The notes beneath the pieces are model-generated. The model was not told where the DNA came from, did not search any database, and was given only the letters and a program-made list of their open reading frames with translations. Of a stretch of 56,784 nucleotides of DNA, positions 1 to 56,784 are shown in pieces (position 1 is the stretch's first letter; each line of letters opens with the position of its first letter). Both the position numbers and the translations under genes were made by a program. This stretch comes from an uncultured Selenomonadaceae bacterium (GTDB taxonomy: Bacteria > Bacillota > Negativicutes > Selenomonadales > Selenomonadaceae), in the NCBI GenBank assembly GCA_905234705.1, contig CAJOIB010000005.1, forward strand, positions 1-56,784. Direction: 5' to 3'.

Positions 1-1
1 T

Positions 2-1312
2 TGGACGGGCGCGTCAACTGGTCCGGAATTGGACGGCGCATTGGCTGAAGTCAAGGGCATTAAACAGCGTTTGCCCTATCAAACCGACGCGAAACTTCGT
101 CCGGAAATTAACGACGGCACTGTGAATTATTTGGATTTGCATTTGTCAGAATCCGCGCAGTTGTCAAGAGTTGGCTATTTGGGAAAAATTGACGCGGCGA
201 TTGTTGAAGCCTGCGCGATAACCGAAGAGGGAAATATTATCCCGACGACTTCATTGGGCAACGCGGCAAGTTACGTACAAAGCGCTGATATTGTTATCGT
301 CGAGGTCAATACAACTCAACCCTTGGCGCTTGAAGGCATTCATGACGTTTATATTCCGCTCGACCCGCCAAATCGTTTGCCGATACCGCTGGTAAAAGCT
401 GATGACCGGATTGGTACGACTTACATTCCCTGTACGCCCGATAAAATTAAATTTATTGTGCCGTGCGATATTAAAGACCACACGCGCGACCTTTCACCGA
501 TTGACGAAAATTCTAAGCAGATGGCGAAATTTACGCTTGAATTTTTGCACAAGGAAATTGCGGCGGGGCGTATGCCGAAAAATTTGCTGCCGTTGCAGAG
601 CGGCGTTGGCAATGTGGCTAATGCGGTTTTGGCTGGCTTTGTCGATTCGGATATGCACGATTTAGTTGTTTATACTGAAGTTATTCAAGACGCGATGCTT
701 GATTTGATTGACGCGGGCAAATTGCGTATTGCTTCAGGAACTGCTTTTTCGCCGTCGCCTGCTGGTATGGACAGATTTTATAAAGACGTTGACAAGTACC
801 GGAAATATATTTTGCTTCGTCCGGAAGAAATTTCAAATTCGCCGGAAGTAGTTCACAGATTGGGCGTCGTGGCAATGAATACCGCGCTTGAAGTTGACAT
901 TTACGGCAATATTAATTCAACGCACGTTTGCGGTACGAAAATGATGAATGGCATTGGCGGCAGCGGCGATTTTGCGCGCAATGCTTATTTGACGATTTTT
1001 TATACGCCGAGTACTGCAAAGGGCGGCAAGATTAGTTCAGTTGTGCCGATGTGTTCTCACATTGACCATACCGAGCACGATGTTGACGTTATTATCACTG
1101 AGCAGGGAATTGCTGATTTGCGTGGGCTTGAGCCGCGTTCTCGCGCGTTGGAGATTATTAACAAATGCGCTCACCCCGATTATAAGCCAATGCTTCTGGA
1201 TTATTACGAGCGCGCTCTTACTGAAACTAAGAAAGCTAATACGCCACATTTGATTGACGAAGCTTTAAGTTTTCATTCACGTTTCCTCAAAACTGGCGAT
1301 ATGCATAAATAG
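2..1312 (+). CDS. Succinate/acetyl-CoA:acetate CoA-transferase family protein, 5' truncated by window edge
   Basis: Frame is open from base 2 (WTGASTGPELDGALAEVKG...); GASTGPELDG and GNIxSTHVCGTKMMNGIGGSGDFARNA motifs of the succinate CoA-transferase (Cat1/ScpC) family; the listed start at 29 is internal. Confidence 0.9.
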   Translation, partial: WTGASTGPELDGALAEVKGIKQRLPYQTDAKLRPEINDGTVNYLDLHLSESAQLSRVGYLGKIDAAIVEACAITEEGNIIPTTSLGNAASYVQSADIVIVEVNTTQPLALEGIHDVYIPLDPPNRLPIPLVKADDRIGTTYIPCTPDKIKFIVPCDIKDHTRDLSPIDENSKQMAKFTLEFLHKEIAAGRMPKNLLPLQSGVGNVANAVLAGFVDSDMHDLVVYTEVIQDAMLDLIDAGKLRIASGTAFSPSPAGMDRFYKDVDKYRKYILLRPEEISNSPEVVHRLGVVAMNTALEVDIYGNINSTHVCGTKMMNGIGGSGDFARNAYLTIFYTPSTAKGGKISSVVPMCSHIDHTEHDVDVIITEQGIADLRGLEPRSRALEIINKCAHPDYKPMLLDYYERALTETKKANTPHLIDEALSFHSRFLKTGDMHK

Positions 1313-1384
1313 GGGCTAGGGAATAGGGAAAAGGGTCTAGATTCTAATCACTAATCCCTTTACACTAATCCCTAATCCCTAAAA
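1310..1384. repeat. Telomere-like G-rich/C-rich intergenic block (gggctagggaatagggaaaaggg ... ccctttacactaatccctaatcccta)
   Basis: TAGGG-type units on the left half, CCCTAA-type units on the right half; resembles the block at 45502-45605. Confidence 0.7.
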
Positions 1385-1411
1385 AACTGACTGAAAGGAA
1401 GTTTTTTCACA

Positions 1412-2008
1412 ATGAGTTGTTTTACAAATGCTGTGACCAACCGCCGCTCGATTTACGCGCTGGGCAAAAATATTCCGGTGCTCGAATCTGAGATTATCGC
1501 GGTTGTCGAACGTATGACTAAGGAAGTTCCTTCGCCTTTCAATATTCAAAGCCAACGTGTTGTCGTAGCAATGGACGAATACCACGAAAATGTTTGGGAT
1601 ATTACAATTTCCAAAATGAAAGAAATTTTGACTGCAGAGGCTTTTTCTAAAACTGAACAGAAACTTGAGACCTTCAAAGCCGCTTACGGTACGATTTTAT
1701 TTTTTGAAGAAATTGACATTGTACACGACATGCAAAAGAAATTTCCAACCTACGCGGATAATTTTCCTATTTGGGCGTCACAGGCTAATGGTATGCTCCA
1801 ATTTGCAATTTGGACGGAACTTGAGAATATGGGTTTGGGCGTCAATATTCAACATTACAACCCGCTTATCAATGTGGATATTATAAAGGCGTTCAATATT
1901 CCGGATAATTGGGAACTTGCTGCACAAATGGTTTTCGGTGAAAAATTGCAACCTGCGGGCGCGATTGAAAAAGTTCCCGTATCAGAGCGCGTTAAAGTTT
2001 TTAGATGA
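1412..2008 (+). CDS. Nitroreductase family protein
   Basis: N-terminal NRRSIYALGK...PSPFNIQSQRVVV pattern and overall length of nitroreductase-like FMN proteins; RBS gaaaggaag upstream. Confidence 0.8.
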   Translation: MSCFTNAVTNRRSIYALGKNIPVLESEIIAVVERMTKEVPSPFNIQSQRVVVAMDEYHENVWDITISKMKEILTAEAFSKTEQKLETFKAAYGTILFFEEIDIVHDMQKKFPTYADNFPIWASQANGMLQFAIWTELENMGLGVNIQHYNPLINVDIIKAFNIPDNWELAAQMVFGEKLQPAGAIEKVPVSERVKVFR

Positions 2009-2022
2009 TTAATAATTATTAC

Positions 2023-2130
2023 AGCATTTCTTTCTTTTCGGAAAGAAAGAAACGCTTAGCAAAGAAAGAAAACTGCCCGCTGTAGTCACATCACGTGACT
2101 AGCGCGGGCGTGGCGCGCGTTCTTTAGTGC
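2023..2130 (+). repeat. Structured intergenic repeat family, copy 1
   Basis: gcatttctttcttttcggaaagaaagaaacgcttagcaaagaaa then hairpin GCCCGC-tg-TAGTCAC-atcac-GTGACTA-gc-GCGGGC; shares architecture with four other copies. Confidence 0.8.
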
Positions 2131-2159
2131 TTAATTTTTACGTAAGGAGTGTTTGACGA

Positions 2160-2579
2160 ATGTTTAAAGTTTTGGGTGTAGATCACATTGGTATTGCGTC
2201 AACTGATTTGGCTGACGGTGAATTTTGGAAAACTCTCGGTTTGCAATGCACCGGCGAAGAAACCGTTGCCGAACAAAAAGTTACCACCGCGTTTTATCCG
2301 ACCACCGAAGATAAACAGCACGGCGAAATTGAACTTCTCGTAGCGAGCGAAGCGGGCAGTCCGATTGAAAAATTCATTGAGAAAAACGGCGGACGCGGCG
2401 GCATTCAGCATATCGCATTGCGCGTTGACAATCTCGAAGCGGCTCTTGCCGACCTCAAGGAAAAAGGCGTTAAACTTATCGACGAAAAACCGCGTAAAGG
2501 TGCGGGCGGCGCGCAAATCGCGTTCATTCACCCGAAAGCTACTCACGGCGTACTTTTGGAACTCTGCCAGCGTGATTGA
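2160..2579 (+). CDS. mce: Methylmalonyl-CoA epimerase
   Basis: VLGVDHIGIASTDL..., GGIQHIALRVDN, glyoxalase/VOC fold, adjacent to methylmalonyl-CoA decarboxylase genes. Confidence 0.92.
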   Translation: MFKVLGVDHIGIASTDLADGEFWKTLGLQCTGEETVAEQKVTTAFYPTTEDKQHGEIELLVASEAGSPIEKFIEKNGGRGGIQHIALRVDNLEAALADLKEKGVKLIDEKPRKGAGGAQIAFIHPKATHGVLLELCQRD

Positions 2580-2627
2580 TCAGGATGGGTAATAACCCCT
2601 AAAAAGCGACTGAAAGGAGCTTTTTTA

Positions 2628-4111
2628 ATGGCGACTGTTCAAGAAAAAATTGACTTAATGCACGCGAAGAAACAGGTAATTCGGCAAGGCGGCGGGCAAA
2701 AACGCATTGACGCCCAGCACAGCAAGGGCAAACTTACTGCCCGCGAAAGAATTGAAATGTTCTTCGACGAAGGCACTTTTATTGAGCTTGACATGTTCGT
2801 TAAGCATCGTTGCACAAATTTTGGGCAGGAAAAGAAAGATTTACCAGGTGAAGGTGTTGTTACCGGCTACGGCACGGTTGACGGGCGGCTTGTTTATGCA
2901 TTCGCGCAGGACTTCACGGTTGAAGGCGGCAGCTTAGGCGAAAAGCACGCTCATAAAATCTGGAAAGTTATGGATTTGGCTATGAAAATGGGCGCGCCTT
3001 TAATCGGCATTAATGATTCTGGCGGCGCGCGTATTCAAGAGGCTGTTGACGCTTTGCCGCAATACGGCGGCTTCGGGCGTCATTCCGCAAATTTCCGTCA
3101 TAATGGGACCTTGCGCGGGCGGCGCGGTTTATTCTCCTGCCATTACCGATTTTATTTACATGGTTAAAAATACCAGCCAAATGTTTATCACTGGTCCGGC
3201 GGTTATCAAATCTGTCACTGCGGAAGAAGTTACTGCTGAGGAACTCGGCGGCGCTATGACGCACAATAGCCGTTCGGGCGTGGCACATTTCGCGGCGGAA
3301 GATGAGCAGGATTGTATTAATCAGATTAGATATTTGTTAAGTTTCTTGCCGAGCAATAATTTGGAAGAAGCGCCGATTGTTGATACGGGCGATGACCCAG
3401 ACCGGCAGGAAGATTTTCTCAACACGATAATTCCCGATAATCCAAATGCGCCGTACGATATGAAAGAAGTTATCAAGGGCATTGTTGACAACGGCGAATT
3501 TTATGAAGTCCACAAATATTTTGCCACGAATATAATTACGTGTTTTGCGCGCTTTGACGGGCGGACGGTTGGTATCATTGCGAATCAGCCTGCGGTTATG
3601 GCGGGCTGTCTTGACGTTGACGCTTCAGATAAATCTGCGCGATTCATTCGTTTCTGCGACGCGTTTAATATTCCGCTGGTTAATCTGGTTGATGTTCCTG
3701 GATTTTTGCCTGGCGTTGACCAAGAACGCGAAAATGCTTTATGCATACAGTGAAGCGACAGTTCCGAAAGTTACTGTTATTACTCGCAAGGCTTATGGCG
3801 GTTCGTACATTGCGATGTGCTGCCGTGAATTGGGCGCGGATCAAGTTATGGCGTGGCCGAGCGCTGAAATTGCGGTTATGGGACCTGCGGGCGCGGCGAA
3901 TATTATTTTCCGCAAAGACCCCGATAAAGACCAGAAAACTGCTGAATACGTCGAAGAATTTGCAACGCCGTACAAGGCGGCTGAACGCGGTTATGCTGAT
4001 ATGATTATTGAGCCGAAGGAAACGCGTCCGCTGATTATCACGGCGCTCAATGCTCTTGCCAGCAAGCGCGAATCTGCGCCGACGAAAAAGCACGGCAACA
4101 TCCCGCTTTAA
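2628..4111 (+). pseudogene. mmdA: Methylmalonyl-CoA decarboxylase alpha subunit, split into three frames by two lesions (near 3056 and 3726)
   Basis: ORFs 2628-3167, 3013-3753 and 3545-4111 carry successive parts of a carboxyltransferase alpha subunit ([15 protein letters not shown] / [27 protein letters not shown] / [30 protein letters not shown]); segments expected between DAL and RNT and between DQE and AKM are missing. Confidence 0.85.
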
Positions 4112-4127
4112 AAAGGAGATGGCAGCG

Positions 4128-4262
4128 ATGGCTGATAAAGTTAAACCGGAAATTGTCGCGGCTATAATTGCGGCAATCCAGCAAATTTCAAAGGACGGCA
4201 GAGTCGTCGCCGTCAAAGTCAAACGCAACGAAATTTGGACGCTCGCTAATCGCGTCAAATAA
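4128..4262 (+). CDS. Small methylmalonyl-CoA decarboxylase delta/epsilon-like subunit (44 aa)
   Basis: MADKVKPEIVAAIIAAIQQISKDGRVVAVKVKRNEIWTLANRVK resembles the C-terminal segment of OadG/MmdD-type subunits; RBS aaaaggag; sits between mmdA and the biotin carrier. Confidence 0.6.
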   Translation: MADKVKPEIVAAIIAAIQQISKDGRVVAVKVKRNEIWTLANRVK

Positions 4263-4277
4263 TCGGAGGTAATGTTA

Positions 4278-4676
4278 ATGGCAACGAAAAAATTTAATGT
4301 CACGGTGAACGGCACGACATACGAAGTTGAAGTTGAAGAAGTTAAATCTTCCAGCGGCAGTGCGCCTGTTGCGAAACCTGCCCCTGCTCCAGCGCCGAAA
4401 CCTGCGGCAGCTCCCGCTCCGGCGGCTGCTCCTGCTCCTGCGAAAGTTTCTGCGGGCGCGGGCGAACATTCAATCGATTCTCCTATGCCTGGCAAAGTCG
4501 TTAAACTTGTTGCCAGCGAAGGCGCGCAAGTTAAAGCCGGCGAAGTTTTGTTGATTCTCGAAGCTATGAAAATGCAGAATGAAATTACCGCAGACGCTGA
4601 CGGCGTTGTTAAAAAATTCAACGTTGCGGCGGGGCAAAGCGTTAAGGCTCACGAATCGCTTGTAATTCTCGGATAA
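4278..4676 (+). CDS. mmdC: Biotin carrier subunit of methylmalonyl-CoA decarboxylase (gamma)
   Basis: Ala/Pro-rich linker followed by biotinyl domain with [12 protein letters not shown]. Confidence 0.92.
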
Positions 4677-4700
4677 TATAAATTTTCAAATTCCAGTGGA

Positions 4701-4732
4701 GTCGCCGGTGAAATTATCGGCGGCTCTTTTAA
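4701..4732 (+). terminator. Putative intrinsic terminator after mmd genes
   Basis: gtcGCCGgtgaaattatCGGCggctctttt hairpin plus T-rich tail. Confidence 0.5.
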
Positions 4733-4839
4733 TTTCCCAAAAAATTCGGCGCGCGGCAGGAAATGTATTAATCCTTGTTGAAATAACCAGCAAAGTTGAG
4801 GTGTTTGTTTACTAATTAAGAATGTTTTGGTGATGGAAT

Positions 4840-5310
4840 ATGGGATTGGTAAAATTGGAAATGGGCGGCAACAAAAAATTAGTCTGTCCAACGTGCAAAA
4901 ACGAATTACGCAAAGCGGAAGGCGGTCCAGTCAGAATTGTTGACGGCAAAATTGATATGGACGCCACTTTGCCGCGCCAAATTTGCGATCATTGCGGCGT
5001 TTTCTATCGTGAACTTTTAAAATCCGGCTATTACAACGTTTTCGATTTGCCGCCGGAAGAAAGGCAGACTCAAGAGCGCGTCATTTCCACAGGCGATATT
5101 CCGCCAACTATTTTAAAACGAGAAGCGGATGGTAAATGCCCTTGCCCGCGTTGCGGCGACAGAATGGATTTTGTTGAAGCCGGTCCTGTGCAAATCGTTA
5201 ACGGCAAACCGGATTTTTCAAATACAATGGATCATTTCGTTTGCCCGTACTGCAAATCCGTCTTCAGAAAAATCGTCGGCACTGATTATTTCCAGTGGTC
5301 TGAAAAATAG
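4840..5310 (+). CDS. Double zinc-ribbon protein of unknown function
   Basis: Two similar halves each with paired CxxC motifs (CPTC...CDHC; CPRC...CPYC) and each with a G[GP]PV[RQ]IV[DN]GK[IP]D segment. Confidence 0.65.
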   Translation: MGLVKLEMGGNKKLVCPTCKNELRKAEGGPVRIVDGKIDMDATLPRQICDHCGVFYRELLKSGYYNVFDLPPEERQTQERVISTGDIPPTILKREADGKCPCPRCGDRMDFVEAGPVQIVNGKPDFSNTMDHFVCPYCKSVFRKIVGTDYFQWSEK

Positions 5311-5325
5311 CTGTAAAATATGCCC

Positions 5326-5354
5326 TTGCGAAATTTCGCTTAAGCTGGTATGAT
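5326..5354 (+). promoter_or_regulatory. Putative sigma-70 promoter, TTGCGA-17-TATGAT
   Basis: 17-nt spacing, upstream of RBS and ATG at 5381. Confidence 0.5.
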
Positions 5355-5380
5355 TAAAAAAATTGCTGGAGGGGCGATTT

Positions 5381-5656
5381 ATGGAAAAGCGGAGAGGTTT
5401 CAGCTGGTTTACAGTTTTAATGCTGGTGGTATTCGCGTATTTCGGCACGGTATTAATTTCGCAACAGTTGCATTTATCGCAGGTTAGCGAAAGTCAGCGA
5501 ATCGCCGATAAAAAATTGGCGGCGGCGCAAGAGCAAAATGAAAAATTGCGCAAAGAATACGAGGAACTTCAAAATCTGGATAACATTGAAAAAATTGCGC
5601 GCGAAGATCTTGGGCTCGCCAAAGACGGGGAGCTCCCATATCAAGTGGCGCATTAA
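5381..5656 (+). CDS. Septum formation initiator / FtsL-DivIC family protein
   Basis: Single TM helix followed by coiled coil and NIEKIAREDLGLAKDGE motif; start corrected to ATG with GGAGG RBS. Confidence 0.75.
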   Translation: MEKRRGFSWFTVLMLVVFAYFGTVLISQQLHLSQVSESQRIADKKLAAAQEQNEKLRKEYEELQNLDNIEKIAREDLGLAKDGELPYQVAH

Positions 5657-5689
5657 TTTATTAAAAAAATTTTCGGGGAGGACGGTATT

Positions 5690-6130
5690 TTGGCAATAGA
5701 ATTGGGCAGCGTAGTTGAAGGCAAAGTTACGCGCATTATGAATTTTGGTGCTTTCGTTGAGTTGGAGGAGGGCAAGGTCGGGCTCATTCACATTTCCGAA
5801 GTTGCCGACGAATATGTTAACTCCGTGAGCGATTTTCTCAAGGAAGGCGATACGGTTAAAGCAAAAGTTATCAGCATTGACCAAAACGGCAAAATTGCGC
5901 TGTCAATAAAAAAAATGAAGCCGCAAAGTCAAGACTCGGACAGGGGATTTCGTAATCCGAAGGGCAAACCTGCGGGGCGCGGTGAACACAGACCGAACAA
6001 CAGGCAAATGTCAGCCTCATTTGAAGACAAATTATCTAAATTCCTGAAAGACAGCGACGAAAGACTGACAGATTTAAAACGCAAAACGGACTCAAAGCGC
6101 GGCGGTCGCGGCTCGAGACGTTCGGACTAG
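5690..6130 (+). CDS. S1 RNA-binding domain protein
   Basis: GSVVEGKVTRIMNFGAFVELEEGKVGLIHISEV is a canonical S1 domain; TTG start. Confidence 0.85.
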   Translation: MAIELGSVVEGKVTRIMNFGAFVELEEGKVGLIHISEVADEYVNSVSDFLKEGDTVKAKVISIDQNGKIALSIKKMKPQSQDSDRGFRNPKGKPAGRGEHRPNNRQMSASFEDKLSKFLKDSDERLTDLKRKTDSKRGGRGSRRSD

Positions 6131-6165
6131 CCGCCCCTTGCACTTTCTTTAGCAGGGGGTGCTTT

Positions 6166-7128
6166 TTGTTGATAGGAAAATTCATTGATACCTGCCAGAC
6201 TGAAAAAATTTTTCCTGTGAAGAAAATCGTCGTGGCGGTATCTGGCGGCGCTGATTCACTTGCACTGGCGGATTTGATTAATCGCGCGCGACAACGTTTC
6301 AAGCTGAATTTTTGCATTGCGCATTTTGAACACGGTTTACGCGGGCAAGATTCGATTGACGACGCAAATTTTGTTGAAAGTTTTGCTAATGATTTGGGCG
6401 TTGAATTTTTCTGTAAGCACGGCGACGTTGCGAATTTCGCGGCTGAAAATAAAATTTCTGTCGAGACGGCGGCGCGTAAATTGCGCTATGAATTTTTATC
6501 CGAAATTCGGCAGCAATTAAATTTCGACGCGATAGCCTTAGCACATCACGCTAACGATCAAGCTGAAACAATTTTAATGCGGTTAATGCGCGGCTCAAGC
6601 CTAGACGGACTTTCGGCAATGAAATTCTGCGCGAGTTCGCCATACGGTTTGCTGATTCGCCCGCTGCTGCGTTTTAAAAAATCTGAACTTGAAAATTACT
6701 GCCGCGAAAGGAAATTAATTCCGCGCGTTGACGCCACGAATTTTGATGCCATTGCTACGCGCAATAAGATTCGGCTTGAACTTTTGCCGATGCTGGAGAA
6801 TTTTAATCCGGCGATTGTCGAAACGCTTTGCCGATTTGGCGAAACTGCCGCTGCTGAATCCGATTTCATTAACGCGGAAGTTGAAAAAATTTATCCTGCC
6901 GTTGTGAAAAATAAATCAGTCCTGCGCGACGAATTTTTAAAATTGCATGTGGCACTTCAGCGCGGCGTTATCAAAAAATTTATTGCTGAAACTTGCGGCG
7001 GCGTCAAGGATTTGGGCTTTGTGCATTTCGAGGCGCTCAGAAAAGTTTTGGCGAATAATTTATCCGGCGTCGAACTTCCCAAAAACATTCGCGCAGATTT
7101 GAGGCGCGGCAGGTTATCAATCACGTAA
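6166..7128 (+). CDS. tilS: tRNA(Ile)-lysidine synthase
   Basis: PP-loop VAVSGGADSLAL, HFEHGLRG, HHANDQAETILMRLMRGS. Confidence 0.9.
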   Translation: MLIGKFIDTCQTEKIFPVKKIVVAVSGGADSLALADLINRARQRFKLNFCIAHFEHGLRGQDSIDDANFVESFANDLGVEFFCKHGDVANFAAENKISVETAARKLRYEFLSEIRQQLNFDAIALAHHANDQAETILMRLMRGSSLDGLSAMKFCASSPYGLLIRPLLRFKKSELENYCRERKLIPRVDATNFDAIATRNKIRLELLPMLENFNPAIVETLCRFGETAAAESDFINAEVEKIYPAVVKNKSVLRDEFLKLHVALQRGVIKKFIAETCGGVKDLGFVHFEALRKVLANNLSGVELPKNIRADLRRGRLSIT

Positions 7129-7143
7129 ATTATTTAGAGAGGG

Positions 7144-7710
7144 ATGGTTAAATTGAAAACTAAAGAAGATTATATTGAAAAGGTACTGTACAGCGAGGAG
7201 GAAATTGCGGCTCGTTGCAAGGAGATTAGCGAACAAATCAGCGCCGATTACAAGGATATCTCAAAGCCGCTGTTGACGGTCGGCATTTTGAATGGCGCGG
7301 TTATTTTTTACACAGATTTGGTACGCCGCTTGACAATTCCCGTACATTTTGATTTTATGATAGCGTCAAGCTACGACGCGAATACTCACACGAGCGGCAA
7401 GGTTAATATCTTGAAAAATCTTGACAACGACCCGCGCGGGCGTGATATTCTGCTGATTGAAGATATTATTGACTCCGGAACGACGATGAATTATCTGGTG
7501 AATTATTTCAAGGACAAAGGCGCTAACAGCGTTAAAGTTTGCGCGCTGTTGGATAAACCTTCGCGCCGCAAGGTTGAAGTCAAGGTTGATTATACCGGCT
7601 TTGAAGTTCCCGACGAATTTATTGTTGGTTACGGATTGGATTTCGCACAGCACTACCGGAATTTGCCATATCTCGGCATTTTGAAACGCAGCGTATATTC
7701 CGGTAAATAA
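7144..7710 (+). CDS. hpt: Hypoxanthine phosphoribosyltransferase (true start probably TTG 7153)
   Basis: [20 protein letters not shown]-binding motif; [17 protein letters not shown]; between tilS and ftsH. Confidence 0.92.
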
Positions 7711-7733
7711 TTTGGTTAAAGGAGCGTTTTCTA

Positions 7734-9635
7734 TTGAATAGTTTTTTACGCAACGTCGGCTTTTATTTGCTGGTGATATTCGTTGCGATAACGGCGTATG
7801 ATTATTTTTCAGTGAAGCCGCAGGCAACAATCGAAGAAGTGAGTTACTCGCAATTCCTGCAACGCGTAGAATCGGGCGAAGTTTCAAAGGTCGTCTTAAC
7901 CAGAAATACAATCAAAGCCACGCGCAAAGACGGCACAGAATTTAACACGACAGCGCCGGATTTCCCAATAGGAGACGATGCGCTTGTAACGAAATTAGAA
8001 ACTGCCGGCGTCGAAATAACTGCACAAAATCCTAAAGAACCGCCGTGGTGGGTGACGCTCCTTTCGTCATTCTTGCCAATTTTAATCCTAGTAGGCGTGT
8101 GGTTCTTCATAATGAATCAAACGCACGGCACGGGCAGTAAGGTAATGTCATTCGGCAAAAGTCGGGCGAAAATGTCAAGCGGCGACAAAGTTAAAGTCAC
8201 ATTTAACGACGTGGCGGGCGCGGACGAAGCTAAGGAAGAACTCCAAGAAGTTGTTGAATTTCTCAAGCACCCGAAAAAGTTTAATGATTTAGGCGCGCGC
8301 ATACCTAAGGGCGTTTTGTTATTTGGTCCTCCAGGCACAGGTAAAACTTTATTGGCTAAGGCTGTTGCCGGTGAGGCGGGCGTAGCGTTTTTCTCAATCA
8401 GCGGCTCAGATTTTGTTGAAATGTTTGTAGGCGTGGGCGCATCGCGTGTTCGTGATTTATTCGCGCAGGCTAAGAAAAATTCGCCCTGCATAATTTTCAT
8501 TGATGAAATTGACGCAGTTGGTAGGCAACGCGGCGCGGGTTTCAGCGGCGGTCACGACGAACGCGAGCAGACTTTGAATCAGTTGTTGGTTGAAATGGAC
8601 GGTTTTGCGGCTAATGAAGGCATAATCATAATTGCCGCCACGAATCGCCCCGATATTCTTGACCAGGCGCTGTTGAGACCTGGCAGATTTGACAGACAGA
8701 TTGTAGTTGACAAGCCCGACATTACCGGCAGAATTGCGATTTTGAAAGTTCATTCCAAAGGCAAACCGATTGGCAAGGACGTTGATTTAGATGTTTTAGC
8801 GCGGCGGACGCCTGGGTTTACGGGCGCTGATTTGGCTAATTTGGTTAATGAAGCGGCGCTGTTGGCGGCTCGGCGCAATAAGCACGAAATTAATATGATT
8901 GAGCTTGAAGAATCGATTGAGCGCGTCATGGCTGGACCGGAGCGCAAATCCAAAGTTATGAGCGACGACGAAAAGAAATTGACAGCTTATCACGAAGGCG
9001 GGCACGCGCTGGTTGGTATGATGTTGAAACACGCTGACCCTGTTCACAAAGTTACAATTATTCCGCGCGGGCGGGCTGGCGGTTATACGCTGATGTTGCC
9101 TAAGGAAGACAGGAATTACGCCACGCGCTCAGAATTGCTTGACAGGCTGAAAGTGGCTATGGGCGGGCGCGTTGCCGAGGAAATTGTACTTAATGAAATT
9201 TCAACCGGTGCGTCGCAGGATATTCAACAGGCGAGCCGGATTGTTCGCTCAATGATTATGCAGTATGGTATGAGCGACGTACTTGGACCTGTGGCTTATG
9301 GCAGCGACCAGACGCAAATGTATTTTGGGCAGAATCAGCGCAATTATTCAGAGGAAGTTGCCGGCGAAATTGATAAGGAAGTTCACAAATACATGGAAGA
9401 GGCTTACGAATCTTGCCGGACGATTATCAATGAGAACCGCGATAAACTTGATAGAATCGCGCAGATGTTGATTGACAAGGAAACTTTGACGGCGGCGGAG
9501 CTCAAGGAAATTGTTTTCGGTACAAATGACAGCCCAATGATTGAGCTTTCTAAAAAAATTCCGGACGAATCAATCATTTTAGCTAAAGAAAATCCAGCGC
9601 CGATTTTAAATGATTCTAATCCGACGCCAGTTTAA
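7734..9635 (+). CDS. ftsH: ATP-dependent zinc metalloprotease FtsH
   Basis: AAA+ Walker [12 protein letters not shown] region, HEGGH zinc motif; TTG start. Confidence 0.97.
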
Positions 9636-9645
9636 AAATTTGCGG

Positions 9646-9674
9646 TTGATAACCTTTCGGTGGAATGTTAAAAT
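9646..9674 (+). promoter_or_regulatory. Putative sigma-70 promoter, TTGATA-17-TAAAAT
   Basis: Good hexamers and spacing just upstream of the sugar nucleotide genes. Confidence 0.55.
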
Positions 9675-9707
9675 TCTGCCGATATTTTTTTGCAAAGGAG
9701 AATCAAT

Positions 9708-10475
9708 TTGAAAGTAGTAATTTTGGCGGGCGGATTTGGCACGCGGATTAGTGAAGAGTCTCAGCTTATCCCTAAGCCAATGATTGAAATTGGCAGTCAT
9801 CCTATTTTGTGGCACATTATGAAGGAATACGCGCATTTCGGATTCAACGAATTTGTGATTTGCGCCGGATACAAGCAGCACATTATCAAAGAATATTTTG
9901 CCGATTACGCCCTGCACAACAGCGACATTACTTTTGATTTTCGCGGTGAGAATCGAATTAAAGTTCATAATAATTTTTCTGAGGATTGGAAAGTTACGGT
10001 TGTGGATACTGGCTACAGCACGACGACGGGCGGGCGCGTGAAAAAAATTCAGCCGTACATTACCGAAGAAAATTTTATGTTAACGTACGGCGACGGCGTT
10101 TCTGACGTTAATATTTCGGAGCTGGTAAAATTCCACGAATCGCACGGAAAAATTTGCACAATAACCGCGGTTAAGCCAGATAGCAGATTTGGCTATTTGG
10201 ATTTCGACGGCGATAAAGTTTTGGCGTTTCGCGAAAAATCCAAGGAAGATGTTGGTTATATCAACGCGGGCTATATGGTTTTGAGCGCGAAAGTTTTTGA
10301 TTATATCGAAGGCGATTATATGTTCGAGCAAGAGCCGATGCGCAAATTAACGGGCGACGGCGAGGTTATGGCGTATCGTCACGAGGGATTTTGGCAATGT
10401 ATGGACACACTGCGCGACAAAATGAAACTTGAAAATCTTTGGCAGAATGGCGCGCCATGGAAAACTTGGGCTTGA
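9708..10475 (+). CDS. rfbF: Glucose-1-phosphate cytidylyltransferase-like nucleotidyltransferase
   Basis: KVVILAGGFGTRISEESQLIPKPMIEIG; start corrected to TTG after aaaggag. Confidence 0.85.
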   Translation: MKVVILAGGFGTRISEESQLIPKPMIEIGSHPILWHIMKEYAHFGFNEFVICAGYKQHIIKEYFADYALHNSDITFDFRGENRIKVHNNFSEDWKVTVVDTGYSTTTGGRVKKIQPYITEENFMLTYGDGVSDVNISELVKFHESHGKICTITAVKPDSRFGYLDFDGDKVLAFREKSKEDVGYINAGYMVLSAKVFDYIEGDYMFEQEPMRKLTGDGEVMAYRHEGFWQCMDTLRDKMKLENLWQNGAPWKTWA

Positions 10476-10484
10476 GGTGATTTT

Positions 10485-11576
10485 ATGATAAACAAACAAT
10501 TTGAGCAGGATTTGAAATATACATTCGACAGTTTAAGTGAGATTGAGCGCGAAAATTTTTCCGGCAGTACGATTTTGCTGACGGGCAGCGCGGGGCATAT
10601 GGGCTGTTATTTTACGCATTTCCTGTATTATTTTCGCGAGCAACTGAATCTGAAGAAAGTTATTTGTCTTGATAGTTTTATTTTGGGCAAACCGACTTGG
10701 CACGAAAATTTGACGGACGAGCGCTTTATTTTTAAAAAGTTCGACGTAGTTAATGACGCACTTGAAGATATTCCGGAGGCGGCAAATGCCGATTATATTT
10801 TGCATATGGCTTCGGTTGCGTCGCCTACATTTTACCGCAAGCACCCGATTGAAACTTTGGACGCGGACGTTTGGGGCTTACGCAGGCTTTTAGAATTTTA
10901 CAAAGATAAGAATTTGCGCGGCTTTTTATTTTTCTCAACCAGCGAAATTTACGGCGACCCTCCGGCTGATAAAGTTCCCACCGTCGAAGATTATAACGGC
11001 AATGTCAGTACGAATGGTCCGCGCTCTTGCTACGACGAATCCAAACGTTTTGGCGAAACTATGTGCCGGTATTTCGCGCAGGAACACAATATGCCCATTG
11101 GCGTTGTTCGGCTGTTCAATACTTACGGCGAAGGTATGCGGATTAATGATAAACGCGTTCCTGCCGATTTTGCCAAAAATATTGTCGACGGCGAGGATAT
11201 AATTATTTTGTCGGACGGCACGCCCAGCCGCACTTTCTGTTATATCGCCGACGCGGTTGCTGGCTGTTTCAAAATTTTGTTGCACGGTGAATATGATTAT
11301 TTCAATATTGGAATGGATAAGCCGGAAATTTCCATTGTTAAGCTGGCTGAAATTTATCGTGAGGCGGGGCGCGAAATTTTTAATTACAGCGGAAAAATTG
11401 ACTACTCGGTTTCTGAAGACAAAGATTATTTGACGCACAATCCGCAACGCCGCTGCCCGAATATTGACAAGGCAAGGAAGATTTTAAATTACAATCCGAC
11501 AATTCTGGTTGAGGAAGGCGTCCGGAGATTTTTAACATTTATCAAAGAAAGTCCGAGGGAGAATCTGATATGGTGA
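10485..11576 (+). CDS. NAD-dependent epimerase/dehydratase (SDR nucleotide-sugar enzyme)
   Basis: TGSAGHMG Rossmann motif, SVASPTFYRKHP, STSEIYGDP, YDESKR catalytic YxxxK. Confidence 0.85.
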   Translation: MINKQFEQDLKYTFDSLSEIERENFSGSTILLTGSAGHMGCYFTHFLYYFREQLNLKKVICLDSFILGKPTWHENLTDERFIFKKFDVVNDALEDIPEAANADYILHMASVASPTFYRKHPIETLDADVWGLRRLLEFYKDKNLRGFLFFSTSEIYGDPPADKVPTVEDYNGNVSTNGPRSCYDESKRFGETMCRYFAQEHNMPIGVVRLFNTYGEGMRINDKRVPADFAKNIVDGEDIIILSDGTPSRTFCYIADAVAGCFKILLHGEYDYFNIGMDKPEISIVKLAEIYREAGREIFNYSGKIDYSVSEDKDYLTHNPQRRCPNIDKARKILNYNPTILVEEGVRRFLTFIKESPRENLIW

Positions 11577-12811
11577 CGGTATTTGGATTAGGATTTGTGG
11601 GCTTGACGACGGCGTTAGGCTTTGCGCATTTGGGCTATAAAGTTTATGGCGTTGACGTTGACGCCGAACGTAAAGCTACACTTCGCGCTGGAAATTTACC
11701 TTTCCTTGAGAAGCACATGGATGAAGTTCTGCGCGAACATTTGAACAAAAATTTTTTCGTGACGGACGACATTAAAAGCGCGGTTGCTGATAGCGAAATT
11801 ATTTATTATTGCGTTGGGACGCCGTATAGCGCGGACGGCAGCGCAGATTTGAAATATTTATTTTCGGCGGTTGATATGACGATTAACGCCGTTTCTGATG
11901 AAAAATTCCGCGTGCTCGTCACTAAGTCCACAATTCCGCCTTCGACGACCGCTGAAAAAATTATTCCTTACGTCGACAAAAAAACCGGCGGCTCCAAAAA
12001 TTTTGCCGTGGCGAATAATCCGGAATTTCTGCGCGAAGGGCATTGCTGGGAAGATTTTCTCGGCGCTGACAGAATTGTTATCGGCTGTGACAACGAAAAA
12101 GCGCGCGAGAAACTGGTTAAACTTTACGCGCCTATGAACATTCCCATTAAATGCGTGACGCCGTCGACTGGCGAATTTATAAAATATCTGTCGAATACTT
12201 TGCTTGCCACGCTGATTAGCTATTCAAATGAAATGGCTCAGGTTGCCGACACAATTGGCGATATAGAAGTTGCCGAGGCGTTCAAGATTTTGCATATGGA
12301 TAAACGCTGGAATCATTGTAATATGACGACTTACGTTTACCCTGGCTGCGGTTACGGCGGTTATTGCCTGCCCAAAGATACCAATGCAATGTTCGCGCAG
12401 AGCAAGGCTAAGGGCTTTGAGCCACAGATTTTGAAAAATGTCATTGAGACGAACAATCGGCGTCCGGCGACTATCGCAAAAAAAATTGTCAAAAACCTGG
12501 ATAAACATTCGACGATTGGAATTTTGGGCTTAAGTTTCAAGCCGCTCTCTGACGACGTGCGAGATACTCCGGCGTTGCGTATTATTCAAGAAATTTTGTC
12601 GCTGGGCTACAAAAATATCGTAGCGTACGATCCGGCGGCGAATGAAGAATTTGCTAAACGTTATCCTGACGTGCCTATTAAAATTATGAGTACAGCGCGG
12701 GAAGTTTATGACGCGGCGAATGTTATTGCGATTGTAACTGCGTGGAATGAATTTAAAGACGTTCCCAATTTTGGCGATAAGCCGATTATTGATTGTCGAT
12801 ATATGTTTTGA
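11570..12811 (+). CDS. Nucleotide-sugar dehydrogenase, UDP-glucose/GDP-mannose dehydrogenase family
   Basis: VFGLGFVGLTTALGFAHLG, YPGCGYGGYCLPKDTNA, LGLSFKPLSDDVRDTPA. Confidence 0.9.
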   Translation: MVTVFGLGFVGLTTALGFAHLGYKVYGVDVDAERKATLRAGNLPFLEKHMDEVLREHLNKNFFVTDDIKSAVADSEIIYYCVGTPYSADGSADLKYLFSAVDMTINAVSDEKFRVLVTKSTIPPSTTAEKIIPYVDKKTGGSKNFAVANNPEFLREGHCWEDFLGADRIVIGCDNEKAREKLVKLYAPMNIPIKCVTPSTGEFIKYLSNTLLATLISYSNEMAQVADTIGDIEVAEAFKILHMDKRWNHCNMTTYVYPGCGYGGYCLPKDTNAMFAQSKAKGFEPQILKNVIETNNRRPATIAKKIVKNLDKHSTIGILGLSFKPLSDDVRDTPALRIIQEILSLGYKNIVAYDPAANEEFAKRYPDVPIKIMSTAREVYDAANVIAIVTAWNEFKDVPNFGDKPIIDCRYMF

Positions 12812-12826
12812 TTTGGGGGCGAAAAT

Positions 12827-13822
12827 ATGAGCGAAATTGTTTTGCAATACACTCGCGCAGGGCACGTTGAGAATATACATCGCGGCGACGTGGCGGCGGT
12901 GAATTGTGCGGGCGAAATTATTTCTGAAATTGGAAATGCGCATTTGCCTATGTTTTGGCGAAGTGCGGCTAAACCTTTTCAAGCGTTGCCGTTCGTGAAA
13001 AATGGCGGCTTAGAAAAATATAATATCACGCAGGAAGAACTCGCAGTTTTGGTATCTTCGCACAGCGGCGAGGAAAATCACGTTGCGTTGGTACGTGGAA
13101 TTTTGGCGAAGTTAGGGCTTGACGAATCGGTGTTAGATTGCGGCGTAGTTCGACCAATGAGCGGCAAGGCGTTTAAAGATTTAATTGCTAAGGGCGAAAA
13201 AGTTTTGCCGGTTCACAATCCATGTTCGGGCAAACATTCACAGATAATCGCGCTGGCAATGATGTTGGGCGTACCAATCGAAGGTTACACGAAACCGGAG
13301 CATGAGGCGCAGAAAATAATATTTAAGCATGTGGCGATGGCGGCGAAAGTTCCGGAATCCGAACTTGAAATTGGAATTGACGGGTGCGGCGTGCCGGTAT
13401 TTTATTTACCGCTTTATAATATGGCGTTGGCTTATGCGCGGTTATCGACACCGAAATTGGGCGATTGGGGCGAATATGAGCTTGCGGCGACCAAAATTCG
13501 TGATGCGATGAGCGATTATCCGCAAGTAATTTCCGGTACTGGCAGAATTGATTTGGCGGTTTCTGAAATTACCGGCGGCAGAGTTATCGCTAAGATTGGC
13601 GCGGACGCGGTTTATTGCCTGTGCGTCAAGGACGAAAATCTTGGTATTGCGTTTAAAATTGAAGATGGCAGTTATGCCGCGGTTACGCCGATGGTTATTG
13701 CTGTTTTGAAAAAATTGGATTTACTGACGAAAACTGAATCTGAGCAGCTCGATAAAAAATTCCCGCCGGTTTTGAAAAATCATCGCGGCGAAATTATTGG
13801 TACTATCGAAACGGTTTTTTAA
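12827..13822 (+). CDS. Asparaginase (L-asparaginase II family)
   Basis: VHNPCSGKHSQIIALA, WRSAAKPFQALPFV, SSHSGEENH. Confidence 0.85.
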   Translation: MSEIVLQYTRAGHVENIHRGDVAAVNCAGEIISEIGNAHLPMFWRSAAKPFQALPFVKNGGLEKYNITQEELAVLVSSHSGEENHVALVRGILAKLGLDESVLDCGVVRPMSGKAFKDLIAKGEKVLPVHNPCSGKHSQIIALAMMLGVPIEGYTKPEHEAQKIIFKHVAMAAKVPESELEIGIDGCGVPVFYLPLYNMALAYARLSTPKLGDWGEYELAATKIRDAMSDYPQVISGTGRIDLAVSEITGGRVIAKIGADAVYCLCVKDENLGIAFKIEDGSYAAVTPMVIAVLKKLDLLTKTESEQLDKKFPPVLKNHRGEIIGTIETVF

Positions 13823-13830
13823 AGTTGTGT

Positions 13831-13945
13831 TCGGCATTTCTTTTCTAGAAAAGAAACGCCTGGCAAAGAAAAGCGCCGCTCAGATAGTCGACTTCCGGTC
13901 GACTAATTCGCGGCGGGGTTCGGGCGCGCGTCCGTGCGCGCCTCT
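13831..13945 (+). repeat. Structured intergenic repeat family, copy 2
   Basis: gcATTTCTTTTCTAGAAAAGAAAcgcctggcaaagaaaa; CGCCGC-tcaga-TAGTCGAC-ttccg-GTCGACTA-attc-GCGGCG; GGCGCGC-gtccgt-GCGCGCC. Confidence 0.85.
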
Positions 13946-13966
13946 CTAATTGCGTAGGTGAACCAT

Positions 13967-14749
13967 TTGAAAATATTGGATAAACTTAAAAATATCATTG
14001 CGAAAAATAAAATTATCGGCGCAGAAATTATTCAAAAAAATGTGGTTGATTCGACAAATGAATTGGCAAAAACTTTAGCGAAAAATGGCGCGGCTGACGG
14101 CACTGTCATTATTACTGAGGAACAAACCGGCGGCAAGGGTAGGCTCGACAGAAAATTTTTTTCACCGCGCGATAAAGGGCTATGGTTTTCAATAATTCTG
14201 CGCCCAAAATGTTTGCCCAATGACGCTCCGAAATTTACTTTAATGGCGGCGGCGGCTATTGCCTGCGCGATGAAACGGTTTAATCTGCGTGCTGAAATCA
14301 AGTGGCCAAATGATATTATGTACAGCGGGCGAAAATTGGTCGGCATTTTAACTGAAATGAGCGCCGAAGTTAGCCGCGTGAATTTTATTGTTGTCGGCAT
14401 TGGAATTAATGTGAATATTGAGCGTGCCGAATTTCCGGAAAATATCCGTGACGTGGCGGCGTCGCTTTCCGAAATGAACGGCGGCAATTTGAATCGCGCT
14501 GAAGTTTTTAACGCCGTGCTTGAGGAATTTGACCGGCTTTATAATCAAAAAAGTTTCAGCGAAGTTTTCAAGATTTGGCGCGAATATAACATTACGCTGG
14601 GCAAAAATATTAATGTGATAGAGGCTGACAGCGGCGAAATTTTCACGGGCAAGGCGATTGATATTGCGAACGATGGCGCGCTGATTGCCGATATTGGCGG
14701 CGAACTGAAAACTTTTTATGCGGGCGATGTTTCGATTCGCACAAAATAA
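13967..14749 (+). CDS. birA: Biotin--[acetyl-CoA-carboxylase] ligase
   Basis: TGGKGRLDRKFFSP, LKWPNDI-like AEIKWPNDIMYSGRKLVGILTE; TTG start after aggtgaacc. Confidence 0.9.
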   Translation: MKILDKLKNIIAKNKIIGAEIIQKNVVDSTNELAKTLAKNGAADGTVIITEEQTGGKGRLDRKFFSPRDKGLWFSIILRPKCLPNDAPKFTLMAAAAIACAMKRFNLRAEIKWPNDIMYSGRKLVGILTEMSAEVSRVNFIVVGIGINVNIERAEFPENIRDVAASLSEMNGGNLNRAEVFNAVLEEFDRLYNQKSFSEVFKIWREYNITLGKNINVIEADSGEIFTGKAIDIANDGALIADIGGELKTFYAGDVSIRTK

Positions 14750-14753
14750 AAAA

Positions 14754-14785
14754 AATCGGGCAGTTAATTGGTAGCTGTCCGATTA
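14754..14785. terminator. Putative bidirectional terminator between convergent genes
   Basis: AATCGGGCAG-ttaattggtag-CTGTCCGATT flanked by A and T tracts. Confidence 0.6.
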
Positions 14786-14789
14786 ATTT

Positions 14790-15284
14790 TTAGCTGATTT
14801 TGCCGTCGCGAATGAGCTCGCGCGCCGCTTTGCCGGTTAAATGTTCAATTTCGAGAATCATAATTTTAACGGCGTTGACGCGGGCGAGTTCCCTGTCGCG
14901 GAGATTTTTATCAACATTAGGCGAATATTTATCAGCAAGGAGTTCGAGCGCGTGAATTTTATCGGCGTCATTTTCGGCGATACGGATTTTGCCAAAGGCG
15001 ATAGCGCTGGAATAGTAGCTGGTAAATTCTTCGGCAATGACGGCGTGCTGACCGACGACGCAGAATGAAACTTTGTCGTTGTTTTGAATGGCGTCGAGTT
15101 TGTGACCGGTGAGGGCGCTGTGGAAATAAATTTTGTTATCGGCAAAGGCGTAATTGAGCGGCACGGCGTAATTGTAGCCGTCGTCGCCGGTAAGAGCCAA
15201 TACGCCAAATTCGCCTTCGCGCAGAATTTTTTCCGCGGTTTCAAATTTCAGCGCGCATTTAACGCGGCGCATTTCCCTAAACAT
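14790..15284 (-). CDS. Pyridoxamine 5'-phosphate oxidase family / nitroimidazole-resistance-like protein
   Basis: GVLALTGDDGYNYAVPLNYAF...IYFHSALTGHKLDAI...VSFCVVG; start corrected to ATG following aggtgat. Confidence 0.8.
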   Translation of the reverse strand: MFREMRRVKCALKFETAEKILREGEFGVLALTGDDGYNYAVPLNYAFADNKIYFHSALTGHKLDAIQNNDKVSFCVVGQHAVIAEEFTSYYSSAIAFGKIRIAENDADKIHALELLADKYSPNVDKNLRDRELARVNAVKIMILEIEHLTGKAARELIRDGKIS

Positions 15285-15288
15285 AAAA

Positions 15289-15669
15289 TCACCTGCCCGC
15301 TGAGACGCCATCCCTGATACATTCGGCAAGTTTATCGGATTCCTTATTGGCGGCTTCGATTTTCAAAAGTTCGTTGCGGCATTCGCGCAAACCTTGAATA
15401 GCCGAATCGATAATTTTCACGGTGATAGTTTCGTCGCTGTCGACAATTTTTTTCAGCGCCAATTTGCAACTGGCGGAGATTTTTTCAGTCAATTTGTCGC
15501 GATGTTCGTTGCGTTTGGTAATTTCCTCTGCCAATTTCGTTAATTGTTCCATTGTGTGGACGGCGGATAAATAATCGTAGCGCATTTGCGGCGTCAATGG
15601 TACAACTTTGCCTTCCGCCGGTACTCCGCCGCGCGCTAATGCTTGTTTAAATCGCTCAATCGTAGCCAT
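15289..15669 (-). CDS. Hypothetical protein (127 aa region, MATIERFKQALARGG...)
   Basis: ORF with plausible start just upstream of the PPOX gene, four-nt spacing. Confidence 0.55.
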   Translation of the reverse strand: MATIERFKQALARGGVPAEGKVVPLTPQMRYDYLSAVHTMEQLTKLAEEITKRNEHRDKLTEKISASCKLALKKIVDSDETITVKIIDSAIQGLRECRNELLKIEAANKESDKLAECIRDGVSAGR

Positions 15670-15739
15670 ATTTAGCACTTCCTGTAATGATTTTTTTAAA
15701 ATTATATCAAATCGCGCCGACTTTGCAACAACAATATCA

Positions 15740-15906
15740 ACTTTCTTTTGGCGAGCAAATGCTCTTACTCATCGCATTTGCAAGAAAGTAGCAAAGAAAA
15801 CAGCCCGCCGGATAATTCGCTTCCGGCTCAACTAAAGAGCATGCCTTGCTTACGCAAGCCACGCAAGCGGCGGGCGGGGTTCGGCGCGCATCCGTGCGCG
15901 CTCCTT
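15740..15906 (+). repeat. Structured intergenic repeat family, copy 3 (longest, with extra insert)
   Basis: ACTTTCTT...AAGAAAGT arms, gcaaagaaaaca, GCCCGCCG...CGGCGGGC arms, GCGCGC-atccgt-GCGCGC. Confidence 0.7.
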
Positions 15907-16993
15907 AAATGTTGGGTATATAGCCGCTTATTAAAATATCGTCACCAATTTTTTCGGTTTGTAAATCTGTCAAGTGAACAGCGTCAGTCAATTTTTCAAA
16001 GCCCTCACCCTCAACAGGTGTCAATGCATTTGTACCGCCCAAAATCTTCGACGCAATAAACGCATAAACTTTATCAACCAGTCCTGCGCGAATCATTGAA
16101 AAATTCAAAGTGCCGCCGCCTTCCAAAAGTATCGAAGTAAATTCCATTTTGCCAAGTTCAGCCATTAAAATTTTCAAGTCAACGCGCTCACCGTCACCGG
16201 CAACAATAATTTTCGCGCCCGCATTTTCCAACTCAGAAATTTTTTCAGCAGGAGCATTCGCAGTTACCGCAATAATCGTTTCAGCCAGTTTATCAGTTAA
16301 AATTTTCGCGTCAAGCGGCGTCCGAGCGTTGCTGTCAACCACTATTCGCGCAGGATTTTTGCCGTTTTCAAGGCGCGTCGTCAAACTTGGATTGTCAGCT
16401 AAAACCGTACCAACACCGACCATTATTCCGTCGTTAATATCGCGCAAGTGGTGAGTAAATCGCCGCGATTCTTCACAGCTAATCCATTGAGATTCGCCGC
16501 TAACCGTTGCAATTTTCCCGTCCAATGAACTAGCAAATTTCGCCGTCACGAACGGAATTTTTTTTGTAATGTACTTGATAAAAACTTCATTGAGCTTGTG
16601 CGCGTCATTTTCCAAAACACCAACATCAACGCTAATCCCTGCCGCTCTCAAAATTTCGATACCGCGTCCCGCAACTAACGGATTTGGATCTGTCATTGCC
16701 ACAACCACGCGTTTAACGCCAGATTCAACAATCCTATTCGCGCAGGGTGGCGTCCTTCCAAAATGCGAACAGGGCTCAAGCGTCACATACATTGTAGAGC
16801 CTTTCGCCAAATCGCCCGCCATATTCAGCGCGTGAACTTCAGCGTGCGGCGTTCCGGCTTTTCTGTGCCAGCCCTCAGCAATTATCCTGCCGCCATTGAC
16901 AATCACCGCGCCAACTAGCGGATTTGGTGAAGTGCGTCCCTCAGCATTGCGGGCAATTTTCAAAGCCTCGCTCATAAAAATTTCGTCCGTCAT
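15905..16993 (-). CDS. ribD: Bifunctional diaminohydroxyphosphoribosylaminopyrimidine deaminase/reductase
   Basis: SPNPLVGAVIVNGG, HAEVHAL, EPCSHFGRTPPC, KFASSLDGKIAT. Confidence 0.95.
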   Translation of the reverse strand: MTDEIFMSEALKIARNAEGRTSPNPLVGAVIVNGGRIIAEGWHRKAGTPHAEVHALNMAGDLAKGSTMYVTLEPCSHFGRTPPCANRIVESGVKRVVVAMTDPNPLVAGRGIEILRAAGISVDVGVLENDAHKLNEVFIKYITKKIPFVTAKFASSLDGKIATVSGESQWISCEESRRFTHHLRDINDGIMVGVGTVLADNPSLTTRLENGKNPARIVVDSNARTPLDAKILTDKLAETIIAVTANAPAEKISELENAGAKIIVAGDGERVDLKILMAELGKMEFTSILLEGGGTLNFSMIRAGLVDKVYAFIASKILGGTNALTPVEGEGFEKLTDAVHLTDLQTEKIGDDILISGYIPNI

Positions 16994-17005
16994 AAAATTT
17001 CTCCG

Positions 17006-18225
17006 TCATTTTAATAAACTAATCACATTGCTGCTGTTTTGGTTAACCTGCGCGAGTACTGCCTGCGCCGCTTGCGATAAAATATTTGCGCGGGTGTATT
17101 CAGTCATTTCACGCGCCATATCGGAGTCACGGATAACCGATTCAGCGGCTTGTGTATTTTCTGCGATGGTCGTCACATTTTCAAAAGTTTGTTCCAGGCG
17201 TTGCAGATAAGCGCCAATGTTCATCGCCTGATCCGTCGCATATTCAAGCGCACTGTCAATAACGCGAATTGCAATGTTGGCACTTTCACGCGTCCGCAAA
17301 TTTATATCGTCCAGCGTCATATCTTGCACTTGGTCAAGCAATTCTTGAAACGCCTTGTATTTATCGGCGTCATTTTTAAGATTAATCAGCCGCTCCTGGT
17401 CAGCTTCGCTCGGCACATTAGCTTTCAAAGATTTTGTATGCATATCGCCGATAGTGACGCTCAAAGCCTGTCCGGATTTGTCGCCAACATGGAACATAAC
17501 ATTTTTCAAAAAAGTTACCGGCACTTCGACAGTTTCAGTTGTGGTTGTGGTAATCGTATTTGTGGGCTCGTCCGGCTCAGTTAATGTTAATAAATTGGTA
17601 TTTGTTGTCAAACTGGCAACCCGAATACCTAAGCTCATTAAAAAAAAACGCAAATTCGGAGAAAGTGTAATACCATTACCAAGCGCAATAGTTCCGCAAG
17701 AACCACCGCTGCCGCTGCCTATTTTTGCGCCCGTGTTTGCATTAGCCGTAACAGTAACATTGCCGCCTATATTAATATTTGCAGTGGATGTTTCAGATGC
17801 ATTAGTTCCGATACCAGCACCGTTTACACTTGATACCGTTATTGTTCCGTTACCAATCACATTTAAGCCACTACCGATATTTATTGCGGCATAGTCACTC
17901 CCAGTACTTATATCATTCGTGCCTTGTACAGTCAGCGTATTTGTACCGCTGCCGAATTTTATCGCGTTCAATAATATTTTCTGCCCCCCCAGCTATTTTT
18001 AGCATTGAAATACCGTTTTGAATGTTTTCCTGGTCTTGATTAAGGCTAAGGATTTGGCTTTGCATTCTTTCACTAATTGCGTAACCTGCGGCGTTGTCTT
18101 GGGCAAAAGTGATTTTTTGCCCGCCAGAAATTTTTTTCAAATCCTTTGTAGCTTTGTTGTTATTGTTCATAAGTTCACGGGAGCGCCATTTGAGCCCCCG
18201 CGTTGTGTCTTGTTGAAAGTGACAT
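17006..18225 (-). pseudogene. Flagellin with beta-repeat central domain, interrupted by two frameshifts
   Basis: RBS aaggagg and ATG at 18225 (MSLSTRHNAGAQMAL); then in another frame RELMNNNNKATKDLKKISGGQKITFAQDNAAGYAISERMQSQILSLNQDQENIQNGISMLKIA; C-terminal flagellin domain ESVIRDSDMAREMTEYTRANILSQAAQAVLAQVNQNSSNVISLLK in a third frame. Confidence 0.8.
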
Positions 18226-18433
18226 AAAAACCCCTCCTTAATTACAAAAATGTTATCGATAGTCACAGCGGTTTTTATAAATTATTTTAAAGCCGCTGAT
18301 GATTTGTTCCAGCGTGCGCGTGCCATTTTACAAAATCACAAACTCAAACGCAAGGCTCGCCGCTCTCAAAATATTTCCTCTGCAACCTTGATAATTAATT
18401 GCTTGCGGTATATTTTAACAAAAAATTTTTAGA

Positions 18434-18880
18434 TTGGTAGGGTTGAATTTGAAAACCAGAGAATTAGTATTTGCGGCATTATTTGTAGCGCTGATAACGA
18501 TAGGAACTTTTGTAAGGATACCGATTGGCGCAGATTTTTACACCTTGCAATTTTTATTCACGCTCTTAGCAGGCTTGGTTTTGGGCGAAAGATTCGGAAC
18601 TATGGCGGTTGCGGCGTATGTTTTATTGGGATTAATCGGCGTGCCGGTATTCGCGTCGGGCGGCGGCATCGGATATTTATTTCAGCCGACATTTGGATAT
18701 TTGGCTGGATTTATAATTCAAGCGTGGTTTTGCGGCAAATTCTCGCGCAGATTGACGAATATAAACTTTAAAAATTTATTCGTGGTAAATTTGGGCGGAA
18801 TGCTGATAGTTTACGTAATAGGCATGGGCTGGCTATATATCGTGTCAAATTTCGTGATAGACGCGCCGATAACGTTTTAG
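18434..18880 (+). CDS. bioY: Biotin transporter BioY, terminated by an apparent in-frame amber; original end probably 18988
   Basis: ELVFAALFVALITIGTFVRIP, GLVLG, GGIGYLFQPTFGYLAGF; same frame resumes after TAG with PDGILCAMAAILAVR and stops at 18988 overlapping the bioD start. Confidence 0.85.
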   Translation: MVGLNLKTRELVFAALFVALITIGTFVRIPIGADFYTLQFLFTLLAGLVLGERFGTMAVAAYVLLGLIGVPVFASGGGIGYLFQPTFGYLAGFIIQAWFCGKFSRRLTNINFKNLFVVNLGGMLIVYVIGMGWLYIVSNFVIDAPITF

Positions 18881-18984
18881 GTGCTGTTCATAGATAGTTT
18901 TGTATTGCAGGTTGTACCGGACGGGATTTTATGCGCAATGGCGGCGATTTTGGCGGTACGTTGCAGGAAGGCGGGGCTGTGGTT

Positions 18985-19605
18985 TTGAGCGACAAAAGTA
19001 TTTTCGTGACGGGCACGGGTACGGACATTGGCAAAACTTACGTGTCCGATTTGATTATTAAAAAACTGCGCGACGCCGGTTATACTGCCGGTTATTACAA
19101 GGCGGCGGCTTCGGGCGTTGAAAATGTTCCTGCTGATAAATTTGTTTCGTACGTTTACAAAGACGCTGTGTCTCCGCATTTGGCGGCGAAAATTGCCAAG
19201 CGCCCGATTGATTTTTCAGTGATTGAGCTAGATTTTTATTTGACGCGCAATAAATTTGATTTTCTTGTTGTCGAAGGCAGCGGCGGTATAATTTGCCCAT
19301 TGCGCTGGGATAATCAGCATTTGATTCTTGATGACGTTGTTAAGCGATTAAATTTGCCGGTGATTATTGTTGCTGATTCGGGCTTAGGGACGATTAACGC
19401 AACTGCTTTGACTGTGGAACATTTAATAAATAAAAAAATTCCGGTCAAGGGTTTAATCCTCAACCGGTTTCAATCCGGAAATTTATTACACATTGACAAC
19501 GAAAAAATGTTAATCGAAATGCTGAATCTGCCAATCATCGCCAAAGTTCCGGAAAATGCGACTGCGCTTGACATTGACGCAGAAAATTTAACCGCGCTAT
19601 TTTAA
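18985..19605 (+). CDS. bioD: Dethiobiotin synthetase
   Basis: FVTGTGTDIGKTYVSDL P-loop, VEGSGGIICPL, AVSPHLAAK; TTG start overlaps TGA of the bioY frame. Confidence 0.88.
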   Translation: MSDKSIFVTGTGTDIGKTYVSDLIIKKLRDAGYTAGYYKAAASGVENVPADKFVSYVYKDAVSPHLAAKIAKRPIDFSVIELDFYLTRNKFDFLVVEGSGGIICPLRWDNQHLILDDVVKRLNLPVIIVADSGLGTINATALTVEHLINKKIPVKGLILNRFQSGNLLHIDNEKMLIEMLNLPIIAKVPENATALDIDAENLTALF

Positions 19606-19862
19606 AAAGCCGCTGATAATTTGTTCTTCAGCTTCCTGCTCAGTCAAGCCGAGCGTTATTAATCGGTTTCAATCCGGAAATTTACTACACATTGACAACG
19701 AAAAAATGTTAATCGAAATGCTGAATCTGCCAATCATCGCCAAAGTTCCGGAAAATGCGACGGCGCTTGACATTGACGCAGAAAATTTAACCGCGCTATT
19801 TTAAAAAGCCGCTGATAATTTGTTCTTCAGCCTCTTGCTCGGTTAAGCCAAGCGTCATTAAT
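19465..19862. repeat. 199-bp imperfect tandem duplication (19465-19663 and 19664-19862)
   Basis: Both units begin cggtttcaatccggaaattta[tc]tacacattgacaacg and run through ...ttaaccgcgctattttaaaaagccgctgataatttgttcttcagc; offset exactly 199; a small number of mismatches. Confidence 0.95.
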
Positions 19863-20722
19863 TTAATCAGCTGATCGCCCGCAATTTTGCCAATCGCCGC
19901 CTCATGAAACAGTACCGCGTCAACGTGATTTGCCTCTAGCGACGGCACAGCTAAAATCTTGCCTTCGTCCATGATAATCGAATCGCATTCAGTATGCCCG
20001 TTGCAGGGCGCGTTGCCAATCACGCATAAATCCAATTTTTGATAGGATTTTTCCTTAGCCACGCCGCGAGAAACCACGTCAGCGCCGGAATTTTCGCCGT
20101 CCAATGTAATTTTGTATGTGCTGAAGGCTTTTTGCGCGCCGTGCGTCATCAGCCGCTCTCGAACAATTAATTTAGCACCGGCTTTCAAAGCGGCGGTCGT
20201 CATTCGATTTGTCGAATCCACGCCCTTAATCTGAACCATTTCCATTTCCATAAAACTGCCGTCATTCATCGAAACTTCGGTAACAGGATTCAAAATTCTT
20301 TGCCCCGCGCCGTTGCCCGAACCGTAATGCTTCTCAACGTACTTAACCTTTGAATTTTTACCGACAAAAAACCTGTGAACGCCGTCGTGCTCAGAATCCT
20401 GGTTGCCGCAATTATCGATGCCGCAGCCCGCCACTATCACCACGTCGCAATTTTCGCCAATATAAAAATCGTTGTAAACCGTTTCCTTAATGCCGCTCGC
20501 GCTCAAAACAACCGGAATGTGCACACTTTCGTTTTGCGTGCCGTCTTTGATGTGAATGTCAATGCCGCTGCCGTCGTCCTTGGACGTAATTTCGATATTG
20601 GCGGTGTTGTTGCGCCCCGCAAGCTGGCTGTTCGCGCGGAAATTATATGCGCCGATTGGTACTTTATGCAGTCCGGCAACTTCAGCGATTAAGCGCCGCT
20701 GTATTTCGTCAAGTTTCAACAT
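19796..20722 (-). CDS. SufB/SufD-family Fe-S scaffold protein (short, SmsB-like)
   Basis: 308 aa; SLEANHVDAVLFHEAAIGKI, DVVSRG, C-terminal LTEQEAEEQIISGFL; directly downstream of a SufC ATPase. Confidence 0.85.
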   Translation of the reverse strand: MLKLDEIQRRLIAEVAGLHKVPIGAYNFRANSQLAGRNNTANIEITSKDDGSGIDIHIKDGTQNESVHIPVVLSASGIKETVYNDFYIGENCDVVIVAGCGIDNCGNQDSEHDGVHRFFVGKNSKVKYVEKHYGSGNGAGQRILNPVTEVSMNDGSFMEMEMVQIKGVDSTNRMTTAALKAGAKLIVRERLMTHGAQKAFSTYKITLDGENSGADVVSRGVAKEKSYQKLDLCVIGNAPCNGHTECDSIIMDEGKILAVPSLEANHVDAVLFHEAAIGKIAGDQLIKLMTLGLTEQEAEEQIISGFLK

Positions 20723-20726
20723 ATGC

Positions 20727-21446
20727 TCACCTCTTCAGCTTTTCGCATTCTTGGATAACCGATTCAGTATTTATAATTTCGGGTAAAATTTTTTCAGCCG
20801 CGCCGCGATTTTTAATTTGCCCATCAGCTAATACAATTATTTCGTCGGCAATGCTCAAAATTCGCTCCTGGTGCGAAATTATCACTATTGAGCCGCCGTC
20901 AATATTTTTGCGCATATCTTCAAAAATCTGTATCAAATGTTTAAAACTCCAAAGGTCGATGCCGGCTTCCGGTTCGTCGAAAATGGAAAGTTTAGTTTTG
21001 CGCGCCAAAATCGTTGCAATTTCAATGCGCTTGACTTCGCCGCCCGACAACGAAGAATTAACTTCGCGCTTAATATAATCCTGCGCGCACAGCCCAACCG
21101 CCGAAAGATAATCGCAAGCCTTATTGAAAGTCAATTTGCCGCCCGCCGCCAATTTCAACAAATCAAAAACTTCAATGCCTTTGAAACGCACGGGTTGCTG
21201 AAACGCAAAGCCTACGCCCAATTTCGCGCGCTCGGTAATGTCGGCGTTGGTAATGTCTTGCCCGTCCAAAATTATTTTGCCGCTGGTCGGTTTCTCAATG
21301 CCCATAATCAGCCGCGCCAATGTCGATTTGCCGCCGCCGTTCGGTCCGGTTATCACCACGAATTTATTATTTTCCACGGTTAAATTCACGCCGCGTATTA
21401 TTTCAACTCCCTCAACGCTGAAAAAAATATCTTGCAATTCCAGCAT
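20727..21446 (-). CDS. SufC-like ABC ATPase (SmsC-like)
   Basis: GPNGGGKSTLARLIMG, SSLSGGEVKRIEIATI, FDEPEAGIDLW. Confidence 0.88.
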   Translation of the reverse strand: MLELQDIFFSVEGVEIIRGVNLTVENNKFVVITGPNGGGKSTLARLIMGIEKPTSGKIILDGQDITNADITERAKLGVGFAFQQPVRFKGIEVFDLLKLAAGGKLTFNKACDYLSAVGLCAQDYIKREVNSSLSGGEVKRIEIATILARKTKLSIFDEPEAGIDLWSFKHLIQIFEDMRKNIDGGSIVIISHQERILSIADEIIVLADGQIKNRGAAEKILPEIINTESVIQECEKLKR

Positions 21447-21448
21447 CG

Positions 21449-22294
21449 TTAAGCCTCCTCGTATATTTTTTCAATTTCCGGTCGCGCAGAATTTTTGCGC
21501 AGATTTTCAAAAAATTGTTCCCTGTGAATTACTATTTCTGCGATAAATTCAGCAACGTAATCTTCAAACATTCCCGCCGAATCGTACAGCCGCCAAAATT
21601 TTTCAACGCTCTCTGCCGTCGCTACATCATATTCAATTCTGTGCAACAGCCGCGCCAGTTCTGCGCGAATTTCCGGCGTATACATAGATTTTAAAAGCGC
21701 AAGTTCCGGCATTGAGCGCGCCGCTCGCACTAACCAAAATTCTACTTCCAAATCGCCGCCGATATTTTCAAAGCCGCAATCGATTAATTTTTTTAGCAAA
21801 TCGGGCGGAGCGCTTTTCCGCAACGGCGAAAATCTCACGTGCTTATAAAACGACGCGTACATTAGCCGCTCAAATTCTGCGCGAGTATAAAATCTTGAGA
21901 CAATGCCGCCAAAATTCCCGTGCATTAACTTTTCTAAAATTTTCCAGTGGCGAATATTTCTGAAACTGGTTATGAAGACGCCGGTTTGTTTCAGATACTG
22001 CGAAAATCCCGCCGCTATGTCCTGCGGATTCGTCACAACTTCCAAGGTTAAATCGCCAATTATCGCGTCAAAAAATTCGCGCTCGAACGGAAGGCGCTCT
22101 TCCCGATAATCCATAACGATAACTTTCACGCGCGCGTCAACAAAATCTTCATCCGTCGTAATAAAAAAAATTTCAGCCGCCGGAAAAATCTTCAGCAAAT
22201 CTGAAATGTAATCAGCACTTTCAACAATCAAAATCTTAGTAAAAAAATCTTCGCCGTCAATAAAATTCGTCAAGCTGGGTTTAATATCGTTCAC
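21449..22294 (-). CDS. Class I SAM-methyltransferase-like protein
   Basis: ILIVESADYISDLLKIFPAAEIFFITTDED...FFDAIIGDLTLEVV...GVFITSFRN pattern. Confidence 0.5.
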   Translation of the reverse strand: MNDIKPSLTNFIDGEDFFTKILIVESADYISDLLKIFPAAEIFFITTDEDFVDARVKVIVMDYREERLPFEREFFDAIIGDLTLEVVTNPQDIAAGFSQYLKQTGVFITSFRNIRHWKILEKLMHGNFGGIVSRFYTRAEFERLMYASFYKHVRFSPLRKSAPPDLLKKLIDCGFENIGGDLEVEFWLVRAARSMPELALLKSMYTPEIRAELARLLHRIEYDVATAESVEKFWRLYDSAGMFEDYVAEFIAEIVIHREQFFENLRKNSARPEIEKIYEEA

Positions 22295-22295
22295 G

Positions 22296-22976
22296 CTAAA
22301 CCTCCGGATTCAATTCGTCGCCGTATTCGCGCAGGAAAATTTTCTGATACCGGCGATATTTCGGGTCAAGCGGCTTTTCTTTCGGGCAATGAATACACCA
22401 AAAATCCGCGGACTGATTCGGCACAACCACGCGATAGCCCGCCCGCTGCATTTCCTTGCACAGCGAAGTATCGTACAAGTGCCAGCCGTCAAATAAATCT
22501 TCGCGCCAAGGTAAATCATATTGCGTCGCCAAAAATAAGCCGTCGACTGATTCAACTTCCTGGTAAGCGCCCGCCGGTTCGTCGCATTCAGAATCAACCA
22601 CGCTCTCCGGCTCGCAAGCATGCAAAACGCGCCCAAATGTTCTCATACCGTCCCACCACACGCCGGTTATCGGCAAATGCAGACAGCCTATCATTCCAAC
22701 CACGCCAATGCTTTTATCGGCAAAAATTTTCAGCAGGTCGCCAATCAGATTTTTATTCACAACAAAAGTATCTTGGTGCAGGTAAATTTTGTATTTCGCG
22801 TCAGAATTTTTCATAGCCGAATTGTAGCCCGCAGTCATAGATTTAGCGCCGCGAACCGGAATAATCTCAACGCTCATATCGGCGGGAATTTTCAAATGTT
22901 TCAAGTACAAAACGCATTCGTCGTACCAATAATCGCTGTTGACGCAGGTTATAAACGCAACTTTTTTATCGTCCAA
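22296..22976 (-). CDS. Glycosyltransferase-like family 2 protein
   Basis: KVAFITCVNSDYWYDECVLYLKHLKIP...GYNSAMKNSDAKYKIYLHQDTFVVN. Confidence 0.75.
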   Translation of the reverse strand: MDDKKVAFITCVNSDYWYDECVLYLKHLKIPADMSVEIIPVRGAKSMTAGYNSAMKNSDAKYKIYLHQDTFVVNKNLIGDLLKIFADKSIGVVGMIGCLHLPITGVWWDGMRTFGRVLHACEPESVVDSECDEPAGAYQEVESVDGLFLATQYDLPWREDLFDGWHLYDTSLCKEMQRAGYRVVVPNQSADFWCIHCPKEKPLDPKYRRYQKIFLREYGDELNPEV

Positions 22977-23706
22977 TCAATTCAACCGCCTTGCTCAAAG
23001 TCTCACCAATATTTTCGCGGATAATCAGTTCCGCTTCCCTGTCAGCGTGCGTCTCGCTCTTGTTTATGATAATCAAGTATTCGCCGTTAAAATAATCGAC
23101 AAGCCCCGCCGCCGGATAAACTACAAGGCTCGTGCCGCCCACAATCAGCGTATCAGCCGCGCTAATCGCCTTTATCGACGCCTTCAAAATATTATCGTCA
23201 AGCGATTCTTCATAAAGCACAACGTCCGGACGAACCACGCCGCCGCATTTCGCGCAGTGCGGAATCGGTTTGTTTTCCATAATGTAATTCATATCGTAAT
23301 TTTCGCCGCATTGAATGCAAAAACTCCTGCGCACTGAGCCGTGCAATTCGTACACAGTTTTTGAACCGGCGGCTTGATGAAGTCCGTCGATATTTTGAGT
23401 GACAACCGCCGCCAAAATATTTCTGCGCTCAAGTTCTGCCAATGCAAGATGACCGGCGTTAGGCTTCGCGTCAAGATAGACAATGCGCGTCCGATAAAAT
23501 TCAAAAAAATCTGCTGGGCAATTCATAAAAAAACTATGCGACACCATTTCCTCTGGGCGAAAATTTCTGTGCAGGCGCTGATTGTAAATCCCATTGGCGC
23601 TGCGAAAATCCGGTATGCCAGATTCAGTCGACATTCCCGCGCCACCGAAAAATACTGCGCGAGTACTTTGCGATAAAATTTCCGCCAACTTTTTAATTTT
23701 GTCCAT
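22966..23706 (-). CDS. cobB: NAD-dependent protein deacylase, Sir2 family
   Basis: FFGGAGMSTESGIPDFRS, TQNIDGLHQAAGS, ELHGSV, paired CxxC zinc motifs, GTSLVVYPA. Confidence 0.95.
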   Translation of the reverse strand: MDKIKKLAEILSQSTRAVFFGGAGMSTESGIPDFRSANGIYNQRLHRNFRPEEMVSHSFFMNCPADFFEFYRTRIVYLDAKPNAGHLALAELERRNILAAVVTQNIDGLHQAAGSKTVYELHGSVRRSFCIQCGENYDMNYIMENKPIPHCAKCGGVVRPDVVLYEESLDDNILKASIKAISAADTLIVGGTSLVVYPAAGLVDYFNGEYLIIINKSETHADREAELIIRENIGETLSKAVELIGR

Positions 23707-25054
23707 CGACGCCGCCCTCGAATTTCAAAGCAATAATATCGCCTTCCGCCGGATTAATCGCGTTTTTAACAATGTCAATGTGAGCCGCTTCGTCCGTCGG
23801 AACAATAAATTTTTGAATTCGCCCTTCATTGTAAAGAAATTTAGCCACTTCGCCGGAAATGATTTGCAGGCGGTGATTGTCAGCCAGATTCAAATAATGG
23901 CGGTTTTGTTCGTGAGAAACATCTTCGCCGCTAAGATTAGCGGTATCGTCGATAACAAATTTGGGCAAAATCTCGCCGTCCTGCTGAAAAAGAATCTCGG
24001 CAATCGCCCTGCCAATATCGCTCATACCGTAAATAATACCGGCAGAAAATTTCTCCGCAGGCGCAATTTTAAGCGCAGTCTGCAATTCGCTGAACAAATC
24101 ATTTCTTTCGCGCAGAATTTTATCACGAAAATCTTGCTGTTTGGCTAATTCCGTTTTGAAATTTTTAATCACGTCTTGAATTTTGGCGGCAACGTCGAGC
24201 GCCGAGTCAATCGTTTCTTCAAATTTAAATTCGGCGGGAATATTTATGTCAACGTCATTAGCCGCCGCGCCGCGCTTGCCCGTGATAATCACGCAATTTG
24301 ACAGCGCCGCCTCGCGCATAAGCTGTTCCCGCGAAGACAATTCGCCAAAATCAACATAAACTTTCGCCCGATTAAAAAGTTTCTGGACAATTTCCGGACG
24401 CGCATCTTCAACCGGCAACCATTCAATTTCGGACAAATCTTTGACGACATCGGTAAAATCTTTGCCGCCGGTTTTTTTGTAAGCAACGATATTTCTCTTG
24501 CCGGTGAATTTGGCATTTTGCGCCGCGTCAAAAAAATTCTGCGTTAAATGGTCGCCGACGCTGTAAATTTTTTCTTCGGGAACGCCATTAACTTTCAAAA
24601 ATTGGCGAGCGTATTCGCTCTGCGCCCAATGCTCAACGTCGCTGTCAAATCGATTGAAACTGAAAAATCGCGGCATCGGTTCAGCCAAAATATTTTCCAT
24701 TAAATCCGCCGCTTTAATCGCAATGTCGCGCAGAAATGCATTGACATCAACCCACCACAAAATTCGGCGCGTTTCCTTCGTCAAGTACAAATAAGTCGCG
24801 GCAACTTCCGGTACAATTAAAATATTTTGCGGGTCATCTTCAACGCCGCTGTCGTAGGGAATATTATATTTGGTATACGCCGCGTCAACCGGATTTTCAG
24901 CGTTAAAATCTTCGACGCTGGGCAAATAAATCATATAAGTATCAAGATTTAGTCTGAGAAGTTGAGACGCTAATTGGTGGCAACGCTCGGCGGTTTCACT
25001 GCGATTATTGCCAGGGCACAGCACATAAATTTTCGACTCCGGATAAACTAACAT
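23693..25054 (-). CDS. Hypothetical glycosyltransferase-like protein
   Basis: 453 aa; glycosyltransferase-like middle (AKVYVDFGELSSREQLMREAALSNCVIITGKRGAAANDV), adjacent to another glycosyltransferase. Confidence 0.5.
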   Translation of the reverse strand: MLVYPESKIYVLCPGNNRSETAERCHQLASQLLRLNLDTYMIYLPSVEDFNAENPVDAAYTKYNIPYDSGVEDDPQNILIVPEVAATYLYLTKETRRILWWVDVNAFLRDIAIKAADLMENILAEPMPRFFSFNRFDSDVEHWAQSEYARQFLKVNGVPEEKIYSVGDHLTQNFFDAAQNAKFTGKRNIVAYKKTGGKDFTDVVKDLSEIEWLPVEDARPEIVQKLFNRAKVYVDFGELSSREQLMREAALSNCVIITGKRGAAANDVDINIPAEFKFEETIDSALDVAAKIQDVIKNFKTELAKQQDFRDKILRERNDLFSELQTALKIAPAEKFSAGIIYGMSDIGRAIAEILFQQDGEILPKFVIDDTANLSGEDVSHEQNRHYLNLADNHRLQIISGEVAKFLYNEGRIQKFIVPTDEAAHIDIVKNAINPAEGDIIALKFEGGVDGQN

Positions 25055-25143
25055 ACAAAAACTCTCCCAAAATTTTTTTTTTAATTATAGCACAGCCGCT
25101 TAAATCTTCAAAACAAAAAAAGAACGCGCCGATAAATATTTGT

Positions 25144-25171
25144 TTGCAAATCGGCGAAATTGTGTTATCAT
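25144..25171 (+). promoter_or_regulatory. Putative promoter, TTGCAA-16-TATCAT
   Basis: Upstream of pfkA; overlaps the right arm of cgccgat...atcggcg. Confidence 0.5.
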
Positions 25172-25213
25172 ACGGAAAAAGTTGTTTGTATTTTCGGCAA
25201 GGGAGGATTATGT

Positions 25214-26176
25214 ATGCTCAAAAGTATAGCAGTTATGACGTCCGGCGGCGATAGCCCGGGAATGAATGCGGCGGTGCGTGCCGTAACTAGAACTGCTCTT
25301 CATCAAGGTGTTAAGGTTTGGGGTATTCGCGGCGGCTATCACGGTATGCTCGACGAAGATATGTTTGAAATGCAGTCAAAAGACGTGGGCGACATTATTC
25401 AGCGTGGCGGCACATTTTTGGGAACAGCGCGCTGCAGACGTTTCACGACGCCGGAAGGACGTATGCTCGGCTATAAAAATCTTGTAGACCGCGGCATTCA
25501 AGGTTTAGTCGTTGTTGGCGGCGATGGCTCATTGCGCGGCGCGTCGACTCTCAGTCAAGAAACTGGTTTGCCGATTGTCGGTTTGCCTGGCACGATTGAC
25601 AATGACGTTTGGGGCTCTGAATACACTATCGGCTGTGACACCGCGGCTAACACGATTATTGACGCAATGAACAAACTGCGCGATACTGCTTCGGCTCACC
25701 GCAGAATCATTGTTTTGGAAGTTATGGGGCGCAACAGCGGCTGGTTGGCAATGGTCGCCGGTATTTCGGGCGGCGCGGAATATATTCTCGTTCCGGAAGA
25801 GCCTTTTGACCTCGAAGAAATTTGCGAAAATATGAAGGCAGAATACGAAAAGGGCAAACGCTACATTTTAATGGTAGTTGCCGAAGGCGCGGGCAAAGCC
25901 AGCGATATTGGACCGATTATCGCCGAAAAAACCGGCATAGATACCCGCATTTCCAAATTGGGACACATTCAGCGCGGCGGCTCTCCTTCAGTTATCGACC
26001 GCGTTAACGCAAGCCGTCTTGGTGAACATGCGGCGCTTGCTATTATTTCCGGTTTGTCGGATATCGTTTTCGGTTTCAATCGCGGGCACGTTGTTTCGAT
26101 TAATCTTCATGACGCTGTTAACAATAAAAAGACTCTTGACCCGCAACTGATGCGCCTTGCTAAAGTTCTCGCATAA
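25214..26176 (+). CDS. pfkA: ATP-dependent 6-phosphofructokinase
   Basis: AVMTSGGDSPGMNAAVRAV, GTIDNDVWGSEYTIGCDTA, IQRGGSPS; start corrected to second ATG. Confidence 0.95.
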   Translation: MLKSIAVMTSGGDSPGMNAAVRAVTRTALHQGVKVWGIRGGYHGMLDEDMFEMQSKDVGDIIQRGGTFLGTARCRRFTTPEGRMLGYKNLVDRGIQGLVVVGGDGSLRGASTLSQETGLPIVGLPGTIDNDVWGSEYTIGCDTAANTIIDAMNKLRDTASAHRRIIVLEVMGRNSGWLAMVAGISGGAEYILVPEEPFDLEEICENMKAEYEKGKRYILMVVAEGAGKASDIGPIIAEKTGIDTRISKLGHIQRGGSPSVIDRVNASRLGEHAALAIISGLSDIVFGFNRGHVVSINLHDAVNNKKTLDPQLMRLAKVLA

Positions 26177-26197
26177 AATTTTTCCCACACAAATAAA

Positions 26198-26235
26198 AAA
26201 ATCGCCGATTGGATTAATTTCCGACCGGCTTTTTT
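26198..26235 (+). terminator. Putative terminator after pfkA
   Basis: aaaaaaatcGCCGattGGAttaattTCCgacCGGCttttttta. Confidence 0.5.
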
Positions 26236-26300
26236 TATTTTTAAATTGTTAAAGCATACCAACACGAATTTGACAAGCGCCATTATAATTATCTCAAAAA

Positions 26301-26855
26301 ATGTCGGGGGTAAAATTGATGTTCGCAAAAATCACATTCTCGCTCGCCAAAGCCATAAACATAAAAATTACATTCATAATTGCAATCTTGATAGTGCTTG
26401 CGTTTACGCTGTTTTCATTCGGCGGCGGAATTATCGCGGCGCTGTCTTCAATATTTCAATGGATATTTTTAATTTTAACGAAAATCACGGGCGGAATTGC
26501 CTTCATACTCAATTCAATTTCTCAAGTGCTAATTTTATTAGTCAGTACAATCGGGAGCGTAATCATTTTCCTGCTGCAATTCTTGTTGTCCGGAATAAAT
26601 TGGGCGCTGAATTTGGTTTTTGGATTAATCAACGGCGTATTCGGATATTTGAGCACGATTTTTGGATATATCCTGCAACATTTTATACTGCGGTACACGA
26701 ACGTTGGAATTTTCCCGCCGATTGTCACGGATATTTTTAAATCGATTCTGGGCTGTTTTGATTTTGGCAGAAAATTATTCAAGCAGTTCGATAAAATCAG
26801 CAATTCCATTACTAAAAACTTGACGAAAAAATTATCGCGGAAAAAATTATTTTAG
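26301..26855 (+). CDS. Hypothetical membrane protein
   Basis: 184 aa with several hydrophobic segments and basic C-terminus; start could be at ATG 26319. Confidence 0.45.
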
Positions 26856-28117
26856 TTGTCAACGCGCTTAATATCCGCGCCGAGGCTAACCAATTTCTGA
26901 ACGAGATTATCATAACCGCGGTCGATGTGGTGAATGTAGCCAATTTGAGTCTCGCCTTCCGCAACCAAGCCCGCCAAAACTATTGCCGCTCCTGCGCGAA
27001 GATCCGTCGCCTTGACTTGACAGCCCGTCAATTTTTCCTGCCCGTCAACAACCGAAGTCCGCCCGTCAATCTTAATCTTAGCGCCCATACGCCGCAATTC
27101 GTCAACGTGCATAAACCGATTTTCAAAAACAGTTTCAGTAACCATGCTCGTGCCTTCAGAAATCGTCAGCATAGCCATAAATTGAGCCTGCATATCGGTC
27201 GGAAATCCAGGATACGGCAAAGTTTTAATATCCACGGCGCGCGGACGCCTGTCGCAGGAAACGCGGATTCCGTCAACATCTTCAACGACATTAACGCCAG
27301 ACTCCTTCAATTTGGCGATAACCGGCTTCAAATGTTCGCTAATCGCATTGGCAATGTAAACGTCGCCGCGCGTCATTGCCGCCGCTATCATATAAGTTCC
27401 CGCTTCAATCCGGTCGGGAATAATCGTGTAGTCGTGCGCAATTAATTTGTTGACGCCTTCAATTTTAATGACGTTCGTACCAGCGCCGCGGATTTTCGCG
27501 CCCATAATGTTTAAATAATTCGCCAAGTCAACAATCTCCGGCTCTTGCGCGGGATTCTCAATGATAGTTTGCCCGTCAGCCATCGACGCCGCCATTAAAA
27601 TATTCTCCGTCGCGCCAACGCTCGGAAAATCTAAATAAATTCGTGCGCCCTTCAAACCATTCGGCGCAACAGCTGAAATATCGCCGTGCCCAATGTCAAT
27701 TTTCGCACCCAACGCCGCAAAGCCTTTCAAATGCAAATCAATCGGGCGTGTACCAATCGCGCAACCGCCAGGCAATGAAATTTTCGCCTCACCATGCCGC
27801 GCTAATAACGGACCCATTATCAAGAAAGACGCGCGCATTTTCCTAACCAAATCGTACGGCGCAGTCACATTTTCAATATTAGACGCGTCAACCGTCAATT
27901 CTTTTTTCGCCAAATCGTGATTGACTTTGACGCCAAGAGTTTTCAAAACTTCGCTGATAGTTCGTACGTCGTCAAGGTTCGGCACGTCTTCAAGGCAAGT
28001 AGCTTTATCCTGCCCAAGGAGCGTCGCCGCAATGACGGGAAGCACTGCATTTTTCGCGCCGCTGATTTTCACCGTACCGCTTAACCTTTTTCCGCCGTGT
28101 ATTACAAGTCTTTCCAA
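26852..28117 (-). CDS. murA: UDP-N-acetylglucosamine 1-carboxyvinyltransferase
   Basis: [69 protein letters not shown]. Confidence 0.96.
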
Positions 28118-28123
28118 ACTTAT

Positions 28124-29893
28124 TCAATCCTTCCGATTAATATTCCCGTCAAATTTATCAACGTTCACAGTAACTTGAATTACGTTGTCAATTATATACC
28201 CTATGTCAAATCTGTTAGTTGTGGTGGGGATTTTTATTCCGAGTTCAATAATTTGTTTCTGGAGATTTTTAAGGCGCTTAGCTTCACGTTTACGCTCCTT
28301 GTCGGTTTTAAGGGCGGGCGTGGGATTCAATTCGAGAATGAGCTGATTATTTTTAGTTGCGCTGAGAAGTTTATTCAGCTGATTTTGGAAATTTTGAGCG
28401 GGCGTACCGGTTGAAGGTTGAATGCCGCCGCCCGAAGCTTGAGCAACGGGAACGAGCGCGCCGCCGTGAATATCCAAAACTAATGGACCTTCGCGCCTGC
28501 TTATCGGCACGGTATACGGAATTGTAAATTTTTCTTCGCGTCTGCGATACGGCTGAACCGTCATTTCCAAATAAACGGTTTCGCCTGGTTTAACCAATTC
28601 CTTATTCGGCTTGGCTGAAACCAAAGTTGCAGTGCGACGCTCAGATTCCATTTCCACATTGACTTCGATGCTGTAAATTTCAGTTATTTCAGTGGTATTC
28701 GCGCAGAGGACATTCAGCGCCTGCAAAAGTTCAACCATCGCCACTTGCCCAACGTCCGAGGGACTGTAATACATATTTTTTCGCGAATAAACGCCGCTCT
28801 CAACCGCGTTAGTTTCAATTTTAAATTCAACGGTAACGGTACTTTCAGCAAGCGAATCAAAAGTTTTCGACAGCGCCGTATAAGCAATAGCCGTACCGAG
28901 TTTTGGAACAAGAGTTTCGTTGTAAGCGATTTTCGCGCGGTACGTTTCGACTTTGCCGCTAGAAACATTTTTTATATTAACGGTGATAGGAATTGTGGAC
29001 GGGAATTTCCCCAAAACGCCAGCAACGCCGGATTCGCGATCTTGATTAATGCGCCCGATAATATTTCCGACGCTGGCAAGTTTTATGCCATTGCCATTTT
29101 CACCGCTGACTGCCGCGATAACATCAGAATCCATCATAAAAAAATTAACGTTGCCCGCGTGCGTGAAAGGATGTCCGAAGCCTAAAATTTTTTTGCCGTC
29201 AATAGCGGTAACAGTGCCCGTTGCGCCAACTAAAAAATCGCCGCAAACTACCGCTACGCCAAATGCAGAACCAGGCTCAAGTTTCGCATTATATTTTATC
29301 GGATTATGAAGGCGAGAATTTGACGCCGCATAAAAATTCGTGAAACCGAGCGGCTCAAGTTCCCGCTCCAAAAATTTCAAGCCGTTGCTGTCAAATCCGC
29401 TGAAAAAAAATGTTGCCTGTTCGTCAGTTTTAGTTTCAGTAGGCTTAGGTTTCTTGACAAATTTAATCGCCTTGGTATCGGGCATTTCCCAGATTTTTAA
29501 CATATTTTCAATCGGCGTAATAAAAAAAATGTACGGATTCATTTCTTTGAGCCCCGCAGAAAGTGCGCCGATAAGTTTTCCGTCTATGTAAACGGGACTG
29601 CCGCTCATTCCCTGCAAAATGCCGCCGGTTTTATCAACTACTTCACCCGACGCCTTTGCAACTATCATTTTCGCTGAACCTTTGCCGTTATCCATAATTC
29701 CCATAATTTCAACGTCGAACGGCTCTATAACTCCGCTATTATCAACAACCGTGTAAGCTACGCCCTTCATGCCGTTCTCAATTTTATCAAGCGACATAAT
29801 TTCCGGCATGGCAAATGCACTGCGCGACATAACAAAAACCGCCAGCGCAACTGACAAAAACAATTTTTTCAACAAATTCCGCAAAGCTTTCAC
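28124..29893 (-). CDS. SpoIVB peptidase S55-domain protein
   Basis: Signal peptide, GILQGMSGSPVYIDGKLIGALSAG, KILGFGHPFTHAGNVNFFMMDSDVIAAVSG. Confidence 0.8.
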   Translation of the reverse strand: MKALRNLLKKLFLSVALAVFVMSRSAFAMPEIMSLDKIENGMKGVAYTVVDNSGVIEPFDVEIMGIMDNGKGSAKMIVAKASGEVVDKTGGILQGMSGSPVYIDGKLIGALSAGLKEMNPYIFFITPIENMLKIWEMPDTKAIKFVKKPKPTETKTDEQATFFFSGFDSNGLKFLERELEPLGFTNFYAASNSRLHNPIKYNAKLEPGSAFGVAVVCGDFLVGATGTVTAIDGKKILGFGHPFTHAGNVNFFMMDSDVIAAVSGENGNGIKLASVGNIIGRINQDRESGVAGVLGKFPSTIPITVNIKNVSSGKVETYRAKIAYNETLVPKLGTAIAYTALSKTFDSLAESTVTVEFKIETNAVESGVYSRKNMYYSPSDVGQVAMVELLQALNVLCANTTEITEIYSIEVNVEMESERRTATLVSAKPNKELVKPGETVYLEMTVQPYRRREEKFTIPYTVPISRREGPLVLDIHGGALVPVAQASGGGIQPSTGTPAQNFQNQLNKLLSATKNNQLILELNPTPALKTDKERKREAKRLKNLQKQIIELGIKIPTTTNRFDIGYIIDNVIQVTVNVDKFDGNINRKD

Positions 29894-29975
29894 TCCATTT
29901 CGGGATAATAAAATTTCAAATCATTATAGCACGTTTAAAAATTACTTCATAGCGCGCGGAAAAAAATTTTTGCGG

Positions 29976-29981
29976 TTGACA
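29976..29981 (+). promoter_or_regulatory. Putative -35 element TTGACA
   Basis: Consensus -35; a convincing -10 is less clear. Confidence 0.35.
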
Positions 29982-30025
29982 AATGATAGCGTTTATGAAA
30001 AAATACTGATAGGTAGGTGATTTTG

Positions 30026-30745
30026 ATGGAAGAGGCAGTATTACAAAATGGCTTAGCGATAGACCAACTTCATATGCTGGTAATTTTGAGTTTGATATTA
30101 AATGTATTTTCGTTTTTCTCGTTCGCATACATATTGATGACGCGCGGGAAAAATGATATGACGCCAAAATTGCAAGCAGACATAAAAAAACTCTCCAACG
30201 ATTTGAAATTGCTGGAAAGTAAGGTAAAAGATTTGCAACCGAAACGCGCGGTAACGGAATTGCCGCCGGTTGAAGCGTTTGGTGGATTTAAAGCTGAAGA
30301 GCCGACGCTTGAAGTTCCTGACGAATCTGGAATTGATTTTTCAGCGATGACGCCATTTATTGATGAATACAATTTGCTGGCGGCGAGTATGTCCGTACCG
30401 AAGCAGCGTCAAGCGTGCGAAAAGTTTATCAAGGAACACGATTTGAAAATGATCCGTTACGGCGGAATGATGAATTTTCTGCCCGCGGTTGATGTTGAGG
30501 AGAGTAATTATTGGGCGTGGAAAATTCCAAATCAAAAAAGTCTCTACGCGATTGTTCCAAATCCTATGATTCCGTGCGACAGAGAAGTCTATGAGCGCGG
30601 CGGTATGAATACGACTTTTGAGGCGAATTATAAAGATGGCGTTTATGCGCGTTACGTTGTGCTTAGACCTGCCACATTTACCGTTGATAGTGCCAATGCC
30701 TGGAAAATCGAAAATGTCGGTGAACTTAATCTCATTAGAAAATAA
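30026..30745 (+). CDS. Hypothetical protein with N-terminal TM helix and coiled coil
   Basis: 239 aa, RBS gataggtaggtg; MLVILSLILNVFSFFSFAYILM TM segment. Confidence 0.55.
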   Translation: MEEAVLQNGLAIDQLHMLVILSLILNVFSFFSFAYILMTRGKNDMTPKLQADIKKLSNDLKLLESKVKDLQPKRAVTELPPVEAFGGFKAEEPTLEVPDESGIDFSAMTPFIDEYNLLAASMSVPKQRQACEKFIKEHDLKMIRYGGMMNFLPAVDVEESNYWAWKIPNQKSLYAIVPNPMIPCDREVYERGGMNTTFEANYKDGVYARYVVLRPATFTVDSANAWKIENVGELNLIRK

Positions 30746-30755
30746 ACATAATTCA

Positions 30756-30863
30756 GCATTTCTTTTTGCGAAAAAGAAACGCTGGCAAAGAAAAACGTGG
30801 CGCGGATAGTCGCATCACGCGACTAGCGCGCCACAGTGCCGCCCGTCCTTGGGCGGCTTTTTG
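30756..30863 (+). repeat. Structured intergenic repeat family, copy 4
   Basis: gcATTTCTTTTTgcgAAAAAGAAAcgctggcaaagaaaaa; GTGGCGCG-ga-TAGTCGC-atcac-GCGACTA-g-CGCGCCAC; GCCGCCC-gtcctt-GGGCGGC-ttttt. Confidence 0.85.
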
Positions 30864-30879
30864 GTTTAGTTAATATTTT

Positions 30880-31404
30880 TTATTTTACAGCGTCGAAACC
30901 CAACTGCAACGCCAGCATATTTTGTTCGACCGTGTGTGCCGGTACTCTATGCGCCACTGATTTTTTTATTGTATCAAAGTCTACCAATTTTGTAATTTTA
31001 GCCAACACGCCCAGCGCTACGATATTCGCGAACAACGCTTTGCCGACTTTTTCAACGGCTAATTTAGTTATCGGCACGCGGATTATATTTTTAAATTGCG
31101 GCGAATTTGGAACTAAATCGTCGTCCAATATCAGTACGCCGTCCGAGCTTAAATCGTTGTAATATTTATCGGCGGCTTTCTGCGTCATTGCCAATACAAA
31201 ATCCGGCGCTTTCACGTGCGGGTGGAAAATTTTTTCGTCGTCGATTATAACTTCGGATTTGGACGCGCCACCGCGAGCTTCCGGTCCGTAAGACTGAGAT
31301 TGTACAGCCTGCTTACCTTCAGATACCGCCGCCTCCGCCAAAATTATTGCCGCTGTTATTACGCCTTGCCCGCCTGAGCCCGATAATCTTAATTGCTTTC
31401 TCAC
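30880..31404 (-). CDS. korC: 2-oxoacid:ferredoxin oxidoreductase gamma subunit
   Basis: LSGSGGQGVITAAIILAEAA, QSQSYGPEARGGASKSEVIID. Confidence 0.88.
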   Translation of the reverse strand: MRKQLRLSGSGGQGVITAAIILAEAAVSEGKQAVQSQSYGPEARGGASKSEVIIDDEKIFHPHVKAPDFVLAMTQKAADKYYNDLSSDGVLILDDDLVPNSPQFKNIIRVPITKLAVEKVGKALFANIVALGVLAKITKLVDFDTIKKSVAHRVPAHTVEQNMLALQLGFDAVK

Positions 31405-32231
31405 TTTGCCGCGCCTCCTGCCATTTCAATTACGTGGTGATACGCCTCGTCGTACGTTTCAGTTTCTGCCTTATAAAAAAGCCCAATCGGAAATTTATCG
31501 CCAACTTTTTTATCGTCTGGCAATTTGTCCCAAGCATTTTTCATAACCGCATTATCGCGCATCCACGCCATCATTTTAGCCGGTTCGCCAATTTTATTTC
31601 TGCGCCCGTAAGCCGTCGGACATTGCACAAGCGCCTCAATAAATGAAAAGCCCGCATTGTCAAGCCCATCTTCAATCATTTTAACCAAATGCTGAACGTG
31701 AAAGGCAGTCGAACGCGCAACGTAAGTAGCACCCGCCGCTTCAGCCAATTTGCACGCGTCAAAAGGTCTGTCAATCGAACCGTACGGCGCGGTTGTAGCT
31801 TTTTTGCCGAGCGGCGTCATAGGCGACGCTTGCCCGCCCGTCATACCGTAAATATTATTGTTAAACAAAATTACAGTCAAATCGACATTGCGCCTGCAGC
31901 CGTGAATAAAATGGTTGCCGCCAATCGCCGTACAATCGCCGTCGCCGGTTATCACAACAACATTCAATTCCGGTCGAGCCAATTTAATACCAGTGGCGAA
32001 AGGAATTGCGCGCCCGTGCGCCGTGTGCAACGTGTCAAAGTCCATATAACCTGATGCGCGCGACGAACAGCCAATGCCGCTGACAATAATTGTATTATCC
32101 TGTGTCCAGCCGGATTTTTTTTCGATAGCCTGAACTATCGCCTTCATAACAATTCCGTTGCCGCAGCCAGGACACCACAAATGCGGCAGTCGATTTTGTC
32201 TAAAAAATTTTTCGTAACTTCTCTCAAGCAT
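31401..32231 (-). CDS. korB: 2-oxoacid:ferredoxin oxidoreductase beta (TPP) subunit
   Basis: WCPGCGNGIVMKAI, GDGDCTAIGGNHFIH, NNNIYGMTGGQ. Confidence 0.92.
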   Translation of the reverse strand: MLERSYEKFFRQNRLPHLWCPGCGNGIVMKAIVQAIEKKSGWTQDNTIIVSGIGCSSRASGYMDFDTLHTAHGRAIPFATGIKLARPELNVVVITGDGDCTAIGGNHFIHGCRRNVDLTVILFNNNIYGMTGGQASPMTPLGKKATTAPYGSIDRPFDACKLAEAAGATYVARSTAFHVQHLVKMIEDGLDNAGFSFIEALVQCPTAYGRRNKIGEPAKMMAWMRDNAVMKNAWDKLPDDKKVGDKFPIGLFYKAETETYDEAYHHVIEMAGGAAK

Positions 32232-33343
32232 TGCCGCTCACCTCGTCAATCGCCGCTTCAATTTCTTCCGGCTCAAAAATCGTCATATCGTATTTCGCGC
32301 AGAGTTCAACTTTGCACTGTCCAGCCGCCGCCCGCTCAACTTCATTGACAATTTGCCCGTAATTCAATTCAGCAACTACGATGCCTTTAACTTTTTTAGC
32401 AAGCTCAGCAATAATTTTATCGGCAAATGGAAAAATCGTAACCAGCCGCACAAATCCAACTTTCACGCCGCGCTTACGTGCATTCAAAACCGCCTCATAA
32501 GCCGTTCGCGCAGTGCCGCCAAACGCCACAACTGCATAATCGGCGTCGCTCATAAATTCTTCGTGAACTTCAATAATTTCGTCCGCCGCAATATTAATTT
32601 TTTCGTGCATACGCTTTATAAATTCGCGGGTAATTTTCGGGCTGCCAACTGGAAAACCGGTTTCGTCGTGAATCAAGCCGGTAACGTGAATGTGATAGCC
32701 TTCACCAAAATTCGCCACGTTCGGAACTAAATCAGCGTCGGGCGCGTACGGTTCATAACCTTCGGCGCGAGTGATTTTTGGAGTGCGGCGCGGATAAATC
32801 TCAACCGTCTCCGGCAATTCAACATTTTCGCGCAGGTGTCCAACAATTTCGTCCATTAACAAAATAACCGGCGTACGAAATCTTTCAGCGTAATTGACAG
32901 CCTTAACCGCCAAATCAAAAGATTCGCGCACGCTCCATGGGCTTAAAACGATAATCGAATGATCGCCGTGAGTTCCCCAACGCGCCTGCATAACATCGCC
33001 TTGACTCGGCGCGGTAGGCTGTCCCGTCGAAGGACCAACGCGCTGCACATTTACAATCACAACCGGAATTTCAGCCGCCGCCGCGTAGCCGATTAATTCT
33101 TGTTTCAAGCTGATACCTGGACCGGAAGACGCGGTTAAAACTTTTTTGCCAGCCAATGACGCGCCCAAAATTACGCCCATGCTTGCATTGTATGAAAGTG
33201 CCGCCGACTTGCGGTAACATTTTCGCCATACCTTCAGCAATTTCTGTTGACGGCGTAATTGGATAGCCGCCGAAAAATCTTACTCCGGCTTTCAGCGCGC
33301 CCTCGGCGACGGCTTCATTTCCCTGCATTAATCTTGCGCTCAT
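32224..33343 (-). pseudogene. korA: 2-oxoacid:ferredoxin oxidoreductase alpha subunit, frameshifted near 33187
   Basis: MSARLMQGNEAVAEGALKAGVRFFGGYPITPSTEIAEGMAKMLPQVGGTFIQ in one frame, SMGVILGASLAGKKVLTASSGPGISLKQE... in the next; the usual MEDEIA segment is missing between them. Confidence 0.85.
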
Positions 33344-33555
33344 TTTTTATCCGCCGCCTCCTGCTTCAATTTATCAACAAAAATAGCGTAATCCGGACAG
33401 CGCAATTCGCATTGCCCGCACGCTATACAATTTTCCGGATGCGCCACATAAACTTTGCCCAGCGTATCCAACGCCAAAACTTGTTTAGGGCAGAAGGCTA
33501 CGCAGATTCCGCAACCTTTGCAACGGTCAAGTTTCAGTGTAAACTCCGACTTCAT
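33340..33555 (-). CDS. korD: 4Fe-4S ferredoxin-type subunit
   Basis: CKGCGICVAFCPK and CIACGQCELRCP. Confidence 0.9.
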   Translation of the reverse strand: MKSEFTLKLDRCKGCGICVAFCPKQVLALDTLGKVYVAHPENCIACGQCELRCPDYAIFVDKLKQEAADKK

Positions 33556-33639
33556 TCAAAGCCCTCCATATCTGTTTTGTCAATGGAATTATACCACGTT
33601 GAAATATTTTTGAAAAGCCGCCGAAAATGTATTCAATCA

Positions 33640-33668
33640 TTGAAAAAAATTTGCTGTTGCGGTATCAT
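33640..33668 (+). promoter_or_regulatory. Putative promoter, TTGAAA-17-TATCAT
   Basis: Upstream of first diguanylate cyclase. Confidence 0.5.
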
Positions 33669-33698
33669 TAAAAAAAATTTGCAAAGTGAATTGGTACG

Positions 33699-35561
33699 AT
33701 GAAAAAGTATTTGGCGGACAATAAAAACATTTCGCGAACGGTTTTATTGGTGACGGCGATTGGCTCGGTGCTGGCAATTTTTGTATCGTGCTTTGTTTTA
33801 AATCGCGTCATTGAGCGTCACGACGAAGAATTGATAAAATTTATCGCGGCGGATATTTACGACGACATTACAAAGGAACTTTTACGACCGGTAATGTTGG
33901 CGCGGGTTATGGCGAGCGACAGCCATTTGAAGGCACAACTCCAAAACGAAAAAAATGTTCCCGAAGAGGAAACGATTCAGTCAATGCAGGAATATCTGAT
34001 GTCGATTAAAAAAAATTTCCGGTGCAGTGCGACGTTTCTAATTTCCGACGCCACGAAAAATTATTATTCTTACGGCGGCTTGAATAAGAAAGTTGACGTT
34101 GAGAAAAATCCGCACGATATTTGGTACAAAGTTTTCGTCGATAAAAATGTGCCCTACGATTTTGACATTGACATTGACGAAGTTAATAAAAATGCGTGGA
34201 CGGTTTTTGTAAATGCGCGGATTGACGACGACGCGGGAAATTTACTCGGCGTTTGCGGCGTTGGCGTCGATTTTGCTGATATGCAGAATTTTTTTATCAC
34301 GGCGGAACAAACTTACAACATAAAAATTAATCTGGTTGACGAAGATGGAATTGTGCAGGTTGACACGGCGTCTGTAAATATTGAAAATCCGCACGTCGAA
34401 AACGTTATCAATACGGAAAAATCCACGCAATTTATTTTGACAGCCAAAGACGGCGTTTTCACCGTGACAAAATATATGCCGGAATTGGATTGGTACTTGG
34501 TTGTCCGGCGCGACGCGGAAAATACGCAGGGCGCTTTTTCAAATCTGATTATTTATATGTCGATAAGTTTTTTAATTGCGTCGGCGATATTGTTGACTTT
34601 AATTCAAGTGGCGTTGCAGATTGACCGCAAAAAAGTTGAGGAAACTGCTAAGAAACACGGTATCGCCAGCTACGCCGATTTGTATGTTTCCATGCATTTG
34701 ATTGATTTGAAAAATAATATGATTTACGAATTGAGCGCGAATCGTGAATTTGATTTGGCGAATTTTGATGGCGTGAATAACGCCACCAGTCAAGTTGTTG
34801 CCGCGGTTGAGCATATGACAGCCGCCGAAAGTTTGAAGGATATGATGAATTTTGTTAATTGGGATACTTTGGACAACAGGCTGAAGGTTCGGCGCGTCAT
34901 TCACCATGAATTTCTCAGCAAAAATTACGGCTGGCTCAAAGCGTATTTCATAGCCGCGGAATTTGACAGCGAGCAAAAAGTTAGCCAGATTATTTTTGCG
35001 ATTGAACTGATTGACGAAGAAAAGCGCCGCGAAAATCAGTTGCTGTACCTTTCACAAACCGACGAAATGACCGGCTTAAAAAATCGCGGCAGTGGCGAAA
35101 AAACTATCAGCGCTCTTATGCGCGAGGGAATTGAAGGCGCATTCTTTATGCTCGACGCCGATAAATTCAAATCGATAAATGACAATTACGGACACGACGT
35201 GGGCGATAAAGTTATCAAGGCAATTGCCGATTGTTTGAAAAAATCTTTCCGAAATAGCGACGTTGTTATGCGGCTGGGCGGCGATGAATTTGCGGCTTAT
35301 GCTTTGGGCGTCACCAATGAAGATCAAGTTAAGGTTATCATTAAGCGGCTGTTCAGCGAAATTGAGCGGATTCAAATTCCCGAACTTGGCGACCGGCAAA
35401 TTACAATCAGCGTAGGGAGTGCGCTTTTCAGTGCCGCTGAGCCTTGTACTTTTATGAAGATTTATAAACGCGCTGATTCCGCCGTGTACGAAAGTAAAAA
35501 AACTCAAGGCAATTTCCACACCGCTTTTAAAAAAATAGATGCCATTAACGTGGAGGTTTAA
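33699..35561 (+). CDS. Diguanylate cyclase with extracellular Cache-type sensor
   Basis: Two TM segments flanking NPHDIWYKVFV...GNLLGVCGVGVDF sensor; RLGGDEFAAYALG GGDEF motif. Confidence 0.9.
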   Translation: MKKYLADNKNISRTVLLVTAIGSVLAIFVSCFVLNRVIERHDEELIKFIAADIYDDITKELLRPVMLARVMASDSHLKAQLQNEKNVPEEETIQSMQEYLMSIKKNFRCSATFLISDATKNYYSYGGLNKKVDVEKNPHDIWYKVFVDKNVPYDFDIDIDEVNKNAWTVFVNARIDDDAGNLLGVCGVGVDFADMQNFFITAEQTYNIKINLVDEDGIVQVDTASVNIENPHVENVINTEKSTQFILTAKDGVFTVTKYMPELDWYLVVRRDAENTQGAFSNLIIYMSISFLIASAILLTLIQVALQIDRKKVEETAKKHGIASYADLYVSMHLIDLKNNMIYELSANREFDLANFDGVNNATSQVVAAVEHMTAAESLKDMMNFVNWDTLDNRLKVRRVIHHEFLSKNYGWLKAYFIAAEFDSEQKVSQIIFAIELIDEEKRRENQLLYLSQTDEMTGLKNRGSGEKTISALMREGIEGAFFMLDADKFKSINDNYGHDVGDKVIKAIADCLKKSFRNSDVVMRLGGDEFAAYALGVTNEDQVKVIIKRLFSEIERIQIPELGDRQITISVGSALFSAAEPCTFMKIYKRADSAVYESKKTQGNFHTAFKKIDAINVEV

Positions 35562-35565
35562 CAAG

Positions 35566-37428
35566 ATGAAGAAAAATTTGCCGGAAAACCTCGGTATGTC
35601 CAAAATCGTGCTAATCGTCATTGCGGTTTCAGCGCTGATTTCGATTTCGGTATCGTGCTTTATTCTGAATACGGTTATCAAGAGCCACGACGAAGAAACT
35701 ATTAAGCTTATTTCCGCCGATGTTTACGACAGCATTAACAACGAACTTTTGAAGGCAATTATGGTTTCGCAGACTATGGCGAATGATAGTTTTCTGCGGC
35801 ACACGCTTGAAAATGAGAAAAATCTTTCGCAGGAACAGCGCGGCGAATTGTTTAAAAATTATCTGCGCGAAATTAAGAATAACTTTTTTTACAGTTCGGC
35901 GTACATAATTTCTGACGGCTCGAAAAATTATTACACGGAAAACGGCATTCACAAGCAGGTTGACACTGAAAAAAATCCGCACGATATTTGGTACAAAAAT
36001 TTTCTCAAGAAAAATGTTGAATATGCGTTCGATGTTGACCACGATGAAACTAACGACGATATTTGGACGATTTTTATAAATTCGCGGATTCGTGATACTG
36101 ACGGCGGCTTGCTTGGCGTTTGCGGCATTGGCTTGAAATTAGATGTGATTCAAACGATTTTGCGGATTAATGAAAATAATTACGACATAAAAATTGATTT
36201 GCTCGACAGGAAAAATGCTTACGACATTGACACCAACGCCGCCAAATTCAAAGACCCGCACCTTAGAAATATCGTTGACAATTTGCACAAAAATATTCGC
36301 AACGCCGATAAATTAAATCTGAGCCGCGTTGACGACGTTTATATTGTGACGAAATACATTCCGGAAATTGATTGGTACTTAGTCATTCGCCGCGACGTCA
36401 ATATGCAAACGATTTTTTCAAATTGGATTTTTTACATTTCGGTCGGCTTTTTAATTGCGCTGATAATTTTGCTGATATTTATTCGCTATCGCCTTAACAA
36501 GGGCAGCAAGGAAATTGAAGAAACCGCCAAAAAGCACGGAATAGCCAGCCACGCCGGACTTTATATTTCAATGCACTTGATTGATTTTGGGAGCGATACC
36601 ATTCACGAATTGAGCCGCGACCCGAAAGTGAATCTGTTCATTATCGACGATGGCGAAAGTGCGGCTGCGAAAATCAAGCACGCCGTTGAAGAAATAACCG
36701 CGCCCGAAAGTTTAAGCGAAATGATGTTATTCGTGGACTTCGAGACTTTAGCCGAGCGAATGAAGGGGCATTACGAACTTCACCAGGAATTTGTGAGCGA
36801 AAAATGCGGCTGGTGCAAAGCTTATTTTATGCTGGTTGACGATAACGAAGACGGCAGTATCAATCAGATAGTTTTTGCGGTTGAATTGATTGACGAGGCT
36901 AAGCGCCGCGAAAAGCAGCTTGTGTACCTTTCAGAAACCGACGCAATGACCGGCTTAAGAAACCGCGGCAGTGGCGAAAAAACTATTACCGCGCTGATGA
37001 ATGAAGGTATCGAAGGTATGTTTTGCTTACTCGACGCCGATAAATTCAAATCGATTAATGACAATTACGGGCATGAAGTCGGCGACAAAGTTATCAAGGC
37101 TATCGCGCAGTGCTTAAAAAAATCTTTCCGCAACAGCGATATTGTTATGCGATTGGGCGGCGACGAATTTGCCGCTTATGCTCTCGGCGTCACCAATGCT
37201 GAACAGGCTAAAATTATCGTCGATAGATTTTTCGGCGAAATTGACAAAATCGACATTCCGGAACTCGGCGACCGCAAAATTACAGTCAGTTTGGGAACTG
37301 CGCTTTTCAGTATCCAGGATTATTGCTCCTTCACGGAAATTTATAAACGCGCCGATTCCGCCACTTACATTAGCAAAAAAACCCAAGGAAATTGCCATAC
37401 CGCCTACGAAGATGAAAAATTATCTTGA
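35566..37428 (+). CDS. Diguanylate cyclase, paralogue of preceding gene
   Basis: Same architecture, NPHDIWYKNFL..., RLGGDEFAAYALG; start corrected to ATG after ggaggt. Confidence 0.9.
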   Translation: MKKNLPENLGMSKIVLIVIAVSALISISVSCFILNTVIKSHDEETIKLISADVYDSINNELLKAIMVSQTMANDSFLRHTLENEKNLSQEQRGELFKNYLREIKNNFFYSSAYIISDGSKNYYTENGIHKQVDTEKNPHDIWYKNFLKKNVEYAFDVDHDETNDDIWTIFINSRIRDTDGGLLGVCGIGLKLDVIQTILRINENNYDIKIDLLDRKNAYDIDTNAAKFKDPHLRNIVDNLHKNIRNADKLNLSRVDDVYIVTKYIPEIDWYLVIRRDVNMQTIFSNWIFYISVGFLIALIILLIFIRYRLNKGSKEIEETAKKHGIASHAGLYISMHLIDFGSDTIHELSRDPKVNLFIIDDGESAAAKIKHAVEEITAPESLSEMMLFVDFETLAERMKGHYELHQEFVSEKCGWCKAYFMLVDDNEDGSINQIVFAVELIDEAKRREKQLVYLSETDAMTGLRNRGSGEKTITALMNEGIEGMFCLLDADKFKSINDNYGHEVGDKVIKAIAQCLKKSFRNSDIVMRLGGDEFAAYALGVTNAEQAKIIVDRFFGEIDKIDIPELGDRKITVSLGTALFSIQDYCSFTEIYKRADSATYISKKTQGNCHTAYEDEKLS

Positions 37429-37683
37429 CTAAACATTTATGGTATCGAGAATATGATTAACCATAAGATTTACATTGGACAGACGGTTCATCGGGTTAAG
37501 AAACGTTTCGATGAACATAAGCGTGCAAAGTCGGTTATCGGAAATGCCATTCGCGAATTTGGGGTTGAAAATTTTGTTTTCGTGGTGATTGAAAAACGCA
37601 TTAACATATTCGAGATCTGCAAAAATTGGCAAGCCACAGATAAAAATAAAAAAATTTCTCTTGACTTATGTGGTACAATATAA
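37429..37683 (+). pseudogene. GIY-YIG nuclease fragment
   Basis: LNIYGIENMINHKIYIGQTVHRVKKRFDEHKRAKSVIGNAIREFGVENFVFVVIEK; no good start upstream of the GIY motif and unrelated tail. Confidence 0.65.
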
Positions 37684-37708
37684 TTAGTCAAACCGGTTGA
37701 CTAATTAT
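37682..37708. promoter_or_regulatory. Perfect inverted repeat TAATTAGTCAA-accgg-TTGACTAATTA upstream of clpB (putative operator)
   Basis: 11-bp perfect arms with 5-nt spacer, about 20 bp before the ATG; next to TTGACT/TATAAT-like hexamers. Confidence 0.65.
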
Positions 37709-37727
37709 AAATTGGAGTTGATACATT

Positions 37728-40343
37728 ATGGCAGGAGAAAAATACACAGCAAAAGCAATGGCGGCGATACAGGCGGCGCAACAATTAGCGGCGATGAGGT
37801 ATCACCAAGAATTTAATTCGATACATTTAATGTTGGCGCTGGCGAAAGAGCCGGAAGGTTTGCTGGCGACGATATTTGCGGATTGTCAAACTGATTTACC
37901 AATGTTGAAAGTGCGGCTCGAAGCCGAATTAAATAAAATACCAAGCGTCCAAGGACAAGAGCGGCTGGCAATGGGCGTAGATTTGGCGCGCGTGATTGGC
38001 AAGGCGCAGGAATATTCAAAATCGATGCGCGACGAATATATCAGCACAGAGCATTTACTTTTGGCGCTGGTGGCAGATGGCAGTTCGGTTGTTAAAGACA
38101 TTGCCAAGGAATTTAAATTGACGCGCGATAAAATTGACGATTCGATTAAGAAAAATCGCAAGCAAAATGTTACCAGCGAAAATCCGGAAGAGGCTTATCA
38201 AGCGCTGGATAAATTTGGACGCGATTTGACGGCGGCGGCTCGCGCAGGGAAACTTGATCCTGTGATTGGGCGCGACGAAGAAATTAGGCGCACGATTGAG
38301 ATTTTGAGCAGGCGCACGAAAAATAATCCTGTGCTGATAGGTGAGCCTGGCGTTGGCAAAACTGCGATTGTTGAAGGTTTAGCGCGGCGAATTGTGGCGG
38401 GCGATGTTCCGGAGTCTTTGAAAAATAAAACTTTGTATGCGCTGGATATGGGTTCGTTAATTGCGGGCGCGAAATTCCGCGGTGAATTTGAAGAGCGTTT
38501 AAAAACTGTGCTCAGTGAAATTGTTAAATCTGACGGGCAAATTTTGTTGTTTATCGATGAAGTTCACACGGTCGTTGGCGCGGGCAAAGCTGAGGGCGCA
38601 ATGGACGCCGGAAATTTATTGAAGCCTATGATGGCGCGCGGCGAATTGCGTTGTATTGGTGCTACGACGCTCAATGAATATCGCAAGTACATTGAAAAGG
38701 ACACGGCGCTTGAGCGCAGATTTCAGCCGGTAATGGTAGGTGAGCCAACGGTTGAAGATACGATAACGATTCTGCGCGGCTTGAAGGAGCGCTATGAAGT
38801 TCACCACGGCGTTAGGATTCGTGACGCGGCGTTGGTGGCGGCGGCGACTTTGTCTGACAGATATATTTCTGATAGATTTTTGCCGGATAAGGCGATTGAC
38901 TTGGTTGACGAGGCGGCGGCGAAACTGCGCACTGAAATTGAATCTTTACCCGCGCCGATTGATGAAATTCGTAGAAAAACTATGCAACTTGAAATCGAAG
39001 TTCAGGCGCTCAAAAAAGAAACTGATTCTTCGTCCAAAGAAAAACTCAAATCAATCAAAGCGGAAATTGAAACTTTGCAGGCTCAAGAAAAAGTTCTGCG
39101 CGACAAGTGGGAAGCTGAAAAGCAATCGATATTGCGCGTGCGGGCTATCAAAAAGGAAATTGACGACGTTAATAATCAAATGGCGGCGGCGGAACGCGCG
39201 TATGATTTGCAGAAACTTTCTGAGCTGAAATACGGCAAACTTCCGGCGTTGCAGAAAACTTTGCAAAACGTTGAAAAGGAAATTGCGGAACAGGCTAAGG
39301 GCGAGCGGCTCTTGAAGGAAGAAGTCGGCGAAGAAGATATTGCTAAAGTTGTCAGCCGCTGGACGGGCATTCCGATTACTAAAATGATGACTGGCGAGCG
39401 CGAAAAGCTGTTGCATTTGGAAGATACATTGCATAAGCGCGTGGTTGGGCAAGACGAGGCTGTTAAGGTTGTCAGCGAAGCGATTTTGCGGGCTCGTGCA
39501 GGTATCAAAGATCCGAATCGCCCGATTGGCTCATTTATTTTCTTAGGACCGACGGGCGTTGGCAAAACTGAATTGGCAAAGGCGTTGGCTGAAGCGCTAT
39601 TCGACGACGAGCGCAGTATCATTCGCGTGGATATGAGCGAATTTATGGAAAAGCACACCGTGGCTAGATTGATTGGCGCGCCTCCTGGTTATGTTGGTTA
39701 TGAGGAAGGCGGGCAGTTGACTGAAGCGGTTCGTCGCCGCCCCTACAGCGTTATTTTGCTTGACGAAATCGAAAAGGCTCACCGCGACGTTTTCAATGTT
39801 TTGCTGCAGATTCTTGACGACGGCAGATTGACGGACGGCAAAGGGCGTGTTGTCAATTTTAAAAATACGGTTATCATTATGACGAGCAACCTTGGTTCGC
39901 AGGAAATTTTACAGCGGGCGAAAATCGGCTTTATCACCAACAAAGATTTTGCCGAAGCTGAAAATATTATCAAGGATATGCTGAAAAATTATTTCCGCCC
40001 CGAATTTCTTAATCGCGTTGACGATATCGTTGTGTTTAAATCTTTGGCGAAGGAGCAGGTTAAATCTATCGCCGAGATTTTGTTGAACAATTTGAACGCG
40101 CGGCTCGCAAAGCAGATTAACGTAACTTTGACTTGGACGGATAAAGCGGTTGAGGCGCTTGCTGCTCAAGGTTTCGATCCGAATTTTGGAGCGCGCCCGT
40201 TGCGCAGACTTTTAACTCATACCGTGGAAACCGAACTTAGTAAAAAAATAATCGCCGGTAACGTGAAAGACGGCGATACTGTCGAGATAGATTTTGACGG
40301 CAAAAATTTTGTTTTCAATGCGAAAATTAATTTGAATAAGTAA
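37728..40343 (+). CDS. clpB: ATP-dependent chaperone ClpB
   Basis: Two AAA+ domains ([32 protein letters not shown]), Clp-N domain, coiled-coil middle region. Confidence 0.95.
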
Positions 40344-40366
40344 TCGCGCAGGAATTTTCTGCTCAG

Positions 40367-40391
40367 TCCCGATTTCGGTCGGGATTTTTTA
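40367..40391 (+). terminator. Intrinsic terminator after clpB
   Basis: TCCCGA-tttcgg-TCGGGA followed by TTTTTT. Confidence 0.8.
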
Positions 40392-40424
40392 TTTACTAAA
40401 AAAATAAAACAAACCAAAACACTA

Positions 40425-42110
40425 TTACAATTTAAATCTAGCAACTTCATTTTGCATAGCGCTCGCCAATTCAGCCAGCTGTTTACTCGCCTCCGCAATT
40501 TCGCTAATCATCGCGGTTTGTTCCTCGGCAATGGCGCTAATAGACGTGGTATCTTCATTAGTTTTCTTAGCAATTTCTTCAGTGCGATTAACAGCATTCA
40601 AAATTACCGCGCTACCGTTATTCATGGACTCAATACGCGTTATGCTGGTTGCAACGTTGCCGGTGAGCCGCTCAACTTGCGCGCCAATTCTATCAAACGC
40701 TACGCCCGTATCCAAAACCGAGTGCATACCGTCTTTAACGCCGGACGTGCCGCGCTCAATCGCTTTAACGGCATTTTGAGTTTCGCCTTGAATACTTGAA
40801 ATCAACTGCGCGATATTTTGAGCCGCTTGACTGGATTGTTCCGCCAATTTCCGAACTTCCTCCGCAACGACAGCAAAACCGCGTCCTTGTTCACCTGCGC
40901 GAGCCGCCTCAATCGCCGCATTTAACGCAAGCAAATTCGTCTGATCTGCAATTTCAGAAATGGTGTTGACAATTTCGCCAATTTCGTCAGAGCGTTTACC
41001 AAGATTTTCAACAACGCGCATTGATTCATTCGATTTTTCGGTAATGTCTTTCATTTGGTCAATCGCCACGTTAACCTGCTCTTTGCCGTCAACCGTACAT
41101 TTCGCGCTGTCCATTGCAACTTGATCCATTAACATTGTATCGTCGTAAAGTTCTTCCATGCGCTTTTCCAGATTTTGAAGAATCTCGCGCAGATTTGCCA
41201 CGGTATTATTTTGCTCCTCGGCATATTCCAACAGCTCAGACGTACTTTGCGCCATAGTTTGAATAGCAGTTGCGCCTTCCGAAGTGGCGGCGGTTAATTC
41301 TTCCGAAGAAGCCGCGACCCTTTCCGAACTGTTTGCAATATTCCTCAGCAAATTTTTCAAATTGGATTTCATATCGTTAATTTCCGTTGCCAATGTTCCA
41401 ATTTCATCTTTAGACTTCACAACAATATCGTTAATCGTCAAATCGCCATTAGCAATTTTGCCCATAGCATTAACAACTTCCTCAAGAGTGCCGAGCAATT
41501 TACCAACAGCAAAACTCGACAGCACCGCGCAACCAATCACAATTACCGCCATAACAATAATAATCGACCTAATCAAATCGCTGACAACATCGTCCATTTC
41601 GTGAACGCTGACGCCGACAAAAAGCATACCGATTGTTTTTCCGGAAGTGTCTTTCAAGGGACGATAAGCCGCGTGATGTTCCTCGCCCATAACATTCGCT
41701 GTACCGAGAAAATCATTGCCGCTGCGCAAAACTTTTTCGATAACTTCAGCTGAAGCCTTTGTGCCAACTTGCCGCTTGCCGGAAGAATCTTTAACATTCG
41801 TGGCAACGCGCGTGTCCCCATTAAAAAATGTAACCTTGCCGCCGGTAACTTGACTCAGCGAATCAACAATTTCTTCAGCGCCATCAATTTTCATATCGCC
41901 CTTGTACAAAATGCCGTCGCGTAAATTCCAACTTCCAGGATAACGATAATTCATAATCTCCGCTAAAGCTGATACGTCACTTGCCGCTTTCATCTCCAGA
42001 GCCTTCTTGAAGCCGCTGTTGGCGCTCATATACCCCAACACGCCCATACATACGCACACAAAAATAATCGCCGCATTAACTGAAATTATCGCCTTGCTTT
42101 TCAGTCCCAT
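40425..42110 (-). CDS. Methyl-accepting chemotaxis protein
   Basis: TM-sensor-TM-HAMP, then [43 protein letters not shown]. Confidence 0.95.
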
Positions 42111-42201
42111 TAAATACACCCCCAAATTTTTCTTTTACAAAAAAATAACAGCAGTCAATGAAAAAATCAACTGCTGTCAAAAATTTTTTCGCGCTAAGAT
42201 T

Positions 42202-44853
42202 TTATTTAGTCGAACTACCTACAACCGCTTTTCTTATCAAATCCACAGGAATAATCGTAAACGCCATACCAATGACAAAAGCCCATTCAGTAAGCGTCAA
42301 GCCGAAGCAACGCAGAATTACGCCGCCAAAATACGTCATAATAACCTGCACAACCACGATTAAACCCATAACCTGCAAAAAGCCCGTGTTGCCGCCGATA
42401 TTGTCAAACAAATTCATTCTGTCGGTACGCGCATTGAACGCATTGAATACCGCCATAAAAATAAAGAACGCAAAGTAGCCCGTCATTAAATACATATTTT
42501 CATCTTCAGCGCCGACTCTAAAATGTTCGTGTGAAAAACTCGTAAGCAGGAAAACCAAGCCCATTGCAAAACACCACACCGCGCCAACGCCAATCTCGCT
42601 GTACATATAGCCATTGATAATTTTTTCGTCGCGCTTTTTAGGTTTCTCTTCCATGTAGCGGTCAAGCGCCGGTTCGCCGCCAAACGCCAGCGCCGCTAAA
42701 GTATCCATAACCAGGTTAACCCAAAGAATTTGAGTGATTGACAGCGGATTTTCAATGCCAATCAGCGGACAAACAAACGAAATCATAACCGCGCTAACGT
42801 TAATCGTCAGCTGGAAGATTATAAATTTTCTAATGCTGTTAAAAATCGTGCGCCCGTACAAAATCGCCTTGCCAATCGAACTGAAATTATTATCCAAAAT
42901 AACAATCTCGCTGGCTTCCTTAGCAACTTCAGTACCGTCGCCCATTGCAAAACCTACGTCAGCTTTTTTCAGCGCCGGTGAATCATTAACGCCGTCGCCC
43001 GTCATACCGACAACCATATTCAACTCCTGCGCGAGGCGAACCAAGCGGCTCTTATCGGTAGGCAACGCGCGCGCGATAACGCGAATCTTCGGCAAAACTT
43101 TTTTAACTTCGTCGTCGCTCATTGCATTTAATTCTGGCGAAGTCAAAACAACGTCTTCCGGATTTTTCAGCAAGCCAGCCTCTTTGGAAATAGCCATAGC
43201 AGTTTCCTTGCGGTCGCCGGTAATCATAATGACTTGGACGCCCGCCTGTTGAACCTGCGCGAGTGCGATAGGCGATTCGGGACGCACTTCATCACGAATA
43301 CCAACCGCGCCTACGAATGTTAATCCGGTAGCCGGTAATTCGCCGTTGACAATTTCGCCGTCATAAGTTGCCAGCGCCAAAACACGAATTGCGCGCTCAG
43401 CAAGTTTATCAATTTCGCGGTTAATGTGGTCAACGCCGTTAAGCGGCTGTTTCTTGCCTTGATTGTCATAGTAAAAACTGCAGCGGTCGAGCAAACGCTC
43501 AGGCGCGCCTTTCGCCAGCGTCAAATTATACGCGCCGGTAACTTTCGCCAACGAATATTTATTTTTGCTGTTAAAAGGAACTGTCTCACCAACTTTGACG
43601 TTGACGTCGTGGTCTTTGCCCAAAACAAAGCCCAACAGCGCGCGCTCAGTCGCATTGCCGCCAACAGCTTTATCGCCATTAATAACCGCCGCCGTGTTGT
43701 AGCGAACGGACAACGACATCAATTCACCAAGCGCCTTGCCGAGTTCATTGTAGGATTTATAACTTTTCGCCGTGCCGTCAAGGAAACTTACCGCCTCAAG
43801 CTGCCCTTTGGTTATAGTGCCGGTTTTATCGCTGAAAAGCAAGTTCAAACTGCCCGCCGTCTCAATACCGGAAATTTTTCTAACCAAAACATTGTCCTTG
43901 AGCATTTTACCCATATTCTGCGCTGAAACAATCGCTATCATCAGCGGCAAACCTTCCGGAACAGCCATAACAATAATTATAACCGCCAGCATAACCGCTT
44001 CAACCAAACTGTTCAGCAAATTCATCCAGTCCGAGCAATACGCCGAAATCAGCGCCATATCAAAATTGTTGTGAATGACAATGCGCTGGAACATAAACGC
44101 AACCGCAATAGCCACGCCGCCGATATAACCGAATTTACTAATCTGGTCGGCAAGGTCGCCAAGTTTCAATTTCAGCGGAGTATCGCGGTCTTCGTCAATC
44201 TGAAGTTCCTCAGCGATTTTGCCGTAGAAAGTTTTATCGCCAAGCGTAACCGTGCGCATAACCGCATTGCCGCCAGCCACAACCGCGCCGCGAAATACTT
44301 TGTGCGGATTCAAAAGGTCGTCGCTTTTCGCAGATTCTTCATCGGTTTTAGCGTCGGGCGCGGGCGTCTTAGTTTCTTCCTTAGCTTCACCGTTCAAAAT
44401 CGATTGGTCAACAGTGATTGAGCCGTCAATAATCACGCCGTCAGCCGGAATTTTATCGCCGCTCTGCAGCAAAACGCAATCGCCCATTGTTATATCGTTA
44501 ATCGGAATTTCGCCAACCGCGCCATTGCGATAAACTTTGCACTTAATCAAGGACGCCTCGCCCTGCAATTTCTGAAAGGCGCTCTCGTTTTTAAATTCAG
44601 AGAAAGTCGATACGAAAGTTGCCAACAAAACCGCCATTGCGATACCAACGGATTCGTACCATTCAGCCTTGCCCATAAATGCAAAGAATACATTCAAAAC
44701 TAACGCGAAAATTAAAATCTTGATAATCGGGTCGTCAAAATTTCCCTTGAGTTTGTCCCAAAAACCTTCACGCGCCTGCTCAGTGATTGAATTGTCGCCG
44801 TATTGCGCCTTATTCGCCTGAACCTGCGCGTCGGTTAATCCTGTTATCTTCAA
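42202..44853 (-). CDS. P-type Ca2+-translocating ATPase (PMCA-type)
   Basis: LLFSDKTGTITKGQLE, MTGDGVNDSPALKKADVGFAMG, VAMAVPEGLPL-like IVMAVPEGLPLMIAI. Confidence 0.93.
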   Translation of the reverse strand: MKITGLTDAQVQANKAQYGDNSITEQAREGFWDKLKGNFDDPIIKILIFALVLNVFFAFMGKAEWYESVGIAMAVLLATFVSTFSEFKNESAFQKLQGEASLIKCKVYRNGAVGEIPINDITMGDCVLLQSGDKIPADGVIIDGSITVDQSILNGEAKEETKTPAPDAKTDEESAKSDDLLNPHKVFRGAVVAGGNAVMRTVTLGDKTFYGKIAEELQIDEDRDTPLKLKLGDLADQISKFGYIGGVAIAVAFMFQRIVIHNNFDMALISAYCSDWMNLLNSLVEAVMLAVIIIVMAVPEGLPLMIAIVSAQNMGKMLKDNVLVRKISGIETAGSLNLLFSDKTGTITKGQLEAVSFLDGTAKSYKSYNELGKALGELMSLSVRYNTAAVINGDKAVGGNATERALLGFVLGKDHDVNVKVGETVPFNSKNKYSLAKVTGAYNLTLAKGAPERLLDRCSFYYDNQGKKQPLNGVDHINREIDKLAERAIRVLALATYDGEIVNGELPATGLTFVGAVGIRDEVRPESPIALAQVQQAGVQVIMITGDRKETAMAISKEAGLLKNPEDVVLTSPELNAMSDDEVKKVLPKIRVIARALPTDKSRLVRLAQELNMVVGMTGDGVNDSPALKKADVGFAMGDGTEVAKEASEIVILDNNFSSIGKAILYGRTIFNSIRKFIIFQLTINVSAVMISFVCPLIGIENPLSITQILWVNLVMDTLAALAFGGEPALDRYMEEKPKKRDEKIINGYMYSEIGVGAVWCFAMGLVFLLTSFSHEHFRVGAEDENMYLMTGYFAFFIFMAVFNAFNARTDRMNLFDNIGGNTGFLQVMGLIVVVQVIMTYFGGVILRCFGLTLTEWAFVIGMAFTIIPVDLIRKAVVGSSTK

Positions 44854-44868
44854 CTAAAAAGCCCCCAA

Positions 44869-45471
44869 TTAAGCGAAACGTTTTATGAGCTCCTGCAAAC
44901 CAGGATCTGTCGTTCCGTTGCCAATCGCATTGAATTTCCATTCGCCATTGCGCCTGTAAACTTCGCCAGCTATCATCGCCAGCATACCGGTATAATCGTC
45001 GCTCAAATTGTAGCGGCAAAGTTCCTCGCGAGTATCGCCGTCCACAATACGAATAAAAGCGTTTTTAATCATGCCGAAATGCTGTTTGCGCTCAACCGCC
45101 TTGAAAATATTCACTACGAAAACAAGTTTGTCATACGCCGCGGGAATTTTATCAAGGTCAATGAAAATTTCTTCATCGTCGCCTTCGCCGTCGCCGGTCA
45201 AGTTATCGCCCATGTGCTTAATCGCGCCGCTCGCGTGCTCCAAATTGCCGAAATAAACAACGTCGTCAACGCTGGTAAGTTTACCGTTTTTGCAAACGAA
45301 AACCGAAGCGTCGCAGTCAATATCTTTCTTGCCGCTGAAAAGTCTCTTGAAAAAGCCGCCGCTGGGCTGTTCCGCCGCGTCCCAACCAAGTCCGACCACC
45401 AAAACCGAAAGTTTTTTGCCGTCAGATTTAACCAGATTTACTTTTTGCCCCTTCTTCAAATTGACTGACAT
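44869..45471 (-). CDS. TerD family protein
   Basis: VNLKKGQKVNL...VGLGWDAAE...DCDASVFVCKNGKL...VYFGNL...[21 protein letters not shown]. Confidence 0.9.
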   Translation of the reverse strand: MSVNLKKGQKVNLVKSDGKKLSVLVVGLGWDAAEQPSGGFFKRLFSGKKDIDCDASVFVCKNGKLTSVDDVVYFGNLEHASGAIKHMGDNLTGDGEGDDEEIFIDLDKIPAAYDKLVFVVNIFKAVERKQHFGMIKNAFIRIVDGDTREELCRYNLSDDYTGMLAMIAGEVYRRNGEWKFNAIGNGTTDPGLQELIKRFA

Positions 45472-45501
45472 TTTAATCTTCCTTTCAAAAAAATTGGAGC
45501 A

Positions 45502-45605
45502 GGGCATTAGGGGTTAGGGGTTAGGGGCAAGGGGCTAGGGATTTTTCACTAGTCCCTGTACCCTTCCCACTATACCCTAAACTCCGCAAAGTCCCTACTC
45601 CCTGC
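45502..45605. repeat. Telomere-like G-rich/C-rich block with G-quadruplex potential
   Basis: agggcattaggggttaggggttaggggcaaggggctaggg ... tccctgtacccttcccactataccctaaactccgcaaagtccctactccctg. Confidence 0.8.
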
Positions 45606-45632
45606 AGAAAAATTTTTTTACAGATTCATCAA

Positions 45633-46214
45633 TTAGCCGACATTGACGCCGTAATTGCGACCAAGCGACGCAAGTCCGCCTTCAAAGCCAGAGCCAATCG
45701 CATTAAATTTCCATTCGCCCTTGTTGCGGTAAAGTTCGCCGATAACAACCGCGGTTTCAATCGAAAAATCTTCGCCCAAATCGTAGCGGATTAATTCTTC
45801 GTTGGTAGCCGCATTCACCACGCGAATAAACGCATTTTCAACTTGCCCGAAATTCTGTTTGCGCTGTTCCGCTTCGTAAATCGTAACCGTGAAGTCGATT
45901 TTTTCAACGTCAGCCGGAACTTTGTCAAGGTAAACTTTGATTTCTTCGTCGTCGCCTTCGCCTTTACCGGTGAGATTATCGCCAAGGTGTTCGACGCCGC
46001 CCGATTCGTGCTTCAAATTGCCATAGAAAACAAAATCAGCGTCACTACGAACTTTGCCATTCGCGCCGAGAAGAAAAACTGATGCGTCCAAATCGAAATC
46101 CTTGCCGCCGTCGTATTTGTTAGTATCCCAGCCGAGTCCAATCATAATTTCTTTCAAGCCAGGATTCGTTTTCGTCAAATCAACTTTCTGACCTTTAGCT
46201 AAACTTACAGCCAT
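45633..46214 (-). CDS. TerD family protein
   Basis: [47 protein letters not shown]...[16 protein letters not shown]. Confidence 0.95.
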
Positions 46215-46268
46215 AAAAAAATTCCCCCTTAAAGTATTAAAACAACCGCTGATAATTTATCACAAAAT

Positions 46269-46829
46269 CTAGCGTTTTGCAACATTCACTTTTTCGATAT
46301 TCGCCGCAAAAATTGAAAATTCCATTTCGCAGTCTAAAATATTGGTTTTGCCGTCGCTCTCAATGGAGAAATTTTCAAAATTCACCAGCCGCGCGCCGTC
46401 AACAACTTCGCGAATAAAATTCAACAGCGAAATATATTCAGCTTCTGCGCGAATTTTTATGGACTGTGTTTGAATTTCGCCGCCGGAATTTTCGCCGGTT
46501 TGTACCGAATAAATCAAAATATTTTTCGCGTCCGCCAGATTGTAAAGTTCTGCAATAAATTTTTCATCGTCCATTTCAGCGGGAAAATATTCCTGCGCGA
46601 GTGCAAGGCGTTCGTCGTTCGTTTCGACAAAATCCTCAAAATTGCCGTGCCGCGTCTGCAATTTGGAAATTTCCGCGCGAATTAGTTGGATTTGCCGCGT
46701 TTCCGTTTTGAATTTTAAAATCTCGCTTTGAATTGGAAGGTAAATCAGTTGCCAATAAAAAATTCCAATCGTCGCGCAGATTAGCAGGGTTAGGAGCGGC
46801 AAAAGTTTTTTCTCCATAAGATTTACCAA
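46269..46829 (-). CDS. PilO-like type IV pilus assembly protein
   Basis: Short N-terminal TM, coiled coil, then ferredoxin-like domain pattern (ILIYSVQTGE...YISLLNFIREVVDGARLVNFENFSI). Confidence 0.65.
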   Translation of the reverse strand: MVNLMEKKLLPLLTLLICATIGIFYWQLIYLPIQSEILKFKTETRQIQLIRAEISKLQTRHGNFEDFVETNDERLALAQEYFPAEMDDEKFIAELYNLADAKNILIYSVQTGENSGGEIQTQSIKIRAEAEYISLLNFIREVVDGARLVNFENFSIESDGKTNILDCEMEFSIFAANIEKVNVAKR

Positions 46830-46878
46830 TAAAAAAAGGAGTCCGCAGACTCCAATAAAGTTTAACCGACCTCAAATT

Positions 46879-47109
46879 TTATTCTGCGGTGAACGGCAAA
46901 AGTGCGATATTGCGCGCGCGCTTAATAGCCACAGTCACTTGGCGCTGATGTTTGGCGCAGTTTCCGCTAATGCGGCGCGGGAGAATTTTGCCGCGCTCAG
47001 TAATGAAACGGCGAAGTTTAGCCGCGTCTTTATAATCAATCTGCTCGACTTTATCCACGCAAAACGCACAAACTTTCTTGCGCGGGCGTCTGCCTCTCTC
47101 TCTACGCAT
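46879..47109 (-). CDS. rpsR: 30S ribosomal protein S18
   Basis: [61 protein letters not shown]. Confidence 0.97.
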
Positions 47110-47126
47110 GTAAACGCCTCCTTCGA

Positions 47127-47507
47127 TTAAAATGGTACGTTATCATCAAACGGCGGATCTGCTTCGGGCTCGGGTTCAGATTCAGAACTTCCGCCTTGCC
47201 TGCGCGAACTACTGCCAAATTCAATATTTTCGATTTGAATATTGACGCTGTAATGTTTCACGCCGTCTTTTCCTTCGTAATTGTCATTTTCAACGCGTCC
47301 CTCAACAATAACGCTAGAGCCTTTTTTGAGATAGCGGCTACAAAATTCAGCCGTCTTATCCCACGCCGTCAAATTGAAAAAGTCAACGGTATCTCTGCTG
47401 AAACGGCGATTTACAGCAATTCCCATTTTAGCAATCGCCTTACCGTTTTGAGTGTAGCGAATTTCGGGGTCGCGCGTCAAATTTCCGGAAAGAATTACCT
47501 TGTTCAT
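47127..47507 (-). CDS. ssb: Single-stranded DNA-binding protein
   Basis: [34 protein letters not shown]; acidic tip [10 protein letters not shown]. Confidence 0.95.
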
Positions 47508-47508
47508 A

Positions 47509-47802
47509 TTAAGCCTCGTCTTCGTCAGTGCGAACAATCATGTGCTTAAGAATTTCGTCAGTGATTTTCAAAACGCGGTCGCATTCATTGACGCAATCCG
47601 GTTCGCAAGTCACGTAGAAAATAACGTAGAAACCTTCAGATTCCTTTTTGATGTCGTAAGCCAGGCGACGTCTGCCCCAACGATCTTCTTTGTCGATAGT
47701 GCCGCCGTTAGCCGCGATAAGTTTGGAAAACTTTTCGATAACTGCGTTAGTAGCCTCTTCCTCAAGCGGTCTGATTATGAAAACTACTTCATACTTTCTC
47801 AA
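47509..47802 (-). CDS. rpsF: 30S ribosomal protein S6
   Basis: RKYEVVFIIRPLEEEATNAVIEKF...RRRLAYDIKKESEGFYVI; TTG start after aggaggtg. Confidence 0.95.
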   Translation of the reverse strand: MRKYEVVFIIRPLEEEATNAVIEKFSKLIAANGGTIDKEDRWGRRRLAYDIKKESEGFYVIFYVTCEPDCVNECDRVLKITDEILKHMIVRTDEDEA

Positions 47803-47946
47803 AAAAATACACCTCCTCCGTGGTCTGTGGCTCGGCATTTCTCCGAGCAGGGAAGTAACCGGATTAGAATTATAGCACCGGTAATTTTTTTTAGCAAGTA
47901 GGAAATTTTTAATCTGCAAAGAATTTTTTCAACGAAAGGAGACGGT

Positions 47947-50900
47947 TTGATGGCAGAAATTGTAATAAAAACGCAAGAAAATTTCAAAGGCAAAATTTAT
48001 GCCTACACAACGCCAGGTGTAACCTATCACGAAGGCTGGCTGAAAATTGGCTACACCGAGCAAGATGTTGAAACGCGAATTAAACAACAAACGCATACTG
48101 CCGGAATTAATTATATCATTCAGTGGGTTATCGGCGCGCCGTGCAATATCAAGGATACCGATTTTCACCGATATCTCATTGATAAATACAAAATCCCGCG
48201 CGATAAAAAATATATCGAATGGTTTAAGATTGATCCGAACGTTGCTAAAAAATATCTTGAAGAATTTAATCTTGGCAAAACTAAAAATAAAATTGAAATT
48301 ATATGCCAAAGTTACGACCTGCGCACTGAGCAACAGCAAGCCGTCGACATTACGAAAAAATATTTTGAGGACGGTACAAAGCCACGCGAATTTTTATGGA
48401 ATGCTAAGCCGCGTTTCGGAAAAACTTTGACTGCGTACGATTTTATTTTGCAAATTGGCGCGCAGAAAGTTTTAATCGTGACAAATCGCCCCAGCATTGC
48501 AAATTCTTGGTTCGACGATTTCAAAACTTTTATTTCGTGGCGCGAAGAAAATTATAAATTTGTCAGCAAAACCGACGCCCTTAAAAATCAAGAAATTTTA
48601 AGCCGCGAAGAATTTATAAAGCTGTTCGACAGTGACACCAGCGATAACAAACCGCGTATGATCGCCTTTGTCAGTTTGCAGGATTTGAAAGGATCTAAAC
48701 ATTTCGGCGGCACTGGCAAGGAAAAGTTGGACTGGATTAAGGATTTGGAATTTGATTTGCTCATTGTTGACGAAGCGCACGAAGGTGTTGACACTCATCG
48801 AACGGAAGAGGCTTTTAAAAATATCAAACGCAATTTTACGCTGTACCTGTCCGGCACGCCGTTTAAAGCCCTTGCTAATGATAAATTTCGCGAAGATCAG
48901 ATTTTCAACTGGTCCTATGAAGATGAGCAAGCCGCTAAAAATAATTGGGGTGCTGAATTTGCTAATCCTTATTCGGATTTGCCGAAAATGAATCTGTTCA
49001 GTTACCAACTTTCAAAAATTATTCTCGATAAAATCAACGCCGGTATCGCTTTTAATGATGAGAATTTCGATTACGCATTTGATTTGAATGAACTTTTTCG
49101 TACAGAAAATAGTAAATTTATCTACGAAGATAAGGTTAAAAAATTTCTTGACGCTTTGACAAAAAATAAAAAATTTCCATTCACAGCGGAATTTCGCGCA
49201 GAATTGAAACATACCTTTTGGCTGATGTATCGCGTTGACAGCATTAAGGCGATGGCTAAACTTTTGAAGGAGCACGAAATTTTTAGCGAATATGAAATTG
49301 TCATAGCGGCGGGCGACGGCAAAGTTGACGAATCCGACGAAAAACTCAATCAAAAAAGTTTGGCGAAAGTTAGGGATGCTATTGCTAATCACGACAAAAC
49401 TATCACGTTAAGCGTCGGGCAACTTACCACCGGCGTCACTGTTCCCGAATGGACAGCTGTTTTAATGCTCAGTAATATTCAAAGCGCGGCAGAATATATG
49501 CAAGCGGCTTTTCGTGCTCAAAATCCTTATGTTCACCAAATCGGCGATAAAACTTTCCGCAAAACTAACTGTTATATTTTTGACTTCGCTCCCGAACGTA
49601 CGTTGAAAATTTATGATCAGTTCGCCAATAACCTAAAAACCGGCGGCGGTTCTCGGCGAGAAAATATTGAAAAGCTGAAAAATTTTTTCCCCGTGCTGGC
49701 TGAAGATGACAACGGCGAAATGATTGAACTTGACGCCGAAAAAATTATATCCTTGCCGCAAATTATCACTGCGCAAAAAGTTGTCGATACCGGATTTATG
49801 AGCAATGAACTTTTTGCAAATATTACTCACGTATTCGGCGCGCCTCAAAGCGTCGTTGCTGTCATTGAAAAATTTATCCCCGACGATACGCCCGAAAATA
49901 AGAAAATTAAAATCAATGCGGAAGATATTAAAGGCGTGCAGGTAGATTCGGACGGGAACGTAATTATCAATAAAACTGAGGCGCATTTAGGCAAAAAATC
50001 TAAGCGTGATAAAAAACCCGTCGCGCAGGACGTTAAGGAAATTGCTGCTGAAATTACCGAAAATCTCAAAGCCGCCGGTTATGACATTAATAAAAATGTT
50101 ACCAAGAAAATTGAGAGCCGCCTCAAAAATGACACCAGCGAAGAAAATATTGACAAGGTCGAACAGGAGATTATAAATCTGCTCGAAACTAAAAAAGCTA
50201 ATGCCAAAAAAGAATCCATTGAGGCGAAAATTCGGGCGCACTTGCGCGGCTTTGCCCGTACCGTTCCCAGTTTTATTATGGCGTATGGCAACAGAAATTT
50301 GACGCTGGCGAATTTTGAAACTTACATTGACGATGAAACTTTCAAAGACGTTACCGGCATTGACAAGGCGGATTTTCGATTTCTGCGCGACGGCGGCGTT
50401 CGTAACGGCGAAAATTTTGCAGGACATTTATTCGACGAAGAAATTTTCAACGCCGCTGTTCAAGAATTTCTCAACCGCAAAGACGAACTCGCGGATTATT
50501 TCGACGAGAGCCACGACAAAGATATTTTCGACTACATACCGCCGCAAAAAACTAGTCAGATCTTCACGCCGCGCTTTATCGTCAAGGCAATGGTTGACGC
50601 GCTCGCCGCTGAATCGCCCAATATTTTCTGCAACCCCAATCAAATTTTTATCGACCCGTATATGAAATCCGGCATGTACATTACCGAAATTGTCAAGCGG
50701 CTCTTTAAAAATCTTCGCGCAGATTTCGCCAGCGACGCCGATTGTTTGCGCCACATTTTGGAAAATCAAGTTTACGGCTTCGCGCCAAATGAAATTATTT
50801 ATCGAATCGCCACGGAATATATTTTCGGCAGGCACAAGGATATTCAGCGCAGGAATTTTTTCCGCAGAGATTTAACTGACGTTGTGCAAACCGGCGATGC

Positions 50901-52494
50901 TACTGACTTCTTAAAAAAAAATTTTGTGATTAAGGTGATTATCTTGAATAAGGAGCGCGTTAAAAAATTCGGCGAAGTTTTCACGCCGACCGATATTGTC
51001 AATCGAATGCTCGACGACGAAAATCTTGCTGAAATTTGGCAGGATATTGACGCTAAAATCCTTGAGCCAACCGCCGGTGAAGGCGCGTTCCTTGTGCCGA
51101 TTCTGCTCCGCAAATTGGCGCTCGCTAAAAATCCCAACGATATGTTTCACGCGCTCGCCAGCATTTACGCCATCGAAATTCAGCCCGACAATCTCGAAAT
51201 CGCCAAACAAACTCTGCGCGAAATTTTCATTGCCTGGCACGAAGAAAAATTTGGTACTTTCGACGAAGATACTTTTGGCGAATTTGTTGACAATATTATC
51301 GACGCCAATATCATTCTCGGCGACGCCCTTAACAAAAAAACTGCCGCCGGTACTGACATTGAATTTATCGATTGGAATTTGGACGACTTCAAACCTGCGC
51401 GAAATTTTTTCTATTCGCATTTAACCGCCGAGGGCTCATTGAAATTCATTGACGCCAGCTTTGCGGTTATAATTGGCAATCCGCCGTATCAGCTGGATAC
51501 CAAGGGCGATAATAAAACTTACGCCGCGCCCATTTATCACAAATTCCTTGAATCTTTTTGGCGCGCTTGCAACCGCGTGATGATGATTCACCCTGCGCGA
51601 TGCCTTTTCCAAGCCGGCGGCACTCCCAAAGATTTTATGCGAAATTTGCTTGCCGACGAACATATCAAAGTTATTTTTTACGAAGCTGACAGCAGCAAGA
51701 TTTTTAAGAATACCGATATTAAAGGCGGCGTCGCCGTCACTTACCGCGATGCCAATAAAAATTTCGGCGCTATCGGCGTTTACATTCCATTTCCCGAATT
51801 GCAGACCATTTTTCAAAAAGCCGTCGCCAATAATGCTGATTTTCAACCGTTTAGTAAAATTGTTTATCCGCGTGCCGACCGCAAATTGAGCGATAAATTT
51901 TTTGCTGATTATCCAGATTCGCCGCTGAAAAATAATGACGCTATCGGCACAAATGCTTTTACTAAGTTTCCGGAAATTTTTTCTGATGATAAACCGAATG
52001 ACGGGCGCGAATATATTCAGATTTTGGGGCGAATTGGCGTCAAGCGCGTTTACAAATGGATTCGCCGCGATTATGTTAAATCTTTGGACAATCTCGACAA
52101 GTACAAAGTGTTTATTCCGAGTTCAAATGGTTCGGGTGCTATTGGTGAAGTAGTGAGTACTCCGCTTGTCGGCTTGCCGCTTGTCGGCTTGCCGCTTGTC
52201 GGCAGTACGGAGACCTTTACAGGCGTCGGAGCGTTCGATAGCGCGGCGGAAGCGGGTGCTTGCTTAAAATATATCAAAACTAAATTTGCAAGGGCTTTGC
52301 TGGGCATTTTAAAGGTTACGCAACATAACCCGTCCGAAACTTGGCGGTATGTTCCCATGCAAGATTTTTCAGCAGATAGTGATGTAGATTGGTCGCGCAG
52401 TGTTGCCGAAATTGACAAATATTTATACAAAAAATATAATCTGTCGCAGGAAGAAATAAATTTTATCGAGACGAAAATTAAGGCGATGGAGTGA
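47947..52494 (+). CDS. Giant single-chain restriction-modification protein: GIY-YIG-type nuclease + SF2 helicase + two methylase-like modules + recognition region
   Basis: KIYAYTTPGVTYHEGWLKIGYTEQDVETRIKQQTHTAGI; AKPRFGKTLTAYDF, VDEAHEG, LYLSGTPFKAL; IFTPRFIVKAMVDAL..DPYMKSGMYITEIVKRLF; KKFGEVFTPTDIVNRML, LEPTAGEGAFLVPIL, VIIGNPPYQLD. Confidence 0.9.
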   Translation: MMAEIVIKTQENFKGKIYAYTTPGVTYHEGWLKIGYTEQDVETRIKQQTHTAGINYIIQWVIGAPCNIKDTDFHRYLIDKYKIPRDKKYIEWFKIDPNVAKKYLEEFNLGKTKNKIEIICQSYDLRTEQQQAVDITKKYFEDGTKPREFLWNAKPRFGKTLTAYDFILQIGAQKVLIVTNRPSIANSWFDDFKTFISWREENYKFVSKTDALKNQEILSREEFIKLFDSDTSDNKPRMIAFVSLQDLKGSKHFGGTGKEKLDWIKDLEFDLLIVDEAHEGVDTHRTEEAFKNIKRNFTLYLSGTPFKALANDKFREDQIFNWSYEDEQAAKNNWGAEFANPYSDLPKMNLFSYQLSKIILDKINAGIAFNDENFDYAFDLNELFRTENSKFIYEDKVKKFLDALTKNKKFPFTAEFRAELKHTFWLMYRVDSIKAMAKLLKEHEIFSEYEIVIAAGDGKVDESDEKLNQKSLAKVRDAIANHDKTITLSVGQLTTGVTVPEWTAVLMLSNIQSAAEYMQAAFRAQNPYVHQIGDKTFRKTNCYIFDFAPERTLKIYDQFANNLKTGGGSRRENIEKLKNFFPVLAEDDNGEMIELDAEKIISLPQIITAQKVVDTGFMSNELFANITHVFGAPQSVVAVIEKFIPDDTPENKKIKINAEDIKGVQVDSDGNVIINKTEAHLGKKSKRDKKPVAQDVKEIAAEITENLKAAGYDINKNVTKKIESRLKNDTSEENIDKVEQEIINLLETKKANAKKESIEAKIRAHLRGFARTVPSFIMAYGNRNLTLANFETYIDDETFKDVTGIDKADFRFLRDGGVRNGENFAGHLFDEEIFNAAVQEFLNRKDELADYFDESHDKDIFDYIPPQKTSQIFTPRFIVKAMVDALAAESPNIFCNPNQIFIDPYMKSGMYITEIVKRLFKNLRADFASDADCLRHILENQVYGFAPNEIIYRIATEYIFGRHKDIQRRNFFRRDLTDVVQTGDATDFLKKNFVIKVIILNKERVKKFGEVFTPTDIVNRMLDDENLAEIWQDIDAKILEPTAGEGAFLVPILLRKLALAKNPNDMFHALASIYAIEIQPDNLEIAKQTLREIFIAWHEEKFGTFDEDTFGEFVDNIIDANIILGDALNKKTAAGTDIEFIDWNLDDFKPARNFFYSHLTAEGSLKFIDASFAVIIGNPPYQLDTKGDNKTYAAPIYHKFLESFWRACNRVMMIHPARCLFQAGGTPKDFMRNLLADEHIKVIFYEADSSKIFKNTDIKGGVAVTYRDANKNFGAIGVYIPFPELQTIFQKAVANNADFQPFSKIVYPRADRKLSDKFFADYPDSPLKNNDAIGTNAFTKFPEIFSDDKPNDGREYIQILGRIGVKRVYKWIRRDYVKSLDNLDKYKVFIPSSNGSGAIGEVVSTPLVGLPLVGLPLVGSTETFTGVGAFDSAAEAGACLKYIKTKFARALLGILKVTQHNPSETWRYVPMQDFSADSDVDWSRSVAEIDKYLYKKYNLSQEEINFIETKIKAME
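52162..52203 (+). repeat. 15-bp in-frame tandem repeat, 2.8 copies (ccgcttgtcggcttg)
   Basis: ccgcttgtcggcttg x2 plus ccgcttgtcggc; encodes PLVGLPLVGLPLVG in the C-terminal region of the restriction-modification protein. Confidence 0.95.
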
Positions 52495-52736
52495 TTGAAA
52501 TGTCAGATTTGAGAGCCGAGGCAATAAGCCTGATTAACAAAATGCCGGACAGCGAATTGGCGGAAATTGTACCGGATTTGCGGGAGCGTCGTGCAAAAGC
52601 GGCGCGCGAAGCTTACGAGAGAATCCACCAAATTATTTCCCAAAATAAAAAAAATCTTCCGGCGGATTTCGACTACGAGCGCGAACTCGAAGAAGTCAGA
52701 GAGGAGCAACTTCACCGCTATGAAAATCTTGGTTGA
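52491..52736 (+). CDS. Putative antitoxin of PIN-domain toxin pair
   Basis: Small charged protein whose ORF overlaps the PIN ORF by 17 nt; DLRAEAISLINKMPDSELAEIVPDL pattern. Confidence 0.6.
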   Translation: MIEMSDLRAEAISLINKMPDSELAEIVPDLRERRAKAAREAYERIHQIISQNKKNLPADFDYERELEEVREEQLHRYENLG

Positions 52737-53160
52737 TACAAACGTCATAATGGACGATCTTTTGGGGCGCGAGCCTTTCAGCGAATATTCGCGGCGTGTT
52801 ATCCAAATTTGCACGACTAAAAAAGTTGCAGGATTTTTGGCGGCGCATACAATCCCGACGATTTTTTGTTTGTTGCGTAAAGTCATTCCGGCGGCTGAGG
52901 AGCGTCGCCGCACGATTTTAAATTTCTTCACCATTTTTGAAATTGCGCCGATTGACGGAGAAGAAATTTTATTTGCCTTGAATAATTTTGGATTCAAATA
53001 TTTTGAAGATTGTTTGCAAGACGAATGCGCGGTGGCGGTTGGCGCGGATTATATTATTACGCGCGATGTCAAGGATTTTGCGAACAGTAAGACGCCAGCT
53101 TTGACGCCGGAAGAATTTATGTTGAAATGGAACAGCGAAATTGAACAGAGCATTTTATGA
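52720..53160 (+). CDS. PIN-domain toxin-like ribonuclease
   Basis: MKILVDTNVIMDDLLGREPF..., D-E-D acidic residues incl. DCLQDECAVAVGADYIITRDVKDF; start corrected to ATG 52720. Confidence 0.82.
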   Translation: MKILVDTNVIMDDLLGREPFSEYSRRVIQICTTKKVAGFLAAHTIPTIFCLLRKVIPAAEERRRTILNFFTIFEIAPIDGEEILFALNNFGFKYFEDCLQDECAVAVGADYIITRDVKDFANSKTPALTPEEFMLKWNSEIEQSIL

Positions 53161-54907
53161 CAACGAGCGCGAAATAGATTTGACGGAGCAACGCAGTTTG
53201 CACGTACGCGAAAAAAAGGTAAGCTGGGCGCGAATGGGCGTATTTGCGACGGCGATTCTCAGCTTTGCAATCGGCTGGGATTATTACGAAGCGGGCTATT
53301 GGGGCGCGTTGGTTTTATTTTTAATATTTCTGCGGTTAGTGGGCTATCACGACGAAATTCGGCGGCGGCAAAAATTTTTAACCAGCCGATTGAATGTGTT
53401 AAATTCGTACATAGTGCGGGCGCGCGGAACCTGGCGCAAACGTTCAAATGACGGCAGCACTTACCTAAACAATGACAGACCGCAAGACGTAGATTTATAT
53501 ATTTTCGGTGAAGGCTCAATTTTTCAGTACATCTGCGCGGCTCGTACGAAACGCGGGCGTGACAGATTAGCAGAATCATTATCGCCATTTCCGCCGGTAG
53601 ATTTTGCGCCGGTACGAACTCGTCAGCACGGCGTAGAAGAATTATTACAGCGCCCAAGATTATCATTGGATTTGGAAGCGCTCGCCCGATTAATGCCGAA
53701 CAATCACGACACCACGGATTTAATAAAATCTGTTGAAGAGCCGCCGCCGCATCCGGACAAAATTTTATTGCTGAGATTTTTGCCGTTGCCGATATTTTTA
53801 ATCCAGTGCGCGCTGACGTATCGCGGGATTTTAGACGCGGTACTTTTGCCGGTCGTACCGTTTTTGTCGTTGTTGCTGGCGTTTGCGCTGTTGCGGCGGA
53901 CTTCGGAATTGTTAAAGCCGGTGCAAATCATTTCCAAAGAATTGAAATTGTATCAAGCGATATTTGAGCGGCTGGAAAGTACAGATTTCAGTTCGCGCAG
54001 TTTGAGCAAGATTCGCGCAGATTTGACGGACGAAGTATCGGCGGCGCAAAATTTGAAAGTGCTGTCACTGTTAATGAGTTTTGTAAATTCGCGGAAAAAT
54101 CCGGTGTTTTACATTTTGGGCAATGGGTTATTTTTGCTGGACTTTTTTTGTGCGGCGGCGTTTATTAAGTGGCGGGAGACGGCGGCTAAGCATTTGCGGA
54201 AATGGCTGGACGCTTGGTCGGAAGCCGAAGTTTTAATGAGTTTTGCGTCGATAGGGCAAACGCGCACGAATTATTGTTTCCCGAAACTTTTGGACAGAGA
54301 CACGCCGCGAATCAAGGCGAAAAATTTAACCAGCCTATTAATCGCCGATAAAAAAGCTGTGGCGAATAGCGCGGATTTGCGGGCGAGTACAACGATAATC
54401 ACGGGCGCGAATATGTCGGGCAAAACTACTTGGATAAGGACGCTGGCAAGTGCGGTATTGCTGGCGTATGCGGGCGCGCCGGTTTGTGCTGAAAGTTTTT
54501 CCGTAAGCAAGATGGCGATTTTTACTTCAATTCGCGTCAATGACGACATTAGCCAGGGCATGTCAACGTTTTATGCTGAATTGTTGCGGATTAAGAGCAT
54601 GATTGAGTACAGCGAAAATAAATTGCCAATGCTGATATGTATCGACGAAATTTTCAAGGGCACGAATGAAGACGATCGGATTATGGGTGCGAAGGAAGCG
54701 ATTAAGCGGCTGACTAACGGCTTGAGCATAACGCTGGTGACGACGCACGATTTTGATTTATGTTCGATGGAAAACATTACAAATTCGCACTTTCAAGAGT
54801 ATTATGAAGGCGACCAGATAAAATTTGACTTTAAACTGCGCGAGGGACGCTGTACAACTACCAATGCGAAATACTTATTACGAATGGCAGGCATTTTAAC
54901 CGATTAA
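53141..54907 (+). CDS. Membrane-associated MutS-family ATPase
   Basis: ITGANMSGKTTWIRTLASAVLLAYAGAPVCAE, ICIDEIFKGTNEDDRI, LVTTHDFDL; hydrophobic segments near residues 35-70 and 215-250. Confidence 0.85.
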   Translation: MNRAFYDNEREIDLTEQRSLHVREKKVSWARMGVFATAILSFAIGWDYYEAGYWGALVLFLIFLRLVGYHDEIRRRQKFLTSRLNVLNSYIVRARGTWRKRSNDGSTYLNNDRPQDVDLYIFGEGSIFQYICAARTKRGRDRLAESLSPFPPVDFAPVRTRQHGVEELLQRPRLSLDLEALARLMPNNHDTTDLIKSVEEPPPHPDKILLLRFLPLPIFLIQCALTYRGILDAVLLPVVPFLSLLLAFALLRRTSELLKPVQIISKELKLYQAIFERLESTDFSSRSLSKIRADLTDEVSAAQNLKVLSLLMSFVNSRKNPVFYILGNGLFLLDFFCAAAFIKWRETAAKHLRKWLDAWSEAEVLMSFASIGQTRTNYCFPKLLDRDTPRIKAKNLTSLLIADKKAVANSADLRASTTIITGANMSGKTTWIRTLASAVLLAYAGAPVCAESFSVSKMAIFTSIRVNDDISQGMSTFYAELLRIKSMIEYSENKLPMLICIDEIFKGTNEDDRIMGAKEAIKRLTNGLSITLVTTHDFDLCSMENITNSHFQEYYEGDQIKFDFKLREGRCTTTNAKYLLRMAGILTD

Positions 54908-54926
54908 TCAATCAACCAAAACAAAA

Positions 54927-55032
54927 GAGCGCCCAAGGACGGGCGCTCCCTGTGGCGCGCTAGTCGCGTGATGCGACTAATGCGCCGCGCTTTTCTTTGC
55001 TAGGCGTTTCTTTTTCGCAAAAAGAAATGCCG
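54927..55032 (-). repeat. Structured intergenic repeat family, copy 5 (reverse orientation)
   Basis: Reverse complement: gcATTTCTTTTTgcgAAAAAGAAAcgcctagcaaagaaaa, TTAGTCGC-atcac-GCGACTAG, GAGCGCCC-gtcctt-GGGCGCTC. Confidence 0.85.
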
Positions 55033-55041
55033 ATATACGCT

Positions 55042-56784
55042 TTATTTTTTAACAATAGTTTTAATGTAGAGTTCGCGCAGTTGTTTATCGTCAACTTCGG
55101 AAGGCGCGTGGCTCATTGGGTCGATAGCGCTTTGAGTTTTCGGGAATGCAATTACGTCGCGAATGGATTTTCTTTGCGCCATGAGCATAACAAGCCTATC
55201 AAGCCCAAATGCAATACCACCGTGCGGCGGCGTGCCATATTCAAACGCGTCCATTAAGAAACCAAATTTCGCGCGCGCCTCTTCCTGCGAAAGTCCAATA
55301 GCCTCAAAAACTTTTTCCTGCAAATCGCTCTGATAAATTCTCAAACTACCGCCGCCAACTTCAACGCCATTCAAAACTATATCGTACGCATTAGCCTTAA
55401 CTTTTTCCGGCGCAGTCAATAAAAATTCAATATCTTCTTCACGCGGCGAAGTGAACGGGTGATGCATTGCCTTCCAACGTTTATCTTCCTCAACGTATTC
55501 AAACATCGGAAAATCGACAACCCACAGGAAACAAAGTTTATTTGCGTCAATCAAATTGCGACGGCGCGCCATTTCCAATCTAAGCTCGCCTAACGCCTGC
55601 GCGACAACCGAAGGCTTATCGCCAACAACCAACAGCAAGTCACCAGTCTTAGCGCCGGTGGCTTTTTTAATTTGCTCAAAAGTTTCGTCGCTGTAAAATT
55701 TCTTGAACGGCGATTTGATACCTTCAGCGCTGTATTGAATCCAAGCCATACCCTTTGCGCCGTAAATCTTGCAGTATTCGACAAGTTCATCAAGTTCGCG
55801 GCGCGGGATGTCAGCATAACCTTCAACGTTGATAACTTTAACCTGCCCGCCATTTTCCAAAACGCTGTTGAAAACTTTGAAAGTCGAGCCTTTGACGTAA
55901 TCGGAAATGTCCTGCAGTTCCATACCAAAACGCAAATCCGGCTTGTCACTGCCAAAACGATTCATAGCTTCGTCCCAGCTCATTCTCAAAAATGGCGTCT
56001 CAATTTTCACGTCAAGCGTCGATTCAAAAATTTTCTTAATCAAGCCTTCCATGAGCGTCAAAATATTTTCTTGGTTTAAAAATGAAGTTTCAATATCCAG
56101 TTGTGTAAACTCGGGCTGGCGGTCGGCGCGTAAATCTTCATCGCGGAAACAGCGCACTATCTGAAAATATTTTTCAAAGCCGGAAACCATTAACAGCTGT
56201 TTGAAAATCTGCGGCGATTGCGGCAATGCGTAAAATTGCCCAGGATTTAAGCGGCTCGGTACAAGAAAATCACGCGCGCCTTCCGGAGTCGAACGACAAA
56301 GCATCGGCGTTTCAATTTCCAAAAATCCATTTTCATCAAGATAATCGCGCATTATTTTAGTTACGCGGTGGCGGAGCATAATATTCTGCTGCATTTCCGG
56401 ACGGCGCAAATCCAAATAGCGATAGCGCAGTCTAACATTTTCGTCAACATCAACGCCATCTTGAATATAAAACGGCGGCGTCTTTGCCTTGTTCAAAATC
56501 CTAAGCTCATTAACGACAATTTCAATTTCGCCGGTATCCATTTTCGGATTAACGGTATCAGCACTGCGCGCCCGAACTTTGCCGCGAACGCCGATAACAA
56601 ATTCGTTGCGCAAAGTTTCAGCCTTTGAAAAAGTGTCGCCCATTTCCGCCGCGTCAAAAACTATCTGCACAATGCCGCTGCGGTCTCTCATATCCACAAA
56701 AATTAAGCCGCCGTGGTCGCGCCTGCGCGATACCCAACCAGCCAGCTGTACTGTTTTACCTTCATCAACTTTGCGGAGCTCACC
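55042..56784 (-). CDS. aspS: Aspartyl-tRNA synthetase, N-terminus beyond window edge
   Basis: Frame open to window end (GELRKVDEGKTVQLAGWVSRRRDHGGLIFVDMRDRSG); RYLDLRRPEMQQNIMLRHRV, FRDEDLRADRQPEFTQLD, GIAFGLDRLVMLM. Confidence 0.96.
   Translation of the reverse strand, partial: GELRKVDEGKTVQLAGWVSRRRDHGGLIFVDMRDRSGIVQIVFDAAEMGDTFSKAETLRNEFVIGVRGKVRARSADTVNPKMDTGEIEIVVNELRILNKAKTPPFYIQDGVDVDENVRLRYRYLDLRRPEMQQNIMLRHRVTKIMRDYLDENGFLEIETPMLCRSTPEGARDFLVPSRLNPGQFYALPQSPQIFKQLLMVSGFEKYFQIVRCFRDEDLRADRQPEFTQLDIETSFLNQENILTLMEGLIKKIFESTLDVKIETPFLRMSWDEAMNRFGSDKPDLRFGMELQDISDYVKGSTFKVFNSVLENGGQVKVINVEGYADIPRRELDELVEYCKIYGAKGMAWIQYSAEGIKSPFKKFYSDETFEQIKKATGAKTGDLLLVVGDKPSVVAQALGELRLEMARRRNLIDANKLCFLWVVDFPMFEYVEEDKRWKAMHHPFTSPREEDIEFLLTAPEKVKANAYDIVLNGVEVGGGSLRIYQSDLQEKVFEAIGLSQEEARAKFGFLMDAFEYGTPPHGGIAFGLDRLVMLMAQRKSIRDVIAFPKTQSAIDPMSHAPSEVDDKQLRELYIKTIVKK

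Follow-up and report, generated by a model that had tools for sequence, protein, structure and literature searches.

A hyper-abundant octamer with lineage-specific dialects in rumen Selenomonadaceae: a possible DNA-uptake signal in a Firmicute

The window analysed here, a 56,784-nt stretch of DNA from an uncultured Selenomonadaceae bacterium, is densely populated by one octamer, TCGCGCAG (reading CTGCGCGA where it lies on the minus strand), which raises the question of what maintains such a word. Two proteobacterial families are known to have uptake sequences with dialects (PMC3630211, PMC7811141). Our search of the open-access literature found no paper describing such a sequence in a Negativicute or any other Firmicute.

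Results

Abundance of the word

An initial annotation had estimated about 65 copies, split almost evenly between the orientations; exact counting returned 32 of TCGCGCAG and 33 of CTGCGCGA, and all ten of the coordinates offered as examples were correct. Order-2 and order-3 Markov models predict 3.5–4.7 copies for the 65 observed (z ∼28–33), making the word more over-represented than any other 8-mer in this stretch. The copies are:

2902..2909, plus strand, TCGCGCAG
7089..7096, plus strand, TCGCGCAG
8461..8468, plus strand, TCGCGCAG
9457..9464, plus strand, TCGCGCAG
11074..11081, plus strand, TCGCGCAG
12393..12400, plus strand, TCGCGCAG
12853..12860, plus strand, TCGCGCAG
15217..15224, plus strand, TCGCGCAG
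16346..16353, plus strand, TCGCGCAG
16738..16745, plus strand, TCGCGCAG
18743..18750, plus strand, TCGCGCAG
21482..21489, plus strand, TCGCGCAG
22327..22334, plus strand, TCGCGCAG
23250..23257, plus strand, TCGCGCAG
24108..24115, plus strand, TCGCGCAG
24726..24733, plus strand, TCGCGCAG
28699..28706, plus strand, TCGCGCAG
32295..32302, plus strand, TCGCGCAG
32506..32513, plus strand, TCGCGCAG
32828..32835, plus strand, TCGCGCAG
37103..37110, plus strand, TCGCGCAG
38240..38247, plus strand, TCGCGCAG
40344..40351, plus strand, TCGCGCAG, intergenic, immediately 3' of the clpB stop (clpB ORF end, 40343)
41185..41192, plus strand, TCGCGCAG
46772..46779, plus strand, TCGCGCAG
49194..49201, plus strand, TCGCGCAG
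50021..50028, plus strand, TCGCGCAG
50715..50722, plus strand, TCGCGCAG
52393..52400, plus strand, TCGCGCAG
53993..54000, plus strand, TCGCGCAG
54013..54020, plus strand, TCGCGCAG
55073..55080, plus strand, TCGCGCAG
211..218, minus strand, TCGCGCAG (CTGCGCGA on plus)
3635..3642, minus strand, TCGCGCAG (CTGCGCGA on plus)
6627..6634, minus strand, TCGCGCAG (CTGCGCGA on plus)
6922..6929, minus strand, TCGCGCAG (CTGCGCGA on plus)
10410..10417, minus strand, TCGCGCAG (CTGCGCGA on plus)
11729..11736, minus strand, TCGCGCAG (CTGCGCGA on plus)
12029..12036, minus strand, TCGCGCAG (CTGCGCGA on plus)
14263..14270, minus strand, TCGCGCAG (CTGCGCGA on plus)
16084..16091, minus strand, TCGCGCAG (CTGCGCGA on plus)
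17048..17055, minus strand, TCGCGCAG (CTGCGCGA on plus)
19066..19073, minus strand, TCGCGCAG (CTGCGCGA on plus)
21661..21668, minus strand, TCGCGCAG (CTGCGCGA on plus)
21877..21884, minus strand, TCGCGCAG (CTGCGCGA on plus)
23655..23662, minus strand, TCGCGCAG (CTGCGCGA on plus)
25676..25683, minus strand, TCGCGCAG (CTGCGCGA on plus)
26992..26999, minus strand, TCGCGCAG (CTGCGCGA on plus)
29820..29827, minus strand, TCGCGCAG (CTGCGCGA on plus)
35863..35870, minus strand, TCGCGCAG (CTGCGCGA on plus)
39096..39103, minus strand, TCGCGCAG (CTGCGCGA on plus)
40806..40813, minus strand, TCGCGCAG (CTGCGCGA on plus)
40895..40902, minus strand, TCGCGCAG (CTGCGCGA on plus)
43027..43034, minus strand, TCGCGCAG (CTGCGCGA on plus)
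43255..43262, minus strand, TCGCGCAG (CTGCGCGA on plus)
46445..46452, minus strand, TCGCGCAG (CTGCGCGA on plus)
46593..46600, minus strand, TCGCGCAG (CTGCGCGA on plus)
47200..47207, minus strand, TCGCGCAG (CTGCGCGA on plus)
50383..50390, minus strand, TCGCGCAG (CTGCGCGA on plus)
51214..51221, minus strand, TCGCGCAG (CTGCGCGA on plus)
51395..51402, minus strand, TCGCGCAG (CTGCGCGA on plus)
51593..51600, minus strand, TCGCGCAG (CTGCGCGA on plus)
54836..54843, minus strand, TCGCGCAG (CTGCGCGA on plus)
55597..55604, minus strand, TCGCGCAG (CTGCGCGA on plus)
56723..56730, minus strand, TCGCGCAG (CTGCGCGA on plus)

The excess, suspected from the window to be genome-wide, holds across the 2.05-Mb genome, where the word occurs 1145 times forward and 1149 times reverse (2294 in total) and the reversed-word control is ∼nine-fold rarer (123 and 130, 253 in total). 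This density of ∼1 per kb is the genome-wide hyper-abundance that characterizes DUS and USS. The initial annotation had also described one-base variants as nearly absent, a view that has to be dropped, as together they lie near the Markov expectation (287 versus 361, ratio 0.79).

Placement

All six codon phase/orientation classes are occupied by TCGCGCAG (159 sense and 148 antisense copies), in line with the phase independence claimed earlier, as is the copy that directly follows the clpB stop codon. Density is similar in coding (1.19 per kb) and intergenic DNA (1.00 per kb). Strand polarity, which would have pointed to a Chi- or KOPS-like element, is lacking, with 278 versus 290 copies over 27 loci from six genomes and no local bias (heterogeneity p=0.98).

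The flank preferences proposed from the window were borne out: T is favoured before the word (0.40) and a purine after it (0.77), while C is nearly excluded from the latter position (2% versus 21% after other GCAG). The extended form is TCGCGCAG-R-W-n-T, and a polar R-W-T-T tail lies 3' of the core in both the T dialect (TCGCGCAG) and the C dialect (CCGCGCAG). Close pairs are avoided, with 17 gaps of ≤100 bp compared with 46 in simulations, as would be the case if a single site were enough for each fragment. Inverted, terminator-like close pairs, which are common in Neisseria and Haemophilus, were looked for and are missing.

Dialects and conservation of sites

TCGCGCAG marks a single clade within the rumen Selenomonadaceae genus around Quinella. 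Variants that exclude one another are found in relatives: a large clade has CCGCGCAG, G058 has CTGCGCAG, and G131 and G117 have TCCGCGCGGA. Each clear carrier has a single dominant NNGCGCNN word. CCGCGCAG occurs 985/1022 times in G144 (control 133/145) but only 69/63 times in G000, CTGCGCAG 477 times in G058 (control 44), and TCCGCGCGGA at 841 sites versus 5 in G131 and 592 versus 3 in G117. Palindromy is confined to CTGCGCAG and TCCGCGCGGA; the two commonest dialects, TCGCGCAG and CCGCGCAG, lack it. The variants track phylogeny, G058 being nested inside the C clade, as DUS dialects do in Neisseriaceae (PMC3630211). Conversion of one dialect into another in place was considered and rejected, as T and C sites seldom overlap at the same places.

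Individual sites are conserved within a dialect well beyond composition-matched 8-mers at orthologous positions. The T word is kept at 46 of 57 sites between G000 and G012 (controls 50%, p=3e-6), 38 of 43 between G012 and G079 (controls 34%, p=8e-13) and 15 of 17 between G000 and L069 (controls 30%); for the C dialect, G092 and G128 share 8 of 10 (controls 17%). T sites compared with genomes that have another dialect or none show control-like retention (1/16 versus 12%; 3/22 versus 20%). Orthologous places that lack the word align free of inserts.

Competence-type genes

The window contains, as had been claimed, a gene resembling pilO:

46269..46829, minus strand, PilO-like gene (PF04350, E=1.2e-4)

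Its score is barely over the Pfam cut-off (22.7 versus 22 bits) and the gene stands alone after ribosomal-protein genes; it is possibly part of a pilus or uptake machine. Among the genomes of the genus, ComEC is encoded by 62 of 66 and an outer-membrane secretin by 64 of 66, and PilB- and PilT-type ATPase genes are also present. The DNA-import machine associated with DUS and USS is therefore encoded by carriers, but also by genomes in which no motif was detected: the ComEC, secretin and PilB genes recur in G098, G040, G142 and G070, so that the distribution of the machinery does not follow that of the motif. In the pilus loci examined, the genes are scattered, one secretin sits in a Tad pilus cluster, and no ComP-like minor pilin receptor was recognized. 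Natural competence, with a preference for genomic DNA of its own kind, is reported for another Negativicute, Veillonella parvula; the authors of that study judged a DUS unlikely in the species (PMC5397411).

Prophages and a restriction-modification gene

Prophage portal loci contain 8 T and 1 C words in 12 kb in T hosts, and 13 C and 6 T in 24.8 kb in C hosts; in related phages from other hosts the word is almost absent. Prophages therefore cannot serve as motif-free proof of host selection, since they bear the host dialect at about half the host density, and a process acting within the cell fits too. The restriction-modification gene of the window (47947-52494) was rejected as reader of the word, as it had no match in the G012 loci examined and the density in G012 is among the highest. 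Homology between the window and G012 stops beside rpsF at 47910.

Discussion

There is, in our judgement, an even chance that TCGCGCAG is an independently evolved signal of the DNA-uptake type. It would act as a genome-wide recognition word held at ∼1 per kb; a sequence-specific DNA-binding component, probably belonging to the type IV pilus/secretin/ComEC import route of this outer-membrane-bearing Firmicute, would favour word-bearing fragments, and recombination of the imported fragments would spread the word and keep it at its sites on either strand. Shifts in specificity by one or two bases in related lineages may then have given rise to CCGCGCAG, CTGCGCAG and TCCGCGCGGA. Two points are inferred: the identity of the word's reader as an uptake receptor, and the occurrence of transformation itself. 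The uptake interpretation advanced in the initial annotation gains from the genome-wide excess, the use of all phases and the lack of polarity, so that none of the outcomes named there as refuting it occurred, and further from the dialects, the conservation, the USS-like tail, the competence-type genes, the avoidance of close pairs and the competence of V. parvula. It is weakened by the presence of the same genes in relatives with no detected motif, by the failure to recognize a ComP-like receptor in the pilus loci examined, by the missing inverted close pairs, by the host dialect of prophages and by the V. parvula authors' doubt about a DUS, and a HIP1-like rival stands. The palindromic dialects also count against it, being to our knowledge unlike any known DUS or USS and nearer to HIP. 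Slightly short of even, in our view, is the chance of a bolder reading, in which signals for the uptake of self-DNA arose independently a third time, here for the first time in a Firmicute, and in which uncultured rumen Selenomonadaceae around Quinella use no fewer than four dialects that exclude one another, two being palindromes.

The main rival is a HIP1-like motif, in which a DNA methyltransferase, acting together with mismatch repair directed by methylation or with some other process that depends on it, would create and keep the word, such that a change of dialect reflects a change in methylase specificity. HIP1 and the alternate HIPs provide the comparison for density, palindromes and word replacement (PMC4390886). 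The GC-rich words at ∼1 per kb with a fixed GCGC centre, the two palindromic dialects, the swapping of words between lineages, the avoidance of close pairs and the host dialect of prophages would all fit; nevertheless, we regard this explanation as rather unlikely. Unlike HIP1, the two commonest dialects are not palindromic, and the AT tail found on one side of T and C sites is not usual for methylase targets. In a survey of the C5 family (PF00145), eight strong carriers (G128, G086, G140, G146, G149, G125, G181 and G150) gave no match, making a C5-methyl GCGC model unlikely; a C5-cytosine methylase as common cause is not supported.

Unlikely, too, is a site for a chromosome-maintenance or nucleoid protein acting without strand polarity in repair, compaction or segregation, with dialects reflecting co-evolution of that protein. 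Strand symmetry, even density in and between genes, conserved sites and avoidance of close pairs agree with it, but no candidate protein emerged, and we know of no such system with ∼1 site per kb and single-base dialects. A polar recombination or segregation signal of the Chi or KOPS type would share the octamer length and high density; the strand balance rules out a strand-polar element, leaving this explanation very improbable. Hardly credible at all is an origin of the word in codon usage, in base composition or in a dispersed repeat or mobile element. GC-rich codons are indeed common in genes here, but the Markov excess and the use of every phase rule out composition and codon bias, the reversed control is far rarer, and close relatives of similar composition lack the word or have another. 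A mobile repeat is ruled out because the copies have only the word and its short tail in common, and the insert-free alignments argue likewise.

What is new is a clade-specific word with one-letter dialects that track phylogeny and a polar R-W-T-T tail. If it serves uptake in an outer-membrane Firmicute, this would show that sequence-gated bacterial sex evolves repeatedly, and one-base dialect switches within a genus would offer natural variation for a receptor search. In rumen microbiology, the finding is a hint that an uncultured bacterium may have a route of genetic exchange. If it is HIP-like, it would be a HIP outside the cyanobacteria, with words that are asymmetric and dialect changes that map cleanly onto the phylogeny, bearing on the long-open question of HIP function.

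Comparison with known systems

Neisseria and Haemophilus use such words to select DNA of their own kind for import. The DUS of Neisseriaceae, read by the minor pilin ComP, resemble the present words in several ways: they occur on either strand at ∼1 per kb, a single word dominates each genome, dialects differ by one or two bases and agree with the phylogeny, and the bacterium has an outer membrane, a secretin and ComEC. Here, however, phylum and word differ, inverted close pairs are lacking, and some dialects are palindromic. Pasteurellaceae USS share the density and a compact GC-rich core with an AT tail (R-W-T-T) on one side only, the H. influenzae consensus being aAAGTGCGGTnrwtttt (PMC1939737), but the core here is different, close pairs are avoided, and a second AT tract at a distance of one helical turn is not clearly present. 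Cyanobacterial HIP1 (GCGATCGC) and the alternate HIPs are likewise GC-rich hyper-abundant octamers at ∼1 per kb, with other words in some lineages, and are matched in palindromy by G058, G131 and G117; in contrast, the T and C dialects are non-palindromic with a polar tail, and many carriers are without a C5-methylase match. Chi and KOPS are also over-represented octamers, but they are strand-polarized, which TCGCGCAG is not.

Abundance and dialects of the word

The genus carries a real, conserved, dialect-forming genome-wide word. Exact counting in the window gives 32 copies of TCGCGCAG and 33 of CTGCGCGA, the same word read on the other strand; at 65 copies against 3.5-4.7 expected this is the most over-represented 8-mer by a wide margin, and every example position listed in the initial annotation was correct on recount. 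The accompanying statement that one-base variants are nearly absent was not borne out, the summed variants in the densest genomes lying near Markov expectation (ratio 0.79). Across the fragmented assembly of the same genome (G000; 2,050,508 bases, 128 contigs, 85% complete) the word occurs 1145 + 1149 times and its reversed form 123 + 130 times.

The related MurA sequences are from rumen 'Selenomonadaceae bacterium' metagenome-assembled genomes, a clade in which Quinella sp. 1Q5 is nested, suggesting from this single-gene tree that the lineage is Quinella-related. The closest relative among the MurA matches found, a red deer rumen locus (L069; MurA 95% identical), has 37 copies in 21 kb.

Among 151 family and 66 genus genomes, TCGCGCAG (T dialect) was strong only in G000, G012, G079, G160, G138, G167 and G150, and the dialect forms one clade (support 0.985) in a ClpB and P-type ATPase tree. 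K-mer analysis of fetched loci revealed a different word in other genus members, and whole-genome counts confirmed that CCGCGCAG (C dialect) is abundant in a sizeable group of them, including G144 (985/1022 versus control 133/145) and G128 (780/822 versus 121/130). The palindromic CTGCGCAG has 477 sites in G058 (control 44) and is weak in G162 (80 versus 12), and the 10-base palindrome TCCGCGCGGA has 841 in G131 (control 5) and 592 in G117 (control 3). In the same tree the C-dialect genomes form a group within which G058 branches, and G131 pairs with G162. The words are nearly exclusive; G000 holds just 132 copies of CCGCGCAG, below the control (213). No clear dominant word was found in G113, G070 or G098. 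In G113 (L146, L163, L164, L264), the sister lineage of the T clade, several NCGCGCAG words are in mild excess and none is dominant; this lineage may be giving up or switching its dialect. Because T sites in C-dialect genomes are conserved no better than control, the dialects were largely laid down independently, in-place conversion being seldom.

Both the T and the C dialect have a tail on the 3' side of the core only, consisting of a purine, then W, then a T run; C follows the core directly in 1-4% of copies, versus 21% after other GCAG. Flanks are symmetric in the palindromic dialects, because palindromes are counted on both strands.

Placement and conservation of sites

Copies in 27 loci of six genomes divide 278 to 290 between strands (heterogeneity p=0.98), a balance that rules out Chi/KOPS-type polarity, and all six codon phase/orientation classes are used; the strand balance and phase independence described initially thus stand. 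Intergenic and intragenic densities are similar, close pairs are scarce (17 gaps of ≤100 bp versus 46 simulated), and a search among the copies saw no terminator-type inverted pairs. T-dialect sites are conserved at 46/57 between G000 and G012, versus 50% for composition-matched GC-rich 8-mers (p=3e-6), and at 38/43 versus 34% between G012 and G079 (p=8e-13). Against G167, at 75% DNA identity, G000 or G012 keep about 47-50% of sites, and control 8-mers 21-23%.

Genes of the window and its relatives

2628-4111: carboxyltransferase-like gene broken into overlapping ORFs in different frames
17006-18266: flagellin gene, broken likewise
46269-46829: PilO-like gene standing by itself immediately after the ssb/rpsR ribosomal cluster; neither PilM nor PilN adjoins it
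47947-52494: 1515-aa single-chain restriction-modification protein (T5orf172, ResIII helicase, Eco57I-type methylase)
53141-54907: MutS-family protein, domain III/V part alone, adjoining a PIN-domain gene

The two split genes probably reflect assembly indels or real frameshifts. Within the restriction-modification gene lie eight copies of the motif and a stretch of repeated PLVGLPLVGLPLVG; G012 homology ends beside rpsF at 47910, and relatives of the gene occur in G167 and G150. G000 has two prophage portal loci: the first (L309, contig C41) is interrupted by an in-frame stop and contains the motif four times, and the second (L302, C39) is intact and contains it once. Among relatives, G172 has about 30 copies of a unit that includes GTCGCACCCTTC, together resembling a CRISPR array (L105-L106), and the 17% GC contigs of G170 (L107-L108) are probably contamination by another organism.

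Uptake, methylation or another function

On the sequence evidence an uptake-type recognition signal is more probable than a HIP-like methylation/repair motif or another chromosomal function, and we give the uptake reading roughly an even chance. ComEC is present in 62/66 genus genomes and a secretin in 64/66, and almost every genome examined for PilB- and PilT-type ATPases has them; one G012 secretin lies within a Tad pilus cluster and the other is solitary. This machinery is compatible with uptake but non-discriminating, because genomes without a detected motif carry it too. Veillonella parvula, another Negativicute, is proven to be naturally competent and prefers its own genomic DNA, although the authors were sceptical of a DNA uptake sequence (DUS) in that species (PMC5397411). 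The Quinella genome paper does not mention competence, pili or methyltransferases in its main text, and the open-access papers searched described no dialects of this kind of word in Firmicutes.

Resident DNA acquires the host's word, as shown by a small sample of prophage loci (8 T and 1 C copies in T hosts; 13 C and 6 T in C hosts), which fits the uptake and HIP-like models alike; related phages of other hosts are almost word-free (21 T + 27 C in 1.01 Mb). The nearest alternative is the cyanobacterial octamer HIP1, in which methylase association and word replacement between lineages are described (PMC4390886), and the words of this genus resemble it in density, lineage-wise replacement and palindromes. 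Unlike HIP1, however, the most frequent words in this genus are not symmetric and are followed by a polar tail, and many strong carriers have no member of the C5-methylase family, the one methylase class surveyed. A HIP-like motif appears unlikely. An unspecified chromosomal function of another kind is similarly improbable. The uptake sequence of Haemophilus, with a consensus of a GC core followed by R-W-T-T (PMC1939737), has the same layout as the T and C dialects.
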